NCBI GenBank assembly: GCA_001429555.1
Contig: LMSR01000003.1
Span: 1-64,000, forward strand
Origin: Nocardioides sp. Soil797
GTDB taxonomy: Bacteria > Actinomycetota > Actinomycetes > Propionibacteriales > Nocardioidaceae
Reading direction: 5' to 3'
Length of the DNA: 64,000 nt
The translations under genes and the position numbers were made by a program. This document shows positions 1-64,000 of this stretch, in pieces; position 1 is the stretch's first letter, and each line of letters opens with the position of its first letter. The notes under the pieces were generated by a model, which was given only the letters and a program-made list of their open reading frames with translations, did not search any database and had not been told where the DNA came from.

Positions 1-21
1 ACCATCGCGCCAGCGAAGCAC

Positions 22-58
22 GAGGCGCCCGCCAGGAGGCATCCACGGCGGGCGCCTC
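22..58. terminator. Hairpin terminator of an upstream gene
   Basis: A perfect 12-bp stem (22-33 with 47-58) around a 13-nt loop. It precedes the promoter region of the pilus operon and probably ends a gene to the left of the window. There is no clear T tract, as is common in high-GC actinobacteria. Confidence 0.55.
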
Positions 59-307
59 ACCCTGCCCCTTGACAGACAGTCCCTACATATCAGGTGACGC
101 AGGGCACAATCGTCGCTCAGGGAGACCGAATGCGTGGTCCCATGGGGCCCAGGCCGTTCGGCGCGTAGACGCTCAGTTCCATCGGGGGAGTGAGCCGCGA
201 CCACCCGTCAGAGGGATTCGGGCGATGACATCTCGGAAGCTGCCACCTGTGGACAACCCACTCAGCGAGACAACTGCACTAGTGTGGTATTCGCAAGTTG
301 GGTCATA
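59..307. other. Intergenic region before the pilus operon
   Basis: No convincing gene is visible between the hairpin and the first promoter site. The stretch holds a TTGACA hexamer at 69-74 without a well-spaced -10, and a single DnaA-box-like 9-mer (one mismatch) near 248. Neither is strong enough to call. Confidence 0.4.
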
Positions 308-338
308 GTGATCGCCCAGGACCGTCTTGACACATAGG
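308..338 (+). promoter_or_regulatory. Two-box promoter motif, copy 1 (pilus operon)
   Basis: GTGATCGC (308-315), a 15-bp spacer, then CACATAGG (331-338) followed by TGA. The same pair of boxes occurs at four other places in the element with 16-bp spacing. It lies 29 bp before the chosen ATG at 368, a distance that suits a promoter. The cognate factor is unknown. Confidence 0.65.
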
Positions 339-367
339 TGATCGAGAGACGAGAGGACTCGGAACTG

Positions 368-1054
368 ATGTCGCTGGACACCGCACAGACCACCGCGGGG
401 GGACCGCCCCCGCCGCCGAACGCCCAGACGCAGCCTGCGCCCGCAACAGCCGCACGGGTCAAGGCACGCCGCCGGCCGTGGGTGTTCGCCCTGATGGCCG
501 CCCTGGTCGCGGCCGGCGCCCTGGGCACCGCGTTCGCCTTCACATCGGTCAACGACACCCAGGAGGTCCTCGTCGTCAGCAGCGACATCAAGCGCGGCGA
601 GATCATCGAGGCCGGTGACCTCGCCGTCGTCCGCGTCAGCGTCGACCCGGCGCTGACCCCGGTCCCCGGCAGCCAGAAGGCCGAGCTCGAGGGCAGCCGC
701 GCCGCGGTTGACCTATGGGCCGGCACCCTGCTGAGCGAGCAGGCCGTCACCGACAACCTGGTCCCGGGGGAGGGGGAGTCCCTGGTGGGCATCAGCCTCA
801 CTCCCGGCCAGATGCCCTCGGAGCCGCTCTACTCCGGTGACGCCGTCCGGATCGTCACCACGCCCGGTGATCAGGGCGAGGTCACCAACGAGGACCCGGT
901 CACGGTCGAGGCAGTTGTCGTTGGTGTTAGCCGCGTGCAGGAGACGGGCGAGACCGTCGTCGACGTCTCGGTGCCCCAGGCCGATGCCGCCGACCTGGCC
1001 GCCCGCGCCGCCACCGGACGGGTCGCGCTCGTCCTGGACACGCGGGAGCGCTGA
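368..1054 (+). CDS. SAF-domain membrane protein (CpaB/RcpC-like)
   Basis: First gene of the pilus operon, 228 aa. A proline-rich cytoplasmic N-terminus is followed by one membrane segment (about residues 38-58) and a SAF domain (about 67-130, around SSDIKRGEIIEAGDL). CpaB/RcpC proteins of this type accompany Tad pilus machines; in Gram-positives, which lack a secretin, the external domain probably acts in the cell wall. I chose ATG 368, preceded by a GAGAGG ribosome site, rather than the GTG at 338, because the GTG overlaps the promoter motif. It ends 3 nt before the next start. Confidence 0.75.
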   Translation: MSLDTAQTTAGGPPPPPNAQTQPAPATAARVKARRRPWVFALMAALVAAGALGTAFAFTSVNDTQEVLVVSSDIKRGEIIEAGDLAVVRVSVDPALTPVPGSQKAELEGSRAAVDLWAGTLLSEQAVTDNLVPGEGESLVGISLTPGQMPSEPLYSGDAVRIVTTPGDQGEVTNEDPVTVEAVVVGVSRVQETGETVVDVSVPQADAADLAARAATGRVALVLDTRER

Positions 1055-1057
1055 GGC

Positions 1058-1897
1058 ATGGCGCTGATCGTCCTCGCCTCCGCGAGCGGTTCGCCCGGCG
1101 TCTCCACGACGGCGCTCGGGCTCACCCTCAACTGGCACCGACCAGTGCTCCTGGTCGACGCCGACCCGACCGGCTCCTCCTCGGTCTTCGCCGGCTTCTT
1201 CCACGGCACCCAGGAGCCGACCGGCGGACTGATCAACCTCGCCCTCTCCTTGCGCGAGGGAACGCTGGCCGAGGCGCTGCCGCGCGAGACGCTGCTGCTG
1301 GACCCCGACGCACCGGCCGAGCGCTCGGCGTGGTTCCTGCCCGGCATCCGGTCCCACGAACAGGCCCCCAGCCTGCTGCCCCTGTGGGATCCGCTCACCG
1401 AGCAGCTGCGCGCCCTGGAGCGCAACGGCCAGGACGTCATCGTCGACGCCGGACGGCTCGGCCTCGCCGGCTGGCCCCAGCCGCTCATCGCTGCCTCCGA
1501 CCTGACGCTGCTCGTCACCCGCAGCTCACTGCCGGCCCTGGCCGGCGCCACCAGCTGGGCCAAGACCCTGCGGACACAGTTCGCCGGCGTCGGTGGCCTG
1601 TCCCGTCTCGGGGTCCTCCTCGTCGACGAGGAGCGACGCTGGCCCGCGATGCCCACCGGCGCCCGGGTCCGGCCCTACACCGCCCGCCACGTCGCCAAGG
1701 CTCTCCAGATCCCTGTCGTCGCTTCCGTGGAGTGGGAGCCCGAGGTGGCAGAGGTCTACTCCCACGGCGCCCGCAAGCCCCGCAAGTTCGAGTCCTCCGG
1801 GCTGCTGCGCGACTACCGGGCCAGCGCCGCGGCCATCCAGTCCATCCTCGGCGCCAACCAGGCCGCCCTCGCTCCCACGAACGGAGGCCACGCATGA
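1058..1897 (+). CDS. CpaE/TadZ-like ParA-family protein
   Basis: 279 aa with a ParA/MinD fold: an N-terminal P-loop-like SGSPGVSTTA, then LLVDADPTGS as the switch region and DVIVDAGRLG as a Walker-B-like strand. The lysine of the GKT signature is replaced by valine, so ordinary ATP hydrolysis is doubtful. CpaE/TadZ proteins position Tad pilus machines at specific cell sites and often have atypical P-loops, which fits its place between the SAF protein and the secretion ATPase. Its stop overlaps the next start (ATGA). Confidence 0.7.
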   Translation: MALIVLASASGSPGVSTTALGLTLNWHRPVLLVDADPTGSSSVFAGFFHGTQEPTGGLINLALSLREGTLAEALPRETLLLDPDAPAERSAWFLPGIRSHEQAPSLLPLWDPLTEQLRALERNGQDVIVDAGRLGLAGWPQPLIAASDLTLLVTRSSLPALAGATSWAKTLRTQFAGVGGLSRLGVLLVDEERRWPAMPTGARVRPYTARHVAKALQIPVVASVEWEPEVAEVYSHGARKPRKFESSGLLRDYRASAAAIQSILGANQAALAPTNGGHA

Positions 1898-3585
1898 GCA
1901 CCAACGGACAGCACCCCGACACCAACGGACAGCACCCCGACACCAACGGCCGCGACCCGCTGCGCGCCGACGAGTGGCTCGAGGCCCGTCACGCCGCGAA
2001 CCGGGAGCAGACCTCGCCCTTCGCCCGCGGCCGCAACACCAACGGCACCCCGCCGCCGCCGGTCGTCGAGGACCACGACCCGACCTCCCTGCCGATCTTC
2101 GCCGGCGCCTGGACCAGCGAGCAGGAGCCGCCGGGCCGCGCTCGCTCGGAGTTCAGCCTGCGCCCGCTCGTGGCGCCCGCACCGCAGGAGCACCACCACA
2201 GCCACGGCGCGGACGGCCAGGTCGAGCTGGACTGGGAGCTGATCGCGCAGTACCGCGCCGAGATCTCCTCGCGACTGACCGCTCGGCTCGACAAGGAAGG
2301 TGGCCGGGTCACCGACGAGGACCGCGAGCAGATGGGCCTCGACGTCATCGAGGAGCTCATCAAGTCCGAGGCCGAGACTCTGGTCTCCACCGGCCGGCCC
2401 CCGTGGACCAAGGACCAGGAGAAGACGCTCAAGTCCGCCCTCCACGCCGCCCTGTTCGGACTGGGCCGCCTGCAGCCCCTGGTCGAGCGCGAGGACGTCG
2501 AGAACATCATCATCATCGCCCGCGGCCCGGTCTGCGCGGTGTGGCTGGAGTTGGTCGACGGCACCCTGGTCGAGGCCGACCCGATCGCCGACTCCGAGGA
2601 CGAGCTGCGCGAGTTCCTCGCCGACCTCGGCGCCCGGCAGAACCGGCCCTTCACCGAAGCCCGCCCGCACCTGGACCTCCGGCTGCCCGGGGGAGCGCGG
2701 CTCGCCGCCGGCTCCTGGGTGATGGCCTACACCTCGGTCGTGATCCGCCGTCACGGCATGCGCGAGGTCTCCATGGACGAGATGGTCTACGACCGCAAGG
2801 CATGCAGCGCGGTCCTGGCCGACTTCGTCGCGGCCTGCGTGCGCGCCGGCAAGAGCATCGTCGTCTCCGGCGTCCAGGGCTCCGGCAAGACCACCTGGGT
2901 CCGCGCCCTGTGCTCGTGCATCCCGCCCTGGGAGATGATCGGCACCTTCGAGACCGAGTTCGAGCTGCACCTGCACGAGCTGGTCGACCGGCACAAGATC
3001 GTCCACGCCTGGGAGCACCGCCCCGGATCCGGCGAGGTCGGCATCGACGGTCGCCAGGCCGGTGAGTTCAGCCTCGAGGAGGCCATCCACCACTCCTTCC
3101 GGTTCAACCTCGCCCGCCAGATCGTCGGCGAGGTCCGCGGCCCGGAGGTCTGGAACATGCTCAAGGCCATGGAGTCCGGCCCCGGGTCGATCAGCACCAC
3201 CCACGCCCGCAGCGCCGAGCACACCATCGAGAAGCTCGTCTCCTGCGCCATGGAGAAGGGCCCCCAGGTCACCCGCGAGCTGGCGATCAGCAAGCTGGCC
3301 GCCGCGATCGACATCGTGATGTACCTGCGCTCCGAAGTCGTCCCCAACGACGACGGCACTTTCCGCAAGCAGCGCTGGGTCGAGGAGGTCCTGGTCGTCC
3401 AGCCGAGCATCGACGCGGCCAGGGGGTACGCCACCACCCCGATCTTCGCCCCGAACCAGCTCGGCCAGGCCGTCGCGACCGGCAAGCTCGACAACTTCCT
3501 CGCCCAGGAGCTGGCACGCCACGGATTCGACCTCGAGGCGTACAAGGCCGAGTCCCAGGCCAACCCGGGGGTGGCCACCTCATGA
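1894..3585 (+). CDS. tadA: Pilus secretion ATPase TadA/CpaF (VirB11-like)
   Basis: 563 aa, the motor for pilus assembly in the cytoplasm. The first 130 residues are low-complexity and proline-rich. The ATPase core follows, with Walker A GVQGSGKTT near residue 326, an Asp-box-like FETEFELHLHE stretch and a His-box region (STTHARSAEH). The start ATG 1894 overlaps the previous stop and follows an ACGGAGG site; the frame is open much further upstream but that part is not coding. The first codons are a perfect 21-bp tandem duplication (1900-1941) giving the peptide TNGQHPD twice. Confidence 0.9.
   Translation: MSTNGQHPDTNGQHPDTNGRDPLRADEWLEARHAANREQTSPFARGRNTNGTPPPPVVEDHDPTSLPIFAGAWTSEQEPPGRARSEFSLRPLVAPAPQEHHHSHGADGQVELDWELIAQYRAEISSRLTARLDKEGGRVTDEDREQMGLDVIEELIKSEAETLVSTGRPPWTKDQEKTLKSALHAALFGLGRLQPLVEREDVENIIIIARGPVCAVWLELVDGTLVEADPIADSEDELREFLADLGARQNRPFTEARPHLDLRLPGGARLAAGSWVMAYTSVVIRRHGMREVSMDEMVYDRKACSAVLADFVAACVRAGKSIVVSGVQGSGKTTWVRALCSCIPPWEMIGTFETEFELHLHELVDRHKIVHAWEHRPGSGEVGIDGRQAGEFSLEEAIHHSFRFNLARQIVGEVRGPEVWNMLKAMESGPGSISTTHARSAEHTIEKLVSCAMEKGPQVTRELAISKLAAAIDIVMYLRSEVVPNDDGTFRKQRWVEEVLVVQPSIDAARGYATTPIFAPNQLGQAVATGKLDNFLAQELARHGFDLEAYKAESQANPGVATS
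1900..1941 (+). repeat. 21-bp tandem repeat inside the tadA start
   Basis: Two perfect 21-bp units (1900-1920 and 1921-1941), plus the first 8 bases of a third, encode repeated TNGQHPD at the N-terminus of the ATPase. The repeat keeps the frame, so copy-number change would only vary the length of the disordered N-terminus. Confidence 0.8.
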
Positions 3586-4514
3586 GCACCGCGTTCCTGC
3601 CCGCCGTCTTCGGGGCCCTCATCGTCATCGGCCTGATCGGCATGGTCTACGCGATGATCCCGGCGCCGCCCAAGCCGCCGAAGCCAGCCCGGACCACCAC
3701 CGCCTTCGGGCGACTGGGGAGCTGGTTCGTCCGGCTCGACCGTCGTACCCGAATGCTCATGCTCGGCGGCGCCGTGGCCGGCCTCCTGGTCGCGCTGGTG
3801 ACCGGCTGGGTGATCGCCATCTTCCTCGTCCCCGCCGCGATCGTCGGCATCCCGCTGCTGCTCACGCCCCCGCCGGCCGCCGCGAGCATCGAGAAGCTCG
3901 AAGCGCTCGAGGAATGGACCCGGTCACTTTCCGGCAAACTGACCGCCGGGCAGTCCCTTCGCTCGGCGCTCATCAAGTCGCTGCAGTCGACACCTGAGCC
4001 GATCGAGCGCGAGGTCGGGCTGATGGTCTCCCGGCTGTGGAACAACACCTCCTCCACCGAGGACGTCCTGCGCGCCTTCGCCGAGGACCTCAACGACTCC
4101 ACCGGCGACGTCGTGGCCAGCCAGCTGATCCTGGCCGCCAGCGGCCGCGGACAGGCCGGACTGTCGAAGGCTCTGGACGCCCTCGCCGAGACCGTCGCGG
4201 CCGATGTCCGCGCCCGCCGCCAGATCGCCGCGGACCAGGCCAAGCCCCGCACCACCGCCCGCACCGTCACCGTCATCACCCTCGGCGTGCTCGGCATCCT
4301 CGCCTTCACCGGCGACTACATCGAGCCCTACGGCTCCCCGCTGGGCCAGGTCGTCCTCGCCGTTCTGCTCACCGCGTACGTGGCCACCCTGCTCTGGATG
4401 CGCCGGATGGCCGTTGCCAAGCCGCTCCCGAGGTTCCTCGACCTCCAGGCCCGCAACGCTCACCGCGCCGCCCAGCGCACAGCACCGGGCGAGAAGGAAG
4501 GAGCCCTGGCATGA
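3582..4514 (+). CDS. tadB: Pilus assembly membrane protein TadB
   Basis: 310 aa inner-membrane platform protein of the T2SSF/TadB family. Membrane segments lie at the N-terminus (about 5-25), in a pair near 60-95, and at the C-terminus (about 225-275). The cytoplasmic middle carries the T2SSF-like helices (EEWTRSLSGKLTAGQSLRSA). TadB and TadC together form the platform on which TadA acts. The start overlaps the tadA stop by 4 nt and the end overlaps the tadC start, so the three are translationally coupled. Confidence 0.85.
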   Translation: MSTAFLPAVFGALIVIGLIGMVYAMIPAPPKPPKPARTTTAFGRLGSWFVRLDRRTRMLMLGGAVAGLLVALVTGWVIAIFLVPAAIVGIPLLLTPPPAAASIEKLEALEEWTRSLSGKLTAGQSLRSALIKSLQSTPEPIEREVGLMVSRLWNNTSSTEDVLRAFAEDLNDSTGDVVASQLILAASGRGQAGLSKALDALAETVAADVRARRQIAADQAKPRTTARTVTVITLGVLGILAFTGDYIEPYGSPLGQVVLAVLLTAYVATLLWMRRMAVAKPLPRFLDLQARNAHRAAQRTAPGEKEGALA

Positions 4515-5425
4515 CCGGCCTGCAGCTCGCGCTCGCCAGCGGCACCCTCCTCGGACTGGCCCTCGCCCTGCTCGTGTGGCGCCTCGCGCCCTCCGACCCC
4601 GACCTGGTCGACGCGCTGGACCGGCTCTCGCCCGACCACGTCGTACCCCGCCGCGGCACCCCCGGCCTCGACGACGCCGGCACCGACAACGGTACGGCCG
4701 TCGACCGGATCGGCCTGTGGGCGATGAAGAACCTGCCCGGCGGCGCCTGGGCACACACGCCCCGCAAGGACCTGGCCATCCTGCAGATCAGCGAGACCCG
4801 GTTCTACGGCGAGAAGGTCGTCTGGGCCCTGCTCGGCCTCATCATGCCGCCGCTGCTGGCCACCTTCTTCTCACTGATCGGGCTGCCGCTGCCGTTCGCG
4901 ATCCCCACACTCGGCTCGCTGGCCCTGGCTGCGCTGTTCTGGTTCATGCCCAACTACAACGCCACCGACGACGCCAAGAAGGCCCGCATCGAGTTCAACC
5001 GGGCCCTCGGCGCCTACATCGACATGGTCGCCACCGGCGTCCGCGACGGATCCAGCGGCCAGCAGGCGCTCCGTTCGGCGGCCGAGGTCGGCGACAAGTG
5101 GGTGTTCAAGCGCATCGAGAGCGAGCTGCGCCGCGCCCGCTACATGACCCGCGCCCCCTGGGACTCCCTGCACAGCCTGGCCGACGAGCTCGGCGTCCCC
5201 GAGCTCGACGACCTCGCCGACATCATGCAGCAGTCCGGCCAGGACGGCGCCCAGATCTACAACAACCTCCGGGCCCGCGCCGCCGCGCTCCGCTCGGCGA
5301 TGCTCAGCGCCGAGCTGGGGAAGGCCAACGCCGCCTCCGAGCGCATGTACATCCCGGCCAGCCTGCTCGGCATCGTCTTCATGGCGATCCTCGTCACCCC
5401 CTCGATGCTCCGCTTCGCCACCTGA
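4511..5425 (+). CDS. tadC: Pilus assembly membrane protein TadC
   Basis: 304 aa T2SSF-family protein, partner of TadB. There is an N-terminal membrane anchor, a hydrophobic pair near 105-155, cytoplasmic helices containing the family-like AYIDMVATGVRDGSSGQQAL stretch, and a C-terminal membrane helix. ATG 4511 overlaps the tadB stop (ATGA), which fixes the start inside a much longer open frame. A 76-nt gap follows before the first pilin-like gene. Confidence 0.85.
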   Translation: MTGLQLALASGTLLGLALALLVWRLAPSDPDLVDALDRLSPDHVVPRRGTPGLDDAGTDNGTAVDRIGLWAMKNLPGGAWAHTPRKDLAILQISETRFYGEKVVWALLGLIMPPLLATFFSLIGLPLPFAIPTLGSLALAALFWFMPNYNATDDAKKARIEFNRALGAYIDMVATGVRDGSSGQQALRSAAEVGDKWVFKRIESELRRARYMTRAPWDSLHSLADELGVPELDDLADIMQQSGQDGAQIYNNLRARAAALRSAMLSAELGKANAASERMYIPASLLGIVFMAILVTPSMLRFAT

Positions 5426-5501
5426 CCCACCTAACACCGACCCCTCGCACCTCGGGTCACCACAGACCGCAACCCAAACAAACCAGGAAGGAAGAACCCC
5501 G

Positions 5502-5705
5502 ATGTTGAAGCTCTTCATCGCCCTCCAGATGGCGGCCATGACCGCGCTCGCATCCCTCGAGGACCGCGCCACCAGGCAGCGCGACGAGCGCGGCTCGGTC
5601 ACCATTCAGGAAGTGCTCTGGGCAGTGGCCGCCATCGCCATCGTGGCCATCGTCGTCGCAGCCATCAAGGCCTTCGTGACCAGCGAGTCCGGCAAGATCA
5701 AGTAG
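5502..5705 (+). CDS. Flp-type prepilin-like protein
   Basis: 67 aa. A short positively charged leader ends in RQRDERG, followed by SVTIQEV and a continuous hydrophobic helix, the pattern of a class III (Flp/Tad) prepilin cut after the glycine. The size and a single hydrophobic helix suggest this is the major pilin. A strong AGGAAGGAAG site precedes the ATG. Three further proteins with the same RDERGS site follow. No prepilin peptidase is present in the window, so a host enzyme would have to process them. Confidence 0.75.
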   Translation: MLKLFIALQMAAMTALASLEDRATRQRDERGSVTIQEVLWAVAAIAIVAIVVAAIKAFVTSESGKIK

Positions 5706-5724
5706 TCAGGACCGAGGCTCCGTC

Positions 5725-6120
5725 ATGTTCGCCAGCTCTCAGCGCCGCAGCCGGGACGAGCGCGGGTCAGTGACCATCCAGATGGTCTTCCTGATGCCCG
5801 CGCTATTCCTGCTGATGTTCCTCGGCCTCCAGGGAGCCCTGTACTACCACGCGAAGCAGGTAGCACTCGCGGCCGCGCAAGAGGGCGCCCGCGAGGCAGG
5901 CAGCGAGACCGGAACCCACCAGTCCGGCGTCGCCACGGCGAACACGTTCCTCAACCACGCCGGCGGCTCCGACGTGATGACATCCACCAGCGTCTCCGGA
6001 TCACGGACCACGACAACGGCAACGATCATCGTCACCGGCAAGTCGCTCAGCGTGATCCCCGGCTGGCACGTCACCGTCCGACAGAGCGCCAGCGTCCCGG
6101 TCGAAAGGCTCACCGAATGA
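5725..6120 (+). CDS. TadE-like pseudopilin
   Basis: 131 aa. The leader ends SRDERG before SVTIQMV and a hydrophobic helix, followed by about 95 extracellular residues rich in Thr and Ser. The shape is that of TadE minor pilins, which help nucleate or stabilise Tad pili. The glutamate usually found near position +5 of the mature protein is absent. The stop overlaps the next start by 4 nt. Confidence 0.75.
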   Translation: MFASSQRRSRDERGSVTIQMVFLMPALFLLMFLGLQGALYYHAKQVALAAAQEGAREAGSETGTHQSGVATANTFLNHAGGSDVMTSTSVSGSRTTTTATIIVTGKSLSVIPGWHVTVRQSASVPVERLTE

Positions 6121-6569
6121 GCAGGTGGACCAGCAACCGGAGGCACAAGCGCCGGGACGAGCGCGGATCCGTGGCCATCGAGGCCGCGATCGGCGTCCCG
6201 GCCTTTGGCCTGTTCATCGCGATGATCATCCTCGGCGGCCGCGTCGAGATCGCCAAGCAGTCGGTGGAGGCCGCCGCCTACGAGGCAGCTCGAGCAGCGT
6301 CCATCGAACGGACCCAGAGTGAGGCGATCAGCTCCGGCAAGTCCGCGGCCAACAGCAGCCTGAACGACCAGGGCCTGCAGTGCGCGACCACCAACGTCAC
6401 GGTCAACGCCGCGGCGTTCAACGCACCGCTCGGCACCACCGCCCAGGTGACCGCCACCGTGACCTGCAAGGTCGACGTCGCCGACCTTGCCATCCCCGGC
6501 CTGCCCGGCACCCGAACGATCTCCGCGACCGCCAGCAGCCCCGTCGACGCCTACCGGGAGCGCCGATGA
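6117..6569 (+). CDS. TadE-family pseudopilin
   Basis: 150 aa. The leader ends RRDERG before SVAIEAA, giving a glutamate at mature position +5 as in true type IV pilins. One hydrophobic helix follows, then KQSVEAAAYEAARAASI, typical of TadE proteins, and an external domain with two cysteines that may form a disulfide. It overlaps both neighbours by 4 nt. Confidence 0.8.
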   Translation: MSRWTSNRRHKRRDERGSVAIEAAIGVPAFGLFIAMIILGGRVEIAKQSVEAAAYEAARAASIERTQSEAISSGKSAANSSLNDQGLQCATTNVTVNAAAFNAPLGTTAQVTATVTCKVDVADLAIPGLPGTRTISATASSPVDAYRERR

Positions 6570-7015
6570 TCAGCCTCCTGCGCCGCCTTGGGACGCGTCG
6601 GGCGCGCGATGAGCGCGGCTCCATCAGCGTCTGGTTCGCCACCGCCTCCTTCGCGATGATCATCCTCGTCGGGATGGCCGTCGACCTCGGCGGCAAGGTC
6701 CACACCCAGCAGCAGGCCCGCAGCGCTGCCGCCCAGGCCGCCCGCACCGGCGCGCAGGAGGTCCAGGGCTCGACCGCGGTGCGTGGCGAGGACCTCCGTG
6801 TCGACATCAACGCCGCCAAGGCGGCCGCGATGGACTACCTCCACGCCGCCGGCGTGGAAGGGAACGCGCGCGTCGTCAATGGCGACACTCTGATCGTCAC
6901 CACCACCGACACCTACACCAGCAAGTTCCTCGGGATCATCGGCCTGGACTCCATGCAGGTCACCGGGGAGGCGTCCGCGCGGCTCATCCGCGCCGAAGGA
7001 GGCATCGAGAGATGA
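6566..7015 (+). CDS. TadG/TadE-like pilus protein
   Basis: 149 aa. The leader ends ARDERG before SISVWFATASFA and a hydrophobic helix, followed by GGKVHTQQQARSAAAQAARTG, the alanine-rich helix seen at the start of TadG-like proteins. It is much shorter than Gram-negative TadG and lacks a von Willebrand domain. ATG 6566 overlaps the preceding stop; an in-frame extension upstream exists only because GC-rich frames stay open. Confidence 0.75.
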   Translation: MISLLRRLGTRRARDERGSISVWFATASFAMIILVGMAVDLGGKVHTQQQARSAAAQAARTGAQEVQGSTAVRGEDLRVDINAAKAAAMDYLHAAGVEGNARVVNGDTLIVTTTDTYTSKFLGIIGLDSMQVTGEASARLIRAEGGIER

Positions 7016-10000
7016 CCACGCCCACCCACCCCACTCTGGGCCAGCGGCTCACCGGCCTCGCCGCCACGGTCGCCGTGCTCGGCATCCTCATCGGGCTCCC
7101 TGCCCTGTTCCTCGCCATCGGCGCCAACCCAATCCCCGACCAGGTCCCGACCCTGGACAGCGTCAAGAACGCGCTCCTGGCGCCGGACGACGGCACGCTC
7201 GTCCTCGGCCTGTTCAAGGTCATCGGGTGGGCCGCGTGGGCCTTCATGGCTCTCAGCCTCGTCGTGGAGGCGATCGCACGGCTCCGCAGGGTCCAGGCAC
7301 CCCAGCTGCCGGGCCTCCGGCTCCCGCAGGCCGGCGCCCGCAACCTGATCGGGCTTGCGGCCCTGCTGTTCATCGCCGCCCCCATCGCCGCGCAGGCCGC
7401 CACGGCCGCCCCGGCCGCCGCTACGCCGGCGGCTGTGGGTCACGTCCACGCCGGCGTCGTCGACCAGGCGCCAGTCCAGCAGGACGTGAAGGTCGAAACG
7501 AAGCAGGAGCGCCAGGCGCCGAAGACCGTCGACCACGCCGTGAAGCCGGGGGAGAGCCTCTGGTCGATCGCCGAGGACCACTTCGGCGACGGAGCCAGGT
7601 ACAAGGAGATCGCCGAGCTCAACCGCGATCTGCTCGGCACGCAGCCGGGCTTCCTCGAGCCCGGATGGGTGCTCAAGCTGCCGGCGCCCGCCGACGCAGC
7701 ACCGGCTCACGGCTACACCGTGCAGCCCAACGACACCCTCAGCGACATCGCGCAGGACAAGCTCGGAGACGCCGACCGGTGGCCGGAGATCTACAAGGCC
7801 TCCACGGCGATCACCCAGCCGGGCGGCGTCCAGCTGACCGACCCCGACGTGATCGTCGTGGGCTGGAAGCTCAACATCCCCGGCGCCGAGACGCTGACCG
7901 ACGACCGGCAGGACCAGCCGCAGCCGCGCGAGGACAAGCCGCAGACCCCAGGGGAGCCCAGGGACGAGCAGCCGGTCGACCCGCCGGCCGAGGAGAAGCC
8001 GCCGGTCGCCCAGGAGCCCGAGGTTCCCGAGCTTCCCGAGGTTCCGGAGACGGAGGCACCCGAAGTCCCGCAGGCCGAGGAGCCGGCTGCGCCGGCCGCC
8101 GACGTCGACCAGGTCGACGACACCGAAGACTCGATCCTCGAGGCACCCTGGGTCCTCGCCGGTCTGACCGGCGGGGGCGTCCTGCTGTCCGGAGCCCTGC
8201 TCATGGCCCTGCGGTCGCGCCGGCGCTCCGCCTTCCGGAACCGGCCGCCCGGTCGAGCGATCGCCGCCCCGCCGCCCGAGCTCGCGCCGGTGGAGATGAC
8301 CCTGAACGCGACCGGCGCCGCCGCGGCCGCCACCGTTGAGTTCGCCGACGAGGCCCTGCGCCGCCTCGCGGCCGCCGTCGGCGCCCAGGGCACCACGATG
8401 CCGCCGCTCGCCGCCGTGGAGCTCGCGAAGGGCAAGCTGACCCTGCACCTCAGCGCCCCGGCCGCCGTCCCCGCTCCCTGGGTGGGCAGCCCCGACCAGA
8501 CCCACTGGCACGTCACCACCGACACAGCGTTCGAGGACCTCGGTCCCGACACCGGCAACGTCGAGCCGCCCTACCCGCTGCTGGCCACCATCGGCATGAG
8601 CGACACCGGGGAGACCTGGCTGCTGAACTGCGAGGAGCTCTCCACGCTCACCATCAGCGGCGACCCGACCTACGGCCGCGACTTCGCCCGTCACCTCGCC
8701 GCGCAGCTGGCCGTCAACCCCTGGTCCCGCCGGGTGCAGGTCGACTGCATCGGCGTGGCCGAGGAGACCGTCGCCATGGACGAGCGGATCAGCTTCTACC
8801 CGACCGGCGCAGCGGGGTCGCCGGCAACCGCGGAGATCCTCGCGGCCGCCGTCACCACCGTCGACCGGGCCATGCGCCACGACACCGACGTGTCCACGGC
8901 CCGCACCGGCAGCGTCGACGACGACACCTGGCCGGCCCGGATGCTGCTGGTCGACGCGGCCGCCGGAGACCCCGACGACCTCGAGCAGCTGCTGCAGCTG
9001 GTCAACGACCACGTCGGACAGTCGGCAACCTCCATCGTCGTCGCCGGCGAACGCCCCAACACCCCCGGCGCGGTGCTGCACATGACCAACACCGGCCGCG
9101 TCGTCCTCGAGCACGCCGGGCTCAACCTCATCGCGGTCGGCCTCACCAGCGACGAGGCCCGCGGTTGCGCCCTGGTCTACGCCCAGAGCGAGACCCCGGA
9201 GTACGTCGACACCCCGGTCGACGAGACCGCCACCGACGGCTGGGAGGCCTACACCGACGAGTCCGGTGCGCTGCGCCGCGAGTACACCCTGCCGCGCAAC
9301 ACCCCCGAGGACGCCGTCGACGAGCCGATGTCCTCCCTGCTCGAGGGTGAGGACGAGGAGTACATCCGAGAGAGCGCGATCCTCCAGGAGGACCTCGAGG
9401 CCCTGGCACCCAAGGTGCCCGCCTACGTCCGCGCCGAGGTCGAGGAGAAGGACCCCACCCTCGACCAGGACATCGCCGACTGGTTCTCGACCGACTGCGA
9501 CCGTCCGCGCCTCATTCTGCTCGGCCCGGTCGCCGCCCGCACCCACGGCAAGGCGCTGGCCAAGCGCAAGCCGTACTTCACCGAGCTGCTGGCATTCCTG
9601 GCCCTGCACCGCAAGCAGGGCGCTACCCGTGAGCAGATTCGGGAGGCGTTCTCGATCTCCGACGGCAAGGTGCGCGACTACACCAACATCGTGCGCGACT
9701 GGCTCGGCACGAACCCGCGCACCGGCGAGGACCACCTGCCGTACGCGGACAAGGCCCCGGCGGCCAAGGTCACCGGGGTCAACGTCTACCAGGTCGACGA
9801 CGGTCTGCTCGTCGACCTCGACCTGTTCAAGCGGCTGTGTAAGCGCGGTCGAGCCCGCGGGGGCGCGGAGGGTCTCGCGGACCTGTGCACCGCGCTCGAG
9901 CTGGTCGGAGAGGCCCAGCCTTTCAGCCAGCTGCGTGAGGAGGGCTGGGAGTGGCTCGCCACCCTGCCGAACCGCCTCGACCTGATGGTCCCCGGCTGGA

Positions 10001-10278
10001 TCGCCGACGTCGCGCTCATCGTGGTCACCGAGGCCCTCGCCGCCGGTGATCTCGTCAAGGCCCGCTCGGCCGCATACGTCGCCAACCATGCCGATCCCGA
10101 CGGGGAGAGCACCCGCCTGTGCCTGGCCGCCGTCATGAAGGCCGAGGGCGACGAGCTCGGAGCCGACCGGATCCTGCGTGACGAGATCTGCAACCGGTCC
10201 GACGACGGCGACGCCCCCATGGAATTGTCGGAGCGCACGAAGACAATCATCCGTACGCACGGCTGGCTCGCGAGCTGA
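7012..10278 (+). CDS. Membrane protein with two LysM domains and a cytoplasmic BTAD region
   Basis: 1088 aa. Three N-terminal membrane segments (about 17-40, 63-90, 108-130) are followed by two LysM repeats (about 177-225 and 235-290; GESLWSIAEDHFGDG and NDTLSDIAQDKLGDA), a Pro/Glu-rich spacer and a fourth membrane helix (about 380-402). The long C-terminal part ends in a winged-helix plus BTAD-like helical region (from about 830, KRKPYFTELLAFLALHRKQG). LysM binds peptidoglycan; BTAD regions occur in SARP-type regulators. The protein could therefore link wall binding to cytoplasmic signalling, or simply anchor the pilus machine. The start overlaps the previous stop. Confidence 0.8.
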   Translation: MTTPTHPTLGQRLTGLAATVAVLGILIGLPALFLAIGANPIPDQVPTLDSVKNALLAPDDGTLVLGLFKVIGWAAWAFMALSLVVEAIARLRRVQAPQLPGLRLPQAGARNLIGLAALLFIAAPIAAQAATAAPAAATPAAVGHVHAGVVDQAPVQQDVKVETKQERQAPKTVDHAVKPGESLWSIAEDHFGDGARYKEIAELNRDLLGTQPGFLEPGWVLKLPAPADAAPAHGYTVQPNDTLSDIAQDKLGDADRWPEIYKASTAITQPGGVQLTDPDVIVVGWKLNIPGAETLTDDRQDQPQPREDKPQTPGEPRDEQPVDPPAEEKPPVAQEPEVPELPEVPETEAPEVPQAEEPAAPAADVDQVDDTEDSILEAPWVLAGLTGGGVLLSGALLMALRSRRRSAFRNRPPGRAIAAPPPELAPVEMTLNATGAAAAATVEFADEALRRLAAAVGAQGTTMPPLAAVELAKGKLTLHLSAPAAVPAPWVGSPDQTHWHVTTDTAFEDLGPDTGNVEPPYPLLATIGMSDTGETWLLNCEELSTLTISGDPTYGRDFARHLAAQLAVNPWSRRVQVDCIGVAEETVAMDERISFYPTGAAGSPATAEILAAAVTTVDRAMRHDTDVSTARTGSVDDDTWPARMLLVDAAAGDPDDLEQLLQLVNDHVGQSATSIVVAGERPNTPGAVLHMTNTGRVVLEHAGLNLIAVGLTSDEARGCALVYAQSETPEYVDTPVDETATDGWEAYTDESGALRREYTLPRNTPEDAVDEPMSSLLEGEDEEYIRESAILQEDLEALAPKVPAYVRAEVEEKDPTLDQDIADWFSTDCDRPRLILLGPVAARTHGKALAKRKPYFTELLAFLALHRKQGATREQIREAFSISDGKVRDYTNIVRDWLGTNPRTGEDHLPYADKAPAAKVTGVNVYQVDDGLLVDLDLFKRLCKRGRARGGAEGLADLCTALELVGEAQPFSQLREEGWEWLATLPNRLDLMVPGWIADVALIVVTEALAAGDLVKARSAAYVANHADPDGESTRLCLAAVMKAEGDELGADRILRDEICNRSDDGDAPMELSERTKTIIRTHGWLAS

Positions 10279-10302
10279 CTCGGGGAGGGGAGCACCAGCA
10301 CC

Positions 10303-10575
10303 ATGGCAACGTTCGACCAGGAGCTCACCGGCCGCTACGCCGCGGCCGGCGCCGACCACGACGACCTCGACGCCCGCCGCGTCGCGCGGGCGGTGTTCGT
10401 GCGCGGCATCATCCGCACGCTCTACAACGCCGACAAGAAGTTCGGGTTCGACCCGGCCGACAACGGCTCACTCGCCGAGCTCGTCGACGCCGCCGAAGAA
10501 CACCTCGAGCACATCGCCAACGACGTCAGCAGATCCGTGACCACGCTGCCCACCACAGGAGGAGACACAGCATGA
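10303..10575 (+). CDS. Small hypothetical protein of the pilus operon
   Basis: 90 aa, acidic, predicted mostly helical and soluble, with no recognisable domain or signal peptide. It starts 24 nt after the LysM-BTAD gene behind a GGGGAGGGGAG site, and its stop overlaps the lipoprotein start, so it belongs to the same transcript. Its job is unknown. Confidence 0.65.
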   Translation: MATFDQELTGRYAAAGADHDDLDARRVARAVFVRGIIRTLYNADKKFGFDPADNGSLAELVDAAEEHLEHIANDVSRSVTTLPTTGGDTA

Positions 10576-11138
10576 GGAAGCACCACTCCGCACTCGGGGG
10601 AGTGGCCCTCGCCCTCGCCCTGGCTCTCACGGGCTGCGGCGGCGACGACAACGAGCCCACGGTCCAGGAGACCCCGACCCAGTCCCCATCACCGACAACG
10701 CCCACCGCCTCGCCGACTCCGAAGACACCGGAGGAGAAGGCGGCCGCCCAGCTGACGAAGTACCTCGAGGTGCGGGATCTGGCACAGCGAAAGCGGACGA
10801 TCGACTTCAAGACCCTCAACCCGGTCGCGACGGGAGACGTGTTCCTGGACCTGCAGGAGACGGTCGTCAACATGAAGATGGGCGACGTCACCGAGACCGG
10901 CAGCTACGTCCACACGCTCGGTGAGCCCCGAAACCGAGGCAACTCGATCGAGATCACCGACTGCGAGGACCGATCTGGAGTGACCGTCAAGGTGAAGGGG
11001 AAGGCTCGGGTTCCCGACTACACCGCGCCGGATGGGAAGCCGCTCCGCAACCCGGCGCCGGTCAAGTACACCCTCGTCAAAGACAAGGGGACGTGGAAGG
11101 TGTCCGAATCTGACCTCCTCTGGGATCAGCCATGCTGA
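10572..11138 (+). CDS. Secreted lipoprotein
   Basis: 188 aa. A signal peptide ends in the lipobox ALTGC (cysteine near residue 17), then a Thr/Pro/Ser-rich tether of about 30 residues and a globular domain with one cysteine near the end of the middle and one at the C-terminus. The product should be anchored on the outer face of the membrane. The layout resembles small actinobacterial lipoproteins with an NTF2-like fold, but I cannot confirm that. Confidence 0.75.
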   Translation: MRKHHSALGGVALALALALTGCGGDDNEPTVQETPTQSPSPTTPTASPTPKTPEEKAAAQLTKYLEVRDLAQRKRTIDFKTLNPVATGDVFLDLQETVVNMKMGDVTETGSYVHTLGEPRNRGNSIEITDCEDRSGVTVKVKGKARVPDYTAPDGKPLRNPAPVKYTLVKDKGTWKVSESDLLWDQPC

Positions 11139-12031
11139 GGCGCATCCTCGCTCTGCTGGCGATGCTCGGCGCTTCGTTTGTGGTCGTGATCGCAGTAGCA
11201 CCCTCGGCCAGCGCTGTCTGCGAGGTCGACAAGGTTACGGGTGAGGTCGTCTGTGACGATGAGGACGGCGGCGGCAACGGCGGTGACAACGGCAGTGGCA
11301 ACACTGGGGGCTCTTCGACCTGCAACTACAACGGCCGCGAGATTCCGTGCACCGGCCCCGGAGGGTCGGTGTGGAGCAGCCTGCACGAGTGCTGGATCGG
11401 ACCGTCTGCTGAGGAGCTGGGCGAGGATCTCATTCCGCCGGCCGGCCAGACGAAGGAAGACGGCGCCTGGCACGTCTGCTACTTCCCGCCGCCCGGGTCC
11501 TCCTGGGAGTACACATGGGTCCGGAGCGGTGAAGTCGGAATCGACCCGGTAGTGCTCGCCCAGCGGGCGATCGCCTCAATGGACCTGGACCCCATCAAGA
11601 TCGGCATCGTCCCCGAGTCGGGCGCCAACCGCGCCGGCCTGGTGGGCCTGCCGGTGTGGATGTGGGTCGACAGCCCGACCAACGACACGTTCGGCCCGAT
11701 CACGGCATCGGCCAGCGAGGGCTCGGTGTCGGTCAGCGCCACGGCCAGCGTCTCCAGCATCGTGTGGGACATGGGTGACGGGACCATCGTGAACTGCACC
11801 GGCAAGGGCACCCCGTACGCCGACCACTACGGCAAGCAGGACTCGCCGACCTGCGGGCACCGCTACGCGAAGATGTCGACGGACCAGCCCGACGGCGCCT
11901 ACCAGGTCACCGCCACGAGCCACTGGGTAGTCGAGTGGACCGGTGGCGGGCAGTCGGGAACCATCGAGTTCGACCTGACCACCGACCCGCTGCCGATCCG
12001 CATCGGCGAGGCCCAGGTGCTGACGCAATGA
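11132..12031 (+). CDS. Secreted protein with PKD-like region
   Basis: 299 aa. A Sec signal peptide ends at about residue 30 (PSASA-VCEVD), then a Gly/Asn/Asp-rich linker and a C-terminal beta-rich region in which SSIVWDMGDGTIVNC resembles a PKD-type strand. Several paired cysteines suggest disulfides outside the cell. It is the last gene of the pilus operon, overlaps the lipoprotein gene by 7 nt and is followed by a strong terminator. A role as a pilus-associated surface protein is inferred from context only. Confidence 0.7.
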   Translation: MLRRILALLAMLGASFVVVIAVAPSASAVCEVDKVTGEVVCDDEDGGGNGGDNGSGNTGGSSTCNYNGREIPCTGPGGSVWSSLHECWIGPSAEELGEDLIPPAGQTKEDGAWHVCYFPPPGSSWEYTWVRSGEVGIDPVVLAQRAIASMDLDPIKIGIVPESGANRAGLVGLPVWMWVDSPTNDTFGPITASASEGSVSVSATASVSSIVWDMGDGTIVNCTGKGTPYADHYGKQDSPTCGHRYAKMSTDQPDGAYQVTATSHWVVEWTGGGQSGTIEFDLTTDPLPIRIGEAQVLTQ

Positions 12032-12071
12032 TCGACATCCGCCGGTAGCCGCCACTCGGCGACCACAAGAG

Positions 12072-12106
12072 ACAGGTCCCCGTCCTCGAGCAGGACGGGG
12101 ACCTGT
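12072..12106. terminator. Strong terminator of the pilus operon
   Basis: A perfect 15-bp stem (12072-12086 with 12092-12106) and a 5-nt loop, 41 nt after the last stop codon, followed by a short pyrimidine run (TTCTCGTT). Confidence 0.85.
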
Positions 12107-12184
12107 TCTCGTTCCCGGCGACGGATCGAGGCCCGGCTGACCAAGTGGATTGGCGCCCGGTGGGGGTGCCCGATCCAAGGGGAA

Positions 12185-12214
12185 AGCCCCAGGCGTCTCG
12201 GGTCACCTGGGGCT
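12185..12214. terminator. Second hairpin, possible bidirectional terminator
   Basis: AGCCCCAGG (12185-12193) pairs with CCTGGGGCT (12206-12214) across a 12-nt loop and is preceded by AAA. On the minus strand it has a T run after the stem, so it could also stop transcription coming from the transposon side. The rest of 12107-12351 shows no gene. Confidence 0.5.
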
Positions 12215-12356
12215 CTGGCGCCAAGTAGAGCACGCGCCGTCGGGGGCCGCAGAAGAACCGGAAACTTCGCCGCGGCACCGCCAAGAACAGGCTGCTCATC
12301 TGGCCGATCGCGGCCGCGGGCGTGCCCGGTCGGTGCGGCTCGACCGCGCATTTTGG

Positions 12357-12373
12357 TGTCGAGATGCACGAAT
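12357..12373 (+). repeat. Left inverted end of the transposon
   Basis: TGTCGAGATGCACGAAT matches the right end except for one missing G. Inward of it lies an inverted pair, ACTTTGACGA (12397-12406) and TCGTCAAAGT (12428-12437), possibly transposase-binding sites. The remaining sequence to 12467 has no gene. Confidence 0.8.
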
Positions 12374-12467
12374 GATTGGCGATCTCCACGCTGGCTACTT
12401 TGACGAAACCGGGCCGCGGAACCACGCTCGTCAAAGTGCGCACTTTGCCTTGATGAACCGGTCGACC

Positions 12468-13124
12468 TCAGGTGAGCCGCATCAGCGCCCGGTATATCTG
12501 CCTGCGGGTGGGCGGGGCGGGCAAGGGCTGGGCGGCCTGGGCTGCAAAGGACTGGACGAGGTACGACGCCAGTCGCCGCCAGGCGTCCGGGGCGGCGCTC
12601 CGGGTGCCATTCACGACGCCGGCGTTGGCCATCAGGATCAGAGGAACGTCCTGGTGCTCGAAGTCCGCACGCAGTTGGCCGGTGGCCTTGGCGCGATCGA
12701 TGAGCTCGCCCAGAGCGTGGGCTGAGCGATCTCTCTCTTCCTCCAGCCTCTTGGCGGTGGGGAACGTCAACGTGAGGACGTCTGCGAAGCCTCGGTCCTG
12801 GGCCTGCATCTCGCACATCCGCATGATCAGTGCCTGGAACCCCTGCCAGGCGTCGGGGTCGGCGAGCGCGTGCTCGATCGCCGTGGCGTAGTCGCGCATC
12901 TTGTCCCGGAACACGGCCTCGACGAGGTCGCCGCGGGTGGGGAAGCGTCGAAAGAGGGTCGCGACACCGACCCCCGCTCGTCGCGCGACCTCGTTGGTTG
13001 ATCCGTCGAGCCCCTGCTCCGCGAAGACGCTTCGGGCGGCCTCAAGGATCCGCTCCCGGTTGCGTTCTGCATCGGCTCGCAGAGCGTGTGCGGCCGGCGG
13101 TTCGGCATCGGTGCCCTTGCTCAT
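12468..13124 (-). CDS. TetR-family repressor
   Basis: 218 aa. The N-terminal helix-turn-helix is clear (RERILEAARSVFAEQG, then TNEVARRAGVGVATLFRRFP), followed by a helical ligand-binding domain. It is divergent from the oxidoreductase operon, so it most likely represses that operon and itself and is released by a small molecule. A dyad that could be its operator lies in the shared 102-nt promoter region. The inducer is unknown. Confidence 0.9.
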   Translation of the reverse strand: MSKGTDAEPPAAHALRADAERNRERILEAARSVFAEQGLDGSTNEVARRAGVGVATLFRRFPTRGDLVEAVFRDKMRDYATAIEHALADPDAWQGFQALIMRMCEMQAQDRGFADVLTLTFPTAKRLEEERDRSAHALGELIDRAKATGQLRADFEHQDVPLILMANAGVVNGTRSAAPDAWRRLASYLVQSFAAQAAQPLPAPPTRRQIYRALMRLT

Positions 13125-13185
13125 GGGGGAACTCTACTCGGACAGGTGGAATAGCCGCTCCACATATCCTGCTAGGGTCGGTGTA

Positions 13186-13205
13186 AACGGAGCACCCGTT
13201 CCGTT
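13186..13205. promoter_or_regulatory. Probable TetR operator
   Basis: AACGGA and TCCGTT form a 6-bp dyad with an 8-bp centre (13186-13205), placed just after a TAGGGT -10-like hexamer (13173-13178) and 22 bp before the first gene's ATG. The position suits repression of the + strand operon. Confidence 0.55.
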
Positions 13206-13226
13206 CTGAGATGAAGGAAGACTGTC

Positions 13227-14264
13227 ATGGCGTTCGAGCTGGGGGTCTACTCGTTCGGCAACACGCCGCGCACAGCCGATGGCGGCCATGGCCCCACGGC
13301 GCAGGCCATTCGGGACGTGCTGGAGGCGGTGCAGCTGGCCGAGGAGGTCGGTCTGGACTTCTTCGGTTTCGGTGAGCACCACACCGCCTCGATGCCGTTG
13401 TCGTCGCCAACGGCGATGGTCAACCTGGCTGCGGCGTCGACCGAGCGGATCAAGCTGGGCACGACGGTCACCGTGCTGTCCACCGATGAGCCGCTGCGGG
13501 TGTTCGAGCAGCTCGCGACGGCCTCCGCGGTGGCCCCGGGGAGGATCGAGGCGGTCGCGGGACGCGGTTCGTCGGCGATCACGTTCTCCTTGTTCGATCT
13601 CGACGAGCGTGACTACGACATGCTCTTCGCCTCGAAGTTCGACCTGCTCCTGGCTGCGAACGCGAGTGCCCGTGTCACGTGGGACGGCCCGCACCGCCGT
13701 CGCCCGCTGGAGGACGCTTTGATCGTCCCCCGACCCGAGCAGCCGCTACGGATCTGGCTCGGCACCGGCGGCAACCCCGGCTCGGTGGGTCGTGCGGTGG
13801 AGCTGGGTGTCCCGATGTTCCTCGGCATCCTCGGTGGCACGCCCGAGCACTGGGCCCGCTACGGCCACGCCTACCGCGACGCCTGGGCACAGACCGAACA
13901 CCCCGCCGAGAACGCCGGGATCGCGGTGGCCGTCCACGGGTTCGTCGGCCCGGACAACCGCGCCGCGAAGGCGACCTACCTCGAGCACGAGCTGAGGATG
14001 TTCGCGACCGGCTCGGCCGAGATCGGTCGCCCCGGCATGGCCCCGACGGGCCGCGAGGCGGCGATGGAGCCGGGCGGCATGGTCTTCGCCGGCGGTCCCG
14101 ACGAGGTCGCCGATCGGATCCTGCACCTGCACCAGCTGCTCGGGCACGACCGCCAGATCCTGCAGATGGACGTCGGCGGCCTGCCCCACGCCGACTTCCT
14201 CAGGAGCATCGAGCTCCTCGGCACCGAGGTCCTTCCGCAGGTCCGCAAGGAGCTCGGCGAGTAG
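13227..14264 (+). CDS. LLM-class flavin-dependent oxidoreductase
   Basis: 345 aa luciferase-like monooxygenase (TIM barrel, FMN or F420). Family features include the N-terminal strand ELGVYSFG, the FGEHH motif near residue 50, and the MVNLAAASTERIKLGT and IWLGTGGNPGS strands. It probably oxidises or reduces a small organic molecule; whether it uses FMN or F420 cannot be told from sequence. It is first in the cassette behind an ATGAAGGAAG site. A reductase resembling F420-NADP enzymes at the end of the cassette is consistent with F420 use. Confidence 0.85.
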   Translation: MAFELGVYSFGNTPRTADGGHGPTAQAIRDVLEAVQLAEEVGLDFFGFGEHHTASMPLSSPTAMVNLAAASTERIKLGTTVTVLSTDEPLRVFEQLATASAVAPGRIEAVAGRGSSAITFSLFDLDERDYDMLFASKFDLLLAANASARVTWDGPHRRRPLEDALIVPRPEQPLRIWLGTGGNPGSVGRAVELGVPMFLGILGGTPEHWARYGHAYRDAWAQTEHPAENAGIAVAVHGFVGPDNRAAKATYLEHELRMFATGSAEIGRPGMAPTGREAAMEPGGMVFAGGPDEVADRILHLHQLLGHDRQILQMDVGGLPHADFLRSIELLGTEVLPQVRKELGE

Positions 14265-14342
14265 CCGAGCAGCCCGGTCCTTCCCGTACGTCCCAGCCCG
14301 TCTCGTGGCGTCGAGAGACGTCGCACCTCACCAGGAGAACCC

Positions 14343-14696
14343 GTGTTCATCGCCCTTGTCATCACCACCGTCCTGCTCGCCCTGATCGCCACCAACTCGG
14401 CCGTGATGAAGCTCCGCAAGAACGAGCAGGTCATCGAGTCCATCCACGGGACAGTCGGCGTCCCGCTGCGCTACCTGCCCGTCCTGGCGGCCCTCGAGAT
14501 CGCCGGCGCGATCGGGATCGTGGCCGGACTGTGGCTCGAGCCGCTCGGCATCGCCGCCGCAGCCGGCCTGGTCGCCTACTTCGTCGGCGCCGTCGCCGGT
14601 CACCTGCGGGTGGGCGACACCAAGGGCGTTGCGATGCCGGTGGCTCCCCTCGTCCTGTCGATCGCGGTCCTCGTGCTGCGCATCGTCACCGCCTGA
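14343..14696 (+). CDS. DoxX-like membrane protein
   Basis: 117 aa with four membrane helices and the DoxX-like layout (helix 1, short loop with IESIHGTVGVPLRYLPVLAA, then three helices). GTG start behind CACCAGGAG. DoxX proteins often accompany oxidoreductases and are linked to membrane redox chemistry or stress, but the reaction is not established. Confidence 0.7.
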   Translation: MFIALVITTVLLALIATNSAVMKLRKNEQVIESIHGTVGVPLRYLPVLAALEIAGAIGIVAGLWLEPLGIAAAAGLVAYFVGAVAGHLRVGDTKGVAMPVAPLVLSIAVLVLRIVTA

Positions 14697-14746
14697 TCAC
14701 CCACCACCACCGACCTCCGCTCGACCCCACAACCACAGGAGAAACC

Positions 14747-15682
14747 ATGAAGGCCTTCGCCATCACCGCTCGTGACACCCAGCCCACCGTCATCGACCTG
14801 CCGACGCCCGACCCCGCCCCGGGCGAGGTACTCGTGCACGTCGATGCCGCCTCGGTCAACGGCTTCGACCTCTCCGTCGCCGCCGGCTACGTGTGGGACA
14901 TGATCCCCGGCATCGAGTTCCCCGTCGTGCTCGGCCGCGACCTCGTCGGCACCGTGAGCGCCCTCGGTGAGGGCGTCGAAGGCGTCGCGGTCGGCGACCG
15001 CGTCGCCGCCGTGATCCCCGGCATGGCCCTGGGCCCCCGCACCGGCGCGTTCGCCGAGTACGTCGCGCTGCCCGCCGCCGCCGTGACTGCGACTCCGTCC
15101 GGTGTGGACACCCACCAGGCTGCCGTCATCGGCCTGGCCGGCATCGCCGCCCACGACGCGCTCGCGGCGCTGGACATCCAGTCCGGCGAGACCGTGCTCG
15201 TCTCTGGTGCCACCGGCGGCGTCGGGTCCATCGCCACCCAGGTCGCCGTGGCCGCCGGCGCCAGCGTCATCGCCACCGCCCAGCCCGGCCAGGAGGACGA
15301 CTACGTCCGCAGCCTCGGCGCCACCCACACCGTGGACTACACCGGCGACGTCGCGGCCGCCGTCAAAGACCTCGCTCCGCAGGGCGTCGACAAGCTGCTG
15401 CACTCCGCCGGCGACGCCGCCGCCCTCGGTGCCCTCCTCAACGCCGGCGGCGCCGCGGCATCGACGCTCGGCGCATCGAGCGAGCAGTTCGCCCGCGACG
15501 ACGTCGCCGTGACCACCGTCATGGCCGACGCCACCGCGGACAAGCTCGCTGCCCTGCTCGACCGCGTCGCGGCGAACGAGGTGCGCGTCAACGTCGAGAT
15601 CACCATCCCCCTCGACCGCGCACCCGAGGCCTTCGCAGCCTTCGCCGGCGGCACCCTCGGCAAGGTCCTCATCACCCGCTGA
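14747..15682 (+). CDS. NADPH:quinone reductase-like zinc-free alcohol dehydrogenase (MDR)
   Basis: 311 aa medium-chain dehydrogenase/reductase of the quinone oxidoreductase group. The GroES-like domain starts MKAFAIT and contains the ASVNGFDL loop; the Rossmann domain has VLVSGATGGVGSIATQVA. No zinc ligands of classical alcohol dehydrogenases are seen. Expected to reduce quinones or enones with NADPH. ATG 14747 sits after an ACAGGAG site, 50 nt after the DoxX gene; earlier in-frame codons are not supported. Confidence 0.85.
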   Translation: MKAFAITARDTQPTVIDLPTPDPAPGEVLVHVDAASVNGFDLSVAAGYVWDMIPGIEFPVVLGRDLVGTVSALGEGVEGVAVGDRVAAVIPGMALGPRTGAFAEYVALPAAAVTATPSGVDTHQAAVIGLAGIAAHDALAALDIQSGETVLVSGATGGVGSIATQVAVAAGASVIATAQPGQEDDYVRSLGATHTVDYTGDVAAAVKDLAPQGVDKLLHSAGDAAALGALLNAGGAAASTLGASSEQFARDDVAVTTVMADATADKLAALLDRVAANEVRVNVEITIPLDRAPEAFAAFAGGTLGKVLITR

Positions 15683-15778
15683 CCCGCCGCGTCACGAACC
15701 GGTGCGGGACCCGGAACCTCTGGGCCCGCACCGGCCGGGCACCGTGCCCGGACCCCCTTCCACCTCAGGAGCATCCTC

Positions 15779-16420
15779 ATGAACGTCACCGTATTCGGCG
15801 CCACCGGCGCCATCGGATCACTCACCGTCACCGAGCTGCTCGACCGCGGCCACACCGTCACCGCCTACGCCCGCAACGCCGCCAAGGTCCCGACCACCTG
15901 GGGCGACCGGGTCAGCGTCGTGATCGGTGAGATGTCGGACGCCGACGCCATCGACACCGCCGTCGCCGGTGCGGACGCCGTCGTCAGCGCCCTCGGTCCG
16001 AGCATGGACCGCAAGGCCACCGGCCTCCCGCTGGTCGAGGGCACCGCCCACATCCTCGCCGCGATGCGCCACCACGGCGTGACCCGCTACATCGGGCACG
16101 CCACCCCTGCCATCCTCGACCCGCAGGAGAAGCCGACCCTCGTCACCCGGCTCATCGGGTTCATGCCCCGCACCTTCATGCGCCGCGCCTACGACGAGAT
16201 CGTCGGCATGACCACGCCCGTCAAGGCCTCCGACCTCGACTGGACCATCGTGCGGTTCATCGCCCCCAAGGACACCCCCACGGGCAAGCGCGTCCGCGTC
16301 GGGTTCTTCGGCACCGACAAGCTCGGCTTCGCCGTCTCCCGCGCCGACATCGCAGCCTTCACCGCCGCCCAGGTCGACGACACCACCTACCTGCGCCGCG
16401 CCCCCGCCATCAGCAACTGA
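15779..16420 (+). CDS. NAD(P)H-binding NmrA/SDR-like protein
   Basis: 213 aa atypical short-chain dehydrogenase fold with an N-terminal NAD(P)-binding motif VFGATGAIGS and ADAVVSALGP. The length and lack of a YxxxK pair suggest an NAD(P)H-binding reductase like biliverdin/flavin reductase B or a redox sensor. Preceded by CAGGAG. Confidence 0.8.
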   Translation: MNVTVFGATGAIGSLTVTELLDRGHTVTAYARNAAKVPTTWGDRVSVVIGEMSDADAIDTAVAGADAVVSALGPSMDRKATGLPLVEGTAHILAAMRHHGVTRYIGHATPAILDPQEKPTLVTRLIGFMPRTFMRRAYDEIVGMTTPVKASDLDWTIVRFIAPKDTPTGKRVRVGFFGTDKLGFAVSRADIAAFTAAQVDDTTYLRRAPAISN

Positions 16421-16463
16421 CACCCAGCAAACCCTCACACCAGCCAGAAGGAACACCAGACCC

Positions 16464-17315
16464 ATGACCATCGCCATCATCGGCGCCACCGGACAGCTCG
16501 GCACCCTCACCATCGACGCGCTCCTCGAGCGCGGCGCCCCCGCCGCGGACATCCTCGCCCTCGGCCGCAACAGCGAACGCCTCCAGACCCTCGCCGACCG
16601 AGGACTGCGCACCGCCGAGATCGACCTCGACGACATCGACGCCACCGCCCAGTCTCTCGCCGGCGTCGACAAGCTGCTCCTGGTCTCCTTCGGCCCCGGA
16701 GACCGCGTGACCCAGCACGGCAATGCGATCGACGCCGCCCGCCAGGCCGGCGTACCCCACCTGATCTACACCTCCGGACTGGAAGCCCCCACGACGATCC
16801 TCGAGCTCGCCGCGGACCACAAGGCAACCGAGGAGCTCGTGACCGCCGCCGGCATCCCCGCAACCTTCCTGCGCAACGGCTGGTACACCGAGAACCACCA
16901 ACAGGACTTCGCCGGCGCCCGAGAACGAGGCGTCATCGCCAACAGCATCGCCGACGGCCGCATCGCCACCGCACCTCGCAAGGACTTCGCCGAGGCTGCC
17001 GCCGTCGTGCTGAGCACCCCCGGCCACGAAGGCAAGGCCTACGAGCTCTCCGGCGACACCGCATGGTCCTTCGACGAGTTCGCCGCCACCGCAGCGGACG
17101 TGCTCGGCACCCCGGTGCGCTACCAGCCGCTCACGCCCGAGCAGGAGCGCGAGCGACTCCTCACCGTCGGACTCGACGAAGGCACCGCCGCCTTCATCGT
17201 CACCCTCAACACCAACATGCGCGATGGCGCCATGGCCCCCACCTCGGGCGACCTCGCCCGACTCATCGGACACCCCACCGAACCCCTCGCGACCACCCTG
17301 CGCACCTGGGCCTGA
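16464..17315 (+). CDS. NAD(P)H:quinone oxidoreductase 2-like (NmrA family)
   Basis: 283 aa. N-terminal IAIIGATGQLGTLTIDALL is the nucleotide-binding motif; YTSGLEAP and the LRNGWYTEN segment are typical of the QorB/NmrA-type quinone reductases. It may reduce quinones or electrophiles with NAD(P)H. It overlaps no neighbour but follows the previous gene by 43 nt with an AGAAGGA site, in the same transcript. Confidence 0.8.
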   Translation: MTIAIIGATGQLGTLTIDALLERGAPAADILALGRNSERLQTLADRGLRTAEIDLDDIDATAQSLAGVDKLLLVSFGPGDRVTQHGNAIDAARQAGVPHLIYTSGLEAPTTILELAADHKATEELVTAAGIPATFLRNGWYTENHQQDFAGARERGVIANSIADGRIATAPRKDFAEAAAVVLSTPGHEGKAYELSGDTAWSFDEFAATAADVLGTPVRYQPLTPEQERERLLTVGLDEGTAAFIVTLNTNMRDGAMAPTSGDLARLIGHPTEPLATTLRTWA

Positions 17316-17358
17316 CCTGCTCCGTCCGAACCCGAATACCCAGAGAGGAGGAACGCCC

Positions 17359-18015
17359 ATGGACACCACGTCGTGGCCCGGCATCGGGATCTTCGGTGCC
17401 GGCAAGGTCGGCATCACCTTGGCCCGGCTCGCGCTCGACGCGGGCTACACCGTCCACATCGCCTCGTCCGGGCCTGCAGCCGACACGGCCCGGCTCACCC
17501 GCTACTTCGCGCCCGGCGCCGTGGCGGCGAACGCTGAGGACCTCGCCTTGCTGGCGGACATCCTCATCCTGGCCGTCCCCCTCCACCGCTTCACCGAGCT
17601 GCCGCTTGCCACGATGGGCGACCACATCGTCATCGACGCCATGAACTACTGGCCGCCCATCAACGGCGTCATGTCCGAGTTCGAGACCGACGGACGCGCC
17701 TCGAGCATGGTGGTGCGCGACGCCCTCCCGCAGACCGCACGCCTGGTCAAGACCTTCAACCACCTGGGCTACCACCAGCTCGAAGAGCTGCCCCGCCCCG
17801 CCGGCTCACCCGACCGCACCGCGCTCGCGATCGCCGGGGACGACACCGACGCCGTCCAAACAGTGGCCGACCTCGTCACCCACGTCGGATTCGACCCCCT
17901 GCCCGCGGGCCCCTTGGCCGCCAGCAAGGCGATGGAGGCGGGCGCCGCCGCCTTCGGGCAACAGCTCGACATCGACCAACTGCGACACCTGATGGGCCTC
18001 GACCAAGCCGCATAG
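17359..18015 (+). CDS. NADPH-dependent F420 reductase-like protein
   Basis: 218 aa Rossmann protein: GIFGAGKVGITLARLAL at the N-terminus, then ILILAVPLHRF and VIDAMNYWPP, as in F420H2:NADP oxidoreductases (Fno) and related proteins. Such enzymes exchange hydride between NADPH and F420, which would supply the LLM oxidoreductase at the start of the cassette. ATG 17359 follows GAGAGGAGG. Related NADP-binding enzymes that do not use F420 cannot be excluded. Confidence 0.75.
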   Translation: MDTTSWPGIGIFGAGKVGITLARLALDAGYTVHIASSGPAADTARLTRYFAPGAVAANAEDLALLADILILAVPLHRFTELPLATMGDHIVIDAMNYWPPINGVMSEFETDGRASSMVVRDALPQTARLVKTFNHLGYHQLEELPRPAGSPDRTALAIAGDDTDAVQTVADLVTHVGFDPLPAGPLAASKAMEAGAAAFGQQLDIDQLRHLMGLDQAA

Positions 18016-18350
18016 GCGGGGCTCATTAGCCTCCAAGGAGCCGTTCTGGAACCGACCGACCCCATCGCAAGATGGGCGGCAACTGCTTCAGCGACGACCG
18101 CAGCAGGGACCACCTCGGTCGACGAGGATTGGCTGACGGTGATGCTCGGCCAACGGTCGTTCAACCCCAATCATGGGCGCGCAATCCCCGGGGCTGAGGC
18201 GCGGCACGTGATGGTGCGCGCGCCGTCGCGTGTCGAAACGGGCATCTCTGGACGACCTCGTAATGCGGCCGTGACGTGGCCGCGAGGACGACATCGACGA
18301 TCTCCGCGCGTGACCCGGTCGGGGCCCTTGAAAGTCGACTCGACTTAAAA
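18016..18350. other. Non-coding stretch at the transposon right end
   Basis: No gene with a start and ribosome site is seen. One + frame (about 18046-18348) has codon use that looks partly protein-like (for example DEDWLTVMLGQRSFNPNHG) but has no start codon, so it may be a remnant of a gene cut when the element formed. Confidence 0.4.
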
Positions 18351-18397
18351 GATCTTGACCTTGACAGCGAGTTGTCAAGGTTCGCTGCATCTCGACA
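18351..18397 (-). repeat. Right inverted end of the transposon (47-bp form)
   Basis: Reading inward on the minus strand it begins TGTCGAGATGCAGCGAA and continues through the dyad TTGACA-N6-TGTCAA. 46 of 47 bases match the sequence at 51474-51520, so the two are ends of the same transposon family. Followed by the TTTGG duplication. Confidence 0.85.
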
Positions 18398-18441
18398 TTT
18401 GGGGCTGCGCAAGGGGTCGGCCGGAAGTTTCATCAACTTTC

Positions 18442-18531
18442 GGGGGGACGCCGTCTGACCTGCGCAAACGCGTGTCCCCCCTCTGCGTCCCCCCTCGAGA
18501 TCAGGGGTTTGGGGGGACGGATGCGGGGACG
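18442..18531. repeat. Cluster of GGGGGGACG motifs before the sigma-like gene
   Basis: GGGGGGACG occurs at 18442-18450 and 18511-18519, its inverse CGTCCCCCC at 18486-18494 with a one-base variant just before (about 18473-18481), and a short GGGGACG at 18525-18531. A further GGGGGGACG lies at 47775-47783 between the relaxase and accessory gene promoters. The inverted arrangement suggests protein-binding sites. The rest of 18403-18584 has no gene. Confidence 0.5.
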
Positions 18532-18584
18532 CCCGCTCGCGACCTTTCTGCCGTGCACAGCCACGGACGAAAGGAGCGAGTGCG

Positions 18585-19538
18585 ATGAGTGTGGGCGACC
18601 AGCTCGGCCTCGACGAGAACAGCGATCTGCTCGACCAGGCCCGCCAGAAGTGGCCGGCCTGGGTGGCCACCGATCCGCGCCTCGGCGTGGTCGACAACTT
18701 CGACGACCTGCGCTCCTGGCTGCCGACGGTGGACCACGAAGAGTCCGACCAGGTCCTCCTGGCGCTGGCCATGCTGGCCGCCCCCGACGGTGGTGACGAC
18801 ATCGCGGCCGCGGCCGCGCTCGCCAAGTGCCTGCTGCCCGGCGCCTGCCGGCTCGCCGGCTGGCTGAGCACCCTCCCGCCGCGCGAGGTCTTCCGTGACA
18901 GCCAGCCGGTCATGGCCGGCACCTGGTCGGCGGTCGAGCGGGTCGACGAGCTCGTGGCCTCGCAGCTGTGGATCGAGGTCCGCACGTTCAAGTGGCGGCG
19001 GCTCCGGAAGGTCGCGGCCAACATCTTGATCAACACCCGCGTCGGCGTGCTCCGCGAGGTCGGCGACTTCTTCTACGTCTCCCGGGCAGACCGGACCTGG
19101 GCGAACACGACTCTTGTTGAGTCCTTCTCGGCCGGCGACCTGACGAGCGCCGACGGCGGCGCCGGCTACTCCGCCGAGATGCCGACCGAGCGGGTCACCG
19201 GCGCGCTGTTCCACCGCCCCGAGATCCTCGCCGACGCCGGACCCGAGCAGGAGGAGCCCACGGCGACCGAGGAGCTCCTGGAGCTGCTCGCGTGGGCCTG
19301 CGACCACCAGGTCATCAGCCCCGCCGACCGGTACCTGCTGCTGTGCCTGGTCGAGGAGGCCGACCGAGTCGAGACCCGCCGCCTGGCGCGCGGCTACGGC
19401 GGCCTGCTCAGCAACGAGGTCTCCAGCCGGGTCGCTCCCCGCATCGGGGTCTCGGAGGCGACCGTCCGACGCCACGGCTCGCGCACTGTCCGCGCCCTCG
19501 CCGCGGCCGCCCCCAGGAAGTTCGGCCATGACGAATGA
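18585..19538 (+). CDS. Putative sigma-factor-like regulator of the conjugative element
   Basis: 317 aa, soluble. The middle (about 135-165) has FKWRRLRKVAANILINTR, resembling the helical sigma region 2 style seen in actinobacterial sigma-like proteins. The C-terminus (about 225-312) holds VSSRVAPRIGVSEATVRRH, a sigma region 4/LuxR-type helix-turn-helix. It begins the conjugation module and is preceded by the GGGGGGACG cluster and an AAAGGAG site. I infer a transcription role and propose it as the reader of the TGATCGC/CACRTAGG promoters, but no homologue could be checked. Confidence 0.55.
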   Translation: MSVGDQLGLDENSDLLDQARQKWPAWVATDPRLGVVDNFDDLRSWLPTVDHEESDQVLLALAMLAAPDGGDDIAAAAALAKCLLPGACRLAGWLSTLPPREVFRDSQPVMAGTWSAVERVDELVASQLWIEVRTFKWRRLRKVAANILINTRVGVLREVGDFFYVSRADRTWANTTLVESFSAGDLTSADGGAGYSAEMPTERVTGALFHRPEILADAGPEQEEPTATEELLELLAWACDHQVISPADRYLLLCLVEEADRVETRRLARGYGGLLSNEVSSRVAPRIGVSEATVRRHGSRTVRALAAAAPRKFGHDE

Positions 19539-19546
19539 GCCCGGAA

Positions 19547-19578
19547 GTGATCGCTCGAACCGCCCCGCGACACATAGG
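19547..19578 (+). promoter_or_regulatory. Two-box promoter motif, copy 2 (ParA/T4SS genes)
   Basis: GTGATCGC (19547-19554), 16-bp spacer, CACATAGG (19571-19578) followed by CGACT. It begins right after the sigma-like gene and lies 21 bp before the ATG at 19600, which argues against the upstream in-frame ATG at 19528. Confidence 0.65.
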
Positions 19579-19599
19579 CGACTGGAGGTGGTGAAGCCC

Positions 19600-19818
19600 A
19601 TGACAAACACCCATGACGGCGAGACCCGAACGCCGGAGCAGATTGCCGAGCTGTTCGCGATCGCCGGACGCGAGATCGAGGCGATCGAGCAGCTGACCGG
19701 CTGCGTCGCCCAGCTGCACGAAGTCCAGGCCGCGAAGGCACAGCTGGCGACCCTGACCCCGGCCGAGGTCCGCGCCGCACTCGAGTTCCGCCGCGGCACG
19801 ATCGGGGAGGCCCAGTGA
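19600..19818 (+). CDS. Small helical protein of unknown function
   Basis: 72 aa, acidic, predicted to be all helix, no membrane segment. I chose ATG 19600 with GGAGG 11 nt upstream because an earlier in-frame ATG (19528) would place the promoter motif inside the gene. Its stop overlaps the ParA-like gene by 4 nt. It may be a partner of that protein; no domain is recognised. Confidence 0.6.
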   Translation: MTNTHDGETRTPEQIAELFAIAGREIEAIEQLTGCVAQLHEVQAAKAQLATLTPAEVRAALEFRRGTIGEAQ

Positions 19819-20663
19819 GCACCCAGACCTCGAGCCGCCCGGTCGGCGTCGACGAGCTCAAGCGCGCCTGGAACGCGGTGAGCGCCGGCGAGTTCCGCAC
19901 CGGCCCCGGCGCCGGCAAGGGCCCCCGCGGCCGCGGCACCGCCGCCGAGGACAACTGGACCCCGGCCGATGGCGAGCACACCATCGCCGTGATCGGGGCT
20001 GCAGGCTCAGTCGGCGCGAGCACCGTCGCCCTGGCCGCCGGCCTCGCTGCAGCCGCCCCGGTCCGAGTCATCGAGTGCTGCTCGGTCACCGCCTCCGGTC
20101 TCGCCGCGGCGAGCACCGCCGAGCTTGGCCTGCATCCGACCGACTGGCGTCAGGGCAAGCGCGACCACGTCTTGCTCGAGCGCGCCAGCGAGGTCCTCGC
20201 CGGCGTCGACGAGGTCCCGCTGCCCACCGAGGCAGAGAACGAGACCCAGCTGACCATCCTCGACATCGGCTGGGAGGCCGGCCAGATGCTGGCCACCGAC
20301 TGCTGGCTCGCCGAGGCCGTCCGCACCGCCGACCAGATCGTCCTGGTCACCACCGCCACCGTCCCCGGGATGCGTCGCGTCGGCGTCGTCATGGACCTCA
20401 TCGCCGGCCACTGGCAGCCGGAGCAGATCACGCTCGCCATCCGCGGGCCCCGCCGCAAGAAGTGGCCCCGCGGCCTCGAGCACGCCGGCGGCCCCGCCGT
20501 ACGTCGCGCCCTGGACGCGGACCGGTGCGTGGAGATCCCCGAGGACCGCGAGCTCGCGGTCAACGGCCTGGACTCCCGACCCGTCCCGGCCCCCCTGATC
20601 TCGGCAGCACGTCAGCTGCTCGAGGCCCAGCACCTGTCCACCGACACCAGCGAAAGCGCCTGA
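19815..20663 (+). CDS. ParA/CpaE-like P-loop protein of the T4SS
   Basis: 282 aa. After a 50-residue basic, Gly-rich N-terminus comes IAVIGAAGSVGASTVALAAG, a P-loop in which the lysine of GKT is alanine, then a switch-like ECCSVTASG and LTILDIGWEAGQ. The ParA fold without the lysine matches the CpaE-like protein of the pilus operon. Likely positions the conjugation machine or DNA. GTG start coupled to the preceding gene. Confidence 0.65.
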   Translation: MSTQTSSRPVGVDELKRAWNAVSAGEFRTGPGAGKGPRGRGTAAEDNWTPADGEHTIAVIGAAGSVGASTVALAAGLAAAAPVRVIECCSVTASGLAAASTAELGLHPTDWRQGKRDHVLLERASEVLAGVDEVPLPTEAENETQLTILDIGWEAGQMLATDCWLAEAVRTADQIVLVTTATVPGMRRVGVVMDLIAGHWQPEQITLAIRGPRRKKWPRGLEHAGGPAVRRALDADRCVEIPEDRELAVNGLDSRPVPAPLISAARQLLEAQHLSTDTSESA

Positions 20664-20700
20664 CCCGCCCGGGTCAGCAACCCAGAAAGGAAGTCCACCC

Positions 20701-20994
20701 ATGGACGTCATGACCGCACTCCTCCCGATGGCCGCCCAGGTCTGCCCGAAGGCGCCCCCGGGTGCTGTCGGCCCCACCAACGAGATCACCAGCTACGTGC
20801 TGTGGGGCGTCATCGTCCTGTTCGGTCTCGGCATCATCATCGCCATCGGCGCGATCATCGCCGGCCGGGTGTTCTCCCTGCCTCACGCCTCCAAGGTCGG
20901 CGTGATCTCGGTGGTGGTCGTGTTCGCCTGCGCGATCGCCTACCTGGTGCTGCCCGGCATGCTCAACGGCATCCTCGGCAAGGGCTGCATCTGA
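20701..20994 (+). CDS. Small two-TM protein, possible VirB2/TrbC-like subunit
   Basis: 97 aa: a short external segment with a cysteine, two membrane helices (about 31-55 and 62-84) and a C-terminal cysteine. Size, topology and place before the membrane subunits fit a VirB2/TrbC-type channel or pilin-like subunit, but there is no specific motif. AGAAAGGAAG precedes the ATG; the stop overlaps the next start. Confidence 0.6.
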   Translation: MDVMTALLPMAAQVCPKAPPGAVGPTNEITSYVLWGVIVLFGLGIIIAIGAIIAGRVFSLPHASKVGVISVVVVFACAIAYLVLPGMLNGILGKGCI

Positions 20995-21887
20995 TGCGGC
21001 GCGCAGCCACGAAGAAGGCAGAAGGCACCAGCGAGTGGAGCCGGCGCCGGCTGCTCGGCATCCTGGCCGCCGCCGTCGCCGTGGCTGCGCTCCTGCTCGG
21101 CGGCCTCGTGTACGCGGTCTACCTGGCGATCTCCGGCATCGGCGGCGAGGCCAGCGCGAACACCGGCGTGGCCACCGGCGAGACCGAGCGCTCGACGGTG
21201 GCCCGCGGTGCCGCTCACCGCGACGAGATCGCCGCCGAGCCGATGCTGACCGTGCCCGAGAGCGCGGCCTTCCCGGCCGAGACCACCAGCACCAAGGCCC
21301 CGGAGATCAAGATCCCGACCGGGACCGGAGTCAACGGACCCGCGTTCGTGATGACCGGCTTCCCGCAGACCCCGGAGGGCGCGATCGGCCAACTCGCCCA
21401 GATCGACCTCGCGGTGCTCCAGTCAATGAGCCTGAGCACCGCCGAGGAGGTCTACAACGCCTGGGCCCTGCCCGGCGGCGTCCGGGCGGAGGACTGGTGG
21501 ATCACCGCCAGCGTCCGCGCGTTCCTCTCCAGCACCGGGATGGGCGAGGTCAAAGACCCCAGCGCCTCGGTCTCCCTGGAGCCGGCCGCCGCACTGGTCA
21601 AGGGCACCGACGGCGCCGACTGGGCGACGGTCTGCGTGCTGATGAAGGTCAGCGCCACCTACAAGTCCGAAGGCCAGATCGCCTTCGCGCACTGCGAGCG
21701 CATGCAGTGGGTCGGCGGCCGCTGGATGGTTGCCCCCGGCGTCCCGCCGGCACCCGCGCCCGCGACCTGGCCCGGAACCCAGCTGGCACACGAGGCCGGC
21801 TGGCGCACCTGGTCGACCGACCACACCACCGAACCCACCAACCCCGGCGACCACGGCGACCACGGCGACCACGAAGGGGAGCACTGA
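20994..21887 (+). CDS. Bitopic T4SS membrane protein
   Basis: 297 aa. A basic cytoplasmic N-terminus, one membrane helix (about 18-45) and a ~240-aa external domain. Position and topology resemble the VirB8/TcpC-like subunits of Gram-positive conjugation systems; the sequence is not diagnostic. The C-terminus ends in a 9-nt tandem repeat giving GDH three times, a possible metal-binding His/Asp tail. ATG 20994 overlaps the previous stop. Confidence 0.65.
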   Translation: MRRAATKKAEGTSEWSRRRLLGILAAAVAVAALLLGGLVYAVYLAISGIGGEASANTGVATGETERSTVARGAAHRDEIAAEPMLTVPESAAFPAETTSTKAPEIKIPTGTGVNGPAFVMTGFPQTPEGAIGQLAQIDLAVLQSMSLSTAEEVYNAWALPGGVRAEDWWITASVRAFLSSTGMGEVKDPSASVSLEPAAALVKGTDGADWATVCVLMKVSATYKSEGQIAFAHCERMQWVGGRWMVAPGVPPAPAPATWPGTQLAHEAGWRTWSTDHTTEPTNPGDHGDHGDHEGEH

Positions 21888-21888
21888 G

Positions 21889-22689
21889 ATGAGCAACCGG
21901 ATGAACGACTCGATGGGGGAGACCCGCACCACCCTGCTGCTGCGCGTGGGGGTCCTGGTGGTGATCGCCGCACTCGTGGCGACCGCCGTCTGGCTCGGAG
22001 CTCGCGGCCGGACCGATGACAGCGGCGGCACCGACAAGACCACCGGCGACTCCTCGAGCCAGACCGGGCAGCAGGGGCAGAACGTCTCGGTCGACCAGGT
22101 CGCCCCGGAGACCGCTCCCGCAGACGGCGTCGTGATCCCGACCGGCGCCGACCAGGTCGACGGCTACCCGACCCGGTTCCCGCAGACCGACCTGGGCGCG
22201 GTCGCGCTCCAGGTCGAGGTCGCCAAGGCGCAGGTCGGGTTCGACTACGACCAGGCCGCCGCCGTCGCCGGCCTGTACGCCAACCCCGAGGACAAGGCCG
22301 TCTTCGAGCAGCGCGCCCGCGACGCCGTCGCACTGCGACGCCAGCAGGCCGGCGTCCCGAAGGAGGGTGACGTCCCCCCGCCCGCGTCGTACGCCGTGAC
22401 GCCGATCGCCTACACCCTCGAGGAGCTCGACACCGGCTACTACGCGGTGAACCTGCTCAGCTACGTCACCCTCACCACCGCGAACGGCAAGGTCAGCGAC
22501 GGCCTCTACGCCGGCACCCAGCTGATGCGGTGGCTCGAGGTCGACGGCGTGGGCGACTGGCGCCTGGTCAAGGGCAGCGACGAGGACATCGAGCACCTGG
22601 TCTCCACCGGCCAGCCCAAGGCGGTCGCGCCCGGCACGCCGGAGTACAAGCAGGCCGGCTGGATCCCGATCAACGGAGCCCCCCAGTGA
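21889..22689 (+). CDS. Bitopic T4SS membrane protein, VirB8/TcpC-like
   Basis: 266 aa. Short cytoplasmic N-terminus, one membrane helix (about 14-36), a Gly/Ser/Asp-rich linker and an external domain with an acidic, mixed alpha/beta pattern like NTF2-fold TcpC/VirB8 domains. Shares layout with the preceding gene, so the two may form a heteromer. Starts 1 nt after the previous stop and ends in a GTGA overlap with the VirB6-like gene. Confidence 0.65.
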   Translation: MSNRMNDSMGETRTTLLLRVGVLVVIAALVATAVWLGARGRTDDSGGTDKTTGDSSSQTGQQGQNVSVDQVAPETAPADGVVIPTGADQVDGYPTRFPQTDLGAVALQVEVAKAQVGFDYDQAAAVAGLYANPEDKAVFEQRARDAVALRRQQAGVPKEGDVPPPASYAVTPIAYTLEELDTGYYAVNLLSYVTLTTANGKVSDGLYAGTQLMRWLEVDGVGDWRLVKGSDEDIEHLVSTGQPKAVAPGTPEYKQAGWIPINGAPQ

Positions 22690-24677
22690 GCGCCGGCGAC
22701 ATCTTCCACCGGGTGACCCGACTGGGCATCGGCGCTCTGGCGGTCCTGGTCCTCACCACGCTCCTCGGGGCGGCCATGGCCATCCAGCCGCCCGCCGCGG
22801 CCGCGGCCGAGCCGGCAGCCGCCACGGCGCACGTCGCCACGGTCGAGACCGCCGGCCAGCTGCCGGCCCGCAACGTCAAGATGGGCTGCCCCGGACCCGA
22901 CGCGCTGTGTGACCTCGGCGGCGACGCCGTGGACTGCGCCAAGGACCCGATCGACTGCGGCAAGGACGCAGCCGGCGAGGTCAAGGACGGCGCCGGCAAT
23001 GTGCTCAACGGCGCCGGAGACGTCCTCGACGGGGCCGCCGGGCTGCTCCCGGACGGCTGCGGCATCCTCGACGCGATCTGCGACGGCGGGCTCCCCGGGC
23101 TCCCGGGCCTGCCGGGCGTCCCCGGGCTGCCCGGGATCCCCGGCCTCCCGAACGTCGGCGACCTGTTTGGCGGCGGTATCCCCGGCCTGGGCGACATCCC
23201 CAACCCGTTCGAGGCCATCGGCGACGTCATCGCCAAGGCCGCGGCCGACGCTTGGACCGCGGCCATGCTCGCGGTCTGGAACTCCGGCCTGTTCGTGCTG
23301 CGCATCGTGCTCACGTTCAGCGAGCTGTTCTTGACCCCCGACCTGCGCGCCGACGGGCCCGGCAGGGACGTCTACGCCTTCACCCTCTGGCTCGCTCTCG
23401 CCCTGGTGGTCATCTTGGCGATGATCCAGCTCGGTGCCGCGGCCTTCAAGCGCGAGGGCAAGGGGCTCGCGCGGGCGTTCATCGGCGCCGGCCAGTTCGT
23501 GTTGGTCTGCGCCTGCTGGTTCGGCTACTGCGTGATGATCGTCGCCGCGTGCGGGGCCATCACCAAGGCGCTGATGAAGTCGCTGCTCAAGGTGCAGACC
23601 TGGCCCGACTGGGACCCCCTGGGCGGTCTCGGCATCGACGACATCACTGACGCCGGCGTGGCCACCGCGCTCGCCTTCCTCGGCATCTTCTTGTGGCTGG
23701 CCGCGATCGGGCACGTCCTGGTCTACCTCGCCCGCGCCGCCTCGCTGCTGGTCCTGACCGCCACCGGCCCGCTCTCGGCGGCGGGGCTGGTCTCCGACTT
23801 CACTCGCTCCTGGTTCTGGAAGTCGCTGCGCTGGTTCCACGCCGCGGCGTTCACCCCGGTGCTGATGGTGATGGTGCTGGGCATCGGCGTGCAGTTCGCC
23901 AACGGTGTCGCCGCCCATCTCGCCGACGACACCGCCAAGGCGTTCGGCACCGCACTGCCGGCGGTGATGACGATCCTGATCAGCGTCGTCGCACCGCTGG
24001 CGCTGTTCAAGCTCCTCGCCTTCGTCGACCCCGGCACCCCCAGTGGCGCGTCGTTCCGACAGGGCATGGCCATCCAGGGTGGCCTCCAGGGCCTGCTCGG
24101 CGGCGGCGGCGCAAGTGGCGGCTCCTCGGCCGCGTCGACCACCGACGGCAACGGTCGCTCCTCGGGTGAGCAGAGCGCCGAGACCTCGACCGGTGACCGG
24201 TTCAACAAGTCCACCCAAGGCGTCCTGGGCAGCTTCGGCCCGGTCGGGCAGGCGCTGTCGACCGGCATGGGTTGGATCAACTCCGCGGGCGCCAAGGCCA
24301 CCTCCCTGATGTCGGACGAGACCAACCAGGCGGGCGTCGGGCAGAGCACCTACGGCCCCGATTTCAGCGGCATGGGAGGACGCCAGGGGGGTCAGTCGGG
24401 TGGCCAGTCCGGCGACCAGAGCAGCGGCACGCACCCCGGCTCGCAGAACAACGGCGACGACGACCCGCCCCCGAACCCGCCGATGCCGCCGGCACCGCCG
24501 ACCCCGCCGACGCTGCCCACCGGCGGTGCACCTGGCGGTGGCTCGGGTGGCGGCCAGAGCGGTTCCGGAGGAGCCGGCGCTACGCCCAAGACTCCCGCCG
24601 CCGGTGGTGGGGGAGCGGCCGGCGGCGCCGGCGGGGCGGGCGCGGCTGCCGGCGGGATCCCCCCGGTGGCGGTGTAG
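22686..24677 (+). CDS. Polytopic VirB6/TrbL-like channel protein with collagen-like repeat
   Basis: 663 aa. A signal-like N-terminal helix is followed by an external region (about 40-170) containing four cysteines, repeats of the type DGAGNVLNGAGDVLDGA and a collagen-like run of GLP/GVP/GIP triplets (about 135-157). At least six membrane helices follow (about 190-450) as in VirB6/TrbL channel subunits, then a long Gly/Ser/Pro-rich cytoplasmic tail. GTG 22686 overlaps the previous stop; the open frame further left is not coding. Confidence 0.8.
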   Translation: MSAGDIFHRVTRLGIGALAVLVLTTLLGAAMAIQPPAAAAAEPAAATAHVATVETAGQLPARNVKMGCPGPDALCDLGGDAVDCAKDPIDCGKDAAGEVKDGAGNVLNGAGDVLDGAAGLLPDGCGILDAICDGGLPGLPGLPGVPGLPGIPGLPNVGDLFGGGIPGLGDIPNPFEAIGDVIAKAAADAWTAAMLAVWNSGLFVLRIVLTFSELFLTPDLRADGPGRDVYAFTLWLALALVVILAMIQLGAAAFKREGKGLARAFIGAGQFVLVCACWFGYCVMIVAACGAITKALMKSLLKVQTWPDWDPLGGLGIDDITDAGVATALAFLGIFLWLAAIGHVLVYLARAASLLVLTATGPLSAAGLVSDFTRSWFWKSLRWFHAAAFTPVLMVMVLGIGVQFANGVAAHLADDTAKAFGTALPAVMTILISVVAPLALFKLLAFVDPGTPSGASFRQGMAIQGGLQGLLGGGGASGGSSAASTTDGNGRSSGEQSAETSTGDRFNKSTQGVLGSFGPVGQALSTGMGWINSAGAKATSLMSDETNQAGVGQSTYGPDFSGMGGRQGGQSGGQSGDQSSGTHPGSQNNGDDDPPPNPPMPPAPPTPPTLPTGGAPGGGSGGGQSGSGGAGATPKTPAAGGGGAAGGAGGAGAAAGGIPPVAV

Positions 24678-24742
24678 CCGATGCGCCGCGCGACCTGCCC
24701 CCAGCCCCGATCGACATCCAGTGACCCGGAAGGAAGCCGACG

Positions 24743-26248
24743 ATGACCATCTACGCCGACTACCAGCGCGACCGCATCGGCTGGTTCTTCGGCCTCTCCG
24801 GAGGCCAGCTGATGTTTCTGGCGCTGGCCAGCCTGCCGGCGTTCTGGGCGATCAGCCGCGGAGCGTGGTTCTCCGCGCTCCTGTTCGCCCTGGTCTGGCT
24901 GTTCCTGCTGGCCATCACCGTCATCCCGGTCCGGGGCCGATCGGCCACCGGCTGGGTGTTCGCCTCGAGCATGTACGCCATCGGCGGACTGCTCGGATGG
25001 ACCTCCTTCCGCGCCAAGGCGACCCAGGGCCGCGCCGAGGACCTCGACACCCCCGACCTTCCCGGTGTGCTGCAGGGCATCAAGATCCACGACGGCCCAC
25101 CGCACGGCTCGCAGCTGCAGCGCGTGGGAGTGATCCACGACGACGCCACGAAGACCTGGGCAGTCACCGCCGCGATCGTCCACCCCGGCATCGGCATGAA
25201 GGACACCGAGGAGCGCAGCCGCTACGGCGAGGCGCTGGCTGGGCTGCTCGACGTCGCCGGCCGCACCGAGAAGATCGACGAGATCCTGTTCATGATCCGC
25301 ACCGTCCCCGAGGACGGCGCCGAGCGCGACCTGTGGGTCACCAAGCACCGCCGCGGCAACGCGCCGGAGCTGTCCGAGGTCGTCAACAGCGACCTCGCGG
25401 TGGGCCTCACCCAGGCCTCGGTGCGCACCGAGCAGTTCGTCACGATCGTGGTCCCGGAGACCCGGATCGCCCGCTCGGCCAAGGAGTCCGGCGGCGGCTT
25501 CGAGGGCCGCTGCCGCGAGCTCTACCTGCTCATGGCCGAGATCGAGGCCCAGCTGCGCGGCCCGATGGGCATGACGTCGGTCCGCTGGCTCACCTCACCG
25601 GAACTCGCCCTGGCGTCCCGGACCGGGTTCGCCCCCGGCGACCGCGCCAGCATCGTCGAGGCCCTCGCCATGCGGGAGAAGGACCCGAACGTGAACGCCG
25701 ACGTCCCGTGGGCACTGGCTGGTCCCTCGGGCGCCGACGCGACGGTGCGGCACTACAGCCACGACGCGTGGAACTCGATCAGCGCCACGATCAAGCTGCC
25801 CACCCGCGGCGTGGCGATGGGCGCGCTCGCGCCGATCCTCACCCCCAGCGAGTCGGGGGAGCGGCGCTCGTTCGTCGTCGCCTTCCCGATCGTGTCCCAG
25901 TCCAAGGCCGACCGGCAGTCCGGCAACGCCGAGTGGGCCGCGGACCTGGCCGAGGGGATGAACGAGAAGCTCGGCCGCAAGACCCGGGCCAAGCAGCGCG
26001 ACGAGGCCCACAAGGCCCGCGGCCTGGACGCCAAGCTCGCCCGCGGCAACGCGCTGGTCCGGCCCTACGCGGTCTGCACGGTCACGGTTCCCAAGACACT
26101 GCGGATCACCGAGTTCGGTCGCCGCCTGGACGCCTCGATCCGTCGCGCCGGGTTCGCGCCGCTGCGACTCGACCTCGCCCAGGACGTCGGCTTCGCCGCC
26201 TCGACCATCCCTGTCGGGATGAGCCTGACCCGGAGCGGAGACGCCTGA
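24743..26248 (+). CDS. SCO6880-family T4SS protein (PrgI-like membrane part plus VirB4 N-terminal region)
   Basis: 501 aa. Two or three membrane helices at the N-terminus (about 22-90), then a large cytoplasmic region without nucleotide-binding motifs. It matches the actinobacterial SCO6880 family, which seems to supply the membrane part and N-terminal domain of VirB4 as a separate chain. Its stop overlaps the VirB4 ATPase start by one base. The 65-nt gap before it holds no promoter motif. Confidence 0.85.
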   Translation: MTIYADYQRDRIGWFFGLSGGQLMFLALASLPAFWAISRGAWFSALLFALVWLFLLAITVIPVRGRSATGWVFASSMYAIGGLLGWTSFRAKATQGRAEDLDTPDLPGVLQGIKIHDGPPHGSQLQRVGVIHDDATKTWAVTAAIVHPGIGMKDTEERSRYGEALAGLLDVAGRTEKIDEILFMIRTVPEDGAERDLWVTKHRRGNAPELSEVVNSDLAVGLTQASVRTEQFVTIVVPETRIARSAKESGGGFEGRCRELYLLMAEIEAQLRGPMGMTSVRWLTSPELALASRTGFAPGDRASIVEALAMREKDPNVNADVPWALAGPSGADATVRHYSHDAWNSISATIKLPTRGVAMGALAPILTPSESGERRSFVVAFPIVSQSKADRQSGNAEWAADLAEGMNEKLGRKTRAKQRDEAHKARGLDAKLARGNALVRPYAVCTVTVPKTLRITEFGRRLDASIRRAGFAPLRLDLAQDVGFAASTIPVGMSLTRSGDA

Positions 26249-27786
26249 TGCCCACCACCACCCGCCGGAACCGTGGCGCCGGCCGCGACATGGCCGCCCT
26301 GCTGTCGGACTTCGGCCACGACCTGCCCACCATCCCCACGCTCGCCCCGGAGGCCAAGGAGCCCCGGATCTTCAAGTACGCCCCGCGCCGCGGTGCAGCC
26401 CGCCGCGGCCGCGGCTGGGCGCCCGCCTCCGCCCCGGCGCAGGCCTGGCGCATGACCAGCGACCAGGCGCCGGTGTTCTGGCCGTTCGTGTCCGCGCCGG
26501 CGCTGCCTCCGACCGGGGCACAGATGGGCGTCGACCAGCTCTCCGGCGGCTCGTTCTACTGCGACCCGTTCGGGTGGGTGCTGCGCGACGACGTGCCGGC
26601 GACCAACCCCAACATCTTCCAGTTCGCCAAGCCGGGTAGTGGCAAGTCGGGCACCACCAAGGCGTTCTGCACCCGGATGATGCCGTTCGGCTACCGCACC
26701 CTGGTCACCGGCGACGTCAAGGACGAGTACGAGTCGCTGTGCCGTGCGCTCGGTGTCGAGCCCTTCGTCATCGCCCCCGGGTTCTGGGCCCGGGTCAACC
26801 CGCTGTCCATGGGGCCGCTCGGCGATGGGTGGGAGAAGCTCTCGGCTGAGGAGGCGCAGCGGCGCGCCACCATCATCTTCAAGCGGTGGCTGGTCCTCGT
26901 CCGCGGCCTGGTCGGGTCCATGAAGATCGACGACGAGCGACGGGTGCCGTTCGGCCCCGACGAGAGCGACGTCGTCCGCAACGCCCTGGCGATCCTGACC
27001 GGCTACGCCGCCGGCAACACGGTGCTGCAGGAGACCACCATCCCGCGGCTGTGGGACCTGCTCCGCAACCCCACCGAGGAGCTCGTCCGGGCCTGCGAGT
27101 ACGCGAACACCCGCCAGTTCCTCGACGAGACCCGGCTGCTGCGCAACGCACTCGGCGAGCTGGTCACCGGCACCCTGGCCGGCCTCTTCGACGACTTCAC
27201 CAACATCGAGGTCGACTGGCGTGCCCCGATCCAGTCGTTCAGCCTCTCCCGGCTCGACGGCCTGGGCGATGAGGCCGTGGGCATCGCGCTGCTGTGCATG
27301 AACTCCTGGGGCCGCGGCCTGCGGGAGATCGCCGAACCCGGCGACCTGCGCATCGTCGTACGCGACGAGGTCTGGAAGCAGATGCGCCTCGGAACCGCCG
27401 CGGTGGCCAGCTTCGACGCCGACCTGCGGCTCTCCCGCGGCATGGCCGGCAAGGGTGGCGACATCCAGTTCTGCAACCTCCACAAGCCCTCCGACCTGCT
27501 CTCGGTCGGCGACGCCGACTCCCAGGCCGCGATGATCGCCAAGGACCTCCTCGAGCTGGCCGACATCAAGATCCTCGGCGCCCAGAAGCCTCGCGTCGCC
27601 CGCGAGCTCGACTCGATGCTCGGGCTCGGTCCGATCGCCCAGGACCTCGTCTCCGGGTGGGCGATGCAGGACAAGGGCCGTGCGCTGTGGTGCATCGGCG
27701 ACGCCACCTACAAGGTCCAGACGGTGCTCCACCCGCTGGAGAAGAAGCTCTACTACACCAACGAGGCCATCGAGGCCGCCGGCTGA
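26248..27786 (+). CDS. VirB4-type conjugation ATPase
   Basis: 512 aa cytoplasmic motor of the T4SS. Walker A KPGSGKSGTTK near residue 133, Walker B around LRIVVRDEVWKQM (about 370), followed by QFCNLHKPSD and the arginine-finger-type C-terminus. It lacks the usual VirB4 N-terminal domain, which is provided by the preceding SCO6880 protein. ATG 26248 is coupled to that gene; the much longer open frame to the left is an artefact of GC bias. Confidence 0.9.
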   Translation: MPTTTRRNRGAGRDMAALLSDFGHDLPTIPTLAPEAKEPRIFKYAPRRGAARRGRGWAPASAPAQAWRMTSDQAPVFWPFVSAPALPPTGAQMGVDQLSGGSFYCDPFGWVLRDDVPATNPNIFQFAKPGSGKSGTTKAFCTRMMPFGYRTLVTGDVKDEYESLCRALGVEPFVIAPGFWARVNPLSMGPLGDGWEKLSAEEAQRRATIIFKRWLVLVRGLVGSMKIDDERRVPFGPDESDVVRNALAILTGYAAGNTVLQETTIPRLWDLLRNPTEELVRACEYANTRQFLDETRLLRNALGELVTGTLAGLFDDFTNIEVDWRAPIQSFSLSRLDGLGDEAVGIALLCMNSWGRGLREIAEPGDLRIVVRDEVWKQMRLGTAAVASFDADLRLSRGMAGKGGDIQFCNLHKPSDLLSVGDADSQAAMIAKDLLELADIKILGAQKPRVARELDSMLGLGPIAQDLVSGWAMQDKGRALWCIGDATYKVQTVLHPLEKKLYYTNEAIEAAG

Positions 27787-27807
27787 GGCGCTCGGGACTG
27801 ACCTGTC

Positions 27808-30800
27808 GTGAAGAAGCTGCTGCTCGCCGGACTGCCGGTCCTGATCATCTTCATGGGCCTGCCGTTGCTGGTCTCCCTGATGGTGGTCATGAGCACGACC
27901 GCGGCCGCGGAGTGCCGGACCCAGACCAACCAGAGCGCCCCCACCGAACTCGGCGACCTCGGCGTCATCGACGGGCCCGTGGGCGGCCCGGTCAAGGGCA
28001 AGGTCACCCTGGCGCAGGCCAACATCCCGCGCCGGTCCGGCCTCGATGGCTTCCGTGCGTCCATGCCCAAGGTCCTCTCGACCAACCCCGACTTCGTCAC
28101 CCTGAACGAGGCAAGCGGGTGGACCCTTGCGCAGATCGAGGCCGCCGCCCCCGGTTACGGAGCGTTCCGGGTCTCCGACCACACCGGCGACAACAACTCC
28201 ATGGGCAACGTCGTGCTCTGGAAGCGCGACACCTGGTCCAAGGCCAACGGAGGCCGGGTCACCCTCGTCGTCGACGACAACACCTACTACCAGGGCCGGG
28301 CGGTCACCTGGGACCGGTTCGCCACCTGGGTCATTCTCGAGCGCGCTGACGGCGCCGTGGTCTCGGTCATCTCGACCCACCACATGACCAACCCGCACAA
28401 GTGGCCCCGGCAGCACGGCAACCCGCCGCTGACCCGGCCCCAGCAGTACGGCGCCGGGATGGACATCCTGCTGCAGCTGCGCAACTCGCTGGCCACCCAC
28501 GGCCCGGTGCTCATCGGTGGCGACATGAACACCCACGCCTCCTACACCAACCTGCCGTGGGCGGCGGCCGCGAAGATGAAGGCCGCCGGTTACGGATGGC
28601 ACGACCACGCGGTCGACTTCGTCTTCTTCCCCCAGCACCAGGGCGTGCGCCTCGAGCGGGGATGGTCCGGAACGATGGTCTCCGACCACCACTGGATCTC
28701 GGCCCGCCTCTCCATGAACGGCGCCGGCCCCGAGAGCGCCCCCGCGCCCGCGGCCACCAGTGATGGCGTGGTGAACGTCGCCCACACCACGAAGACGGCG
28801 GCCGAGCCGCCATCCGGCGACGTGCTCGCCCAGCTGATGCGGCTGCGGTTCGCCTCCAGCTACCCGACCATGACCGCCGAGCAGGCACGCAACGCGATCA
28901 CCATCGCCCAGGTCGCCCGCGACCTCCAGGTGCCCCGCCGCGGGCTGCAGATCGCCATCGCCACCGCGATCCAGGAGTCCAAGCTGGTCAACCTCACCGG
29001 CGGCGACCGCGACTCCGGCGGCCTGTTCCAGCAGCGCCCCTCTCAGGGCTGGGGAAGCCGCGCCGAGGTCACCAACCCGGTGCTCGCCGCACGCGCCTTC
29101 TTCGGTGAAGCCCAGCACACCGGCAACCCCGGGCTGCTCGACATCCCCGGCTGGCAGAACATGCCGCTGACCCAGGCTGCCCAGGCCGTGCAGCGCTCCG
29201 GCTTCCCCGACGCCTACGCCCAGTGGGAGGACGTAGCCGGCGACATCACCGACCTGCTCGGCGGCGACCTGCCCGACCTTCCCGACGACGGCACCACCAC
29301 GAACGTGGCCAACTGTCAGGGCGAGACCATCAGCCCGGTCACCGTCGGCACCCTCAACCTGCTCGGCGCTGGCCACACCGACAAGGCGGGGGAGCGGCCC
29401 GGCTTCGACACCTGGGACAAGCGACTGCCCGGCGCCATGCGCACGATCGAGAACGCAGGCGTCACCATCGCCGGCCTCCAGGAGGTGCACGGTCCGCAGG
29501 CCAAGGCACTGGAGAACCAGTACGCGGCCAAGTGGGGGATCTACCCCGCCAGTGGGAAGGCACAGAACCGGGTCATCTGGGACCGCAACGAGTGGAAGCA
29601 GACCGACGGTCGCCTCGTCGACATCCCCTACTTCGACGGCAAGGACGTCGGCATGCCCCTGGTGCAGCTGACGTCGACGACCACCGGTCAGGTGATCTGG
29701 GTCTGGAGCATCCACAACCCCGCCAACACCCACGGGAACGCCGCCGAGCACCGCAAGGAGGCGCTGCGCCGCCAGCTGGCCACCATGACCGACGTTGCCG
29801 GCACCGGCATCCCCGCGGTGATCCTGGGCGACTTCAACGACGGCAAGGACGGCAACGACTCCTCACACTGCGCGCTCACCCCCGAGCTCACCAACGCCTT
29901 CGGCGGGTCGGCAGAGCCGTGCAAGAAGCCCAAGAAGGCCGCCCCGATCGATCACATCTACGGCGCCAACCTGACCTGGGCCAGCGCCGAGGTCGACAAC
30001 AGCACGCAGGCCAGCAAGATCGCCGACCACCCGCTGGTCATCGCCACCACCGCCGGCAGCAGCGCGGGCTGTGCGGTGGCCCAGGCGACCAACTACAACC
30101 TCGGCCCGGTCAAGCCGCAGTTGACGCAGCTGGTGAACATTCTCGGCCCGATGTTCGACATCAAGACCGTCGGCGGCTACCGCGAGAGCGCCACCGACCC
30201 CGACGGCCACCCGGCCGGGCTGGCGGCCGACTTCATGGTCCCGCTCACGCCCGCCGGCAAAGCCCAAGGGGACGCGCTCGTGGCGTACGCCCAGGCCCAC
30301 GCTCGCGAGCTCGGGATCGACTACATCATCTGGTACCAACGCATCTGGTCGGTCGCGCGAGCCGACGAGGGCTGGCGGCGGATGGAGGACCGGGGCTCGG
30401 CCACCGCCAACCACATGGACCACCCGCACATCAACGTGCTGCCCGACGCCAAGGTCACCCCGATCGGCCTCGAGGGCGCCTCCTGCGACGAGGTGGTCTA
30501 CCCGGTGCCGGCGAAGTACATCGGCACCGACAACCACAACTGGCACGAGACCGGCCCCTACTGGACCAACTGGCACACCGGCACCGACTTCTCCGCGCCC
30601 TGCGGCACGACCGTCTACGCCGCCCACGCCGGCACCATCGAGATCGACACCAGCCAGGGCTGGGCAGGCCCGCAGCTGGTCAAGGTCACCACCGGCGCCG
30701 GGTCCCTGACCACCTGGTACGCGCACATGCAGAGCGTCACCGTCAGCCGCGGCCAGACCGTCGCCGCCGGCGAGCCGATCGGCCAGATCGGCAAGGAAGG

Positions 30801-30927
30801 CAACTCCTCCGGGTGCCACCTCCACTTCGAGGTCCACCTCAAGAACGGCTCCATCTACGGCCCCGACAACGTCGACCCCTCGGCCTGGCTGGCGAAGAAC
30901 GCCTCAAAGCCGACCCGCGCCGTCTGA
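27808..30927 (+). CDS. Secreted five-module protein: two nuclease-like domains plus three cell-wall hydrolase modules
   Basis: 1039 aa, GTG start, N-terminal membrane/signal helix (about 2-32). Module 1 (about 69-305) is an endonuclease/exonuclease/phosphatase (EEP) fold with NIPRR, LNEAS, STHHMT, GGDMN and SDHHW. Module 2 (about 365-470) is lytic-transglycosylase-like with AIQESKL. Module 3 (about 510-750) is a second EEP domain with GLQEVHG, LGDFND and DHIYG. Module 4 (about 760-885) resembles D-Ala-D-Ala carboxypeptidase/ARB_07466 (GGYRES, AADFMV). Module 5 (about 897-1030) is an M23 endopeptidase with HTGTD and HLHFEVH. Key residues are intact in all five. Equivalent genes in other T4SS carry only wall hydrolases. 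Confidence 0.85.
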   Translation: MKKLLLAGLPVLIIFMGLPLLVSLMVVMSTTAAAECRTQTNQSAPTELGDLGVIDGPVGGPVKGKVTLAQANIPRRSGLDGFRASMPKVLSTNPDFVTLNEASGWTLAQIEAAAPGYGAFRVSDHTGDNNSMGNVVLWKRDTWSKANGGRVTLVVDDNTYYQGRAVTWDRFATWVILERADGAVVSVISTHHMTNPHKWPRQHGNPPLTRPQQYGAGMDILLQLRNSLATHGPVLIGGDMNTHASYTNLPWAAAAKMKAAGYGWHDHAVDFVFFPQHQGVRLERGWSGTMVSDHHWISARLSMNGAGPESAPAPAATSDGVVNVAHTTKTAAEPPSGDVLAQLMRLRFASSYPTMTAEQARNAITIAQVARDLQVPRRGLQIAIATAIQESKLVNLTGGDRDSGGLFQQRPSQGWGSRAEVTNPVLAARAFFGEAQHTGNPGLLDIPGWQNMPLTQAAQAVQRSGFPDAYAQWEDVAGDITDLLGGDLPDLPDDGTTTNVANCQGETISPVTVGTLNLLGAGHTDKAGERPGFDTWDKRLPGAMRTIENAGVTIAGLQEVHGPQAKALENQYAAKWGIYPASGKAQNRVIWDRNEWKQTDGRLVDIPYFDGKDVGMPLVQLTSTTTGQVIWVWSIHNPANTHGNAAEHRKEALRRQLATMTDVAGTGIPAVILGDFNDGKDGNDSSHCALTPELTNAFGGSAEPCKKPKKAAPIDHIYGANLTWASAEVDNSTQASKIADHPLVIATTAGSSAGCAVAQATNYNLGPVKPQLTQLVNILGPMFDIKTVGGYRESATDPDGHPAGLAADFMVPLTPAGKAQGDALVAYAQAHARELGIDYIIWYQRIWSVARADEGWRRMEDRGSATANHMDHPHINVLPDAKVTPIGLEGASCDEVVYPVPAKYIGTDNHNWHETGPYWTNWHTGTDFSAPCGTTVYAAHAGTIEIDTSQGWAGPQLVKVTTGAGSLTTWYAHMQSVTVSRGQTVAAGEPIGQIGKEGNSSGCHLHFEVHLKNGSIYGPDNVDPSAWLAKNASKPTRAV

Positions 30928-30955
30928 TCGCTGCCGGGCCCGCCCGGCACATAGG
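30924..30955 (+). promoter_or_regulatory. Two-box promoter motif, copy 3 (VirD4 pair)
   Basis: CTGATCGC (30924-30931), 16-bp spacer, CACATAGG (30948-30955) followed by TGACC. It starts in the last codons of the five-module gene and lies 35 bp before the ATG at 30991, giving the coupling-protein genes their own promoter. Confidence 0.65.
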
Positions 30956-30990
30956 TGACCAGCCAGAACTTTCGACCACGAGGTGAATCC

Positions 30991-31593
30991 ATGCAGAGAG
31001 AGCGCCGCCGCGACCCGTACCCCTGGACCTGGGAGATCCCCGTCGCCGTCGTCCTGGCGACGCTGTTCGTCATCGTCATCGGCATCCAGCTCGGCCGATC
31101 GGTCGCGAACCTGCTCGCCGGCGCTGGGTGGACCTGGCCCGACGCCAACGCCGGCGCGTTCCCCTCGCCGATCGGGACCGCCTTCTGGACCAGCCTCCCC
31201 GGCGTACTCGGCGGCCACGCAGACGCCGGGCTGCCCACACCCTCCCCCGGCGGGCTGGCTGGTCGTGGTCTGGTGTGGGCCAGCCTCGCGGTGACCGAGG
31301 CCGCGCTGCTGACCGCCACGATCTGGGTTGGCGTGTGGGCCTACCAGCGCTGGGGCCCGGGACGCATGCGCGGCATGGCCACCGCCGCCGAGGCCGAGAA
31401 GCTGCTGGGCGTCACCCGGCTGCGCAAGGTCGCCGGCATCGTCCGGCCGGACCTCTACGGCAAGCACGCCACCGCCGCGGCGGCGCCCGTCCAGCGCGCC
31501 GCCGGCGACCTCACCGAACAAGCCGGGCCGCAGCTCGGCCACGGGCTCAGCCCGTGGCTCCTGGACGGCCGCCGGACGAAGGAGGAGCGATGA
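30991..31593 (+). CDS. Membrane partner of the VirD4 coupling protein
   Basis: 200 aa with two membrane helices (about 14-38 and 90-112) separated by an external loop, and a basic cytoplasmic tail containing AEKLLGVTRLRKVAG. Together with the next gene it looks like a split VirD4/TraG: membrane anchor here, ATPase there. ATG 30991 follows GAGGTG; an earlier in-frame start would overlap the promoter motif. Confidence 0.7.
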   Translation: MQRERRRDPYPWTWEIPVAVVLATLFVIVIGIQLGRSVANLLAGAGWTWPDANAGAFPSPIGTAFWTSLPGVLGGHADAGLPTPSPGGLAGRGLVWASLAVTEAALLTATIWVGVWAYQRWGPGRMRGMATAAEAEKLLGVTRLRKVAGIVRPDLYGKHATAAAAPVQRAAGDLTEQAGPQLGHGLSPWLLDGRRTKEER

Positions 31594-33068
31594 AGCTGAG
31601 GTTCAACCCATGGGACGTCGGCTGGCGCATCGGCGACGCGCACGAGCCGCGCGGCGGGGAGCTGTGGGTGCCGTGGGACCGCACCGCCGGCGTGATCGGT
31701 CCGCAGGGCTCCGGCAAGACACTGGACCTGCTCACCCCGGCGCTGCTAAGTGCCCCGGGCGCTGCTCTGGTGACGCTGACGAAGGTCGAGGACCTGCTAC
31801 TCAGCCTCACCGAACGTTCCCGCGATGACCGGCCGTGCGTGGTGCTCGACCCGTTCGGGCTGGCCGAGGGCGTCGTCGACGAGCTGATCTGGGACCCGAT
31901 CGCCGGCTGCGTCGATCCGAAGGTCGCCGAGCGGCGAGCCAAGGCATTCACGGCCGGAACGGTCAAGGGTGCGATCACCGGGGGCACCGGTGACGATGCT
32001 GCACGGTTCTACGCCGCGGAGTCCGCGAAGGTGCTGCAGGGCTACTTCCACGCCGCGGCGCTGACCGGCAAGACCCTCGAGGACGTCCTGCAGTGGGTCG
32101 CGAATCCCACCGCGGCCACCCAGCCGATGGAGATCCTGCGCCGGCACCCGCACGCCGAGCCGTTCTGGCACGGCCTGCTGCACGGTGCGCTCAACGGCGA
32201 CGACCGCACCGCCGGCAACACCGTCACCACGGTGCAGCAGGCGGTGTCGCTGTTCTTCCAGGCCGACATCCGGCGCCGCTGCGTGCCCAGCCCGGGGCAC
32301 CCGGCCACCGATCTGGCCGACGTGATCCGTCGACGCGGCACCATCTACCTGCTGGGCCGCGAAGATCCCTACGCCTCGGCCAGCCCGCTGATGACCGCGG
32401 TGGCCGAGCACGTCCTGGACACCGGGCTGCTGCTGGCCAACAGCTCCCCGTGGGGTGGCCGGCTGTGTCCGCCGCTGGTCTCGGTGCTCGACGAGCTGCC
32501 GTCGACCGCCCCGCTGCCGACCCTGCGGACCCGGATGGCCAACGAGCGGGCCCTGGGGCTGTCGTTCATCTGGGCTGCCCAGACCCGGCCCCAGCTGACG
32601 AGCATCTTCGGCGAGCACGAGGCTCGGGCGCTGCTCGGCCTCACCAACACCCTGGTGATGTTCGGCGGGTCCAAGGACGTCGCGTTCAACCAGGAGATCT
32701 CCGACCTGCTCGGAACGGTGCGCATCGGCCGAGTCACCCACTCGACCGGTGGGTTCAACGGCGGTAGCCGCAACTTCTCGGGCGACGACATCCCGATCAT
32801 GCGGCCCGAAGAGGTCCGCCAGCTCCCCGAGCGGCGCGCTCTGGTGATCGCCGAGAACGGCAAGCCGATCATCGCGGCTCTCCACCGCTGCGTGGAAGGC
32901 AATGCCGGCGAGAAGCTTCTGGCCGACCAGCGGGCCCTGCGGGCGCGGTTGACCAACGACCGCCGCATGGTCATCACCCCGGAGGCCCGGGCCACCGCTG
33001 CTCTCGTCGAGGCGCGCCGCCTCGGCTTCGTCGACGACGAGACCGAATCGACAAGGAGTGAGCTGTGA
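31590..33068 (+). CDS. VirD4/TraG-type coupling ATPase
   Basis: 492 aa, no membrane helix of its own. Walker A GPQGSGKT near residue 34, Walker B SVLDELPSTAPL near 302, and FIWAAQTRPQL typical of TraG/VirD4. It would bring the relaxase-DNA complex to the channel. GGAGG precedes ATG 31590, which overlaps the previous stop by 4 nt. The stop is coupled to the next gene by GTGA. Confidence 0.9.
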   Translation: MKLRFNPWDVGWRIGDAHEPRGGELWVPWDRTAGVIGPQGSGKTLDLLTPALLSAPGAALVTLTKVEDLLLSLTERSRDDRPCVVLDPFGLAEGVVDELIWDPIAGCVDPKVAERRAKAFTAGTVKGAITGGTGDDAARFYAAESAKVLQGYFHAAALTGKTLEDVLQWVANPTAATQPMEILRRHPHAEPFWHGLLHGALNGDDRTAGNTVTTVQQAVSLFFQADIRRRCVPSPGHPATDLADVIRRRGTIYLLGREDPYASASPLMTAVAEHVLDTGLLLANSSPWGGRLCPPLVSVLDELPSTAPLPTLRTRMANERALGLSFIWAAQTRPQLTSIFGEHEARALLGLTNTLVMFGGSKDVAFNQEISDLLGTVRIGRVTHSTGGFNGGSRNFSGDDIPIMRPEEVRQLPERRALVIAENGKPIIAALHRCVEGNAGEKLLADQRALRARLTNDRRMVITPEARATAALVEARRLGFVDDETESTRSEL

Positions 33069-33763
33069 CGACCGAACAGGCTCGACGGGCCGCACCCAAC
33101 CCGATGGTCTACGCGTTCCCCGTGCCCGGGGAACAGGTTCGGCTGGCCTACCGCGAGCTCCACATCGCCATCAACGGCACCGAGGAGCAGAAGAAGGCGC
33201 TGGGCAACCACGCCTTGCTGCCGCGGCCCTGGGAGCCGGCCACGTGCCTGGACCCCGAGCTGCGCCACGGGCTGTGGGAGTGGCTCGAGGACGTCGTGAT
33301 CTGGCTCAACCGCGAGTACACCTGGGACGTCTCCGGGCTCATCCCCAGCTGCTGGCCCCTGCACCCGCACCTGGTCCACGAGATCGCGGTCCTGGCGGAC
33401 CAGCGCCGCCGCGCCGGACTCGCGATGACCAGCGACGCCCTCGAGGAGTGGCACCGCTACTGCCTGCCGGCGTTCGCCGACCGCATGCGGAACAGGCTGA
33501 GGGCCCACTGCGACGACGAGCACAAGAGCTGGCCGGCCAAGCCGCGGCACAACGAGCACCTCGGCGAGGCCAGCACCCAGCGGCGTGAGAACGCCTTCGC
33601 CCACGACGTCGACGCGCTGCCCGTCAACCGGCGGGCCTACGAGCAGTCGCCGCCGGCCGCTCGACCGCGCCTGGTCGAGGTCGACCTGGACACCGGCGAG
33701 ATCAAGGAAGACCCGCTCGGTGCGCAGCCGCGCACCCGAACTGAGAAGGGACCGCGCGAATGA
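33065..33763 (+). CDS. Hypothetical T4SS accessory protein (DUF4913-like)
   Basis: 232 aa, soluble, tryptophan- and histidine-rich. LWEWLEDVVIWLNREYTWD and SCWPLHPHLVHEIAVLADQR recall the actinobacterial DUF4913-type proteins often found beside VirD4 genes, but the match is by eye only. Coupled to the coupling-protein gene by GTGA and to the next gene by ATGA, so it likely acts with the coupling protein. Confidence 0.6.
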   Translation: MTTEQARRAAPNPMVYAFPVPGEQVRLAYRELHIAINGTEEQKKALGNHALLPRPWEPATCLDPELRHGLWEWLEDVVIWLNREYTWDVSGLIPSCWPLHPHLVHEIAVLADQRRRAGLAMTSDALEEWHRYCLPAFADRMRNRLRAHCDDEHKSWPAKPRHNEHLGEASTQRRENAFAHDVDALPVNRRAYEQSPPAARPRLVEVDLDTGEIKEDPLGAQPRTRTEKGPRE

Positions 33764-34128
33764 GCGAGGCGACGATGCAGATGAAGGAGCGGTCGGAGGC
33801 CATCGGTCGCGCACAGCGCGCTCTCAAGGCCCTCGGCGAGCACCCGCGCTCGAGCAAGAAGGAGCTCGGGCACGCGCGCGAGCACCTCAACGCCTGCTAC
33901 TCCCACGGCTCCGGCGAGTACGTGTGGAACGCCGTGGCGCAGGTCGAGGCGATGGCCGGGCGGCGCTACGGCGTCCCCAGCAGCGAGGAGCACCGCCAGC
34001 TGGTCGACGCGGCCGGCGACCTCGAGGAGCCTGCGACAGCAACGCGGGGTCGCGCGGCCGAGGACCGTGCCGTCGCGCCGGCGACGGCGGCGCCCGATCT
34101 GGGACTCGCTCCCACCGCGTCGAGATGA
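33760..34128 (+). CDS. Small hypothetical protein after the coupling genes
   Basis: 122 aa, hydrophilic; the first 90 residues are predicted helical (RAQRALKALGEHPRSSKKEL), the rest is Ala/Pro-rich and disordered. No domain recognised. Start overlaps the previous stop by 4 nt. The following 147 nt to 34275 contain only a small dyad TCAGA-N5-TCTGA (34225-34239). Confidence 0.55.
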   Translation: MSEATMQMKERSEAIGRAQRALKALGEHPRSSKKELGHAREHLNACYSHGSGEYVWNAVAQVEAMAGRRYGVPSSEEHRQLVDAAGDLEEPATATRGRAAEDRAVAPATAAPDLGLAPTASR

Positions 34129-34275
34129 CGCCGAAGGCTGCGTTCGGTGCGCCGATCGGGCTCAGAACGTCGCTGAGAGGCCGGAAACCGGGTCTGATGG
34201 GCACGGCGGCGCGGCCGCGTTGTGTCAGAGCGATTCTGAGCGATCCCGACGCCTCGCCGGGCAAGGCTTAGCGCC

Positions 34276-35094
34276 ATGTCCGACCCGGTGCCCTACGTGC
34301 TCCTCATCGTCGTGGCGATCGCCTACCTGGCCGGCGCGGTCCTGGTGGTCGCGGCGCTGGCCAAGGTCACGGTCGCCTGGTCTCAGGGATGGCGCACCCG
34401 CGGTGTCGCCGAGCCGGTCGACCAGGCGCTGCAACAGCGAGCCGCCGCGGCGATAACGGTGGTCGCTGAGCGCGCGAAGGTGGCTGCGCCTGCCACCGAC
34501 GTCGTCACCATCCTCGGTGCTCCCACCGGTGTCGCCGACCGCGCCGTGGGTGACGGCGGGCTGGCCGTGACCCGCTTCCGCGCAGGACACCCGGCCACCG
34601 TTGTGTTCGCCCAGGTCGCGCTCACCGGGCTCAGCTGCGCCGCCGTGCAGAGCCTGGCCGCGCACGCCCACGTCATCCGCCGCGATCGGACCCCGCCTGC
34701 GGCGCGCTACGCGTGGGTGCTCGGCTACCTGGTGCTCGTGCTCGCCGGCGCCAGCCTCACCGTCACCGCGGTCGTGGCCGCGCCACACCTGGCCGGTCCG
34801 GCGACGGTGGCCACGATGAGCGCCGCCGTGGCGTTCCTCGGCCTGCGCGTCACCTTCGCCCGGCGGGAGGAGATCGCCGCCGACCTGTTCGCCATCGACC
34901 TGACGCGCGACCTGGACGCCGCAGCCGAACTGATGCGGTTCTACGAGGACAACGTCGTCCGCCAACTGCCCGATGGTGCGCTCGGCCGAGCGTGGGCGCA
35001 CCTCGAGCGGCGCTGGTTCGCTAGCCACCCCGAGCCGCAGGCGCGGCTCGCCGCCATGCACCGCCACTTGGCCAGCGGGGTAACCGAGAGGTAG
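34276..35094 (+). CDS. Membrane protein resembling a degenerate M48 peptidase
   Basis: 272 aa with an N-terminal membrane helix (about 5-30) and two more near 140-185. The sequence around residues 120-132 (SLAAHAHVIRRD) aligns with the M48 zinc motif but has AAHAH where HExxH is expected, so the catalytic glutamate and one histidine are gone. REEIAADLFAIDL and SHPEPQARLAAM still match the later M48 motifs. A non-catalytic membrane scaffold is more likely than a protease. Confidence 0.6.
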   Translation: MSDPVPYVLLIVVAIAYLAGAVLVVAALAKVTVAWSQGWRTRGVAEPVDQALQQRAAAAITVVAERAKVAAPATDVVTILGAPTGVADRAVGDGGLAVTRFRAGHPATVVFAQVALTGLSCAAVQSLAAHAHVIRRDRTPPAARYAWVLGYLVLVLAGASLTVTAVVAAPHLAGPATVATMSAAVAFLGLRVTFARREEIAADLFAIDLTRDLDAAAELMRFYEDNVVRQLPDGALGRAWAHLERRWFASHPEPQARLAAMHRHLASGVTER

Positions 35095-35124
35095 GCGACC
35101 ACAGGCTCGGCGTCCTGTACGGCG

Positions 35125-35340
35125 TCAGCCTCGGTCGGTCAGCTCGAGGGTCAGCCCGAGCGCTTGGGCGATCTTGACGATGGTGGCGGTGGTGACGTCG
35201 CTGTCAGCTTCGACCCGGGCGATCGTGGGACGCGACAGGCCGGCCGCCTGGCCTAGTTCTTCCTGCGACCATCCACGCTTCTTGCGGGCCTCGCGGATGA
35301 CTGCGCCGAACAGCGGGCGGACGGGATGATCGGCATTCAT
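35125..35340 (-). CDS. XRE-family regulator coupled to the restriction operon
   Basis: 71 aa with a single Cro/CI helix-turn-helix (WSQEELGQAAGLSRPTIARVE). Its start overlaps the hsdR stop by 4 nt, so it is the last gene of the hsd operon. Small XRE proteins linked to restriction systems can act as controllers; a pair of direct repeats before hsdM would be a suitable target. An orphan antitoxin-like protein is an alternative. Confidence 0.75.
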   Translation of the reverse strand: MNADHPVRPLFGAVIREARKKRGWSQEELGQAAGLSRPTIARVEADSDVTTATIVKIAQALGLTLELTDRG

Positions 35341-38300
35341 GACTGCCCCGCCTCCGGCTCGCCCCCAGCAGGGTCACCGTGGTGGCGGGAGTGCAGTGCG
35401 TCCGCGGCGATGTTCGCGATCTCGGCGATGAACGCTGGGTCGGTCATGTAGGACTGGATCTCCTGGGACTCTTGGCAGGTCTTCAGCACGGCAAGGCCGA
35501 CGGCGCTGCTGAACCCTTCGGACGCCTTGAGCTGGGCGACGGTGTTGTTCTTCGCCATGGCCACTGCTTCCTCGTTGGCGTCCAGGAAGCCCCAGAAGGT
35601 CGTGATGAAGCCCGAGACGCTGTCCGGGCTCACGTCCACGCCCTTGGCCCGGAACATCTCGTTGACCTTGTCGATGGCCTCGTCAAGCGGGCCGCGTACC
35701 GGGGTGCCCGCGCCGCGGCGCTCCCCCTCGAACTCGGGCAGCTTGATCGCATCGGTGCTGCCCTGGGTCAGCGAGTGGTCCTCGTTGATCGCCGACGGGA
35801 CTAGCTTCACACCCGAGAGTTGGACACCCTCGAGGTAGCTGTCGTCGCCCTCGTTGCCGTCGACATGCAGGTTGCGCGCCAGCAGCGTCGCCAGGATCGC
35901 GCGACGGTGCAGGTCGGGGTCTTGGTAGTCGACGATCTGGCTCAGGAACTGCCAGGCGTTGCGGTAGGCCAGCACGTCGGCGCGGAACTGTTCCAGCGCC
36001 TCCCGGAGCACCTTGTCCTTGGTCAGCCGAGCCTCGCGCCACTGCGTGATCCAGTTGTTCTTTACCGGCGCGAGCGCCTTGGCGATCGCCTCCCCACCGG
36101 CGTCAGCGAGAAACGCATCCGCCACGGCGTCAAGTTCGTCGCGGCCGTAGAGCCCGGCGGTGTCCATCCGCTCGCCGAGCGTGTACAGCGCGTTCGGGTC
36201 CACGTCGCCCTCGACGTGGGCGTCGGAGTAGTAGAGCTGGAAGTCCTTCTGAACACTGGCCGGGGTGTTGCGGAAGTCGACCACCATCGGCGCGGTCTTG
36301 CCTGGGTAGATCCGGTTGAGCCGCGACAAGGTCTGCACCGTGGCGACGCCGGTGAGCTTCTTGTCCACGTACATGGCCATCAGCCGCGGCTCGTCGAAGC
36401 CGGTCTGGAACTTGTTGGCGACGATGAGGACCTTGTAGATCCCTTCCTCACGGAAGGCCCTGGCCACGTCGCTGTGGCCGTTGACGGAGATCTCGGTGAC
36501 GTCCTCGCCGGCTTCGTCGCGCAAGGTGCCGGAGAACGCCACCAGAGTGCTCATGTCGTCGTAGGCCTGGGCCGCGATGTACTCGTCCATCTTGCGCGAC
36601 CAGTTCAGAGCCTCCATGCGCGAGCTGGTCACGACCATCGCCCTGGCCTCGCCGCCGAGCATGCCCATGACGTTGCGGCGGAAGTGCTCGATGACGACCC
36701 GGACCTTCTGGGCGATCGCCGTCGGGTGCAGCACTGCGTACCGGACGATGTTCGACACTGCCTCGCCGGTGTTGACCTGGATCTCGGTCTCGTCGTCGCT
36801 CTCCAGGGTGTGTTTGACCCGCAGGAACATGTCGTACGTCGAGTAGTTGGTCAGCACGTCAAGGATGAAGCCCTCCTCGATCGCCTGGGCCATCGTGTAG
36901 GTGTCGAACGCCTCCCAGCGCCCGTCACGCTCGGTGCCGAACAGCCGCAGCGTCTTCGCCTTCGGAGTGGCCGTGAGCGCCACGAAGGTGATGTTGCTCG
37001 AGGCTGCGATCGCGGAGTCCTTGGCCGCCAGCAGGTCGTCGGCGCTGATGTCCTCGTCCTCCTCGAGCTCGACGTCCGCCAGCAGCTCCTTCAGCTGGCG
37101 CGCCGCGGAGCCCGACTGCGAGGAGTGCGCCTCGTCGGCGACCACGGCCCAGTGCCGCCCGCGCAACTCCTCGGTGTCCTCGATCAGCTTCATGACCTCG
37201 GGGAAGGTCTGCAGCGTGCAGGTGACGATGTGGTCGCCCTCCAGTAGCGCCTTCTTCAGCTGAGGCGACTTCGCCTGTGACTTCTTCTCGCCCACCGTGA
37301 CCACGAGCCCCTTGGAGGACTGCACCAGGTTCATGTCGTGGCGGATGTTCTCGTCGAGCGCTGTGCGGTCTGTGACCACGATGACCGAGTCGAACGTCGA
37401 CTTCGAGTCCGCGCCCATGTGCCGGATGAGGCGGTGACTGAGCCAGGCGATCGTCTTGGTCTTGCCGGAACCGGCCGAGTGCCAGACCAGATAGCGCTTG
37501 CCGGTGCCGCTGGTCTCGATGTCCGCGACGATGCGCTCCACCGCGCGCAACTGGTGGAAGCGCGGGAACACCAGCCGCCCGTCGTCCTTCTTGCCCGACT
37601 TGCTCGGCTCGAAGAGCGCGAAGTCCTTGAGGATGCGCATGAACATCGGGCGGGCGAGGATGTCGCGCCACAGGTAGTTGGTCGACGAACCGGTCGCCGA
37701 GGGCGGGTTCCCCTCGTGGCCGTCGTTGCCCTGGTTGAAAGGCAGGAAGACCGTGTCGCCGCCTTCCAGCTTGGTCGTCATGTAGACCAGATCGTTGGAG
37801 ACCGCGAAGTGGACCAGCGCGCGGCCGGGAGCCAGCAGCGGTCGGTTCCTGCCGGGCTTGCGGTCCTCCCGGTACTGGCGGATCGCGTGCTGGACGGTCT
37901 GGGTGTTGTCGGTCTTCAGCTCCATCGTCACCACGGGGATGCCGTTGGCGGTGAGAACGACGTCGATCTCCTCGCCGGTCGTGGTGTCGAACCGCACCTG
38001 GCGCAGGATCCGCAGGCGCACGGCGTCTGCAGCCTCGACGACCTCAGTGAGGTTGGGGTTGGCCGGCGGGAACTCCATCATCGGACCGAACTTGGCAGCA
38101 GGCCTACCCACCTGAGCGTAGGTGAAGCCCTTGCGCAGTACGCCGAGCAGGCCGCCGACCGGGTGCCCGGTGGTGGCGTCCATCTTGGTGGCCTTCGCCA
38201 GCTCCTTGGTGATGTGCAGGAGCAGCTTCTTCTCGGCGTCGGCCTTCTGGCTGTTGACCAGGTCCGCCGGCACGGCCTTCTCGTACTCGTCGGGGTACTG

Positions 38301-38456
38301 GGTGCTCAGCCAATGCAGGACATCACCGGGGACCATGGCGAGACCCACGTCCCAGCCGGTCGGCTTGCCCTTGTTCTCGTAGAGCCAGCCCCGATCGTCG
38401 AGCTCCTCGCAGAGGTTCTCCTCGAACTCGAGCTCCAACAGCTGCGCGTAGCTCAT
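35337..38456 (-). CDS. hsdR: Type I restriction enzyme R subunit
   Basis: 1039 aa. N-terminal nuclease domain with the PD-(D/E)xK-type EIDVVLTANGIPVVTMELK (catalytic Asp, Glu, Lys near 165-178), then a superfamily 2 translocase with Walker A WHSAGSGKT (about 322), DEAH box (VVADEAHSS, about 438) and later helicase motifs (FVALTATP, KFQTGFDEP). It cuts DNA lacking the system's methylation after ATP-driven translocation. Length is normal for the family and no frameshift is seen. The start overlaps hsdS by 4 nt. Confidence 0.95.
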   Translation of the reverse strand: MSYAQLLELEFEENLCEELDDRGWLYENKGKPTGWDVGLAMVPGDVLHWLSTQYPDEYEKAVPADLVNSQKADAEKKLLLHITKELAKATKMDATTGHPVGGLLGVLRKGFTYAQVGRPAAKFGPMMEFPPANPNLTEVVEAADAVRLRILRQVRFDTTTGEEIDVVLTANGIPVVTMELKTDNTQTVQHAIRQYREDRKPGRNRPLLAPGRALVHFAVSNDLVYMTTKLEGGDTVFLPFNQGNDGHEGNPPSATGSSTNYLWRDILARPMFMRILKDFALFEPSKSGKKDDGRLVFPRFHQLRAVERIVADIETSGTGKRYLVWHSAGSGKTKTIAWLSHRLIRHMGADSKSTFDSVIVVTDRTALDENIRHDMNLVQSSKGLVVTVGEKKSQAKSPQLKKALLEGDHIVTCTLQTFPEVMKLIEDTEELRGRHWAVVADEAHSSQSGSAARQLKELLADVELEEDEDISADDLLAAKDSAIAASSNITFVALTATPKAKTLRLFGTERDGRWEAFDTYTMAQAIEEGFILDVLTNYSTYDMFLRVKHTLESDDETEIQVNTGEAVSNIVRYAVLHPTAIAQKVRVVIEHFRRNVMGMLGGEARAMVVTSSRMEALNWSRKMDEYIAAQAYDDMSTLVAFSGTLRDEAGEDVTEISVNGHSDVARAFREEGIYKVLIVANKFQTGFDEPRLMAMYVDKKLTGVATVQTLSRLNRIYPGKTAPMVVDFRNTPASVQKDFQLYYSDAHVEGDVDPNALYTLGERMDTAGLYGRDELDAVADAFLADAGGEAIAKALAPVKNNWITQWREARLTKDKVLREALEQFRADVLAYRNAWQFLSQIVDYQDPDLHRRAILATLLARNLHVDGNEGDDSYLEGVQLSGVKLVPSAINEDHSLTQGSTDAIKLPEFEGERRGAGTPVRGPLDEAIDKVNEMFRAKGVDVSPDSVSGFITTFWGFLDANEEAVAMAKNNTVAQLKASEGFSSAVGLAVLKTCQESQEIQSYMTDPAFIAEIANIAADALHSRHHGDPAGGEPEAGQS

Positions 38457-39652
38457 GCGGCTACTCCTTGTACGGCCAGAATGTTCGTGATCAGCGCTCC
38501 CCGCCGTTCGACAAGCAGCTTGCGAAGGGCCGAGACCTTCTCCTGCATGCGGTCGATGTTGGCCGCCACCTCGTCAAGGTGGTCTCCGATCCGCCGCTGC
38601 TCTTCGATGGGCGGCATCGGTACGGGCGTCATGTCGAGCGCCGTCTTCGTGACGCGCTGCGCGTTCGGGCGGACACCGGTACCGATCGTGCCGAAGTAGT
38701 CGATGTAGCGAGGGCTTCGGAACAGGTGGTGGACGTAGCGGGGGTAGAACCTCGGGGAGATGGCGAATGCCTTGTAGTCGGGGCTGATGTAGCCAGTCAT
38801 GGAGGCGACCCCCAGCCCACCGTGGTTGAGCCACATCATGTTTGCGGCGAGTTGGTTTGGCCGAACCACTCGGTAGTGCGAGACGTCCGACGACGCCTGC
38901 TGTCCATCGATACGAGTGTTCACCTCGACGCCGCGGTACTCAGAGATCGAGAGCAGCGGACCAGGAGGATCGTCGCCGTTCCGCTCCGTGCTCTCGAAGA
39001 AGTCGTAGCCGAACTTCGTGCGACCCCAATGCTCGGGGATCCCATCCAGCGGAGAGTGTGCGTCCTCAACGTGCCCGGAATGGTCGTCGCTGAGCCCGAA
39101 GACCGCTGCGGTGTCTGTGGTCCGCTGCCGGAGAGCGTCGGCGAGCTCCTCGAGGGTCGCGATCATGCTGTCGACCTTCTCGAGGCTGTCCGCGATCTCG
39201 CGCTGGGTGTCGATGTCAGGCAGGAAGACCCGCATGGTGTCGAGCATCTCGGGCTGAAGATCCCACTGATTCGGACGAATGCCTTTCGAGATGCTGGCGT
39301 AGAACCCGACGTGGTGCATCGACCGCAACGTGTAGTGGAGGAAGCGCGGGTCGTCGTCGGTCTGCGGTTTGTAGACGAAGTACGCCGGGGAGACGATCCC
39401 TCGGAGCGAGGAGACGCCCAGCGAGCCCTGCCACGTCTTCATCTTGTTCAGCACCAGATCGCCGGGTTCGACGAGCTGGTAGGCGGCCAAGTCTTCGCCC
39501 GCGCGGTTCCAGTTGTCGTTTCGGTCCGCCTTCCGGATGACGCCGTAGTCGCGGTAGACCGACAACAGCTCCTCGGCTGGAAAGCCGACCTTCTTGTCCC
39601 GCCGGTACAGCGACCAGAACGGAACCGACTGCCAGCCCACGGCTGACCTCAT
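38453..39652 (-). CDS. hsdS: Type I restriction-modification specificity subunit
   Basis: 399 aa with two target-recognition domains. The conserved helical spacers end each half: TQREIADSLEKVDSMIATLE near 165-185 and EEQRRIGDHLDEVAANIDRM near 355-375. Each domain reads one half of a bipartite site, which cannot be predicted by eye. Coupled to hsdM and hsdR by 4-nt overlaps. Confidence 0.9.
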   Translation of the reverse strand: MRSAVGWQSVPFWSLYRRDKKVGFPAEELLSVYRDYGVIRKADRNDNWNRAGEDLAAYQLVEPGDLVLNKMKTWQGSLGVSSLRGIVSPAYFVYKPQTDDDPRFLHYTLRSMHHVGFYASISKGIRPNQWDLQPEMLDTMRVFLPDIDTQREIADSLEKVDSMIATLEELADALRQRTTDTAAVFGLSDDHSGHVEDAHSPLDGIPEHWGRTKFGYDFFESTERNGDDPPGPLLSISEYRGVEVNTRIDGQQASSDVSHYRVVRPNQLAANMMWLNHGGLGVASMTGYISPDYKAFAISPRFYPRYVHHLFRSPRYIDYFGTIGTGVRPNAQRVTKTALDMTPVPMPPIEEQRRIGDHLDEVAANIDRMQEKVSALRKLLVERRGALITNILAVQGVAA

Positions 39653-41598
39653 GACTCGTGGACCTCGGTGAACATGGCGGCCAGCTCACCCATGATCCGC
39701 GATACGTCAGCGTCGATCTCCGCGAGAGGGCGCGGCTCGGTGGGCACGTAGAAGAACCGCTTGAATGCGATCTCGTTGCCACGCTTGGCCTTGGCCGCGT
39801 CCCAGCGGGCGTCCGGGGCGAACGGCAGCACTTCGCGCTCCATGTGCGCATCGACGTCCTCCGTCATCGGGATGCGCTCAGTGAGCTTCCACCCATCGGC
39901 GACGACCGGCTTGCCGCGGCGGTCGACCGCCGGAGGTGCTGACGCGTCGGGCACCGCCATCGCGGCCATGACGGCGTCGACCAGGCCCATCGGGGCCCTC
40001 AGCCCCACCGCCTTCGCAGCCGCGGGGAGGGTCTTCGGAAGGTCATTCCACGGGGTTCCATCGAGCCCCTTCAGGACGGCGACGTGTTCGTCGGCGAAGT
40101 CCTTGCGGCTTCGCAGCGCCTCGACGACGTCGTCACTGAATCGGGTAGCGAGCCGGGCCTGCTTGAAGACGGGCACGTCGCGGAACATGAAGTCCTCAGG
40201 CGTCAGGACGCGGGAGATGGCCGGGTCCGCGTGCTCGAACGCCTCGTACGCCTTGACGAGGATCTCGCGGTGCTGCTGCTGGAGCTCCCTACGCTTCTCA
40301 CCCATGGGCCTGCGAAGCAGCGACCACTGGCCCGAGCCATCGATGAGCTGGATCTTGCCCTTGCGCTCGAGGTCCTTGTTGGTGTCGAGGAACCAGACGT
40401 AAGTCGCGATGCCGGTGCCGTAGAACATGTCTGCGGGCAGGGCGACGATCGCGTCGATGAGGTCCTCCTCGAGCAGCCACTGCCGGATCGCGCTGGGACC
40501 CTTGTCAGCGGCGAACAGTGGCGAGGCGTTGGAGACGACCGCCGCGCGGCCGCCCTGGCCTCTCCCGGAGGCGGGCGTGAGCTTCGAGGCACAGTGCGCC
40601 AGGAAGAGCATCTGGCCGTCAGAGGTGCTCGGGAGGCCGCGGCTGAACCGCGCGCCAGGCACCTTGGCCTGGTCCCGCACCGACTTTTCGTCTGCCGACC
40701 AATCGGTGCCAAACGGCGGGTTCGACAGGACGTAGTCGAAAGTCTGGCCCTCGTAGAGGTCTTCGACGAGGGTGTTGCCCTGCTTGATTGCGTCGGGTCG
40801 TCCACCCTGGATCAGCAGATCTGCCTTGCCGAGGCCGAACGCCGAGGGCATGAGTTCCTGCCCGTACAGCGTGACGTCGATCTTGTCGTTCATCCGCCGC
40901 AGGGCCTCCTGGGCCACGAGCAGCATTCCGCCGGAGCCGGCAGTGGGGTCATAGATCGAGCGGAGCGCGCTGTCGCCGGCGAGGGTCTCGTCGTCGTTGG
41001 TGATCAGGATGTCGACCATCAGCTTGATCGCATCGCGCGGGGTGTAGAAGTTGCCGGCGGCCTTCCCCTTCTTGTTGAAGGCGCGATACATGACGTCCTC
41101 GAAGACGTCGCCCATAGCGGTGTTGGCCAGGCTGCCCGGTGACAGGTCCAGCACGGAGAAGTGCTTGACCACCGCATGCAGCCGGTTGGCCTCGGCGAGG
41201 ATCCTCGTCCGCCGGTCGAACTCGAAGGCGACCCAGATGTCGGCGATGTTGTGGGAGAATCCGTCGATGTAGGACTTCAGCGACTTCGCCACGTTGTCGT
41301 CGACCGAAGCGATCGTCTTCAGGTCGAGCGGCGAGGTGTTGTAGAAGCTGAGCTTGAAGCGGTCCTTGACCGCGATGTCGATCAGGTGCGGCGGCATCTC
41401 GCCGAGCGAGGCCACGAACTTGGTCACCTCGTGCTTGGTGCTCGCCAGCATGCACTCCAGTCGGCGCAGGACCGTAAACGGCAGAATGAAGTCGCCGTAA
41501 TCCTCCTCGTCAACAACGTTTCGGAGGAACTTGTCCGCGGTGTCCCACACGATGCGTGCCGTCGTGGTGGTCGAGGTCGATGCCGCCGGTTCTGCCAT
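39649..41598 (-). CDS. hsdM: Type I restriction-modification methyltransferase subunit
   Basis: 649 aa N6-adenine methyltransferase. Helical N-terminal HsdM domain, AdoMet motif I (DPTAGSGGMLL, about 218) and catalytic motif IV NPPF (about 293). Start taken at ATG 41598 (MAEPAAS); a GTG two codons earlier is possible. The longer open frame further upstream runs into the promoter region and is not used. Confidence 0.92.
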   Translation of the reverse strand: MAEPAASTSTTTTARIVWDTADKFLRNVVDEEDYGDFILPFTVLRRLECMLASTKHEVTKFVASLGEMPPHLIDIAVKDRFKLSFYNTSPLDLKTIASVDDNVAKSLKSYIDGFSHNIADIWVAFEFDRRTRILAEANRLHAVVKHFSVLDLSPGSLANTAMGDVFEDVMYRAFNKKGKAAGNFYTPRDAIKLMVDILITNDDETLAGDSALRSIYDPTAGSGGMLLVAQEALRRMNDKIDVTLYGQELMPSAFGLGKADLLIQGGRPDAIKQGNTLVEDLYEGQTFDYVLSNPPFGTDWSADEKSVRDQAKVPGARFSRGLPSTSDGQMLFLAHCASKLTPASGRGQGGRAAVVSNASPLFAADKGPSAIRQWLLEEDLIDAIVALPADMFYGTGIATYVWFLDTNKDLERKGKIQLIDGSGQWSLLRRPMGEKRRELQQQHREILVKAYEAFEHADPAISRVLTPEDFMFRDVPVFKQARLATRFSDDVVEALRSRKDFADEHVAVLKGLDGTPWNDLPKTLPAAAKAVGLRAPMGLVDAVMAAMAVPDASAPPAVDRRGKPVVADGWKLTERIPMTEDVDAHMEREVLPFAPDARWDAAKAKRGNEIAFKRFFYVPTEPRPLAEIDADVSRIMGELAAMFTEVHES

Positions 41599-41629
41599 GC
41601 TCACCCGTGTTCCTTGATCCCCGCGTTCG

Positions 41630-41666
41630 TGTATCAGGAACATTACACAGAGTGCTGTATCAGGAA
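41630..41666 (-). promoter_or_regulatory. Direct repeats in the hsd promoter region
   Basis: TGTATCAGGAA occurs twice (41630-41640 and 41656-41666), 26 bp apart, in the 152-nt gap before hsdM. Spacing of about two and a half turns suggests an operator, possibly for the XRE protein at the end of the operon. The relaxase gene ends on the other side of this gap. Confidence 0.5.
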
Positions 41667-41750
41667 GGTGACATTGCGGGGATTGCTCGAAGCCCTTGAT
41701 CGGGCGGGGGAGTGGGCCGCCCACGGCTACCGAGGTCCTCGCCCCGTGCA

Positions 41751-44700
41751 TCAGCGCCGCGGAGTGCCGCGCCGCGGCGGTCGCGGACTGTTGATGTCCT
41801 GCCGGTCGCGCGCTGCTCCCTGCGAGGTGGTCCGCGCCGGCGTGCCCTCGCCGGTGTCGATCGGGAGCTCGAGCCGGGAGACGATCCGGTAGCGCAGGTC
41901 GCGGGCGGGGCTGTCACCCAGCGGCTTCTCGGTGACGATCGCACGGGCGGCGGCACCGACGTCGTGACCCTGCTCGTGGGCCTGCTGCAGCATCGCTGCG
42001 GTGGCCGGCCAGTCGCCCTGCTCGAGCAGGCGCGGGTCGAGCTCGCGGGCCAGCGGCGCCCACCGCTCGGCGGGCGTCTTGTCGGCCGCGGCCGCCAAGC
42101 GAGCGCGGACGTCGCTGCTCTTGTGCAGCTCGGCCAGAGCCGCCTTCCACGGGTCGGCATCCCACGTCTTGACCGCGTCCCGCAGGTCGCGACGGGCCTG
42201 CAGCTGGGACAGTTGCAGCCGTGCCCCCACCTGGTTGACCCCCGGCTCCCAGGCCCGGCTGGGCCGGGCCGAGAGAACCCGCATGGCCGCCACCCGCGCC
42301 TGTTCGGGGCCGAGGTTGTCGAGCCGCTCGGTGAGGAGCTGGTCGCCGAGGGCACGGAAGGCGGGCTGCCCGCTGGCCACCGCGGCGGTGAGCGCGGCCG
42401 GACCGCGCTGGGCCAGCAGGTCGGCCGGGTCCAGGCCATCGGGGAACCGGGCGAAGCCGGGGTCCATGCCGTGCGGGGTGAGCATCCAGAAGTCCCGCTC
42501 GGCCGCGACCTGGCCGGCCAGGTCGGCGTCGGTGGCCACGATCGGGTCGCGCCCCACGGCGGCCAGCTGGGCGGCCTGCTCGTCGGTCAGGGACGTGCCA
42601 AGCGGGGCTACGCCGAGGTAGAGGCCGGCGCTGGCGATCGTGACGGCGATTGCGTCCATCGGGCCCTCGACGATCACCGGGACCGCGCCCTCGGCGAGCA
42701 GCTCGTCGACGACGCCGAACAGCTGCGCGCCCTTGTGGAACAGCGGGGTGTCGGCTGTGTTGAGGTACTTCGGTCCGGCCTTGTCGGCGTCGGTGAGGTC
42801 GGGCCGGCGGCGGCCGACGAAGCCGAGCACCTCGCCCTGGTGGATCACCGGGAACATCACGCGGTCGCGGAACCGGTCGATGAGGCGGCCGGTGCTGGCC
42901 TCGGTGGCGACGCCGGTGGCGAGCATCTCTGCGTCGCTGACGCCGCGGCCGCGGAGGTGGTCGACCAGGTTGGTCCAGCCAGCCGGGGCCTGGCCGGGGC
43001 GGAACCGTGCGTCGCCGGCGAGGTCGACGCCGAACCGGCCGGTGAGGTAGTCGCGGCCCCACGAGTCGGTGAACCGCGACTCGAAGAAGGTCTGGGTGAG
43101 CTCGTTGATCTCGACCATCCGCTCACGCGTGACCGGGGAGGAGTGCCACTCATCGGCCCGCTGGTACATGAGCCGGATGTCGGCGTCGGTGGGCTCCAGC
43201 CGGGTGCCGCCGAGGTCGCGGAGGTAGGCGGCAAGCGTGAGGTCGGGTTCGACGTACTGGTCCTCGTCGACGTCGACCAGGTCCTCCTCGAGCTCGTCGA
43301 CCAGGTGCTCGTCGACCACGTCGACGGCCGGCTCGAGGTCCTCGGCCAGTGGCCACGGGACGTCGTCGGGGTGGTCGACGAACGCCGCCGGGTCGGGCTC
43401 GACGCCCTCCCACATGTCGGCGGGCGGCTCCTCGGCGTGGTACTCGTGCGCGTGCTCGTCGGGGGCGGTCTCCAACGCGATCGAGGTCCGCCAGACCAGC
43501 GCCTGGCACTCGTCGACGCCCTCCCACCCGTCGCTGGGCATCGCTCGGCCAGCGCCCAGCAGGGCCTCGAGCTGCCAGCCGCGCTGCAGGCCGTGGTCGA
43601 CGTTGGAGACCAGCGCCGGCCACCAGGTGCTGGCTTGGATGCTCGCGGCCCGCTCGGGACCGAACAGCTCCGCGAGCCGCGGAGCCCAGTCGGTGGTGAC
43701 GCTCTCGCCGTGGGAGCCGTCGCCGATCTGCGCGGCGACGGCCGGCGTGAGCTGGCGGGCCATGCGCCACCAGACCGCGGCCGCGGCGTGCTCGTCGGGA
43801 AGCGGGCCGGCCGGGTGGTCGGGGGCGGTGGCGGTGCGCAGCAGCTGGTGGGCGGTGACGCCGGCGCGCGACATCGCGGCCAGCCGCTCGGCCAGGAGCG
43901 GGGTGAACTCGTCGTTGCGGACCTGCGGGGCGAGCGTGTGGAGCAACTGGCGCCATTCCTTGAGCGCCGGGGTGTGGTCTCCGGTGATGGCTCGGTTGAG
44001 GCGCCGCTGGTAGGTGGAGGAGGCCTTCTGCCGCTGCGGGGCACCGGTCGGTCGCCGGTCGTCCACGGGGACCTGCATGGCGGCGCGCCAGACCTCGACG
44101 TCGGCCACCGTGGCAGCCTCGGGACGGATGCCGTTCTGCGCCCACACCGGCCCCGAGGGCTGCGCGACGGCGCGGGTGTGGACCTGCTCGGCGAGCTGCT
44201 CGACCAGGTGCGCGCGCTGGGCGAGGTAGGCACCCCAGTGCGGGTCCTCGGCTAGACGCGTCGGGATCCCGGGCATCCACGGCAGCGGGCCGGCGCCCGC
44301 GTTGCGCAGGCCGGAGGCGTCCAGGCGCCAGTCCAGGACCGCGGCCCGGTCGTGCGCGCTCTCCAGCTCCCGGTCGCCGGCCGCGGCGCGGAGCGCTTCG
44401 ACGGGGTTCTCCCCGGCGGCGCCGAGCAGGAGCAGGTGGGCGCGCAGGGTGGGCCAGGCGGCCTCCTCCGACAGCCCGGGCGCCAGGTTCTCGACGGCGG
44501 TGTCCAGCGCGTCGACCATGTTGACCGTGGTGCCGTCGGCGCGGGTGATGGCCTCGTGGCGCAGCAGGTCCTCGGCGGCGACGTAGAGGCTGTCGAGGTA
44601 GCGCTGGGAGGCCTCGCCCAGTCGGGTGGCCGGGTCGGCCTGCTCGCGGATCAGGCTGGTCGCGGACCGCTGCGCGTCGTCGCGGGCCAGCATCGACTCG

Positions 44701-47645
44701 AGGATGTCGGTGGGGGTGAGCGGCCGGACCAAGGTCGGGTGGGTCACCGAGTGCGGGTCGCCGTCGCCGACGACCTCGAGGTAGACGTGGTTGGCGTGCG
44801 CGCCGCGGGTCATCATCGTGTAGAGCTGCTGGCGCGACTCGGCGCCGGTGGCCAGCCCGTGCATCGTGTCGGCGGTGACGCCCTGGGCGGTGTGCACGGT
44901 GCACGCGTAGCCGAGCTCGGTGGAGCGGGCGACGTAGTCGGCGGGCAGTCGCACGGTGCGGCCGTGCTGGGTGTGCTGGACGGTCAGGTCGCCGCCGTCG
45001 TGGATCTCCAGGACGGTCCAGCGGTCGCCGTTCTTCACCCAGTCGGTGGCTGAGGTGCGCAGCCGGCGGTCGTTCTCGCGGGTGATGATCAGCTCGCCGA
45101 TCGAGGCCTCGTTTCCGTCGGCGAGCCGGCGGACCGGGCCACTGGCGGCGACGTCGGTGGGGTCGATCCCCTCGAGGCGGTGCGCGCGGGCCTGCTGGTT
45201 CAGCTCGCTGACCAGGTCGCGGGTGGGGGCGAGCATGATCGAGTCGAGCCCGGCGGCGCGGTCGGCCTGCCAGGCGGCGAAGACGTCCTCGGTCATGGTG
45301 GCCAGGTCGCCGACGTGGACCCGGTCGCGGTCGAGGTAGAAGCCGAGCGCCTCGGCCTTGCCCTCGCGCAGCGCGAGCGAGGCGGCGCCCTCGGCGGGGT
45401 CCTTGAACCGGACGAGCTCGGTCAGCTGCAGAGCCCCGTGGGTGGCGCGGATGTCGCGGAGCACGCCGCCGGCGCCGATCGCGGAGAGCTGCTGGTCGTC
45501 ACCGATCAGTCGGACGCTGCCGCCGCGCTCGAGGATGTAGGAGACCGCCGCGTCCAGCGAGAGCGTGTCGGCCATGCCGGCCTCGTCGATGACGACGAGG
45601 GTGGAGGAGTCGATGCCGGCGACCCAGTCCGGCATCGCGGCTCCGGTCTCGCGGGCCTGCTCGAGGGAGTGGGTGAGCTTGGCCAGGGTGTCGGTCTGGG
45701 TGTCGATCTGGGAGCGCAGGGCGTCGGCGGCCGCGGCTGAGGGGGCCAGGCCGATGACGGTTCCGCCCCCGTCAGCCCAGGCGCTGGCCAGGGCTCGCAT
45801 CGCGGTGGTCTTGCCCGATCCGGCCGGCGCGATCGCCAGCTGGAGCCGGGCGCCGGAGGTGGCCATCTCCCGGACCAGGGTGGCCTGTCCGGCGTTGAGG
45901 GTGATGCCGTTGGCGGTCGACTCCAGCAGTGCCAGGTCGACCGACGCGGCCTCGACCGCGTACCCGTCGTGGCGGCCGGCGGCGTCGACCAGGCGCTGCT
46001 CGGCGGCCAGCACCTTGCTCGAGGTGAACAGGCCGGCCCCGGCCTGGGTGTAGACCGAGGAGCCGTCGGCGCGGCGCAGCTCGGCCGGCTCGCTGATGGT
46101 GTCCCAGGGGCGGGCCATGCTCACCGAGTGGTCGTCGAGGACCTCGCTGACGAGCAGGTCGACGACCTGGGAGACCTGGTTGGTGGGCACGTTGGCGGCC
46201 CGGACCTGCCGCTGGGCCTCGGCGTAGACGTGCCAGTACTGCCAGGTGCTGCGGCTGCCCTCCATCGTTGCCACGATGCGGCCGGTGGTCTTGGCGAACC
46301 AGGCTGAGTCGGCCAGTGAGCGGGCCGCGCCCTTGGGGTTGAGGGCGCCGTGGACCATCTGCTTTACCCGTTGCGGGGTGCCGAGCACCTCGACCGCCTC
46401 GCGGTTCCAGGTCTCGCGCTGCTCGGCCAGCGAGCGCGGTTCGTGCTTGGCCTCGCGGGTCTCCAGCGTCGCCTGCTGGGACAGCTGGATCGTCTCGACC
46501 GGGGTCGGGGGCCGCCCGTGGGTGGCCTGGAAGGCGGCCGCGAGGACCTTGCGGCGGTCCTCGACGCTGGCGCGGCGTTTGGAGAAGCGGCGGTTGAGCT
46601 CGGGGTCGACGCCGACGATCTCGCGGATCGGCCGCTTGCGTGCGTCCTCGTTCGGGCGCTCCTCAAAGCGCACGCCGAGGGCGTCGACCAGGTGCCGCTC
46701 GAGCGCGGTGTTGTAGGTCTCCGAGGCCGACACGACTGCCTTGTGCAGCGGCCGCCCGTCGATGGCCAGCCACTTGCCGTCGAGGGTCTGGACCTTGTTG
46801 GCCACGGCGACGTGGGTGTGCAGGTCGGGGTCGCCGGCGCGGGAGTCGCGGTGGGTGAACGCGGTGGCGATCAGGCCGCGGACGTCGACCTGGCGCACGC
46901 CGTTGGTGCCCTGGCGGGTGAACAGTGCCTTGGTCTCGATGAACTCGAGGGCGCCCTTGATCGCTGCCTGGTGGGCCCGTTCGATCACCGCGGCGGTCTT
47001 CGGGTCGGCGATCGCCCACAGCACCGAGACGCTCTTGACCGGGGAGAAGGTCAGGTCGTAGCCGGCCACGGCGTTGGTCTTCGGGCGGGAGTGCTTGGCG
47101 ATCGTGGCGGCGAGCTCGCGGGCGTCGGCCGGCTCGCGGCCGTGCTCGGCACGGAAGAACTCCGCGGCCACCTCGGTGCGGACCTTGGCCCGGTCGGCCG
47201 CGGGGACCGGCCAGTCACCGGGCAGGCCGGCGGCCTCGTTGAGGGCCGCGATGCGCTTGGCGACCTCGATCCGAAACGGGCTGATGTCGTTGTCGTAGAC
47301 CTTGTACGGGGTGCCGAGGCGGACCGCGGTCTTGTAGTCGGCCTCGGTCGGGCGGCCGGCCCCGTCGCGGCCGATGCGCAGGTCCAGCTCCTTGGTCCGC
47401 TGGGTGGCCAGCGGGTGGTGTCCGGAGCCGAACAGGCTCTGCATGTGGTCGGCGGTGACGACGTCGCCAGCGTCGAGTCCCTCCAGGCCCTCCATGCCCG
47501 AGCCGAGCCACACTCCGGGCGTCTCGCCCTTCTCGGTGTAGTAGCTCGCCAGCCCGGTGTGGCCCTTGTCGGTGGCGTCCATCGCTGCGACCTGACGGGT
47601 CAGGTAGTCGTACCCCGACCCGGCCGTCAGCTTGTGGAGGCTCAT
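41751..47645 (-). CDS. Giant TrwC-type relaxase with helicase and primase-like domains
   Basis: 1964 aa, processes the DNA for transfer. The TrwC relaxase domain (about 1-340) has the three-histidine motif in DLHTHVAVANKV (about 270). A RecD-like SF1 helicase follows (about 580-960) with APAGSGKTTAM, VVIDEAGM and TVHTAQGVTAD. The C-terminal third (about 1480-1780) resembles the DnaG catalytic core with TOPRIM motifs VEGPMDAIA (about 1655) and ATDADLAG (about 1710), without a zinc finger. The tail is very basic. ATG 47645 lies just downstream of a promoter motif, so the mRNA leader must be very short. Confidence 0.9.
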   Translation of the reverse strand: MSLHKLTAGSGYDYLTRQVAAMDATDKGHTGLASYYTEKGETPGVWLGSGMEGLEGLDAGDVVTADHMQSLFGSGHHPLATQRTKELDLRIGRDGAGRPTEADYKTAVRLGTPYKVYDNDISPFRIEVAKRIAALNEAAGLPGDWPVPAADRAKVRTEVAAEFFRAEHGREPADARELAATIAKHSRPKTNAVAGYDLTFSPVKSVSVLWAIADPKTAAVIERAHQAAIKGALEFIETKALFTRQGTNGVRQVDVRGLIATAFTHRDSRAGDPDLHTHVAVANKVQTLDGKWLAIDGRPLHKAVVSASETYNTALERHLVDALGVRFEERPNEDARKRPIREIVGVDPELNRRFSKRRASVEDRRKVLAAAFQATHGRPPTPVETIQLSQQATLETREAKHEPRSLAEQRETWNREAVEVLGTPQRVKQMVHGALNPKGAARSLADSAWFAKTTGRIVATMEGSRSTWQYWHVYAEAQRQVRAANVPTNQVSQVVDLLVSEVLDDHSVSMARPWDTISEPAELRRADGSSVYTQAGAGLFTSSKVLAAEQRLVDAAGRHDGYAVEAASVDLALLESTANGITLNAGQATLVREMATSGARLQLAIAPAGSGKTTAMRALASAWADGGGTVIGLAPSAAAADALRSQIDTQTDTLAKLTHSLEQARETGAAMPDWVAGIDSSTLVVIDEAGMADTLSLDAAVSYILERGGSVRLIGDDQQLSAIGAGGVLRDIRATHGALQLTELVRFKDPAEGAASLALREGKAEALGFYLDRDRVHVGDLATMTEDVFAAWQADRAAGLDSIMLAPTRDLVSELNQQARAHRLEGIDPTDVAASGPVRRLADGNEASIGELIITRENDRRLRTSATDWVKNGDRWTVLEIHDGGDLTVQHTQHGRTVRLPADYVARSTELGYACTVHTAQGVTADTMHGLATGAESRQQLYTMMTRGAHANHVYLEVVGDGDPHSVTHPTLVRPLTPTDILESMLARDDAQRSATSLIREQADPATRLGEASQRYLDSLYVAAEDLLRHEAITRADGTTVNMVDALDTAVENLAPGLSEEAAWPTLRAHLLLLGAAGENPVEALRAAAGDRELESAHDRAAVLDWRLDASGLRNAGAGPLPWMPGIPTRLAEDPHWGAYLAQRAHLVEQLAEQVHTRAVAQPSGPVWAQNGIRPEAATVADVEVWRAAMQVPVDDRRPTGAPQRQKASSTYQRRLNRAITGDHTPALKEWRQLLHTLAPQVRNDEFTPLLAERLAAMSRAGVTAHQLLRTATAPDHPAGPLPDEHAAAAVWWRMARQLTPAVAAQIGDGSHGESVTTDWAPRLAELFGPERAASIQASTWWPALVSNVDHGLQRGWQLEALLGAGRAMPSDGWEGVDECQALVWRTSIALETAPDEHAHEYHAEEPPADMWEGVEPDPAAFVDHPDDVPWPLAEDLEPAVDVVDEHLVDELEEDLVDVDEDQYVEPDLTLAAYLRDLGGTRLEPTDADIRLMYQRADEWHSSPVTRERMVEINELTQTFFESRFTDSWGRDYLTGRFGVDLAGDARFRPGQAPAGWTNLVDHLRGRGVSDAEMLATGVATEASTGRLIDRFRDRVMFPVIHQGEVLGFVGRRRPDLTDADKAGPKYLNTADTPLFHKGAQLFGVVDELLAEGAVPVIVEGPMDAIAVTIASAGLYLGVAPLGTSLTDEQAAQLAAVGRDPIVATDADLAGQVAAERDFWMLTPHGMDPGFARFPDGLDPADLLAQRGPAALTAAVASGQPAFRALGDQLLTERLDNLGPEQARVAAMRVLSARPSRAWEPGVNQVGARLQLSQLQARRDLRDAVKTWDADPWKAALAELHKSSDVRARLAAAADKTPAERWAPLARELDPRLLEQGDWPATAAMLQQAHEQGHDVGAAARAIVTEKPLGDSPARDLRYRIVSRLELPIDTGEGTPARTTSQGAARDRQDINSPRPPRRGTPRR

Positions 47646-47656
47646 CGTCACGGTCA

Positions 47657-47688
47657 CCTACGTGCGCACTCGCGCGGCAGGCGATCAT
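47657..47688 (-). promoter_or_regulatory. Two-box promoter motif, copy 5 (relaxase, minus strand)
   Basis: On the minus strand ATGATCGC (47688-47681), 16-bp spacer, CACGTAGG (47664-47657) followed by TGACC. The second box ends 11 bp before the relaxase ATG (47645). The GTG at 47657 is part of the motif and is not a likely start. Confidence 0.65.
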
Positions 47689-47888
47689 CTTCGGCCGGAT
47701 TTCTGGTGTGTTCTTTCTATTCGGCGAACCGAGAATGCAAGAGGTGTGTGGCACTTGGTCGGTCGCGGAAATCTGGGGGGACGCTGAGGGGGGTCGGGTG
47801 ACGGCTGGGCGTCGAGTTCGGATCGGGCTGGCTGGACGGGTTCGGCGGTGTCGGTGGGGGAGCGGATTTCGAAGGTTTCTGGGGTTCG
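47689..47888. other. Candidate origin of transfer between divergent promoters
   Basis: A 200-bp non-coding stretch lies between the relaxase promoter and the promoter of the small accessory gene, the usual place for oriT. It has a small hairpin (TCGG-CGAA-CCGA, about 47720-47732), two copies of CGGATTTC and one GGGGGGACG (47775-47783). The nick site cannot be assigned. Confidence 0.45.
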
Positions 47889-47920
47889 GTGATCGCTCGG
47901 GGACCGGGAAATGTCGTAGG
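47889..47920 (+). promoter_or_regulatory. Two-box promoter motif, copy 4 (accessory gene)
   Basis: GTGATCGC (47889-47896), 16-bp spacer, GTCGTAGG (47913-47920) followed by TGACT. It lies 38 bp before the ATG at 47959 and divergent to the relaxase copy. Confidence 0.6.
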
Positions 47921-47958
47921 TGACTGTCAGAGTCCATGTCGACACGAGTGAGGACCGG

Positions 47959-48348
47959 ATGAGTCAGCAGACGATCAAGCAGCAGGCGCGGCGGACGGCG
48001 CGGGAGATGGCCGAGAAGCGGCGCAAGGAGCGCGAGGAGCGAGAGCGGCGGGTGATCGACCTGGCCGAGCAGGTCATGGTCGCGATCGGGGAGCGCGACG
48101 CGGCAGTGGCCGAGACCGAGAAGCGCGCCGGTGCTGCGCTGCGGGAGTTGACCGAGCGCGAGGGCCTGTCCCTGAGCGAGGCCGTCGAGTGGTGCGGGGA
48201 CACCGTGAGCGTCCGGGAGGCCACGCGGCTGCGGCGGCTCGCCAGTGAGCCCCAGGCCGAGGACGGCGGTGGCGAGCAGGGCGGCGACGGCACGGCCGCG
48301 CTCGCGGCTGCCGAGAGCGGGGGAGCGGGTGCCGGTTCGGCGGCTTGA
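47959..48348 (+). CDS. Small basic coiled-coil protein, possible relaxosome accessory
   Basis: 129 aa. A highly charged helical N-terminus (AREMAEKRRKEREERERR) is followed by a possible DNA-binding segment (LSLSEAVEWCGDTVSVREA). The position, divergent from the relaxase across the likely oriT and with the shared promoter, suggests a MobC/TraY-like accessory role; no family match was made. ATG 47959 follows GAGG; the earlier GTG overlaps the promoter. Confidence 0.6.
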   Translation: MSQQTIKQQARRTAREMAEKRRKEREERERRVIDLAEQVMVAIGERDAAVAETEKRAGAALRELTEREGLSLSEAVEWCGDTVSVREATRLRRLASEPQAEDGGGEQGGDGTAALAAAESGGAGAGSAA

Positions 48349-48856
48349 TGACGCCGGCCTCGCGGCGGTCGCGGCAGCGATCGCCGATCCGGCGGTGCTC
48401 ACGCGGTACCGGGCGAAGGTCGCCACGGTGCCCGGCAGTGAGTGCCTGTGGTGGACCGGAGCGGTGGCCGGTCGGTCCGAGCGGGAGCGCACGGACGGCG
48501 GCGGGCATGGCCGGTTCTGGTACGCGCCGGGGCGGGTGATCATCGCCCACCGGTTCGCGTACGCGGTCATGCACGGCGTGGACGCGCTCGCGGAGGCACG
48601 GCTGCTCGGGCACCGCTGTCACAACCCGCTGTGCCAGCGGATCGCACCCGATCACGTCGTGGTGTCGAGCGCGGCGCAGAACCGGCGTGAGTGGTCGGTG
48701 CAGCGACGGCTGCCCTACAGCCCGTTGGCCGACCCGCGCGGGCCGCGTCGGCGGGCGCGGGAACTGCGCGACCTGGCGCGTGAGGACCCGCAGCTCGTGG
48801 CCGACGACCTCGCGCGGCTCCAGGAACTGCTGGGCGATCAGCTGACCCTGTGGTGA
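48329..48856 (+). CDS. HNH-type endonuclease
   Basis: 175 aa. CLWWTGA and RVIIAHRFAYAVMHG are typical of the phage-like HNH group, with the His-Cys core in LGHRCHNPLCQRIAPDHV near residues 95-112. GTG 48329 behind a GGGGGAG site overlaps the previous gene by 20 nt and is preferred to the earlier ATG. A free-standing HNH protein here might nick DNA in transfer or be a selfish endonuclease. Confidence 0.7.
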   Translation: MPVRRLDDAGLAAVAAAIADPAVLTRYRAKVATVPGSECLWWTGAVAGRSERERTDGGGHGRFWYAPGRVIIAHRFAYAVMHGVDALAEARLLGHRCHNPLCQRIAPDHVVVSSAAQNRREWSVQRRLPYSPLADPRGPRRRARELRDLAREDPQLVADDLARLQELLGDQLTLW

Positions 48857-48870
48857 CCAGCCGGACGCAG

Positions 48871-48907
48871 AAGGCCGCCCGCACCGTCGAATCGTGCGGG
48901 CGGCCTT
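48871..48907. terminator. Bidirectional terminator between convergent genes
   Basis: A perfect 14-bp stem (48871-48884 with 48894-48907) with a 9-nt loop, between the HNH gene and the minus-strand gene ending at 48919. Confidence 0.85.
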
Positions 48908-48918
48908 GCGGTTGTTGG

Positions 48919-49290
48919 TCAGGCTGGCTCGCCGTCGAGGAGTCGGCCGAGCGTCTCCCACAGGTCGAGGTAGCCGTCCGCGTCCTCGGGTGCCTGGTCG
49001 CCCCACCGGGCGTGCAGGTCGCGGATGCGGTCGAGCCGGTCCAGGCGGTCGGGCAGCGCGGTGCGGGCAGCGGCGATGAACTCCACGTCGGGCGCGTGCT
49101 CGGGAACGTCACCCCCGCGCGGGTACTTCTTGATCCCGAGCCGCTGCCAGTGAGCACCGGCGTAGGCCACGAGGATGTTGTCCGGGATCAGTGCGTCGGC
49201 GGCGGTGGCGCGGATCTTGTCGCCGTGAGGAGTCCACGGGCCTGGGGTGGCGCGGGCCTCAAGGGCGCGGAGCGTGGCGTCGTCGCTCAT
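48919..49290 (-). CDS. Ead/Ea22-like small protein
   Basis: 123 aa. ALEARATPGPWTPHGD at the N-terminus and DVEFIAAARTALPDRLDRL at the C-terminus are the hallmarks of Ead/Ea22-like proteins carried by actinobacterial phages and plasmids; their function is unknown. Last gene of a minus-strand operon of at least five, coupled to its upstream neighbour by ATGA. Confidence 0.7.
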   Translation of the reverse strand: MSDDATLRALEARATPGPWTPHGDKIRATAADALIPDNILVAYAGAHWQRLGIKKYPRGGDVPEHAPDVEFIAAARTALPDRLDRLDRIRDLHARWGDQAPEDADGYLDLWETLGRLLDGEPA

Positions 49291-49532
49291 GCTGGCTGGT
49301 CCTCCGGGATGGTCGAGCGGTCGAGCCTTGTGGACGCGGCCGCGACGACAACGCTGATGCGGGCAGCCAGCGCCCGCAACTCGGCAGGCGTGCCCTGGAT
49401 CGCCACCACGTCGTCACCGGCGAGCGTCAAGACCGGCTGGCGGTGCTCACCGGCTCCCACCCAGTCCTCGCCGGGTGTGAAGACCTGGAGGCTGGTCTCG
49501 CGGGCAGCCAGCCACTCGATGTGCGCGCTCAC
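49287..49532 (-). CDS. Small hypothetical protein
   Basis: 81 aa, soluble, no recognised domain (SAHIEWLAARETSLQVF). GTG 49532 overlaps the stop of the upstream gene (GTGA) and its own stop overlaps the next ATG, which fixes both ends despite a longer open frame. Its role in the element is unknown. Confidence 0.6.
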   Translation of the reverse strand: MSAHIEWLAARETSLQVFTPGEDWVGAGEHRQPVLTLAGDDVVAIQGTPAELRALAARISVVVAAASTRLDRSTIPEDQPA

Positions 49533-49831
49533 GGGGTCACCTCGGCGGGTGCGGTACCGATGAGGCGGCGGAACGCCTCCACGTCGGCCTCGAGCGAGAA
49601 CAGGCGGCGCCGTTGCTTCTCGTTCTCGGCGCCGACCTCGCCCAGGACCGCCGCGAGGCCCTCCAAGTAGGCCACGACGGCGTCGGCGTCGACGGCGGCA
49701 CCCATCGCGACCCACGGCGTGGGGACGCGGTCGGTGGCGGCGTAGGGCATCGCGGACATGGCGGCGAGGATGCGGCGCTGGTCGCGCGCGCTGATCACCG
49801 TCGTGGGTGAAGCTGCGTCGTCGTTGGTCAT
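49529..49831 (-). CDS. Small hypothetical protein
   Basis: 100 aa; the C-terminal half is predicted helical or coiled-coil (LGEVGAENEKQRRRLFSLEADVEA split across it). ATG 49831 overlaps the stop of the upstream gene. No domain recognised. Confidence 0.6.
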   Translation of the reverse strand: MTNDDAASPTTVISARDQRRILAAMSAMPYAATDRVPTPWVAMGAAVDADAVVAYLEGLAAVLGEVGAENEKQRRRLFSLEADVEAFRRLIGTAPAEVTP

Positions 49832-50295
49832 GACTGCTCCTGTTCGGTGGTGGTGCGGTGGGTGTGCTCGGCGTGCAGGGCGTCCAGCGCCGTGGCGACG
49901 CTGGACAGGGCCGCGTCCAAGTGGGCGCGGGCGCTCTCGGGGGTCCAGCGGCGCACGTCGCGCAGCCGGTGCTCGATGACGATCAGGTCGCACGCCGTCT
50001 CGCTGAGGGTGTGCCGGTCCTTGTCCGCGTTGGCGGCGATGTCGGCGGCGGTGCCAGTCGGGGCGTTGTCTCGCTTCGCGATGGTGACGAACTGGTTGAG
50101 CGGCAGGGTGCGGGGGCCGAGGACCAGGGCTGCGATGTGGACTTCGCGTCCGGCGAGGCCGGGCGCATCCACCCTCACGGTGGTGATGGGGAATGCGACG
50201 CCGTTGTCGGGGTCGACCAGGGTGTCGGTCGGCCGGAGGTCCCAGGCGCGGACCTGCTCGGTCGCGAGGGCGGTGTGAGTGGTGGTGTCGGTCAT
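49828..50295 (-). CDS. Hypothetical protein
   Basis: 155 aa, soluble, with a beta-rich N-terminal half (LRPTDTLVDPDNGVAFPITT) and a helical C-terminal half containing IEHRLRDVRRW. No domain recognised. It follows the DUF932 gene by about 75 nt with a GGAGGAG site and starts the block of coupled small genes. Confidence 0.6.
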   Translation of the reverse strand: MTDTTTHTALATEQVRAWDLRPTDTLVDPDNGVAFPITTVRVDAPGLAGREVHIAALVLGPRTLPLNQFVTIAKRDNAPTGTAADIAANADKDRHTLSETACDLIVIEHRLRDVRRWTPESARAHLDAALSSVATALDALHAEHTHRTTTEQEQS

Positions 50296-50371
50296 GGCTC
50301 CTCCTTCGGTTGGGCCGGTGGCGGGCCGGACTCGGGGTCTCAGCCCGCCACCGGAGGAACTGGCGTGACGG

Positions 50372-51376
50372 TCAGGCCGGGGCGAGCGCGGTCCAGGCGC
50401 GCCGCTTGATCCGGTCGGGGTCGTCGCTGGTGAGCACCCGCGTGGCCCGGGCGGCCTGCTCGTCGCCCTTGGTGCGGACCGGGGCGTAGTGGTCGACGTA
50501 CTCGGCCACGGCCTGGTAGCCGGCCCACGCGGTGTCGCGGATGCCGGCCTGCGTGTCGGCGTCGGCGAAGAGCCAGTGCAGGCGGGACCGGCGACGGCGC
50601 TCGGTCTCGCGGACTCGCTTGGTCGCGTTGGCCTCGGCCTTGCCGAACGTGGCGTCGATCAGGGCGTCGAACGCGGCGTCGGTCATGGTCTGCTGGATCA
50701 GCCGCTCGGCCTCGACCTGGAACGCGTCGACGTAGGTGAACGTCAGGCCGAGCGCGTCGCGAGCGGCCTGCACGGCGGCCTTGGCGTTGCGGGTGTGCCG
50801 GATCGAGAACGACGACTCGTGGTTGCGCAGGGCCGCGCTCTGGGTGTTCGCGCACACGACGCGGACCGGGGTCACGAGGATGCGGAACGCGCTGGAGCCG
50901 TCGTGGCTGTTGAGTGCGGCGATGTTCAGGTCGACGCGGTCGGTGCCGCCGACGGTGAGCGAGTTCGGCAGCTGCATGGTGATGAACACCTGCCGCCCTC
51001 CGCGCAGTGACCCGGCGGTGTCGAATATCGCGCCGGACTCGTCGGCCAGCAGGTTGAGGAACTCGGCGTGGTCCTCGTTCTGCAGCGGGGTGTAGCCGCC
51101 ACCCACGACGCCGAGCGCCTCGGGCTCGCCGGTGAACGGGTTGGTGCGCACCGTGGCGAAGCCGGGGACCTCGATCGCGGTGACGCCGCCCTCGCTGACC
51201 TCGGCGGTGGTGAGCGGCAACTTGCGGACGTCCCAGCCGCCCAGGTGGCCGAGCGTCATGGCCTCCTCGGCGGTGAACGCGCGGTCGCGGACGGTGGTGC
51301 CCAGGCGGTGCCAGGCGTCCTTGCGGGCGAAGAGGGCGGCGGCCTGCGTGCCGTGGGTCTCGATCTCGTGTGACAT
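50372..51376 (-). CDS. DUF932 phage/plasmid-like protein
   Basis: 334 aa. It matches the plasmid/phage family DUF932 (TIGR03299 type): MSHEIETHGTQAAALFARKDAWHRLGTTV, here cited only in parts, and later INDAALNSHDGSSAF-like and NTQSAALRNHESSFSIRHT-like segments. Biochemical role is not known; members are common on conjugative plasmids. ATG 51376 follows GGGAGG; the upstream in-frame extension crosses the promoter. Confidence 0.75.
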   Translation of the reverse strand: MSHEIETHGTQAAALFARKDAWHRLGTTVRDRAFTAEEAMTLGHLGGWDVRKLPLTTAEVSEGGVTAIEVPGFATVRTNPFTGEPEALGVVGGGYTPLQNEDHAEFLNLLADESGAIFDTAGSLRGGRQVFITMQLPNSLTVGGTDRVDLNIAALNSHDGSSAFRILVTPVRVVCANTQSAALRNHESSFSIRHTRNAKAAVQAARDALGLTFTYVDAFQVEAERLIQQTMTDAAFDALIDATFGKAEANATKRVRETERRRRSRLHWLFADADTQAGIRDTAWAGYQAVAEYVDHYAPVRTKGDEQAARATRVLTSDDPDRIKRRAWTALAPA

Positions 51377-51405
51377 GTCGGGGTCCTCCCGGTAGCGGAT
51401 CAAAC

Positions 51406-51422
51406 GAACTGAGTTCATTCTA
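51406..51422 (-). promoter_or_regulatory. DUF932 promoter with overlapping palindrome
   Basis: On the minus strand a TAGAAT -10 hexamer (51422-51417) is followed at once by the palindrome GAACTCAGTTC (51416-51406), well placed for an operator at the start of transcription. The -35 position falls in the adjacent hairpin. Confidence 0.45.
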
Positions 51423-51436
51423 TGGTTTCTATTCCA

Positions 51437-51472
51437 CTGAGGGCGGTTCTCCACAGGAAGAACCGCCCTCAG
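51437..51472. repeat. Long perfect hairpin before the DUF932 promoter
   Basis: CTGAGGGCGGTTCT (51437-51450) pairs fully with 51459-51472 around an 8-nt loop, a 14-bp stem. The transposon-like end begins two bases later. It may be a terminator for transcripts from the right or a binding site; there is no T tract. Confidence 0.6.
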
Positions 51473-51473
51473 G

Positions 51474-51520
51474 TGTCGAGATGCAGCGAATCTTGACAAC
51501 TCGCTGTCAAGGTCAAGATC
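51474..51520 (+). repeat. Second transposon end, 46/47 identical to the right end at 18351-18397
   Basis: Begins TGTCGAGATGCAGCGAA and includes TTGACA-N6-TGTCAA. The orientation means its element would extend to the right, over the tniQ gene. The 5 bases before it are TCAGG; no matching partner end followed by TCAGG was found in the window. Confidence 0.75.
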
Positions 51521-51852
51521 TACTCAGCGAGTAGACATTCGCGAGGGGTTGGTCGTACGAGACTGTGGTCTCGGCAGTTGAAGCTGGATCCCGCTGTCCC
51601 CTGACATCCCGCTGCGTTCAACCTTCGTCGTGCGCAGCTAGGTGACCTTCAAGGTGCGGTCTTGGGTCCGCGGCCGAGGTGGCGGTGTTGCAGGCGCTCC
51701 TGCCGGGCACACGGGTCCCCACTTGGAAACGAACAAGGTCGGTGCGGCTTGCTTCGGATGTGCAGAGGCCATCGACAGGGGACCACGGGTGCCGTACCTC
51801 CACCCGCTGGTCGAACCTGACCGTGGATCGGCCAACCAGCTGACGAAACGTC
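51521..51852. other. Stretch without a supported gene
   Basis: Open frames exist on both strands but none has a ribosome site, convincing composition or recognisable motif. Probably the interior of the mobile segment that starts at 51474. Confidence 0.4.
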
Positions 51853-51905
51853 TGTCGACGGCGCGTGAAAACTGACCCCCAAACGGCAACTGAAAGCTGA
51901 CCCCC
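51853..51905. mobile_element. Remnant of an insertion-sequence end
   Basis: TGTCGACG (51853-51860) is followed by TGAAAACTGACCCCC (51866-51880) and TGAAAGCTGACCCCC (51891-51905). Such repeated GGGGGTCA-type units are typical of the ends of IS21/IS481-like elements. No transposase accompanies it. Confidence 0.45.
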
Positions 51906-51953
51906 TCCGAGACCCTGTCCTCATCCTCGAGGCAGGGACAAGTCTCGGCCAGG

Positions 51954-52217
51954 GTGCGGGCCAATCCGCTCGGTCGCGATGCCGCAGCGTGGATCTGGAT
52001 CGAGCTCGCCGGCGGGGTGCTGCACCACTCACCGCACCACACCGCGACTCGGACCCGGTTGCGAACCTTCGACCGCACGCTCACCCCCGAGGACCGACTC
52101 CTGCTCCTCGAGCACGGCTATGAGGTCCTCGGAGCTGTGGTCGACGACGTCGCCCGCCAGCACCGGCCCGCCGCGGCCGTCGGCGTCGAACCTGAGGACC
52201 GGGCTGATGCAGGCTGA
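51954..52217 (+). CDS. Short protein or gene fragment before tniQ
   Basis: 87 aa from GTG 51954; the same frame is open back into the IS-end remnant (to 51894), so it may be the tail of a gene cut by that insertion. LTPEDRLLLLEHGYEVLGAVVDDVARQ looks like real protein. It overlaps tniQ by 11 nt. Function unknown. Confidence 0.4.
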   Translation: MRANPLGRDAAAWIWIELAGGVLHHSPHHTATRTRLRTFDRTLTPEDRLLLLEHGYEVLGAVVDDVARQHRPAAAVGVEPEDRADAG

Positions 52218-53868
52218 CGTGCGGCTCCCGGTCTCGGTTGCCCCGGTAGCCGGGGAGGCACTCGACGGCTACCTCGAGCGACTGGCCGCCGCCAACGGCA
52301 TGGACCACCCAGACCTGGTGAACAGGATCCGGGCAGGCGGCGCGACGACGGCGTTCCTCACGACCGCCCCTGCCTCCCGACTGCTCGACACCATCGCCAC
52401 CCTCGCGGACCTGCCGGATCCGAACGGCCCCTCGGTGCTCGCGGGTCTGCCCGGCATCAACACCCCCGACCTCGACCCGACGAACAAGCGGACCTGGCGA
52501 AACGTCGCCGCGCCTGGATGGCCACCCGAACACGGGAGTGCGCTGTGCCCCCTCTGCGTCACTGGGGACGGGGTGTGGCGGCTGGCGTGGCGTCACCCGT
52601 GGGTCACCGCCTGCGCACGCCACGGCGTGCGGCTCCTCGGCAGTTGCCCAACGTGTCGGCGACGCTTCCGCGCGCACCGCACGCCACTGCGTCCCGTCGA
52701 CGCACCAGCCGGGACGTGCGGCAACCCGGCCGGCGTCCGCGGCCACAACTGTCCCCAACCCCTCGACGAGCTCGCCACGGAACCAGCGTCCGAGGCCGTG
52801 CTCGAAGCCCAACGACGCATCGACACCGCCCTCGCCGGATCTGCGGTCCCGGTGCTCGATGCGCCCACTGACCCCGAAACGTACCTGGCCGAGTTGAAAG
52901 CACTGACTGTGCTGCTCCTGCACCTGGCGATCCAGCCCGGCGGCGACGAGCTTGCCGAGTGGGCGCACCCCGCCCGGATTGACCGGAGTCGCAGCGCCAG
53001 TGGTCGGGGCGCGCGGTGGGGACTGGCTCCGCCAGCCGACCTGAACCTACGGGGCAGCGTCCTCGCGGCCGCGGACGAGATCCTGAGACAGCCCAGCCTC
53101 GACGCCGGGGCCGACCTGCTGCATCCATGGACCGAACGGACACCCGCCCAATCCGATGGCCAACTGGGGTGGCTGGCTGACCACACGACCATGACCCCGA
53201 CCCTGACGAGGCTCGTCATGGCCGCCACCGCCAGCCGGCGCTGCCTCTCCACCCTCCTCGACCACGACCCACCGGCGCCGTTAGCGAACTGGGTCGTACC
53301 GCAGCTCGTGCCAGCAGACGTCTACGACGCGCACCTGGGCCGAGCCCTGGACGTCAGCGCCCGCATCGGCCGACTTTTCGCGTCCCTGTGCCTTGCCCGC
53401 CGCCACGCCGGCGCACCCACCTGGGGCGCCGCAGCGACCGCGCTCGGGCTGCCGGCCGAGGCCGGCGTGAAGACCGCGCGGGCCTGCAGCGCCGACCTCC
53501 TCGTACGCCCCGACGCCTTCGTCAGCGCACTCGACGACCTCGCGGCCCAACTCGACCGCCGCGTCGACTACCGCGCTCGGGAGAACGTGATCCGTGGTCT
53601 CGCGGACGCGACCGGCTGGTACCGACCCTGGACACGAATCCATCACCCAGGCAGCCGCGAGACCAGCTGCGGATACGCGGTCACGTGGCTGTGGACCGAA
53701 TACGCCCACGGGCACATCGACACCAGCCCCGGATGGCAAAGCCCACCCGATCACATCGACCGCGCGCGATATCGCCGCTACGCGAGTCGGCTCTCCGAGA
53801 CCGCGACCACCGCCCTGATCGGCATCGCAACCACCAAGGCGTCGGCACCCGACAGAAGGACAGCGTGA
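52207..53868 (+). CDS. tniQ: TniQ-family transposition protein
   Basis: 553 aa. N-terminal VAPVAGEALDGYLERLAAANG and the zinc-binding pairs CPLC (about residue 114) and CPTC (about 150) around WVTACARHGVRLLG are the TniQ pattern. TniQ/TnsD proteins pick targets for Tn7- and Tn5053-type transposons with a transposase (TniA) and an ATPase (TniB), neither of which is in the window. ATG 52207 is the first codon giving the family N-terminus. GTGA overlap links it to the next gene. Confidence 0.85.
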   Translation: MQADVRLPVSVAPVAGEALDGYLERLAAANGMDHPDLVNRIRAGGATTAFLTTAPASRLLDTIATLADLPDPNGPSVLAGLPGINTPDLDPTNKRTWRNVAAPGWPPEHGSALCPLCVTGDGVWRLAWRHPWVTACARHGVRLLGSCPTCRRRFRAHRTPLRPVDAPAGTCGNPAGVRGHNCPQPLDELATEPASEAVLEAQRRIDTALAGSAVPVLDAPTDPETYLAELKALTVLLLHLAIQPGGDELAEWAHPARIDRSRSASGRGARWGLAPPADLNLRGSVLAAADEILRQPSLDAGADLLHPWTERTPAQSDGQLGWLADHTTMTPTLTRLVMAATASRRCLSTLLDHDPPAPLANWVVPQLVPADVYDAHLGRALDVSARIGRLFASLCLARRHAGAPTWGAAATALGLPAEAGVKTARACSADLLVRPDAFVSALDDLAAQLDRRVDYRARENVIRGLADATGWYRPWTRIHHPGSRETSCGYAVTWLWTEYAHGHIDTSPGWQSPPDHIDRARYRRYASRLSETATTALIGIATTKASAPDRRTA

Positions 53869-54104
53869 AACACAACAACGAGGTGTGGAGCCTGTGGGAC
53901 GCCGACGAGCTCGTCAGCGTCCACCTCACCGACCACGACGCACGAGATGCGCGCGAACAGCACCTCGAGCGCTACCTGGCATTCCCTGCCGACCGAGACG
54001 TCGTCATGACGGCCGTCGAGATCCGTCGGACCCGGCTGGTAGACCACACACCGCTGGTCGGCTCCAACGGGCGTCGACCCCAGGCATCGAATGGAGGTCC
54101 GTGA
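53865..54104 (+). CDS. Small hypothetical protein after tniQ
   Basis: 79 aa, acidic to neutral, beginning MKHNNEVWSLWDADELVSVH. Coupled to tniQ by GTGA behind AGAAGGA. No domain recognised; possibly a transposon or element accessory protein. Confidence 0.6.
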   Translation: MKHNNEVWSLWDADELVSVHLTDHDARDAREQHLERYLAFPADRDVVMTAVEIRRTRLVDHTPLVGSNGRRPQASNGGP

Positions 54105-55063
54105 TGGTCGTCATCCAGGTCGCGATCTACCCCGAGCGTGCCGCCTCGATCCGCGCCGGCCTCGACCCTGAAGCCACCACCGTCGAGATCGACCTGGACG
54201 CGATCACCCAAGACGAGCGCGACCTCCTTGCCGACCACAACGGCCAACCCGTCAACGTCACCCGCCCCACCGTCGAAGACCTCTTCGCCGCCCTGCGAAC
54301 CGCGGCAGCCAAGGAACACGAAGCCGTGGAGGAGATCCTCGACGCGCACCGTGCCGTCCTCGAGGCGCGAAAGGTCACGACCTGGCAGGAGCGACTGGGG
54401 ACCTCCGGCGACTTCACCTACGACGTCGTCGAACCCGACTGGCGCCGAGCACGCCGCAGCGCCGCCCCCGGAGGACCCGACTGGGTGGCGATCATGGCCA
54501 GGCACCGCGACAAGATCCGCGAAGTCACCGAAGGCGAAGAAGCCGCCGCCTGGGTGCGTGAACTCGAAGCGATCAACAAGGACGCTCGCGAACGCGCACT
54601 CGGGGAGTGGCACGAAGCCGAACAGGCGAAGTACCGAGAACGAGAGGAGGGAATCGCCCGGCTGAAGGAGTGGGCCACCAGGAATGGCTCTGAGCGGGTC
54701 CGGCTGCTCATCGAGGAGAACATGGCCACCTGGTACGGCGTAGCCGAGGACGAGTACTTTGCCGACCACACCCCCGCCGGGTTCACGCCGCTGACCGATG
54801 AGGACTACGTCCTATCGCTCCCGGTGCCCGACGTGCCCGACATCCACGCCCTTCGCGAAGCCCGCCGCATCGCGGCCACCGACGACGCTCTCGGCGAACC
54901 CCAGCTCGTCCGGATCGGAAGGGCCGGCGACACGAGCGAGACACCCGGCGGTCCAGCCGTACGACTCGCCATCACCGGTCCCCACGGCGCCCAGTGCGTC
55001 GTCTGGCGACCCGTGACCGACGACCACCCAGCAGAAACCAGCGACGGCCGCCACGCACCCTGA
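54104..55063 (+). CDS. Hypothetical charged helical protein
   Basis: 319 aa, rich in Glu, Arg and Ala. A small N-terminal domain (VVIQVAIYPERAASIRAG) is followed by a long charged helical middle that includes EGEEAAAWVRELEAINKDAR, and a more ordered C-terminus with YVLSLPVPDVPDI. No enzyme motif is seen. ATG 54104 shares its A with the preceding stop. Confidence 0.6.
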   Translation: MVVIQVAIYPERAASIRAGLDPEATTVEIDLDAITQDERDLLADHNGQPVNVTRPTVEDLFAALRTAAAKEHEAVEEILDAHRAVLEARKVTTWQERLGTSGDFTYDVVEPDWRRARRSAAPGGPDWVAIMARHRDKIREVTEGEEAAAWVRELEAINKDARERALGEWHEAEQAKYREREEGIARLKEWATRNGSERVRLLIEENMATWYGVAEDEYFADHTPAGFTPLTDEDYVLSLPVPDVPDIHALREARRIAATDDALGEPQLVRIGRAGDTSETPGGPAVRLAITGPHGAQCVVWRPVTDDHPAETSDGRHAP

Positions 55064-55139
55064 GCGCCCCGGAAACCCGTTCGCCCCGTTCGGGATCTCC
55101 TGCGACCCTGATCGACCGCCCACCTGTGAGGAGGACAGC

Positions 55140-55787
55140 ATGACGGTCTGGTTCACCGCCGACCAGCACTTCGGCCACGGTCGACTCCTCGAGCTCTCCG
55201 AGCGACGTGGGGCGGCGTTCTCGACCGTCAGCGAGATGAACGCCCGGCTCATCACGAACTGGAACACGGTCGTCGCACCTGAGGACACCGTGTGGGTCCT
55301 CGGCGACTTCGACATGCATGGCAAGGACGCCACCCTGGCCTTCGTCGGACCGCTTGCCGGCACCAAGATCCTCATCAGTGGCAATCATGACTCGTGTTGG
55401 GCCGGTGTCCGTGACGGCTGGAAGAACCGGGACCTCTACCTCGCCGCCGGGTTCGCTGCGGTCATGGACTTCGCCGTCACCACCCTCCCGCCCGCTCGAC
55501 CTCAAGCACCGGCGACGCGGGTGCTGCTGTCCCACTTCCCCTACGCCGGTGACTCCCGCGAGGCGGAGGTCGGGGACCGGTACGCCCAGTTCCGGCTCCG
55601 CGACGAAGGCATCCCCCTGCTCCACGGACACGTCCACGAGGCATTTCGTGAACGCCGCACCAAGCAGGGCACCTGGGGTATCAACGTCGGGGTCGACTGG
55701 TGGGACTACGCACCGGTCTCCGCCGAGACCCTCGCCCAGCACCTGGAGGACCTCCGCCGCGGCCGCGTCGCTCCCATCATTGGCTAA
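55140..55787 (+). CDS. Calcineurin-like metallophosphoesterase
   Basis: 215 aa. Metal-binding motifs are present in order: TADQHFGHG (DxH), WVLGDFD (GDxxD-like), ISGNHD (GNHD), LLSHFPY and LLHGHVH (GHxH). It should hydrolyse phosphomonoesters or diesters; the substrate is unknown and such genes are common on phages and plasmids. GAGGAGG precedes the ATG. Its stop overlaps the convergent minus-strand gene by 3 nt. Confidence 0.85.
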   Translation: MTVWFTADQHFGHGRLLELSERRGAAFSTVSEMNARLITNWNTVVAPEDTVWVLGDFDMHGKDATLAFVGPLAGTKILISGNHDSCWAGVRDGWKNRDLYLAAGFAAVMDFAVTTLPPARPQAPATRVLLSHFPYAGDSREAEVGDRYAQFRLRDEGIPLLHGHVHEAFRERRTKQGTWGINVGVDWWDYAPVSAETLAQHLEDLRRGRVAPIIG

Positions 55788-56083
55788 CCCCGTGGATCGG
55801 CGACGGTCTCGCGCAGCCTTGCGGTGACCTTGACGACCTGCGGATCATCGACCGCGACCGGCTCTGCGGCCTCGCCATCGAGCGCCGCCCACAGCAGGTC
55901 GCGCCAACCCGCCATCACGTGGCGCCGCCGAAGCATCAGCGCGCTCGTAGCCTGTCCGTTCGCGTCGACGTGAACGACCAGGTAATCCGCGAAGTCGCCG
56001 CCAGCACTCCGGGAGACCTGCCCGACCGTCTCCGAACTGGCCGAATCGCCGCCCGGCCACATCGCTGCGTCGATGACCAGCAT
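55784..56083 (-). CDS. Small hypothetical protein
   Basis: 99 aa from ATG 56083 (a GTG at 56104 is also possible). FADYLVVHVDANGQATSALM has a convincing alternating pattern and codon use favours this strand over the open + frame. Convergent with the metallophosphoesterase. Function unknown. Confidence 0.5.
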   Translation of the reverse strand: MLVIDAAMWPGGDSASSETVGQVSRSAGGDFADYLVVHVDANGQATSALMLRRRHVMAGWRDLLWAALDGEAAEPVAVDDPQVVKVTARLRETVADPRG

Positions 56084-56169
56084 GACCGAATGCTCACACG
56101 ACACCGGGAGCCTGCGAGCCGCAGACCTCCGCGAGAGCTTCGTCCTGAGCGGCTCATAGGCTGCTCGGC

Positions 56170-56806
56170 ATGGCCGGCCGTCTCACACCGACCCAACTCG
56201 AAACGCTGCAGTGGATCGCGGACGGAAAGGCAGACGGCGACGCACCCAACCCCCGTCGCGTCTCCGACCAGCCCCCTGCCCGTCGGCGGGCTCAAGTTCA
56301 GCGATCTCGTGGCGTGGTGGGCTGCCCACCGGTCCTGCCCGCCCGACCTCGATAGCCCGGGAATCGCCCGCCACCTGTATCAGCGGCTGACTGCGTCACT
56401 CGCGAGCCCTCCAGAGGGTCTGCTGTTCCGGACCTACTACGCACGGTTCAAGGACAACCCAGACGTCATCGCACTCGTGCCGCAGGTCCATCTCCACTAC
56501 GAGCCGCTCGACCAGAGAACCCGCCGGGCATCCGTGAACGGGGCAGCCCTCGCGCGCCAGCGGATGGACTTCCTCATGTTGTTCAGCGACCGCAAACGGG
56601 TCGTCATCGAGGTGGACGGCAAGCAGCACTACGCCGTCGGCGAGACCGCCACCCCTCGCCTCTACTCCGAGATGGTGGCTGAAGACCGACGACTCAAGCT
56701 GGCCGGATATCAAGTCTTCCGATTCGGCGGGTACGAGCTTGGACAGCCGGGAGCGGAGGCAATGCTCAATGAGTTCTTCGACGAGGTTCACTCGAGGATG
56801 AGTTGA
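56170..56806 (+). pseudogene. Frameshifted nuclease-like gene
   Basis: ATG 56170 begins AGRLTPTQLETLQWIADGKADGD, the N-terminus of an actinobacterial family, but the frame is lost near a C run (56249-56254). The following frame carries a PD-(D/E)xK-like nuclease region (RQRMDFLMLF, RKRVVIEVDGKQHYA, AGYQVFRFGGYEL) to 56806. The linker between the halves is also much shorter than I would expect, suggesting deletion. The nuclease half may still be made from an internal GTG near 56311. Confidence 0.5.
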
Positions 56807-56923
56807 GCGGGCGGGCACTACCCGCTCGAGTGCCGGGTTGGCTGGCACGCGGCTAGCCTAGGCGTCGATCCCTCTGCGATGCAGCAGATGACCTCGTGTG
56901 ATGGACGGCTGAGTAGTACTCGC

Positions 56924-57892
56924 TCAAGCGTTCTGTCCCATAATGACGGCAAGAAGCGTCTCGCGCAGCGCGGTCAGGGCTTCGGGCTGACGCTTGTCGC
57001 GAAGGTGTGCGAGCCGCAGGGTTCTCTGCAGGCTCGGTTTGAGGGGCCGCGCTACGAACTCGCCGGTCTCGAGCTCGGCGACGCAGGCACTCTCGGGCAG
57101 GATGGCGCTGTACCCGTCGCGTCGAATCATCTCCTTCATCAGCGACACGCTGTCGAAGCGCAGCCCCGGGTCGATCTTGAGGTCCCCCTCCTCGAAGTAG
57201 CGCTCCAGGATCCCGCGGGTTCCGAAGGGTGCCGCGGGCAGGATGAGCTCAAGTCTAGCGAGATCGGCGCGTTTGACGACTGCCTGCTGCAGGTGGGGGT
57301 TGTCGCTGCGACCGGTCACGAGAAGTGCCTCGTCGAAGAGTTTGGTGGTCGAGATCTTCGGCGAGTTTGCCCGCACGAGAACGACTGCGAGGTCGACCGC
57401 GCCGCTCGTCAACATTTCGTACACGTGGCCGCTGGAGGCCTCGAAGACCGAGACGTGGATGTGTGGGTACTCCTTGCTGAACCGTCTCAGGACGTCGGGG
57501 ACGTAGGTGGTGGAGAACGGCCGGGACACCGCCAGCGACACCCTGTCGCGGGGGCCGAGCTTGGACTGCTCGACCTCGTCGACAGCGGTGCCCATGAGGT
57601 CGAGGACCTCGACTGCGTACTGGAGGAGCACACGACCGGTCGCGGTGGGCTCGACTCCGTGTCCTCGTCGCTCGAGGAGCTTGGTGCCCAGGTCGGTCTC
57701 GAGCTGCCGGATCTGGCGGCTCAGGGCTGGCTGGGCGATGTCGAGTGCTGCTTCGGCGGCCGTGAAGCTTCCGCCCTGAGCAACGTGCATGAAGTAGAGG
57801 AGCCGTCGGGAGTCGATCAGGCGCGACGAGGCGACGGCAGTCACCTCGCTCGCCGTGCGCGGTACGCGCTTGTCAGTCGCCACACCGGGCAT
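56924..57892 (-). CDS. LysR-family regulator
   Basis: 322 aa. N-terminal winged helix (LLYFMHVAQGGSFTAAEAAL, then QPALSRQIRQLE) and the substrate-binding domain ending in a typical LysR C-terminus. ATG 57892 gives a normal length; a GTG four codons later is possible. It is third in a minus-strand operon and is a good candidate to control the divergent PPDK-like operon. The inducer is unknown. Confidence 0.85.
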   Translation of the reverse strand: MPGVATDKRVPRTASEVTAVASSRLIDSRRLLYFMHVAQGGSFTAAEAALDIAQPALSRQIRQLETDLGTKLLERRGHGVEPTATGRVLLQYAVEVLDLMGTAVDEVEQSKLGPRDRVSLAVSRPFSTTYVPDVLRRFSKEYPHIHVSVFEASSGHVYEMLTSGAVDLAVVLVRANSPKISTTKLFDEALLVTGRSDNPHLQQAVVKRADLARLELILPAAPFGTRGILERYFEEGDLKIDPGLRFDSVSLMKEMIRRDGYSAILPESACVAELETGEFVARPLKPSLQRTLRLAHLRDKRQPEALTALRETLLAVIMGQNA

Positions 57893-57920
57893 TCTGGCAC
57901 TCGTCTGGCATGGCTCGGGT

Positions 57921-58739
57921 CTACCTCCCCGTCCAGCGGGGCGGACGCCGTTCGGCGAAGGCGAGGGACCCTTCGCGTGCGTCGTGCGACTCGAGCACCG
58001 ACCGGGTGAGCGCCTCGTGCTCATCCCAGGTCAGGTCGGCGCCGCCGTCTGCTGCACGGATGAGGATCGTCTTCGACATCTCGATGGCCAACGGGGCGTT
58101 GTCGGCGATGCTGCCAGCCAGCGCGATCGCGGCCTCCACGGCGCCGCCGGGCGGGGTCAGCCGGTTGACCAGGCCGACCTCGTGCAGGCGCGCCGCGCTC
58201 ATGGGTTGTCCCGTCAGCGCCACCTCGGCCGCTACATGCCAGGGGATCCGGTGGGGGAGCCGAAGGAGACCTCCGGCTGCGGCGACGAGGCCTCTGCGAA
58301 CTTCCGGCAGGCCCAGCTGCGCATTGTCGGCTGCCACGACCAGGTCGCACGCCAAAGCCATCTCCATGCCCCCGGCGAGTGCGAACCCCTCGATCGCTGC
58401 GATCACCGGTTTGCGCGGGGGACGGCGGGTGAATCCGGCGAAGCCACCGTCCTCGAGGAACGGCAGATCGCCCGACGCGAAGGCCTTCAGGTCCATTCCG
58501 GCGCTGAACCCCTTGCCGGCGCCCGTGAGGACCGCCACCCGGAGGTCAGGGTCTGCGTCGAAGTCGGCGAATGCCTGGAAGAGGGCCCGCGCGAGGCTCA
58601 TGTCGACCGCGTTCCTGGCCGCGGGCCTGTTGAGTGTCATGAGCACGACGCGCGGGTCGTCCGGTAGCCGGTCGAGGAGCAGTGGCCACTCGGTCTGGTG
58701 CGGGGCGCGGTCTGGGTCCTGGTTCGGGTCGTGGCTCAA
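57921..58739 (-). CDS. Enoyl-CoA hydratase/isomerase
   Basis: 272 aa crotonase fold. GAGKGFSAGMDLKAF (oxyanion hole loop), IEGFALAGGMEMALACDLV and LGLPEVRRGL are clear; the glutamate of GLPEV matches the catalytic position and the earlier glutamate is replaced within GMEMA. It acts on CoA thioesters, so the region has a catabolic role. I chose TTG 58739, which overlaps the stop of the upstream BioY-like gene (TTGA), because no ATG or GTG gives a full N-terminus. Confidence 0.8.
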   Translation of the reverse strand: MSHDPNQDPDRAPHQTEWPLLLDRLPDDPRVVLMTLNRPAARNAVDMSLARALFQAFADFDADPDLRVAVLTGAGKGFSAGMDLKAFASGDLPFLEDGGFAGFTRRPPRKPVIAAIEGFALAGGMEMALACDLVVAADNAQLGLPEVRRGLVAAAGGLLRLPHRIPWHVAAEVALTGQPMSAARLHEVGLVNRLTPPGGAVEAAIALAGSIADNAPLAIEMSKTILIRAADGGADLTWDEHEALTRSVLESHDAREGSLAFAERRPPRWTGR

Positions 58740-58915
58740 CGGGTACGCCGATCCGGGACCAGGGACAGGGGCGTGTGGACGGCGACTTGTGCGGCCAAGC
58801 CGGTCAGCGCGGCGCCGTAGATGACGACAGCAACGTCGACGACGGCATGGCATGGCAGGACGTCGGCGAGGACGCTGTGGGGGGAGTAGGTGGGGCGGAT
58901 CGCGGCTGTGCTCAT
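58736..58915 (-). pseudogene. Truncated BioY-like biotin transporter
   Basis: 59 aa with a strong AAAGGAG site before ATG 58915. The sequence up to residue 50 (VLADVLPCHAVVDVAVVIYG, then LTGLAAQVAVHTPLSLVP) resembles the N-terminus of BioY S-components, which are about 190-200 aa; it stops after a few unrelated residues at the TTGA overlap with the hydratase gene. Transport is unlikely. It may survive as a leader that couples translation of the hydratase. Confidence 0.55.
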
Positions 58916-59108
58916 GAATTCTCCTTTATGTGAACGAAGGCCGTAGACGTGGCGCCCGTCACATGTTACGTTCCGATTGCGATAACTGCTATGCCGAAAC
59001 GCGAATTATCAGAACCAGCGCCGACGCCCGTGTGAGAGGGCCAACCGGTGCGCCGGCCGAGAAGCCTTTGCGGGCTGGCTCGGAGAGTCAGCAACGGAAA
59101 GGACAGAG
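58916..59108. promoter_or_regulatory. Divergent promoter region with LysR-type dyads
   Basis: 193 nt between the BioY-like gene and the PPDK-like operon. ATA-N5-TAT (58982-58992) fits the T-N11-A style of LysR sites, and GATAA (58981-58985) is mirrored by TTATC (59006-59010). The AT-rich centre contrasts with the surrounding GC-rich DNA. Confidence 0.5.
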
Positions 59109-59855
59109 ATGGTGAAGCTGTACACGGACACCGACAAGTTCGAGTCCCACGAAGGTCCGGTCGTGGTCGAGGCGTTCCACTCCGCGTTGAAGGACCTCGT
59201 ACGGTCCTCGCTCGACAAGGCGGGCGTCTCCTGGAAGGAGTTCGTCTTCTCCAAGGAGTACGAGTTCATCACCCCCGAAGCCATCGCCGCGATCGAGCAG
59301 AGCGTGGTGGAGAGCGGCTACCGCTATCAGACCTCTGCGGTGATCTCGTTCATCGAGCGGCCAGAGGCCTACTCACCCATCGCCGGCGCGGACGCGACCT
59401 CGGACACGTTCTCGTTCGAGCACGCCGACGCTGTCACGAGCGAGCTCGAGGACGGAAGGGCGCAGGTCGGGCAGGGCGACAACGTCGCGACTTACGCGAA
59501 GAACGTCATCGGCACGGCGCGCTACTACCGCTCCATCGACGACGTGATGACCGGTCTGCGTGAGGGAGTGCCGGCGAACACGGTCGCGATCATCGATGAC
59601 TCGGGCGGCACGCTCACCGCTCCGATAATCGAGCAGTTCACCGGCATCGTCTGCGCGGGCGGCACCGTCCGCTCCCACTTGGGCATCCTCACGCGCGAGT
59701 ACGGGATCCCGTGCGTGATGAACTCGAAGATCTCCGGGGTCGTGAACGGCGACACCGTCGAGGTCGGAGTGTCCGGCGCTGCCAAGACGACCGAGGCCTA
59801 CCAGCAAGGGCGCGAGATGTCCGTGCCCGTCTGGAAGCACGCCTCCGCGTCCTGA
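59109..59855 (+). CDS. Stand-alone phosphohistidine (PEP-utiliser swivel) domain protein
   Basis: 248 aa. The C-terminal half holds a PEP-utilising mobile domain: TGIVCAGGTVRSHLGILTRE with the phospho-accepting histidine in SH (about residue 190), then YGIPCVMNSK. In dikinases this domain carries phosphate between active sites. Here it is a separate protein without ATP-binding or PEP-binding domains. The N-terminal half is unfamiliar. AAAGGACAGAG precedes the ATG; first gene of the operon. Confidence 0.7.
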   Translation: MVKLYTDTDKFESHEGPVVVEAFHSALKDLVRSSLDKAGVSWKEFVFSKEYEFITPEAIAAIEQSVVESGYRYQTSAVISFIERPEAYSPIAGADATSDTFSFEHADAVTSELEDGRAQVGQGDNVATYAKNVIGTARYYRSIDDVMTGLREGVPANTVAIIDDSGGTLTAPIIEQFTGIVCAGGTVRSHLGILTREYGIPCVMNSKISGVVNGDTVEVGVSGAAKTTEAYQQGREMSVPVWKHASAS

Positions 59856-59892
59856 CTACCCATCCCGACCGACCGTGACCAAGGAGTCCACG

Positions 59893-61461
59893 ATGGCCGC
59901 CACCAAGCTCAGCTACGCAGACCTGCTCCAGACAAACAACATCATGCGGTGTCAGGGGGAGGAGACTCTCTTCCTCGGCATCACCCGCACCGTGCAGGAG
60001 TCGAAGTTCTTCCCCGTCTCCGCCTACGTGATGCTCGGGTACCTCAACGCCTTCTACCGCTACCCGGCGCTGCTGCGGAAGGTCGAGGCGGCGATGCCGC
60101 CCGAGGAGATCGCCGACCGCATCCGAAACACCAACTCCAAGCTCAAGTCGATGGGCACCAACTGGTGCATGCCGAACTTCTACCTGCTCGGACGCGAAAT
60201 GCTCATCAACATGGGCGTCATCCGTCCCCAGGACGCGGCCGAGGACGTCGCCTACGTCTTGGACTTCTGGCGCCGCTACCAGCTGGCCTGGCGCCGCGAC
60301 GACGGCCACCTGACCAACCTCGAGGGTGGACACCGCTCGCAGGTGCTGCCTGAGCGGCAGGTGCAGGTCATGCACGCGGACATGTTCGACTGCGCCGAGG
60401 GTGACGAGCTGCACGAGGCAGCCATCAACTTCACCGCCGCCATCAGCCAGTACGCCGTCCTGATTGCATGCGAGAGCCGTGTCTGCATGACCAACCACGG
60501 GCCGTACAACCTCGGCGAGGACCGGGAGCTCCTCGTCCGCGAGTTCTTCGACCTCGGCCAGGGCGACCTGCCGTGGCTCGACGACATAGCCGACGAGCTC
60601 CCGTTCAGCCGCCTCACCCTGGCCACGGGGGTAAAGGACACCCACTTCTACATCGTCGACGATTGGGGCAGCTACGAGGCCAAGCCCGAGTACAAGGCTG
60701 AGAACCTGGTCACGGTCGGGCTCTACACCTCCGACGACCTCTCCGAGACCCACATTCCCGTCGGCATGGGATCGCGCGAGGAGCTGACGCAGACCCTCAA
60801 CGACTACGCGCAGAAGCTCAAGGACGTCACCACCAAGCTGTGGGAGCGTCTGGCGGGCTACCAGCGCGAGCAGCTGATGGACGCCGGCGCGTTCACCTAC
60901 TTCGCCATCATCCGGGACTTCGCCCACGTCGCCGGCGTGTACGACCAGGAGGACTGGTTCACAATCGACGAACGAGCCGACCGGTTCCGCGTCCTGCTCA
61001 ACGACGAGTACGGCAACGAGATCCTCGGTGCTCTGTTCGTGCCGCTCTCGCTCAACAGCCACCAGCAGAACGAGTACCAGATGATGCGGCACTCGGGAAT
61101 GCCGAAGCGGACCTACTCGCCCATCCCGTACACCGTCCTGCAGGCCGAGGACGACGACTACGTGGCGTCCGTGGGACCGGACCTGAGCCCCGGGGTGACC
61201 TATCTGCCCGAGAAGGTCGACCGCTACTGGACCACCCGCGGGACCATGACGGCCGACGAGCTCAACCAAGCCACGCGTGACTTCACGCCGCGCTTGGCCG
61301 GCGAGGACCTGCGCTACCTCGACGACGCGTGGGTGAAGTACAACTTCGACACCCCGCTGGCAGCCTCGCTCTACGAGATCGATCAGGAGCAGTCCCGGGT
61401 GCTGGCCGGTAAGGGCGCCGGGCTGCGTCGCGACGACGTCGAGCGTCTCCGGTCCGAGTGA
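59893..61461 (+). CDS. Unrecognised protein of the PPDK-like operon
   Basis: 522 aa, soluble, no signal peptide or membrane helix, rich in aromatic and acidic residues (for example WCMPNFYLLGREMLINMG, FYIVDDWGSYEAKPEYK). I recognise no domain. Between two phosphotransfer proteins, it may be the catalytic or substrate-binding subunit. ATG 59893 is preferred over a GTG six codons earlier because AAGGAG lies just before it. Confidence 0.7.
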   Translation: MAATKLSYADLLQTNNIMRCQGEETLFLGITRTVQESKFFPVSAYVMLGYLNAFYRYPALLRKVEAAMPPEEIADRIRNTNSKLKSMGTNWCMPNFYLLGREMLINMGVIRPQDAAEDVAYVLDFWRRYQLAWRRDDGHLTNLEGGHRSQVLPERQVQVMHADMFDCAEGDELHEAAINFTAAISQYAVLIACESRVCMTNHGPYNLGEDRELLVREFFDLGQGDLPWLDDIADELPFSRLTLATGVKDTHFYIVDDWGSYEAKPEYKAENLVTVGLYTSDDLSETHIPVGMGSREELTQTLNDYAQKLKDVTTKLWERLAGYQREQLMDAGAFTYFAIIRDFAHVAGVYDQEDWFTIDERADRFRVLLNDEYGNEILGALFVPLSLNSHQQNEYQMMRHSGMPKRTYSPIPYTVLQAEDDDYVASVGPDLSPGVTYLPEKVDRYWTTRGTMTADELNQATRDFTPRLAGEDLRYLDDAWVKYNFDTPLAASLYEIDQEQSRVLAGKGAGLRRDDVERLRSE

Positions 61462-61505
61462 CCGCACCTGGCTGACACCGACATTTCGCACATGGAGGAG
61501 AACAG

Positions 61506-62114
61506 ATGAGAGCGGACGAGCACCTGGTGCTGCACGGGCTCGCGGTCAAGAGGCACGCCACCGCGGAGGAGGTCGCCGACGCGATCGGCGATGACCCCAC
61601 GAGGGTCGAGGAGGTCCTCGCTGCCAATGTCACCACCGGCCGCGTGGCCGACCTCAACGGCAAGTACACCCTACTGCCCGGAGGCCGGATGATCGTCAAG
61701 GGCGAATACTCCCGCCACTACGCCGACGTTCGCAGCAGCGAACCGTTCCTCGCGGCATACGAACGGTTCGAGCGAGTCAACGAGGAGGTCAAGGCACTCA
61801 TCACCAGCTGGCAGGTGCGCGAGCTGCCGTCCGGGGAGGCTGTCACCAACGATCACTCGGACGCGGACTACGACGAGAAGGTGATCGACCGGCTGGGCGC
61901 GCTCCACGAGCGCTTCGAGCCGACGTTGCAGGAGATGTGCACGGTCGTGCCGCGGCTGCAGCGGTACGCCGGCAAGCTCGACGCCGCGCTCGACAAGGCC
62001 GAGCAGGGCGATCGGCAGTGGGTCAGCGACGTCAACCTCCCCAGCTTCCACACCGTGTGGTTCGAGATGCACGAGGACCTGCTCTGCATGCTGGGCAAGG
62101 TGCGCGTTGAGTAG
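61506..62114 (+). CDS. Winged-helix-like plus helical protein of the PPDK-like operon
   Basis: 202 aa. The first 60 residues look like a small winged helix (LVLHGLAVKRHATAEEVADA), the rest is a helical bundle ending VWFEMHEDLLCMLGK. I do not recognise the family; it may be a regulatory or docking subunit of the phosphotransferase. GGAGGAG precedes the ATG and the stop overlaps the next gene by 8 nt. Confidence 0.65.
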   Translation: MRADEHLVLHGLAVKRHATAEEVADAIGDDPTRVEEVLAANVTTGRVADLNGKYTLLPGGRMIVKGEYSRHYADVRSSEPFLAAYERFERVNEEVKALITSWQVRELPSGEAVTNDHSDADYDEKVIDRLGALHERFEPTLQEMCTVVPRLQRYAGKLDAALDKAEQGDRQWVSDVNLPSFHTVWFEMHEDLLCMLGKVRVE

Positions 62115-63936
62115 CGCCGCCGTCCCGACCAGGGCCTACACGCACCGGCTCTCGGGCTCCACCGACCTTCCCGACCGCAACCTGGTCGGCGGCAAGGCAT
62201 GGTCCTTGGCGCGGATGACGTCCCTTGGCCTGCGGGTCCCGCCAGCGTTCGTGGTCACCACCGAGGGGTTCCGTCACTTCCACGAGGCCGGCGAGCTCAC
62301 CGAACGGCTGCGGGCACAGGTGCTCGACGGCCTTGCGGACCTCGAGCGGTCAACAGGACGCCAATTCGGTGTCGGTCCTGCGCCGCTGCTGCTCTCGGTG
62401 CGCTCGGGGGCAGCCATCTCGATGCCCGGAATGATGGACACCGTCCTGAACCTCGGCATGACCGACGAGGTGGAAGCGGCACTGGCGAACGAGAGCGGGG
62501 ACGCCGCGTTCGCCCACGACACCCACCACCGATTCCTGGAGCTCTTCAACGACGTCGTCCTGGGCCTGGACCCGCACGACCACCGCGCGGACTCCCCGGC
62601 TGCGGTTCGTGCCAGCGTCTCGACCGCACGGCCCGACGTCGCGTGGGATCCGCTGGGGCAACTGATGGCCTCGATCGAGGCCGTGTTCAAGTCCTGGAAC
62701 TCGCGACGTGCACGCCGCTACCGCGCCCACCAGGGGATTTCGGACGACCTCGGGACCGCAGTGACCGTCCAGGCCATGGTGTTCGGCAACCTCGGAGAAG
62801 ACTCCGGCACCGGTGTGCTGTTCTCACGCAACCCCCTGGACGGCTCCAAGCAGGTCTACGGCGAGTACCTGCGCCGAGCACAGGGCGAGGACGTCGTCTC
62901 GGGTCGCGTGACACCGCAGCCACTCAGCGAACTAGCCGACCAGAGCCCGACGCTGCACAGCGAGCTGTTGGCCGCGGCCCAGACGCTGGAGCAGGCCAAC
63001 CGCGAAGTCCAGGACGTCGAATTCACCGTCCAGAGCGGGCAGCTCTACCTGCTCCAGTCGCGCACCGCGAAGCTCGCACCCGAGGCCGCCCTGCGATCGA
63101 CCATCGACCTGGTCGAGGAAGGCGTGCTCTCCGTCGACGCCGCGGTACGCCGGCTCACCCCCTCACAAGCGAGGTCCCTGGTCGCGCCCCGACTGGCGAC
63201 GACGAGCCAGAGCAACCCGCCCGTGGCCAGCGGCGAGAGCGCGTGCGCCGGCGTGGGCATCGGAAGGGTCGTCGACGACCCCGACCAAGCCATCTCCCTC
63301 GCCGCCGAGGGCATCGCCGTCATCCTGGCTCGCCCGACGACCAGCCCGGAAGACCTTGGAGGCATGCTCGCTGCGCGAGCAGTCGTCACCGACGAAGGCG
63401 GGAGCACGTCCCACGCCGCAGTCGTCAGTCGCGCCCTCGGCCTCCCGTGCGTGGTGGGCTGCGGAGCGGGGAGCCTCAACCCACACGTCGGTAGCATCGT
63501 CACCGTCGACGGCGCGACCGGCACCGTGTACGCCGGCGAGCTGCCGGTCCTCGTCCCTCGCGAAGACGACTCCGACGACCTCCGCACGGTGATCGCCTGG
63601 GCCCGCACCCTCTCACCCATCTCCATCACGGCGACCGCCGAAGGGCTCGACGCCGACGACGTGGTCGACCTCACGGACATCCCCGGAGGCATCGACCCCG
63701 AACAGGTCGCCGCGACCATCGCTGGACTTCCACCCACTCAGGCCATCAGCGGCGGCGCGGCCGGATCGCCCGAAGCAGTCACCGCCGCCATTGACGCAGG
63801 CGTCTCCCGGATCGTCACCGACCCGGTCCTGCCAGCCCTCCTGGCCGCCGTCCACCACACCGCGCCGGGCCAGCCCGATGCGACAGCACCGACATCCGCC
63901 GACTCACCCACAGACACGAAGGGTCAACCACGATGA
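62107..63936 (+). CDS. PPDK-like enzyme lacking the PEP/pyruvate barrel
   Basis: 609 aa. N-terminal ATP-grasp region of pyruvate phosphate dikinase type: VGGKAWSLARMTSLGLRVPP, SMPGMMDTVLNLG, and GTAVTVQAMVFGN with GEDSGTGVLFSRNP. A swivel domain follows with the phosphohistidine in EGGSTSHAAVVSR (about 430-440). Full PPDKs are about 870-900 aa and end in a PEP/pyruvate TIM barrel, which is absent; the last 110 residues are unlike it. It would be phosphorylated by ATP and pass phosphate to another acceptor. TTG start coupled to the preceding gene; a later start is possible. Confidence 0.8.
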   Translation: MSSAAVPTRAYTHRLSGSTDLPDRNLVGGKAWSLARMTSLGLRVPPAFVVTTEGFRHFHEAGELTERLRAQVLDGLADLERSTGRQFGVGPAPLLLSVRSGAAISMPGMMDTVLNLGMTDEVEAALANESGDAAFAHDTHHRFLELFNDVVLGLDPHDHRADSPAAVRASVSTARPDVAWDPLGQLMASIEAVFKSWNSRRARRYRAHQGISDDLGTAVTVQAMVFGNLGEDSGTGVLFSRNPLDGSKQVYGEYLRRAQGEDVVSGRVTPQPLSELADQSPTLHSELLAAAQTLEQANREVQDVEFTVQSGQLYLLQSRTAKLAPEAALRSTIDLVEEGVLSVDAAVRRLTPSQARSLVAPRLATTSQSNPPVASGESACAGVGIGRVVDDPDQAISLAAEGIAVILARPTTSPEDLGGMLAARAVVTDEGGSTSHAAVVSRALGLPCVVGCGAGSLNPHVGSIVTVDGATGTVYAGELPVLVPREDDSDDLRTVIAWARTLSPISITATAEGLDADDVVDLTDIPGGIDPEQVAATIAGLPPTQAISGGAAGSPEAVTAAIDAGVSRIVTDPVLPALLAAVHHTAPGQPDATAPTSADSPTDTKGQPR

Positions 63937-64000
63937 AGCCGACCATGGACGACGTCCAGGTGGTCCTCGCCCGTTTCGACGAGTCCGACTGGGACGAGCT
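63933..64000 (+). CDS. Start of a further gene, cut by the window end
   Basis: ATG 63933 overlaps the PPDK-like stop (ATGA) and reads MKPTMDDVQVVLARFDESDW to the window edge. It belongs to the same operon. Too little is visible to classify. Confidence 0.5.
   Translation, partial: MKPTMDDVQVVLARFDESDWDE

Follow-up and report, generated by a model that had tools for sequence, protein, structure and literature searches.

Two-box promoter-like sites ahead of the transfer operons of a Nocardioides element and a candidate element-encoded sigma factor as their reader

Introduction

To our knowledge, little is known about how conjugation is switched on in actinobacterial elements that carry a type IV secretion system (T4SS). 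This question is raised by the first 64 kb of contig C3 of Nocardioides sp. Soil797 (hereafter the window, 64,000 nucleotides), in which a two-box motif recurs ahead of pilus, T4SS, coupling-protein, relaxase and accessory genes: are these sites promoters of a single transfer regulon, and which protein would read them?

In the parts of the literature that we draw on here (PMC4207636, PMC5704250), AcaCD of IncA/C and SetCD of SXT/R391 are presented as single element activators that reach several transfer operons via a repeated motif, and SGI1 and MGI islands as using a motif of the AcaCD or SetCD type ahead of an excision gene. For Actinobacteria, the relevant passages of a 2017 review (PMC5704250) count one canonical integrative mobilizable element (IME), with a MobV relaxase, while the section on the E. 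coli IncK plasmid pCT in another source (PMC3377399) describes a putative sigma factor, pCT_066, and adds that the function of sigmas of this kind is poorly understood. We found no report in the open-access literature of an element-encoded sigma factor running a conjugative T4SS.

Results

Sites of the motif in the window and on the rest of the genome

The pattern TGATCGC-N15/16-CACRTAGG is matched exactly at four sites of the window, namely those of the pilus, T4SS and coupling-protein operons and of the relaxase gene (Table 1); 100 dinucleotide shuffles of the window gave no exact match, in agreement with the initial annotation, which had judged the motif unlikely by chance. That annotation had counted five copies, with start coordinates that proved to be off by one base. 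The fifth site, belonging to the accessory gene, does have TGATCGC and TAGG at the correct spacing but reads GTCGTAGG, two changes away from CACRTAGG, so that CAC is no general feature of the second box. The GA said to follow the second box is present, the base before it being variable (TAGGTGA at four sites, TAGGCGA at site 19548), and the sites do lie 11-38 bp before start codons as had been described: TAGG is followed by the likely ATG after 29, 21, 35 and 38 nt and, in the case of the relaxase, 11 nt, a gap from which the relaxase mRNA may be nearly leaderless.

A better consensus across elements is TGATCGC-N17/18-CNTAGG, mostly followed by TGAC, with the spacing geometry of a -35/-10 promoter. 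A direct repeat, with TGATCGC and TGAC as its two half sites, was considered as another way to read the motif. For promoter-type spacing, boxes should be separated by about 16-19 bp and lie close 5' of gene starts, and here they are 17 or 18 bp apart; from TGATCGC to TAGG the gap is 20 bases in 70 of 81 element sites and 19 in the other 11. We know of no actinobacterial sigma consensus, nor of any ECF consensus, that these boxes resemble, and known kinds of promoter were thereby set aside.

Table 1. Promoter-like sites and transfer genes of the window.
Feature	Position	Strand	Description and evidence
Promoter-like site, pilus operon	309..338	+	TGATCGC 309-315, N17, CATAGG 333-338; orthologous site in 8 stretches
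CpaB/RcpC-like pilus gene	368..1054	+	SAF domain, E=1.3e-08; ATG 29 nt past TAGG
T2SSE ATPase gene in pilus operon	1894-3585		T2SSE
Candidate cryptic sigma factor, 317 aa	18585..19538	+	Weak Sigma70_r4 match, AlphaFold and fold searches, profile comparison
Promoter-like site, T4SS operon	19548..19578	+	Begins 9 bp past the stop codon of the candidate sigma gene
T4SS operon	19600..30927	+	Gene calls, domain matches, public pCHL annotation
Promoter-like site, coupling-protein operon	30925..30955	+	M23 gene terminates at the first TGA of the site
200-aa protein, first in coupling-protein operon	30991-31593	+	
TraG/VirD4 coupling protein	31590-33068	+	TraG-D_C, E=1.8e-24; T4SS-DNA_transf, E=4.2e-17
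MobF relaxase-helicase-primase fusion, 1968 aa from GTG	41751..47657	-	TrwC, E=3.4e-87; AAA_30; DNAG_N, E=5e-26; Toprim_2
Promoter-like site, relaxase gene	47657..47687	-	ATG 11 nt past TAGG
Promoter-like site, accessory gene	47890..47920	+	TGATCGC, N18, CGTAGG; divergent to the relaxase site; orthologous site in 8 stretches
Accessory 129-aa charged protein	47959..48348	+	Conserved in 7 elements

Genes were called with a simple GC-frame script. Judging by gene order, the CpaB/RcpC-like gene would be the first of a Tad-type pilus operon reaching about 11138. The T4SS operon comprises a 72-aa gene, a 282-aa gene, small proteins, TrbL/VirB6-like and SCO6880-like proteins, an ATPase, and Exo_endo_phos and M23 peptidase. 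The relaxase is 89-95% identical across the seven related elements described below, and the accessory protein had no Pfam match.

Outside the window, C3 and C8 hold three further sites: one at C3:79070, ahead of an SSB gene (SSB Pfam E=3.7e-17), another at C8:9095, and an eighth at C3:93849 whose -10 box is interrupted by an IS110-family insertion, since it reads TGATCGC...CACCTAG followed by foreign sequence and its counterpart in genome G269 is intact (CACCTAGGTGAC). When the 95.7-kb contig was scanned with a weight matrix, six sites scored 20.3-22.8 and the next best 9.7, the 65 training sites of the matrix including these six; the scan placed no site ahead of the candidate sigma gene. Among 17 relaxed matches in the same genome, six (on C2, C5, C12 and C13, and at C15:398293 and C17:92390) fall inside called genes and were taken as chance. 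Two sites on C6 and one in genome G160 lie inside a conserved non-coding block of ~130 bp; those on C6 are upstream of catabolic-type genes.

The replicon and its relatives

C3 measures 95,662 bp in a genome of 4.38 Mb and 17 contigs. Its two ends have 98 bp in common, and an IS110-family transposase gene (94250-95359) adjoins this end stretch. Because the ends of C8 (13.4 kb) match both the shared end stretch and the flank of the IS110-family gene, and the C8 genes sit between the same neighbours on contig C2 of genome G177, C3 and C8 probably belong to a single ~110-kb circle that two copies of the insertion divide. The G177 contig agrees in length and gene position with pCHL of Nocardioides sp. 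QY071, a circular plasmid of 110,680 bp in which the homologue of the candidate sigma is annotated as 'hypothetical protein'; the other public records with the candidate are two Pimelobacter simplex plasmids. All three plasmids are typed as 'non-mobilizable', and therefore elements of this kind have been overlooked.

Distribution of the motif and conservation of its boxes

The exact motif is present in 56 of 294 genomes of the family, its sites being clustered within genomes, and the reversed control gave 0 throughout. In a sample of the class taken outside the family, 11 of 180 genomes had a match (12 matches in total, one for the reversed control), which equals background. Equal abundance across host chromosomes, an outcome that would speak against a dedicated regulon, is thus not what was found, given 2-8 matches in 36 of the 37 family genomes with a close homologue of the candidate sigma. 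A chance origin of the motif was discarded on the basis of the shuffles, the reversed controls and the class sample.

Seven related plasmids or integrative and conjugative elements of ~100 kb were compared (G139, G105, G177, G272, G285, G081 and G269; those of G272, G081 and G269 are partial). In these elements sites precede the operons equivalent to those of the window (pilus, T4SS, coupling protein and relaxase) as well as SSB, a 76-aa gene and a 114-aa gene, the latter having an AAA ATPase gene next to it in G177; in G139 and G105 a site also lies ~620 bp upstream of an integrase gene. Across 16 element stretches (1,095,172 bp) there are 82 sites of the form TGATCGC-N18..20-TAGG and none of the reversed pattern. 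According to a simple gene finder, 81 of these sites avoid called genes; under a looser criterion, three of the 82 run into a called gene at its start or end.

Among 65 sites picked by TGATCGC and TAGG, the C of CNTAGG is present in 63, and the four bases after TAGG are mostly TGAC (T in 53, G in 65, A in 62, C in 56). We also calculated the mean pairwise identity within eight orthologous site classes of 4-9 sequences each: CNTAGG reached 0.89-1.00, the spacer 0.63-0.86, the 30 bp upstream 0.35-0.85 and the downstream bases 0.63-0.99, the last partly owing to ribosome sites and starts, while the value of 1.00 for TGATCGC arises by construction, the sites having been selected on it. Moreover, the boxes reappear in loci that were picked independently of the motif. 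The sigma gene (at least 77% identity) led to 26 T4SS loci, of which 25 have TGATCGC and 25 have TAGG; box columns are conserved at 0.96-1.00 and five spacer columns at 0.58-0.73 (lowest 0.58-0.65), other spacer columns also being at 1.00. Among 12 relaxase genes located by their start, nine have TGATCGC and 11 have TAGG, with diverged elements among the exceptions (neither box in G214, TAGG alone in G202); a relaxase copy on C15 has TGATCGT at its site.

A candidate sigma factor encoded ahead of the T4SS site

The gene ending next to the T4SS site is kept in all seven elements at 86-99% identity. Its predicted layout consists of a region 1.2/2 at about residues 1-162, a disordered linker and a region 4 at residues 221-314. 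By sequence the resemblance to sigma factors is faint: the window protein gave no Pfam match above cut-off and none in NCBIfam at E≤1, its weak Sigma70_r4 match (E=0.14) scoring 12.2 bits against a cut-off of 24.1, a value that is a convention of the library and not a property of the protein. Among 41 members of this protein family, Sigma70_r4 was the most frequent Pfam match, sub-threshold in 18 (best E 0.0011), and the NCBIfam sigma70-ECF model was matched sub-threshold in five (best 0.034). Sequence searches of the PDB with the window protein returned no sigma among their matches, and phage records contained no relative.

An AlphaFold model of the window protein, built from 41 sequences, has a mean pLDDT of 76.7 and a pTM of 0.53, with pLDDT below 50 at residues 176-222. 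All 50 matches listed by Foldseek in the PDB were sigma subunits or fragments by title and chain (best E 0.016). In a closer structural alignment, where one of the 50 matches listed was non-sigma by title (an epitope scaffold), residues 41-162 aligned to the RpoS region 1.2-2 fragment (Z 9.1, rmsd 2.9, 96/96 residues) and residues 221-314 to SigD region 4 (3vep_A; Z 7.7, rmsd 2.2, 70/70), Z values of 7-9 being a range in which helical proteins can match by arrangement alone. The viral structure library gave a mixed list, with some phage sigmas amid unrelated proteins (best E 0.005). A second member of 267 aa (L197, from an Actinomycetales MAG), which aligns with the window protein at 46% identity, was modelled with a pLDDT of 88.7; sigma chains made up 49 of its 50 listed Foldseek matches, and its residues 1-145 aligned to sigmaS region 2 (Z 9.4, rmsd 3.6, 100 residues).

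Profile comparison by hhalign with 20 host sigmas gave a probability of 74-79% over 45 positions, all in region 4, while region 2 gave no sequence match; none of nine decoy families from the element exceeded 1.2%, and the reversed alignment gave 0.2%. The predictions thus place the region 2 and region 4 folds of the sigma70 family in the candidate. A sigma region 2 is recognised in 35 proteins of the host, none of them encoded on C3, so the candidate is hidden from standard annotation. The predicted folds of two diverged members, the profile comparison and the co-occurrence described below make it the likeliest reader of the motif; its assignment as a sigma factor is based on predicted structures and sub-threshold sequence matches.

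Co-occurrence of the sigma gene and the motif

A homologue of the candidate with at least 78% identity is found in 37 of the 294 family genomes. The exact motif occurs in 36 of these, each time at least twice, versus 20 of the 257 others (hand count), for a Fisher p of 1.3e-30 that overstates independence, the genomes being related. Only G194 departs from this, and its four sites are altered in the CAC part. Elements in which the sigma is 48-60% identical (tblastn) retain TGATCGC-TAGG sites too: there are six in G018, all with CCTAGG, three in G214, three in G266 (one within a called gene) and one in G202, which in addition has TGAACGC versions at T4SS and pilus. The variants of G018 and G202 suggest that the boxes may co-vary with the sigma.

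In distant relatives (31-48%) the sequence 3' of the sigma gene differs, and behind this gene Knoellia and relatives share a conserved GTCCA...GGCTTTGGG pair. No second regulon is proposed for Intrasporangiaceae: across six genomes the exact GTCCA...GGCTTTGGG pattern matched three times, always at the T4SS site behind the sigma gene, and once in the reversed control.

G096 is a counter-example, having four sites in its stretch and no sigma found in the genome at E≤0.001. Twenty genomes have the motif but lack a close sigma; among those inspected, the matches of G195 and G015 and one of the two of G213 fall inside called genes, and G006, G203, G222, G187 and G154 have islands of the following kind.

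Mobilizable islands with the same promoter-like site

Sites also precede small HTH genes, and one such 70-aa xis family is present in 77 of 294 genomes (E≤1e-5). When the best match of each of 30 genomes was inspected, 19 of the 30 xis loci had TGATCGC-N17..21-TAGG within 220 bp upstream, five a relaxed version and six none; the reversed pattern was found at none. Fifteen of the 24 site-bearing genomes have no sigma at 78% identity or more, and in 11 of these 15 a profile search found no full-length member of the sigma family.

Ten island stretches of 27-40 kb were analyzed. An exact site is present in eight, each 16-20 bp 3' of a relaxase gene and facing xis (in G246 and G164 the gene finder missed xis, which was placed there by the 70-aa family search). 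The relaxases at these eight sites are 28-30% identical to that of the plasmid, and integrases were recorded for five of the eight; in the G029 island, for instance, there are a relaxase (TrwC E=2.5e-51), two small HTH_17-type proteins, one of them below cut-off, and a Phage_integrase. A tblastn search of all ten stretches detected neither VirD4 nor VirB4 nor the sigma. With relaxase, integrase and xis and with no T4SS seen, the islands qualify as IMEs as far as their genes tell. The genome of the window itself contains a similar set on C17 (a 751-aa relaxase at 28%, a site and an xis-like gene), and C15 encodes a 1945-aa relaxase 78% identical to that of the plasmid, with a site behind the gene. 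On the simplest reading the islands would wait for the sigma of a helper, as SGI1 and the MGIs do for AcaCD or SetCD.

The initial annotation had taken the motif to show which genes belong to the element. Orthologous sites do stand before the same operons in related elements, but the mobilizable islands carry the motif too.

Discussion

We consider it likely that a single transfer regulon has the five motifs as its promoters, and that their reader is a divergent member of the sigma70 family encoded by the element (18585-19538). A dedicated regulon under an unusual sigma factor or activator, as initially proposed, gains support from the orthologous sites before the same operons and from the candidate sigma gene ending 9 bp ahead of the T4SS site. 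The sigma would bind the host RNA polymerase core and contact the -35 box, TGATCGC, through its region 4 and the -10 box, CNTAGG, 17 or 18 bp further on, through its region 2; transcription would start a few nucleotides past the -10 box, which would leave a normal leader for most genes and almost none for the relaxase. Production of the sigma would then turn on the pilus, T4SS, coupling-protein, relaxase, SSB and accessory operons jointly, and in integrated members probably the int/xis region as well. IMEs of the same hosts would have placed xis under this promoter, with the helper's sigma triggering their excision.

Other readings have to be weighed. The boxes might be an operator for a non-sigma activator or repressor of the element, for which a tandem DnaA-domain-IV protein, an XRE protein and a ParB-like protein come into question; we regard this as unlikely. 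DNA-binding domains are present in the first two, ParB_N matches the third weakly, and the stretch of G096, which has sites and no sigma, does contain the tandem DnaA-domain protein and the XRE. However, in the stretches of 70-100 kb from G194, G214, G018, G202 and G266, all with sigma and sites, the tandem DnaA-domain protein was not found, nor were the ParB-like protein and the XRE in those of G194, G214, G202 and G266; no tested DNA-binding candidate occurs in all of these possibly incomplete stretches. Moreover, the box spacing and the location ahead of start codons are of the promoter type.

Less probable still is that the motif belongs to a sigma factor or activator of the host and is simply exploited by the element. 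A host regulon with the exact motif is not seen, because 238 of the 294 family genomes are without an exact site and matches outside the family are rare, and motif and element sigma co-occur strongly; these observations stand against the 35 host proteins with a recognised sigma region 2, the islands that bear the motif although their genomes lack the element sigma, and the two C6 sites upstream of catabolic-type genes, all of which would suit a host reader. It is very improbable that the sites are some other conserved DNA (an origin, recombination or RNA element) copied around the element, a reading that fits their very strict sequence conservation and the three C6-type copies within a longer conserved block, since the boxes are constant while spacers and flanks vary between classes, both strands are used with each window site aiming into a gene start, and the inter-box gap varies by just one base.

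The promoters and sigma factor that we favour resemble the AcaCD and SetCD systems, as far as the portions of the literature cited above describe them, in having a putative element-encoded master activator, a repeated motif, and unrelated mobilizable islands that use the motif before an excision gene. The likeness concerns the way of working. Unlike those systems, which belong to Gammaproteobacteria, the present one is from Actinobacteria, and here the -35 and -10 boxes would be recognised directly by the candidate, a sigma-like protein. The predicted region 2 and 4 folds and the two-box promoter with 17-18 bp recall ECF (group 4) sigmas, which have regions 2 and 4 only; the candidate differs from these in being longer (about 260-320 aa), in an N-terminal part that aligns to region 1.2 and in falling below the Pfam and NCBIfam cut-offs. 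With pCT_066 it shares being a sigma-like gene on a conjugative plasmid, a likeness of description; pCT_066 belongs to an E. coli plasmid, and the section on it (PMC3377399) gives no regulon. The islands are like canonical IMEs in having their own relaxase, integrase and excision gene and no T4SS, and they differ from the one actinobacterial example in the review passages cited above in their MobF (TrwC) relaxases and helper-type promoter.

A dedicated sigma, if true, would explain the co-regulation of pilus, T4SS and relaxase and offer a simple on-switch, and it would make the transfer genes of such elements listable from sequence alone. We are inclined to think, with some reserve, that conjugative elements of the Nocardioidaceae run all of their transfer programme on a private sigma not recognised before, that a widespread family of MobF islands captured its promoter for xis with the diffusible sigma serving as a signal between helper and satellite, and that diverged sigma clades in other actinobacteria would form separate, insulated channels. 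If so, sigma factors would join the known means by which satellites sense their helpers.

Transfer genes and accessory regions

Immediately 3' of the candidate sigma gene lies the first gene of the T4SS operon, encoding a 72-aa product and kept in 7/7 related elements (plasmids and ICEs of other family genomes); our guess is that this product may regulate the sigma factor. The 1968-aa relaxase joins a TrwC relaxase, a helicase and a DnaG-type primase (DNAG_N plus Toprim) in one gene, and a T4SS-operon protein fuses an endonuclease/exonuclease/phosphatase domain to an M23 peptidase, a protein which the annotation of pCHL, a plasmid of Nocardioides sp. QY071, divides in another way.

Apart from a few weak matches, both C3 cargo regions were without counterpart in the seven related elements. 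The HsdR/HsdM region displayed 89-92% identity in pCHL and 31-40% in the G139 element, while these genes were not found in the remaining five related elements.

Features outside the candidate sigma locus
Feature	Location	Remark
72-aa gene	window 19600-19818
Exo_endo_phos/M23 protein	window 27808-30927
Relaxase	window 41751-47657
Reductase-type and catabolic cargo	window 12468-18015; C3 about 53778-76314
Type I restriction-modification genes (HsdR, HsdM)	window 35337-41550 (-)	between transfer modules
Conserved ~130-bp non-coding block with exact motif	L016/L017 (C6:36111, C6:42990); L091 (G160:C33:1012)	three copies
Eighth promoter	C3:93849 (L010)
311-aa protein, two DNA-binding domains of DnaA domain IV type (Bac_DnaA_C)	L018 (C8) 10121-11056 (-)	E=1.6e-32

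Relatives of the candidate sigma gene and further motif copies

MOB-suite typed the sigma-gene plasmids NZ_CP124682.1, NZ_CP097985.1 and NZ_CP096277.1 as non-mobilizable; for pCHL, the one of the three whose annotation was read, the part covered lists T4SS genes, a coupling protein and a MobF relaxase. More distant sigma relatives (L192, L195, L198, L200, L201, L204) occur in Intrasporangiaceae-type genomes, with a different conserved sequence 3' of the gene.

In the three copies of the non-coding block the exact motif is followed by TGCAT, and catabolic-type genes lie downstream of both C6 copies; the block may be a sigma target in its own right, or else an RNA element.

Replicon structure

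The tandem Bac_DnaA_C protein of C8, in which no ATPase domain was matched, is encoded by several of the elements. An IS110-family insertion, also present at the end of L018, breaks up the eighth promoter within its -10 box; C3 and C8, parted by this insertion, probably constitute one replicon of ~110 kb.
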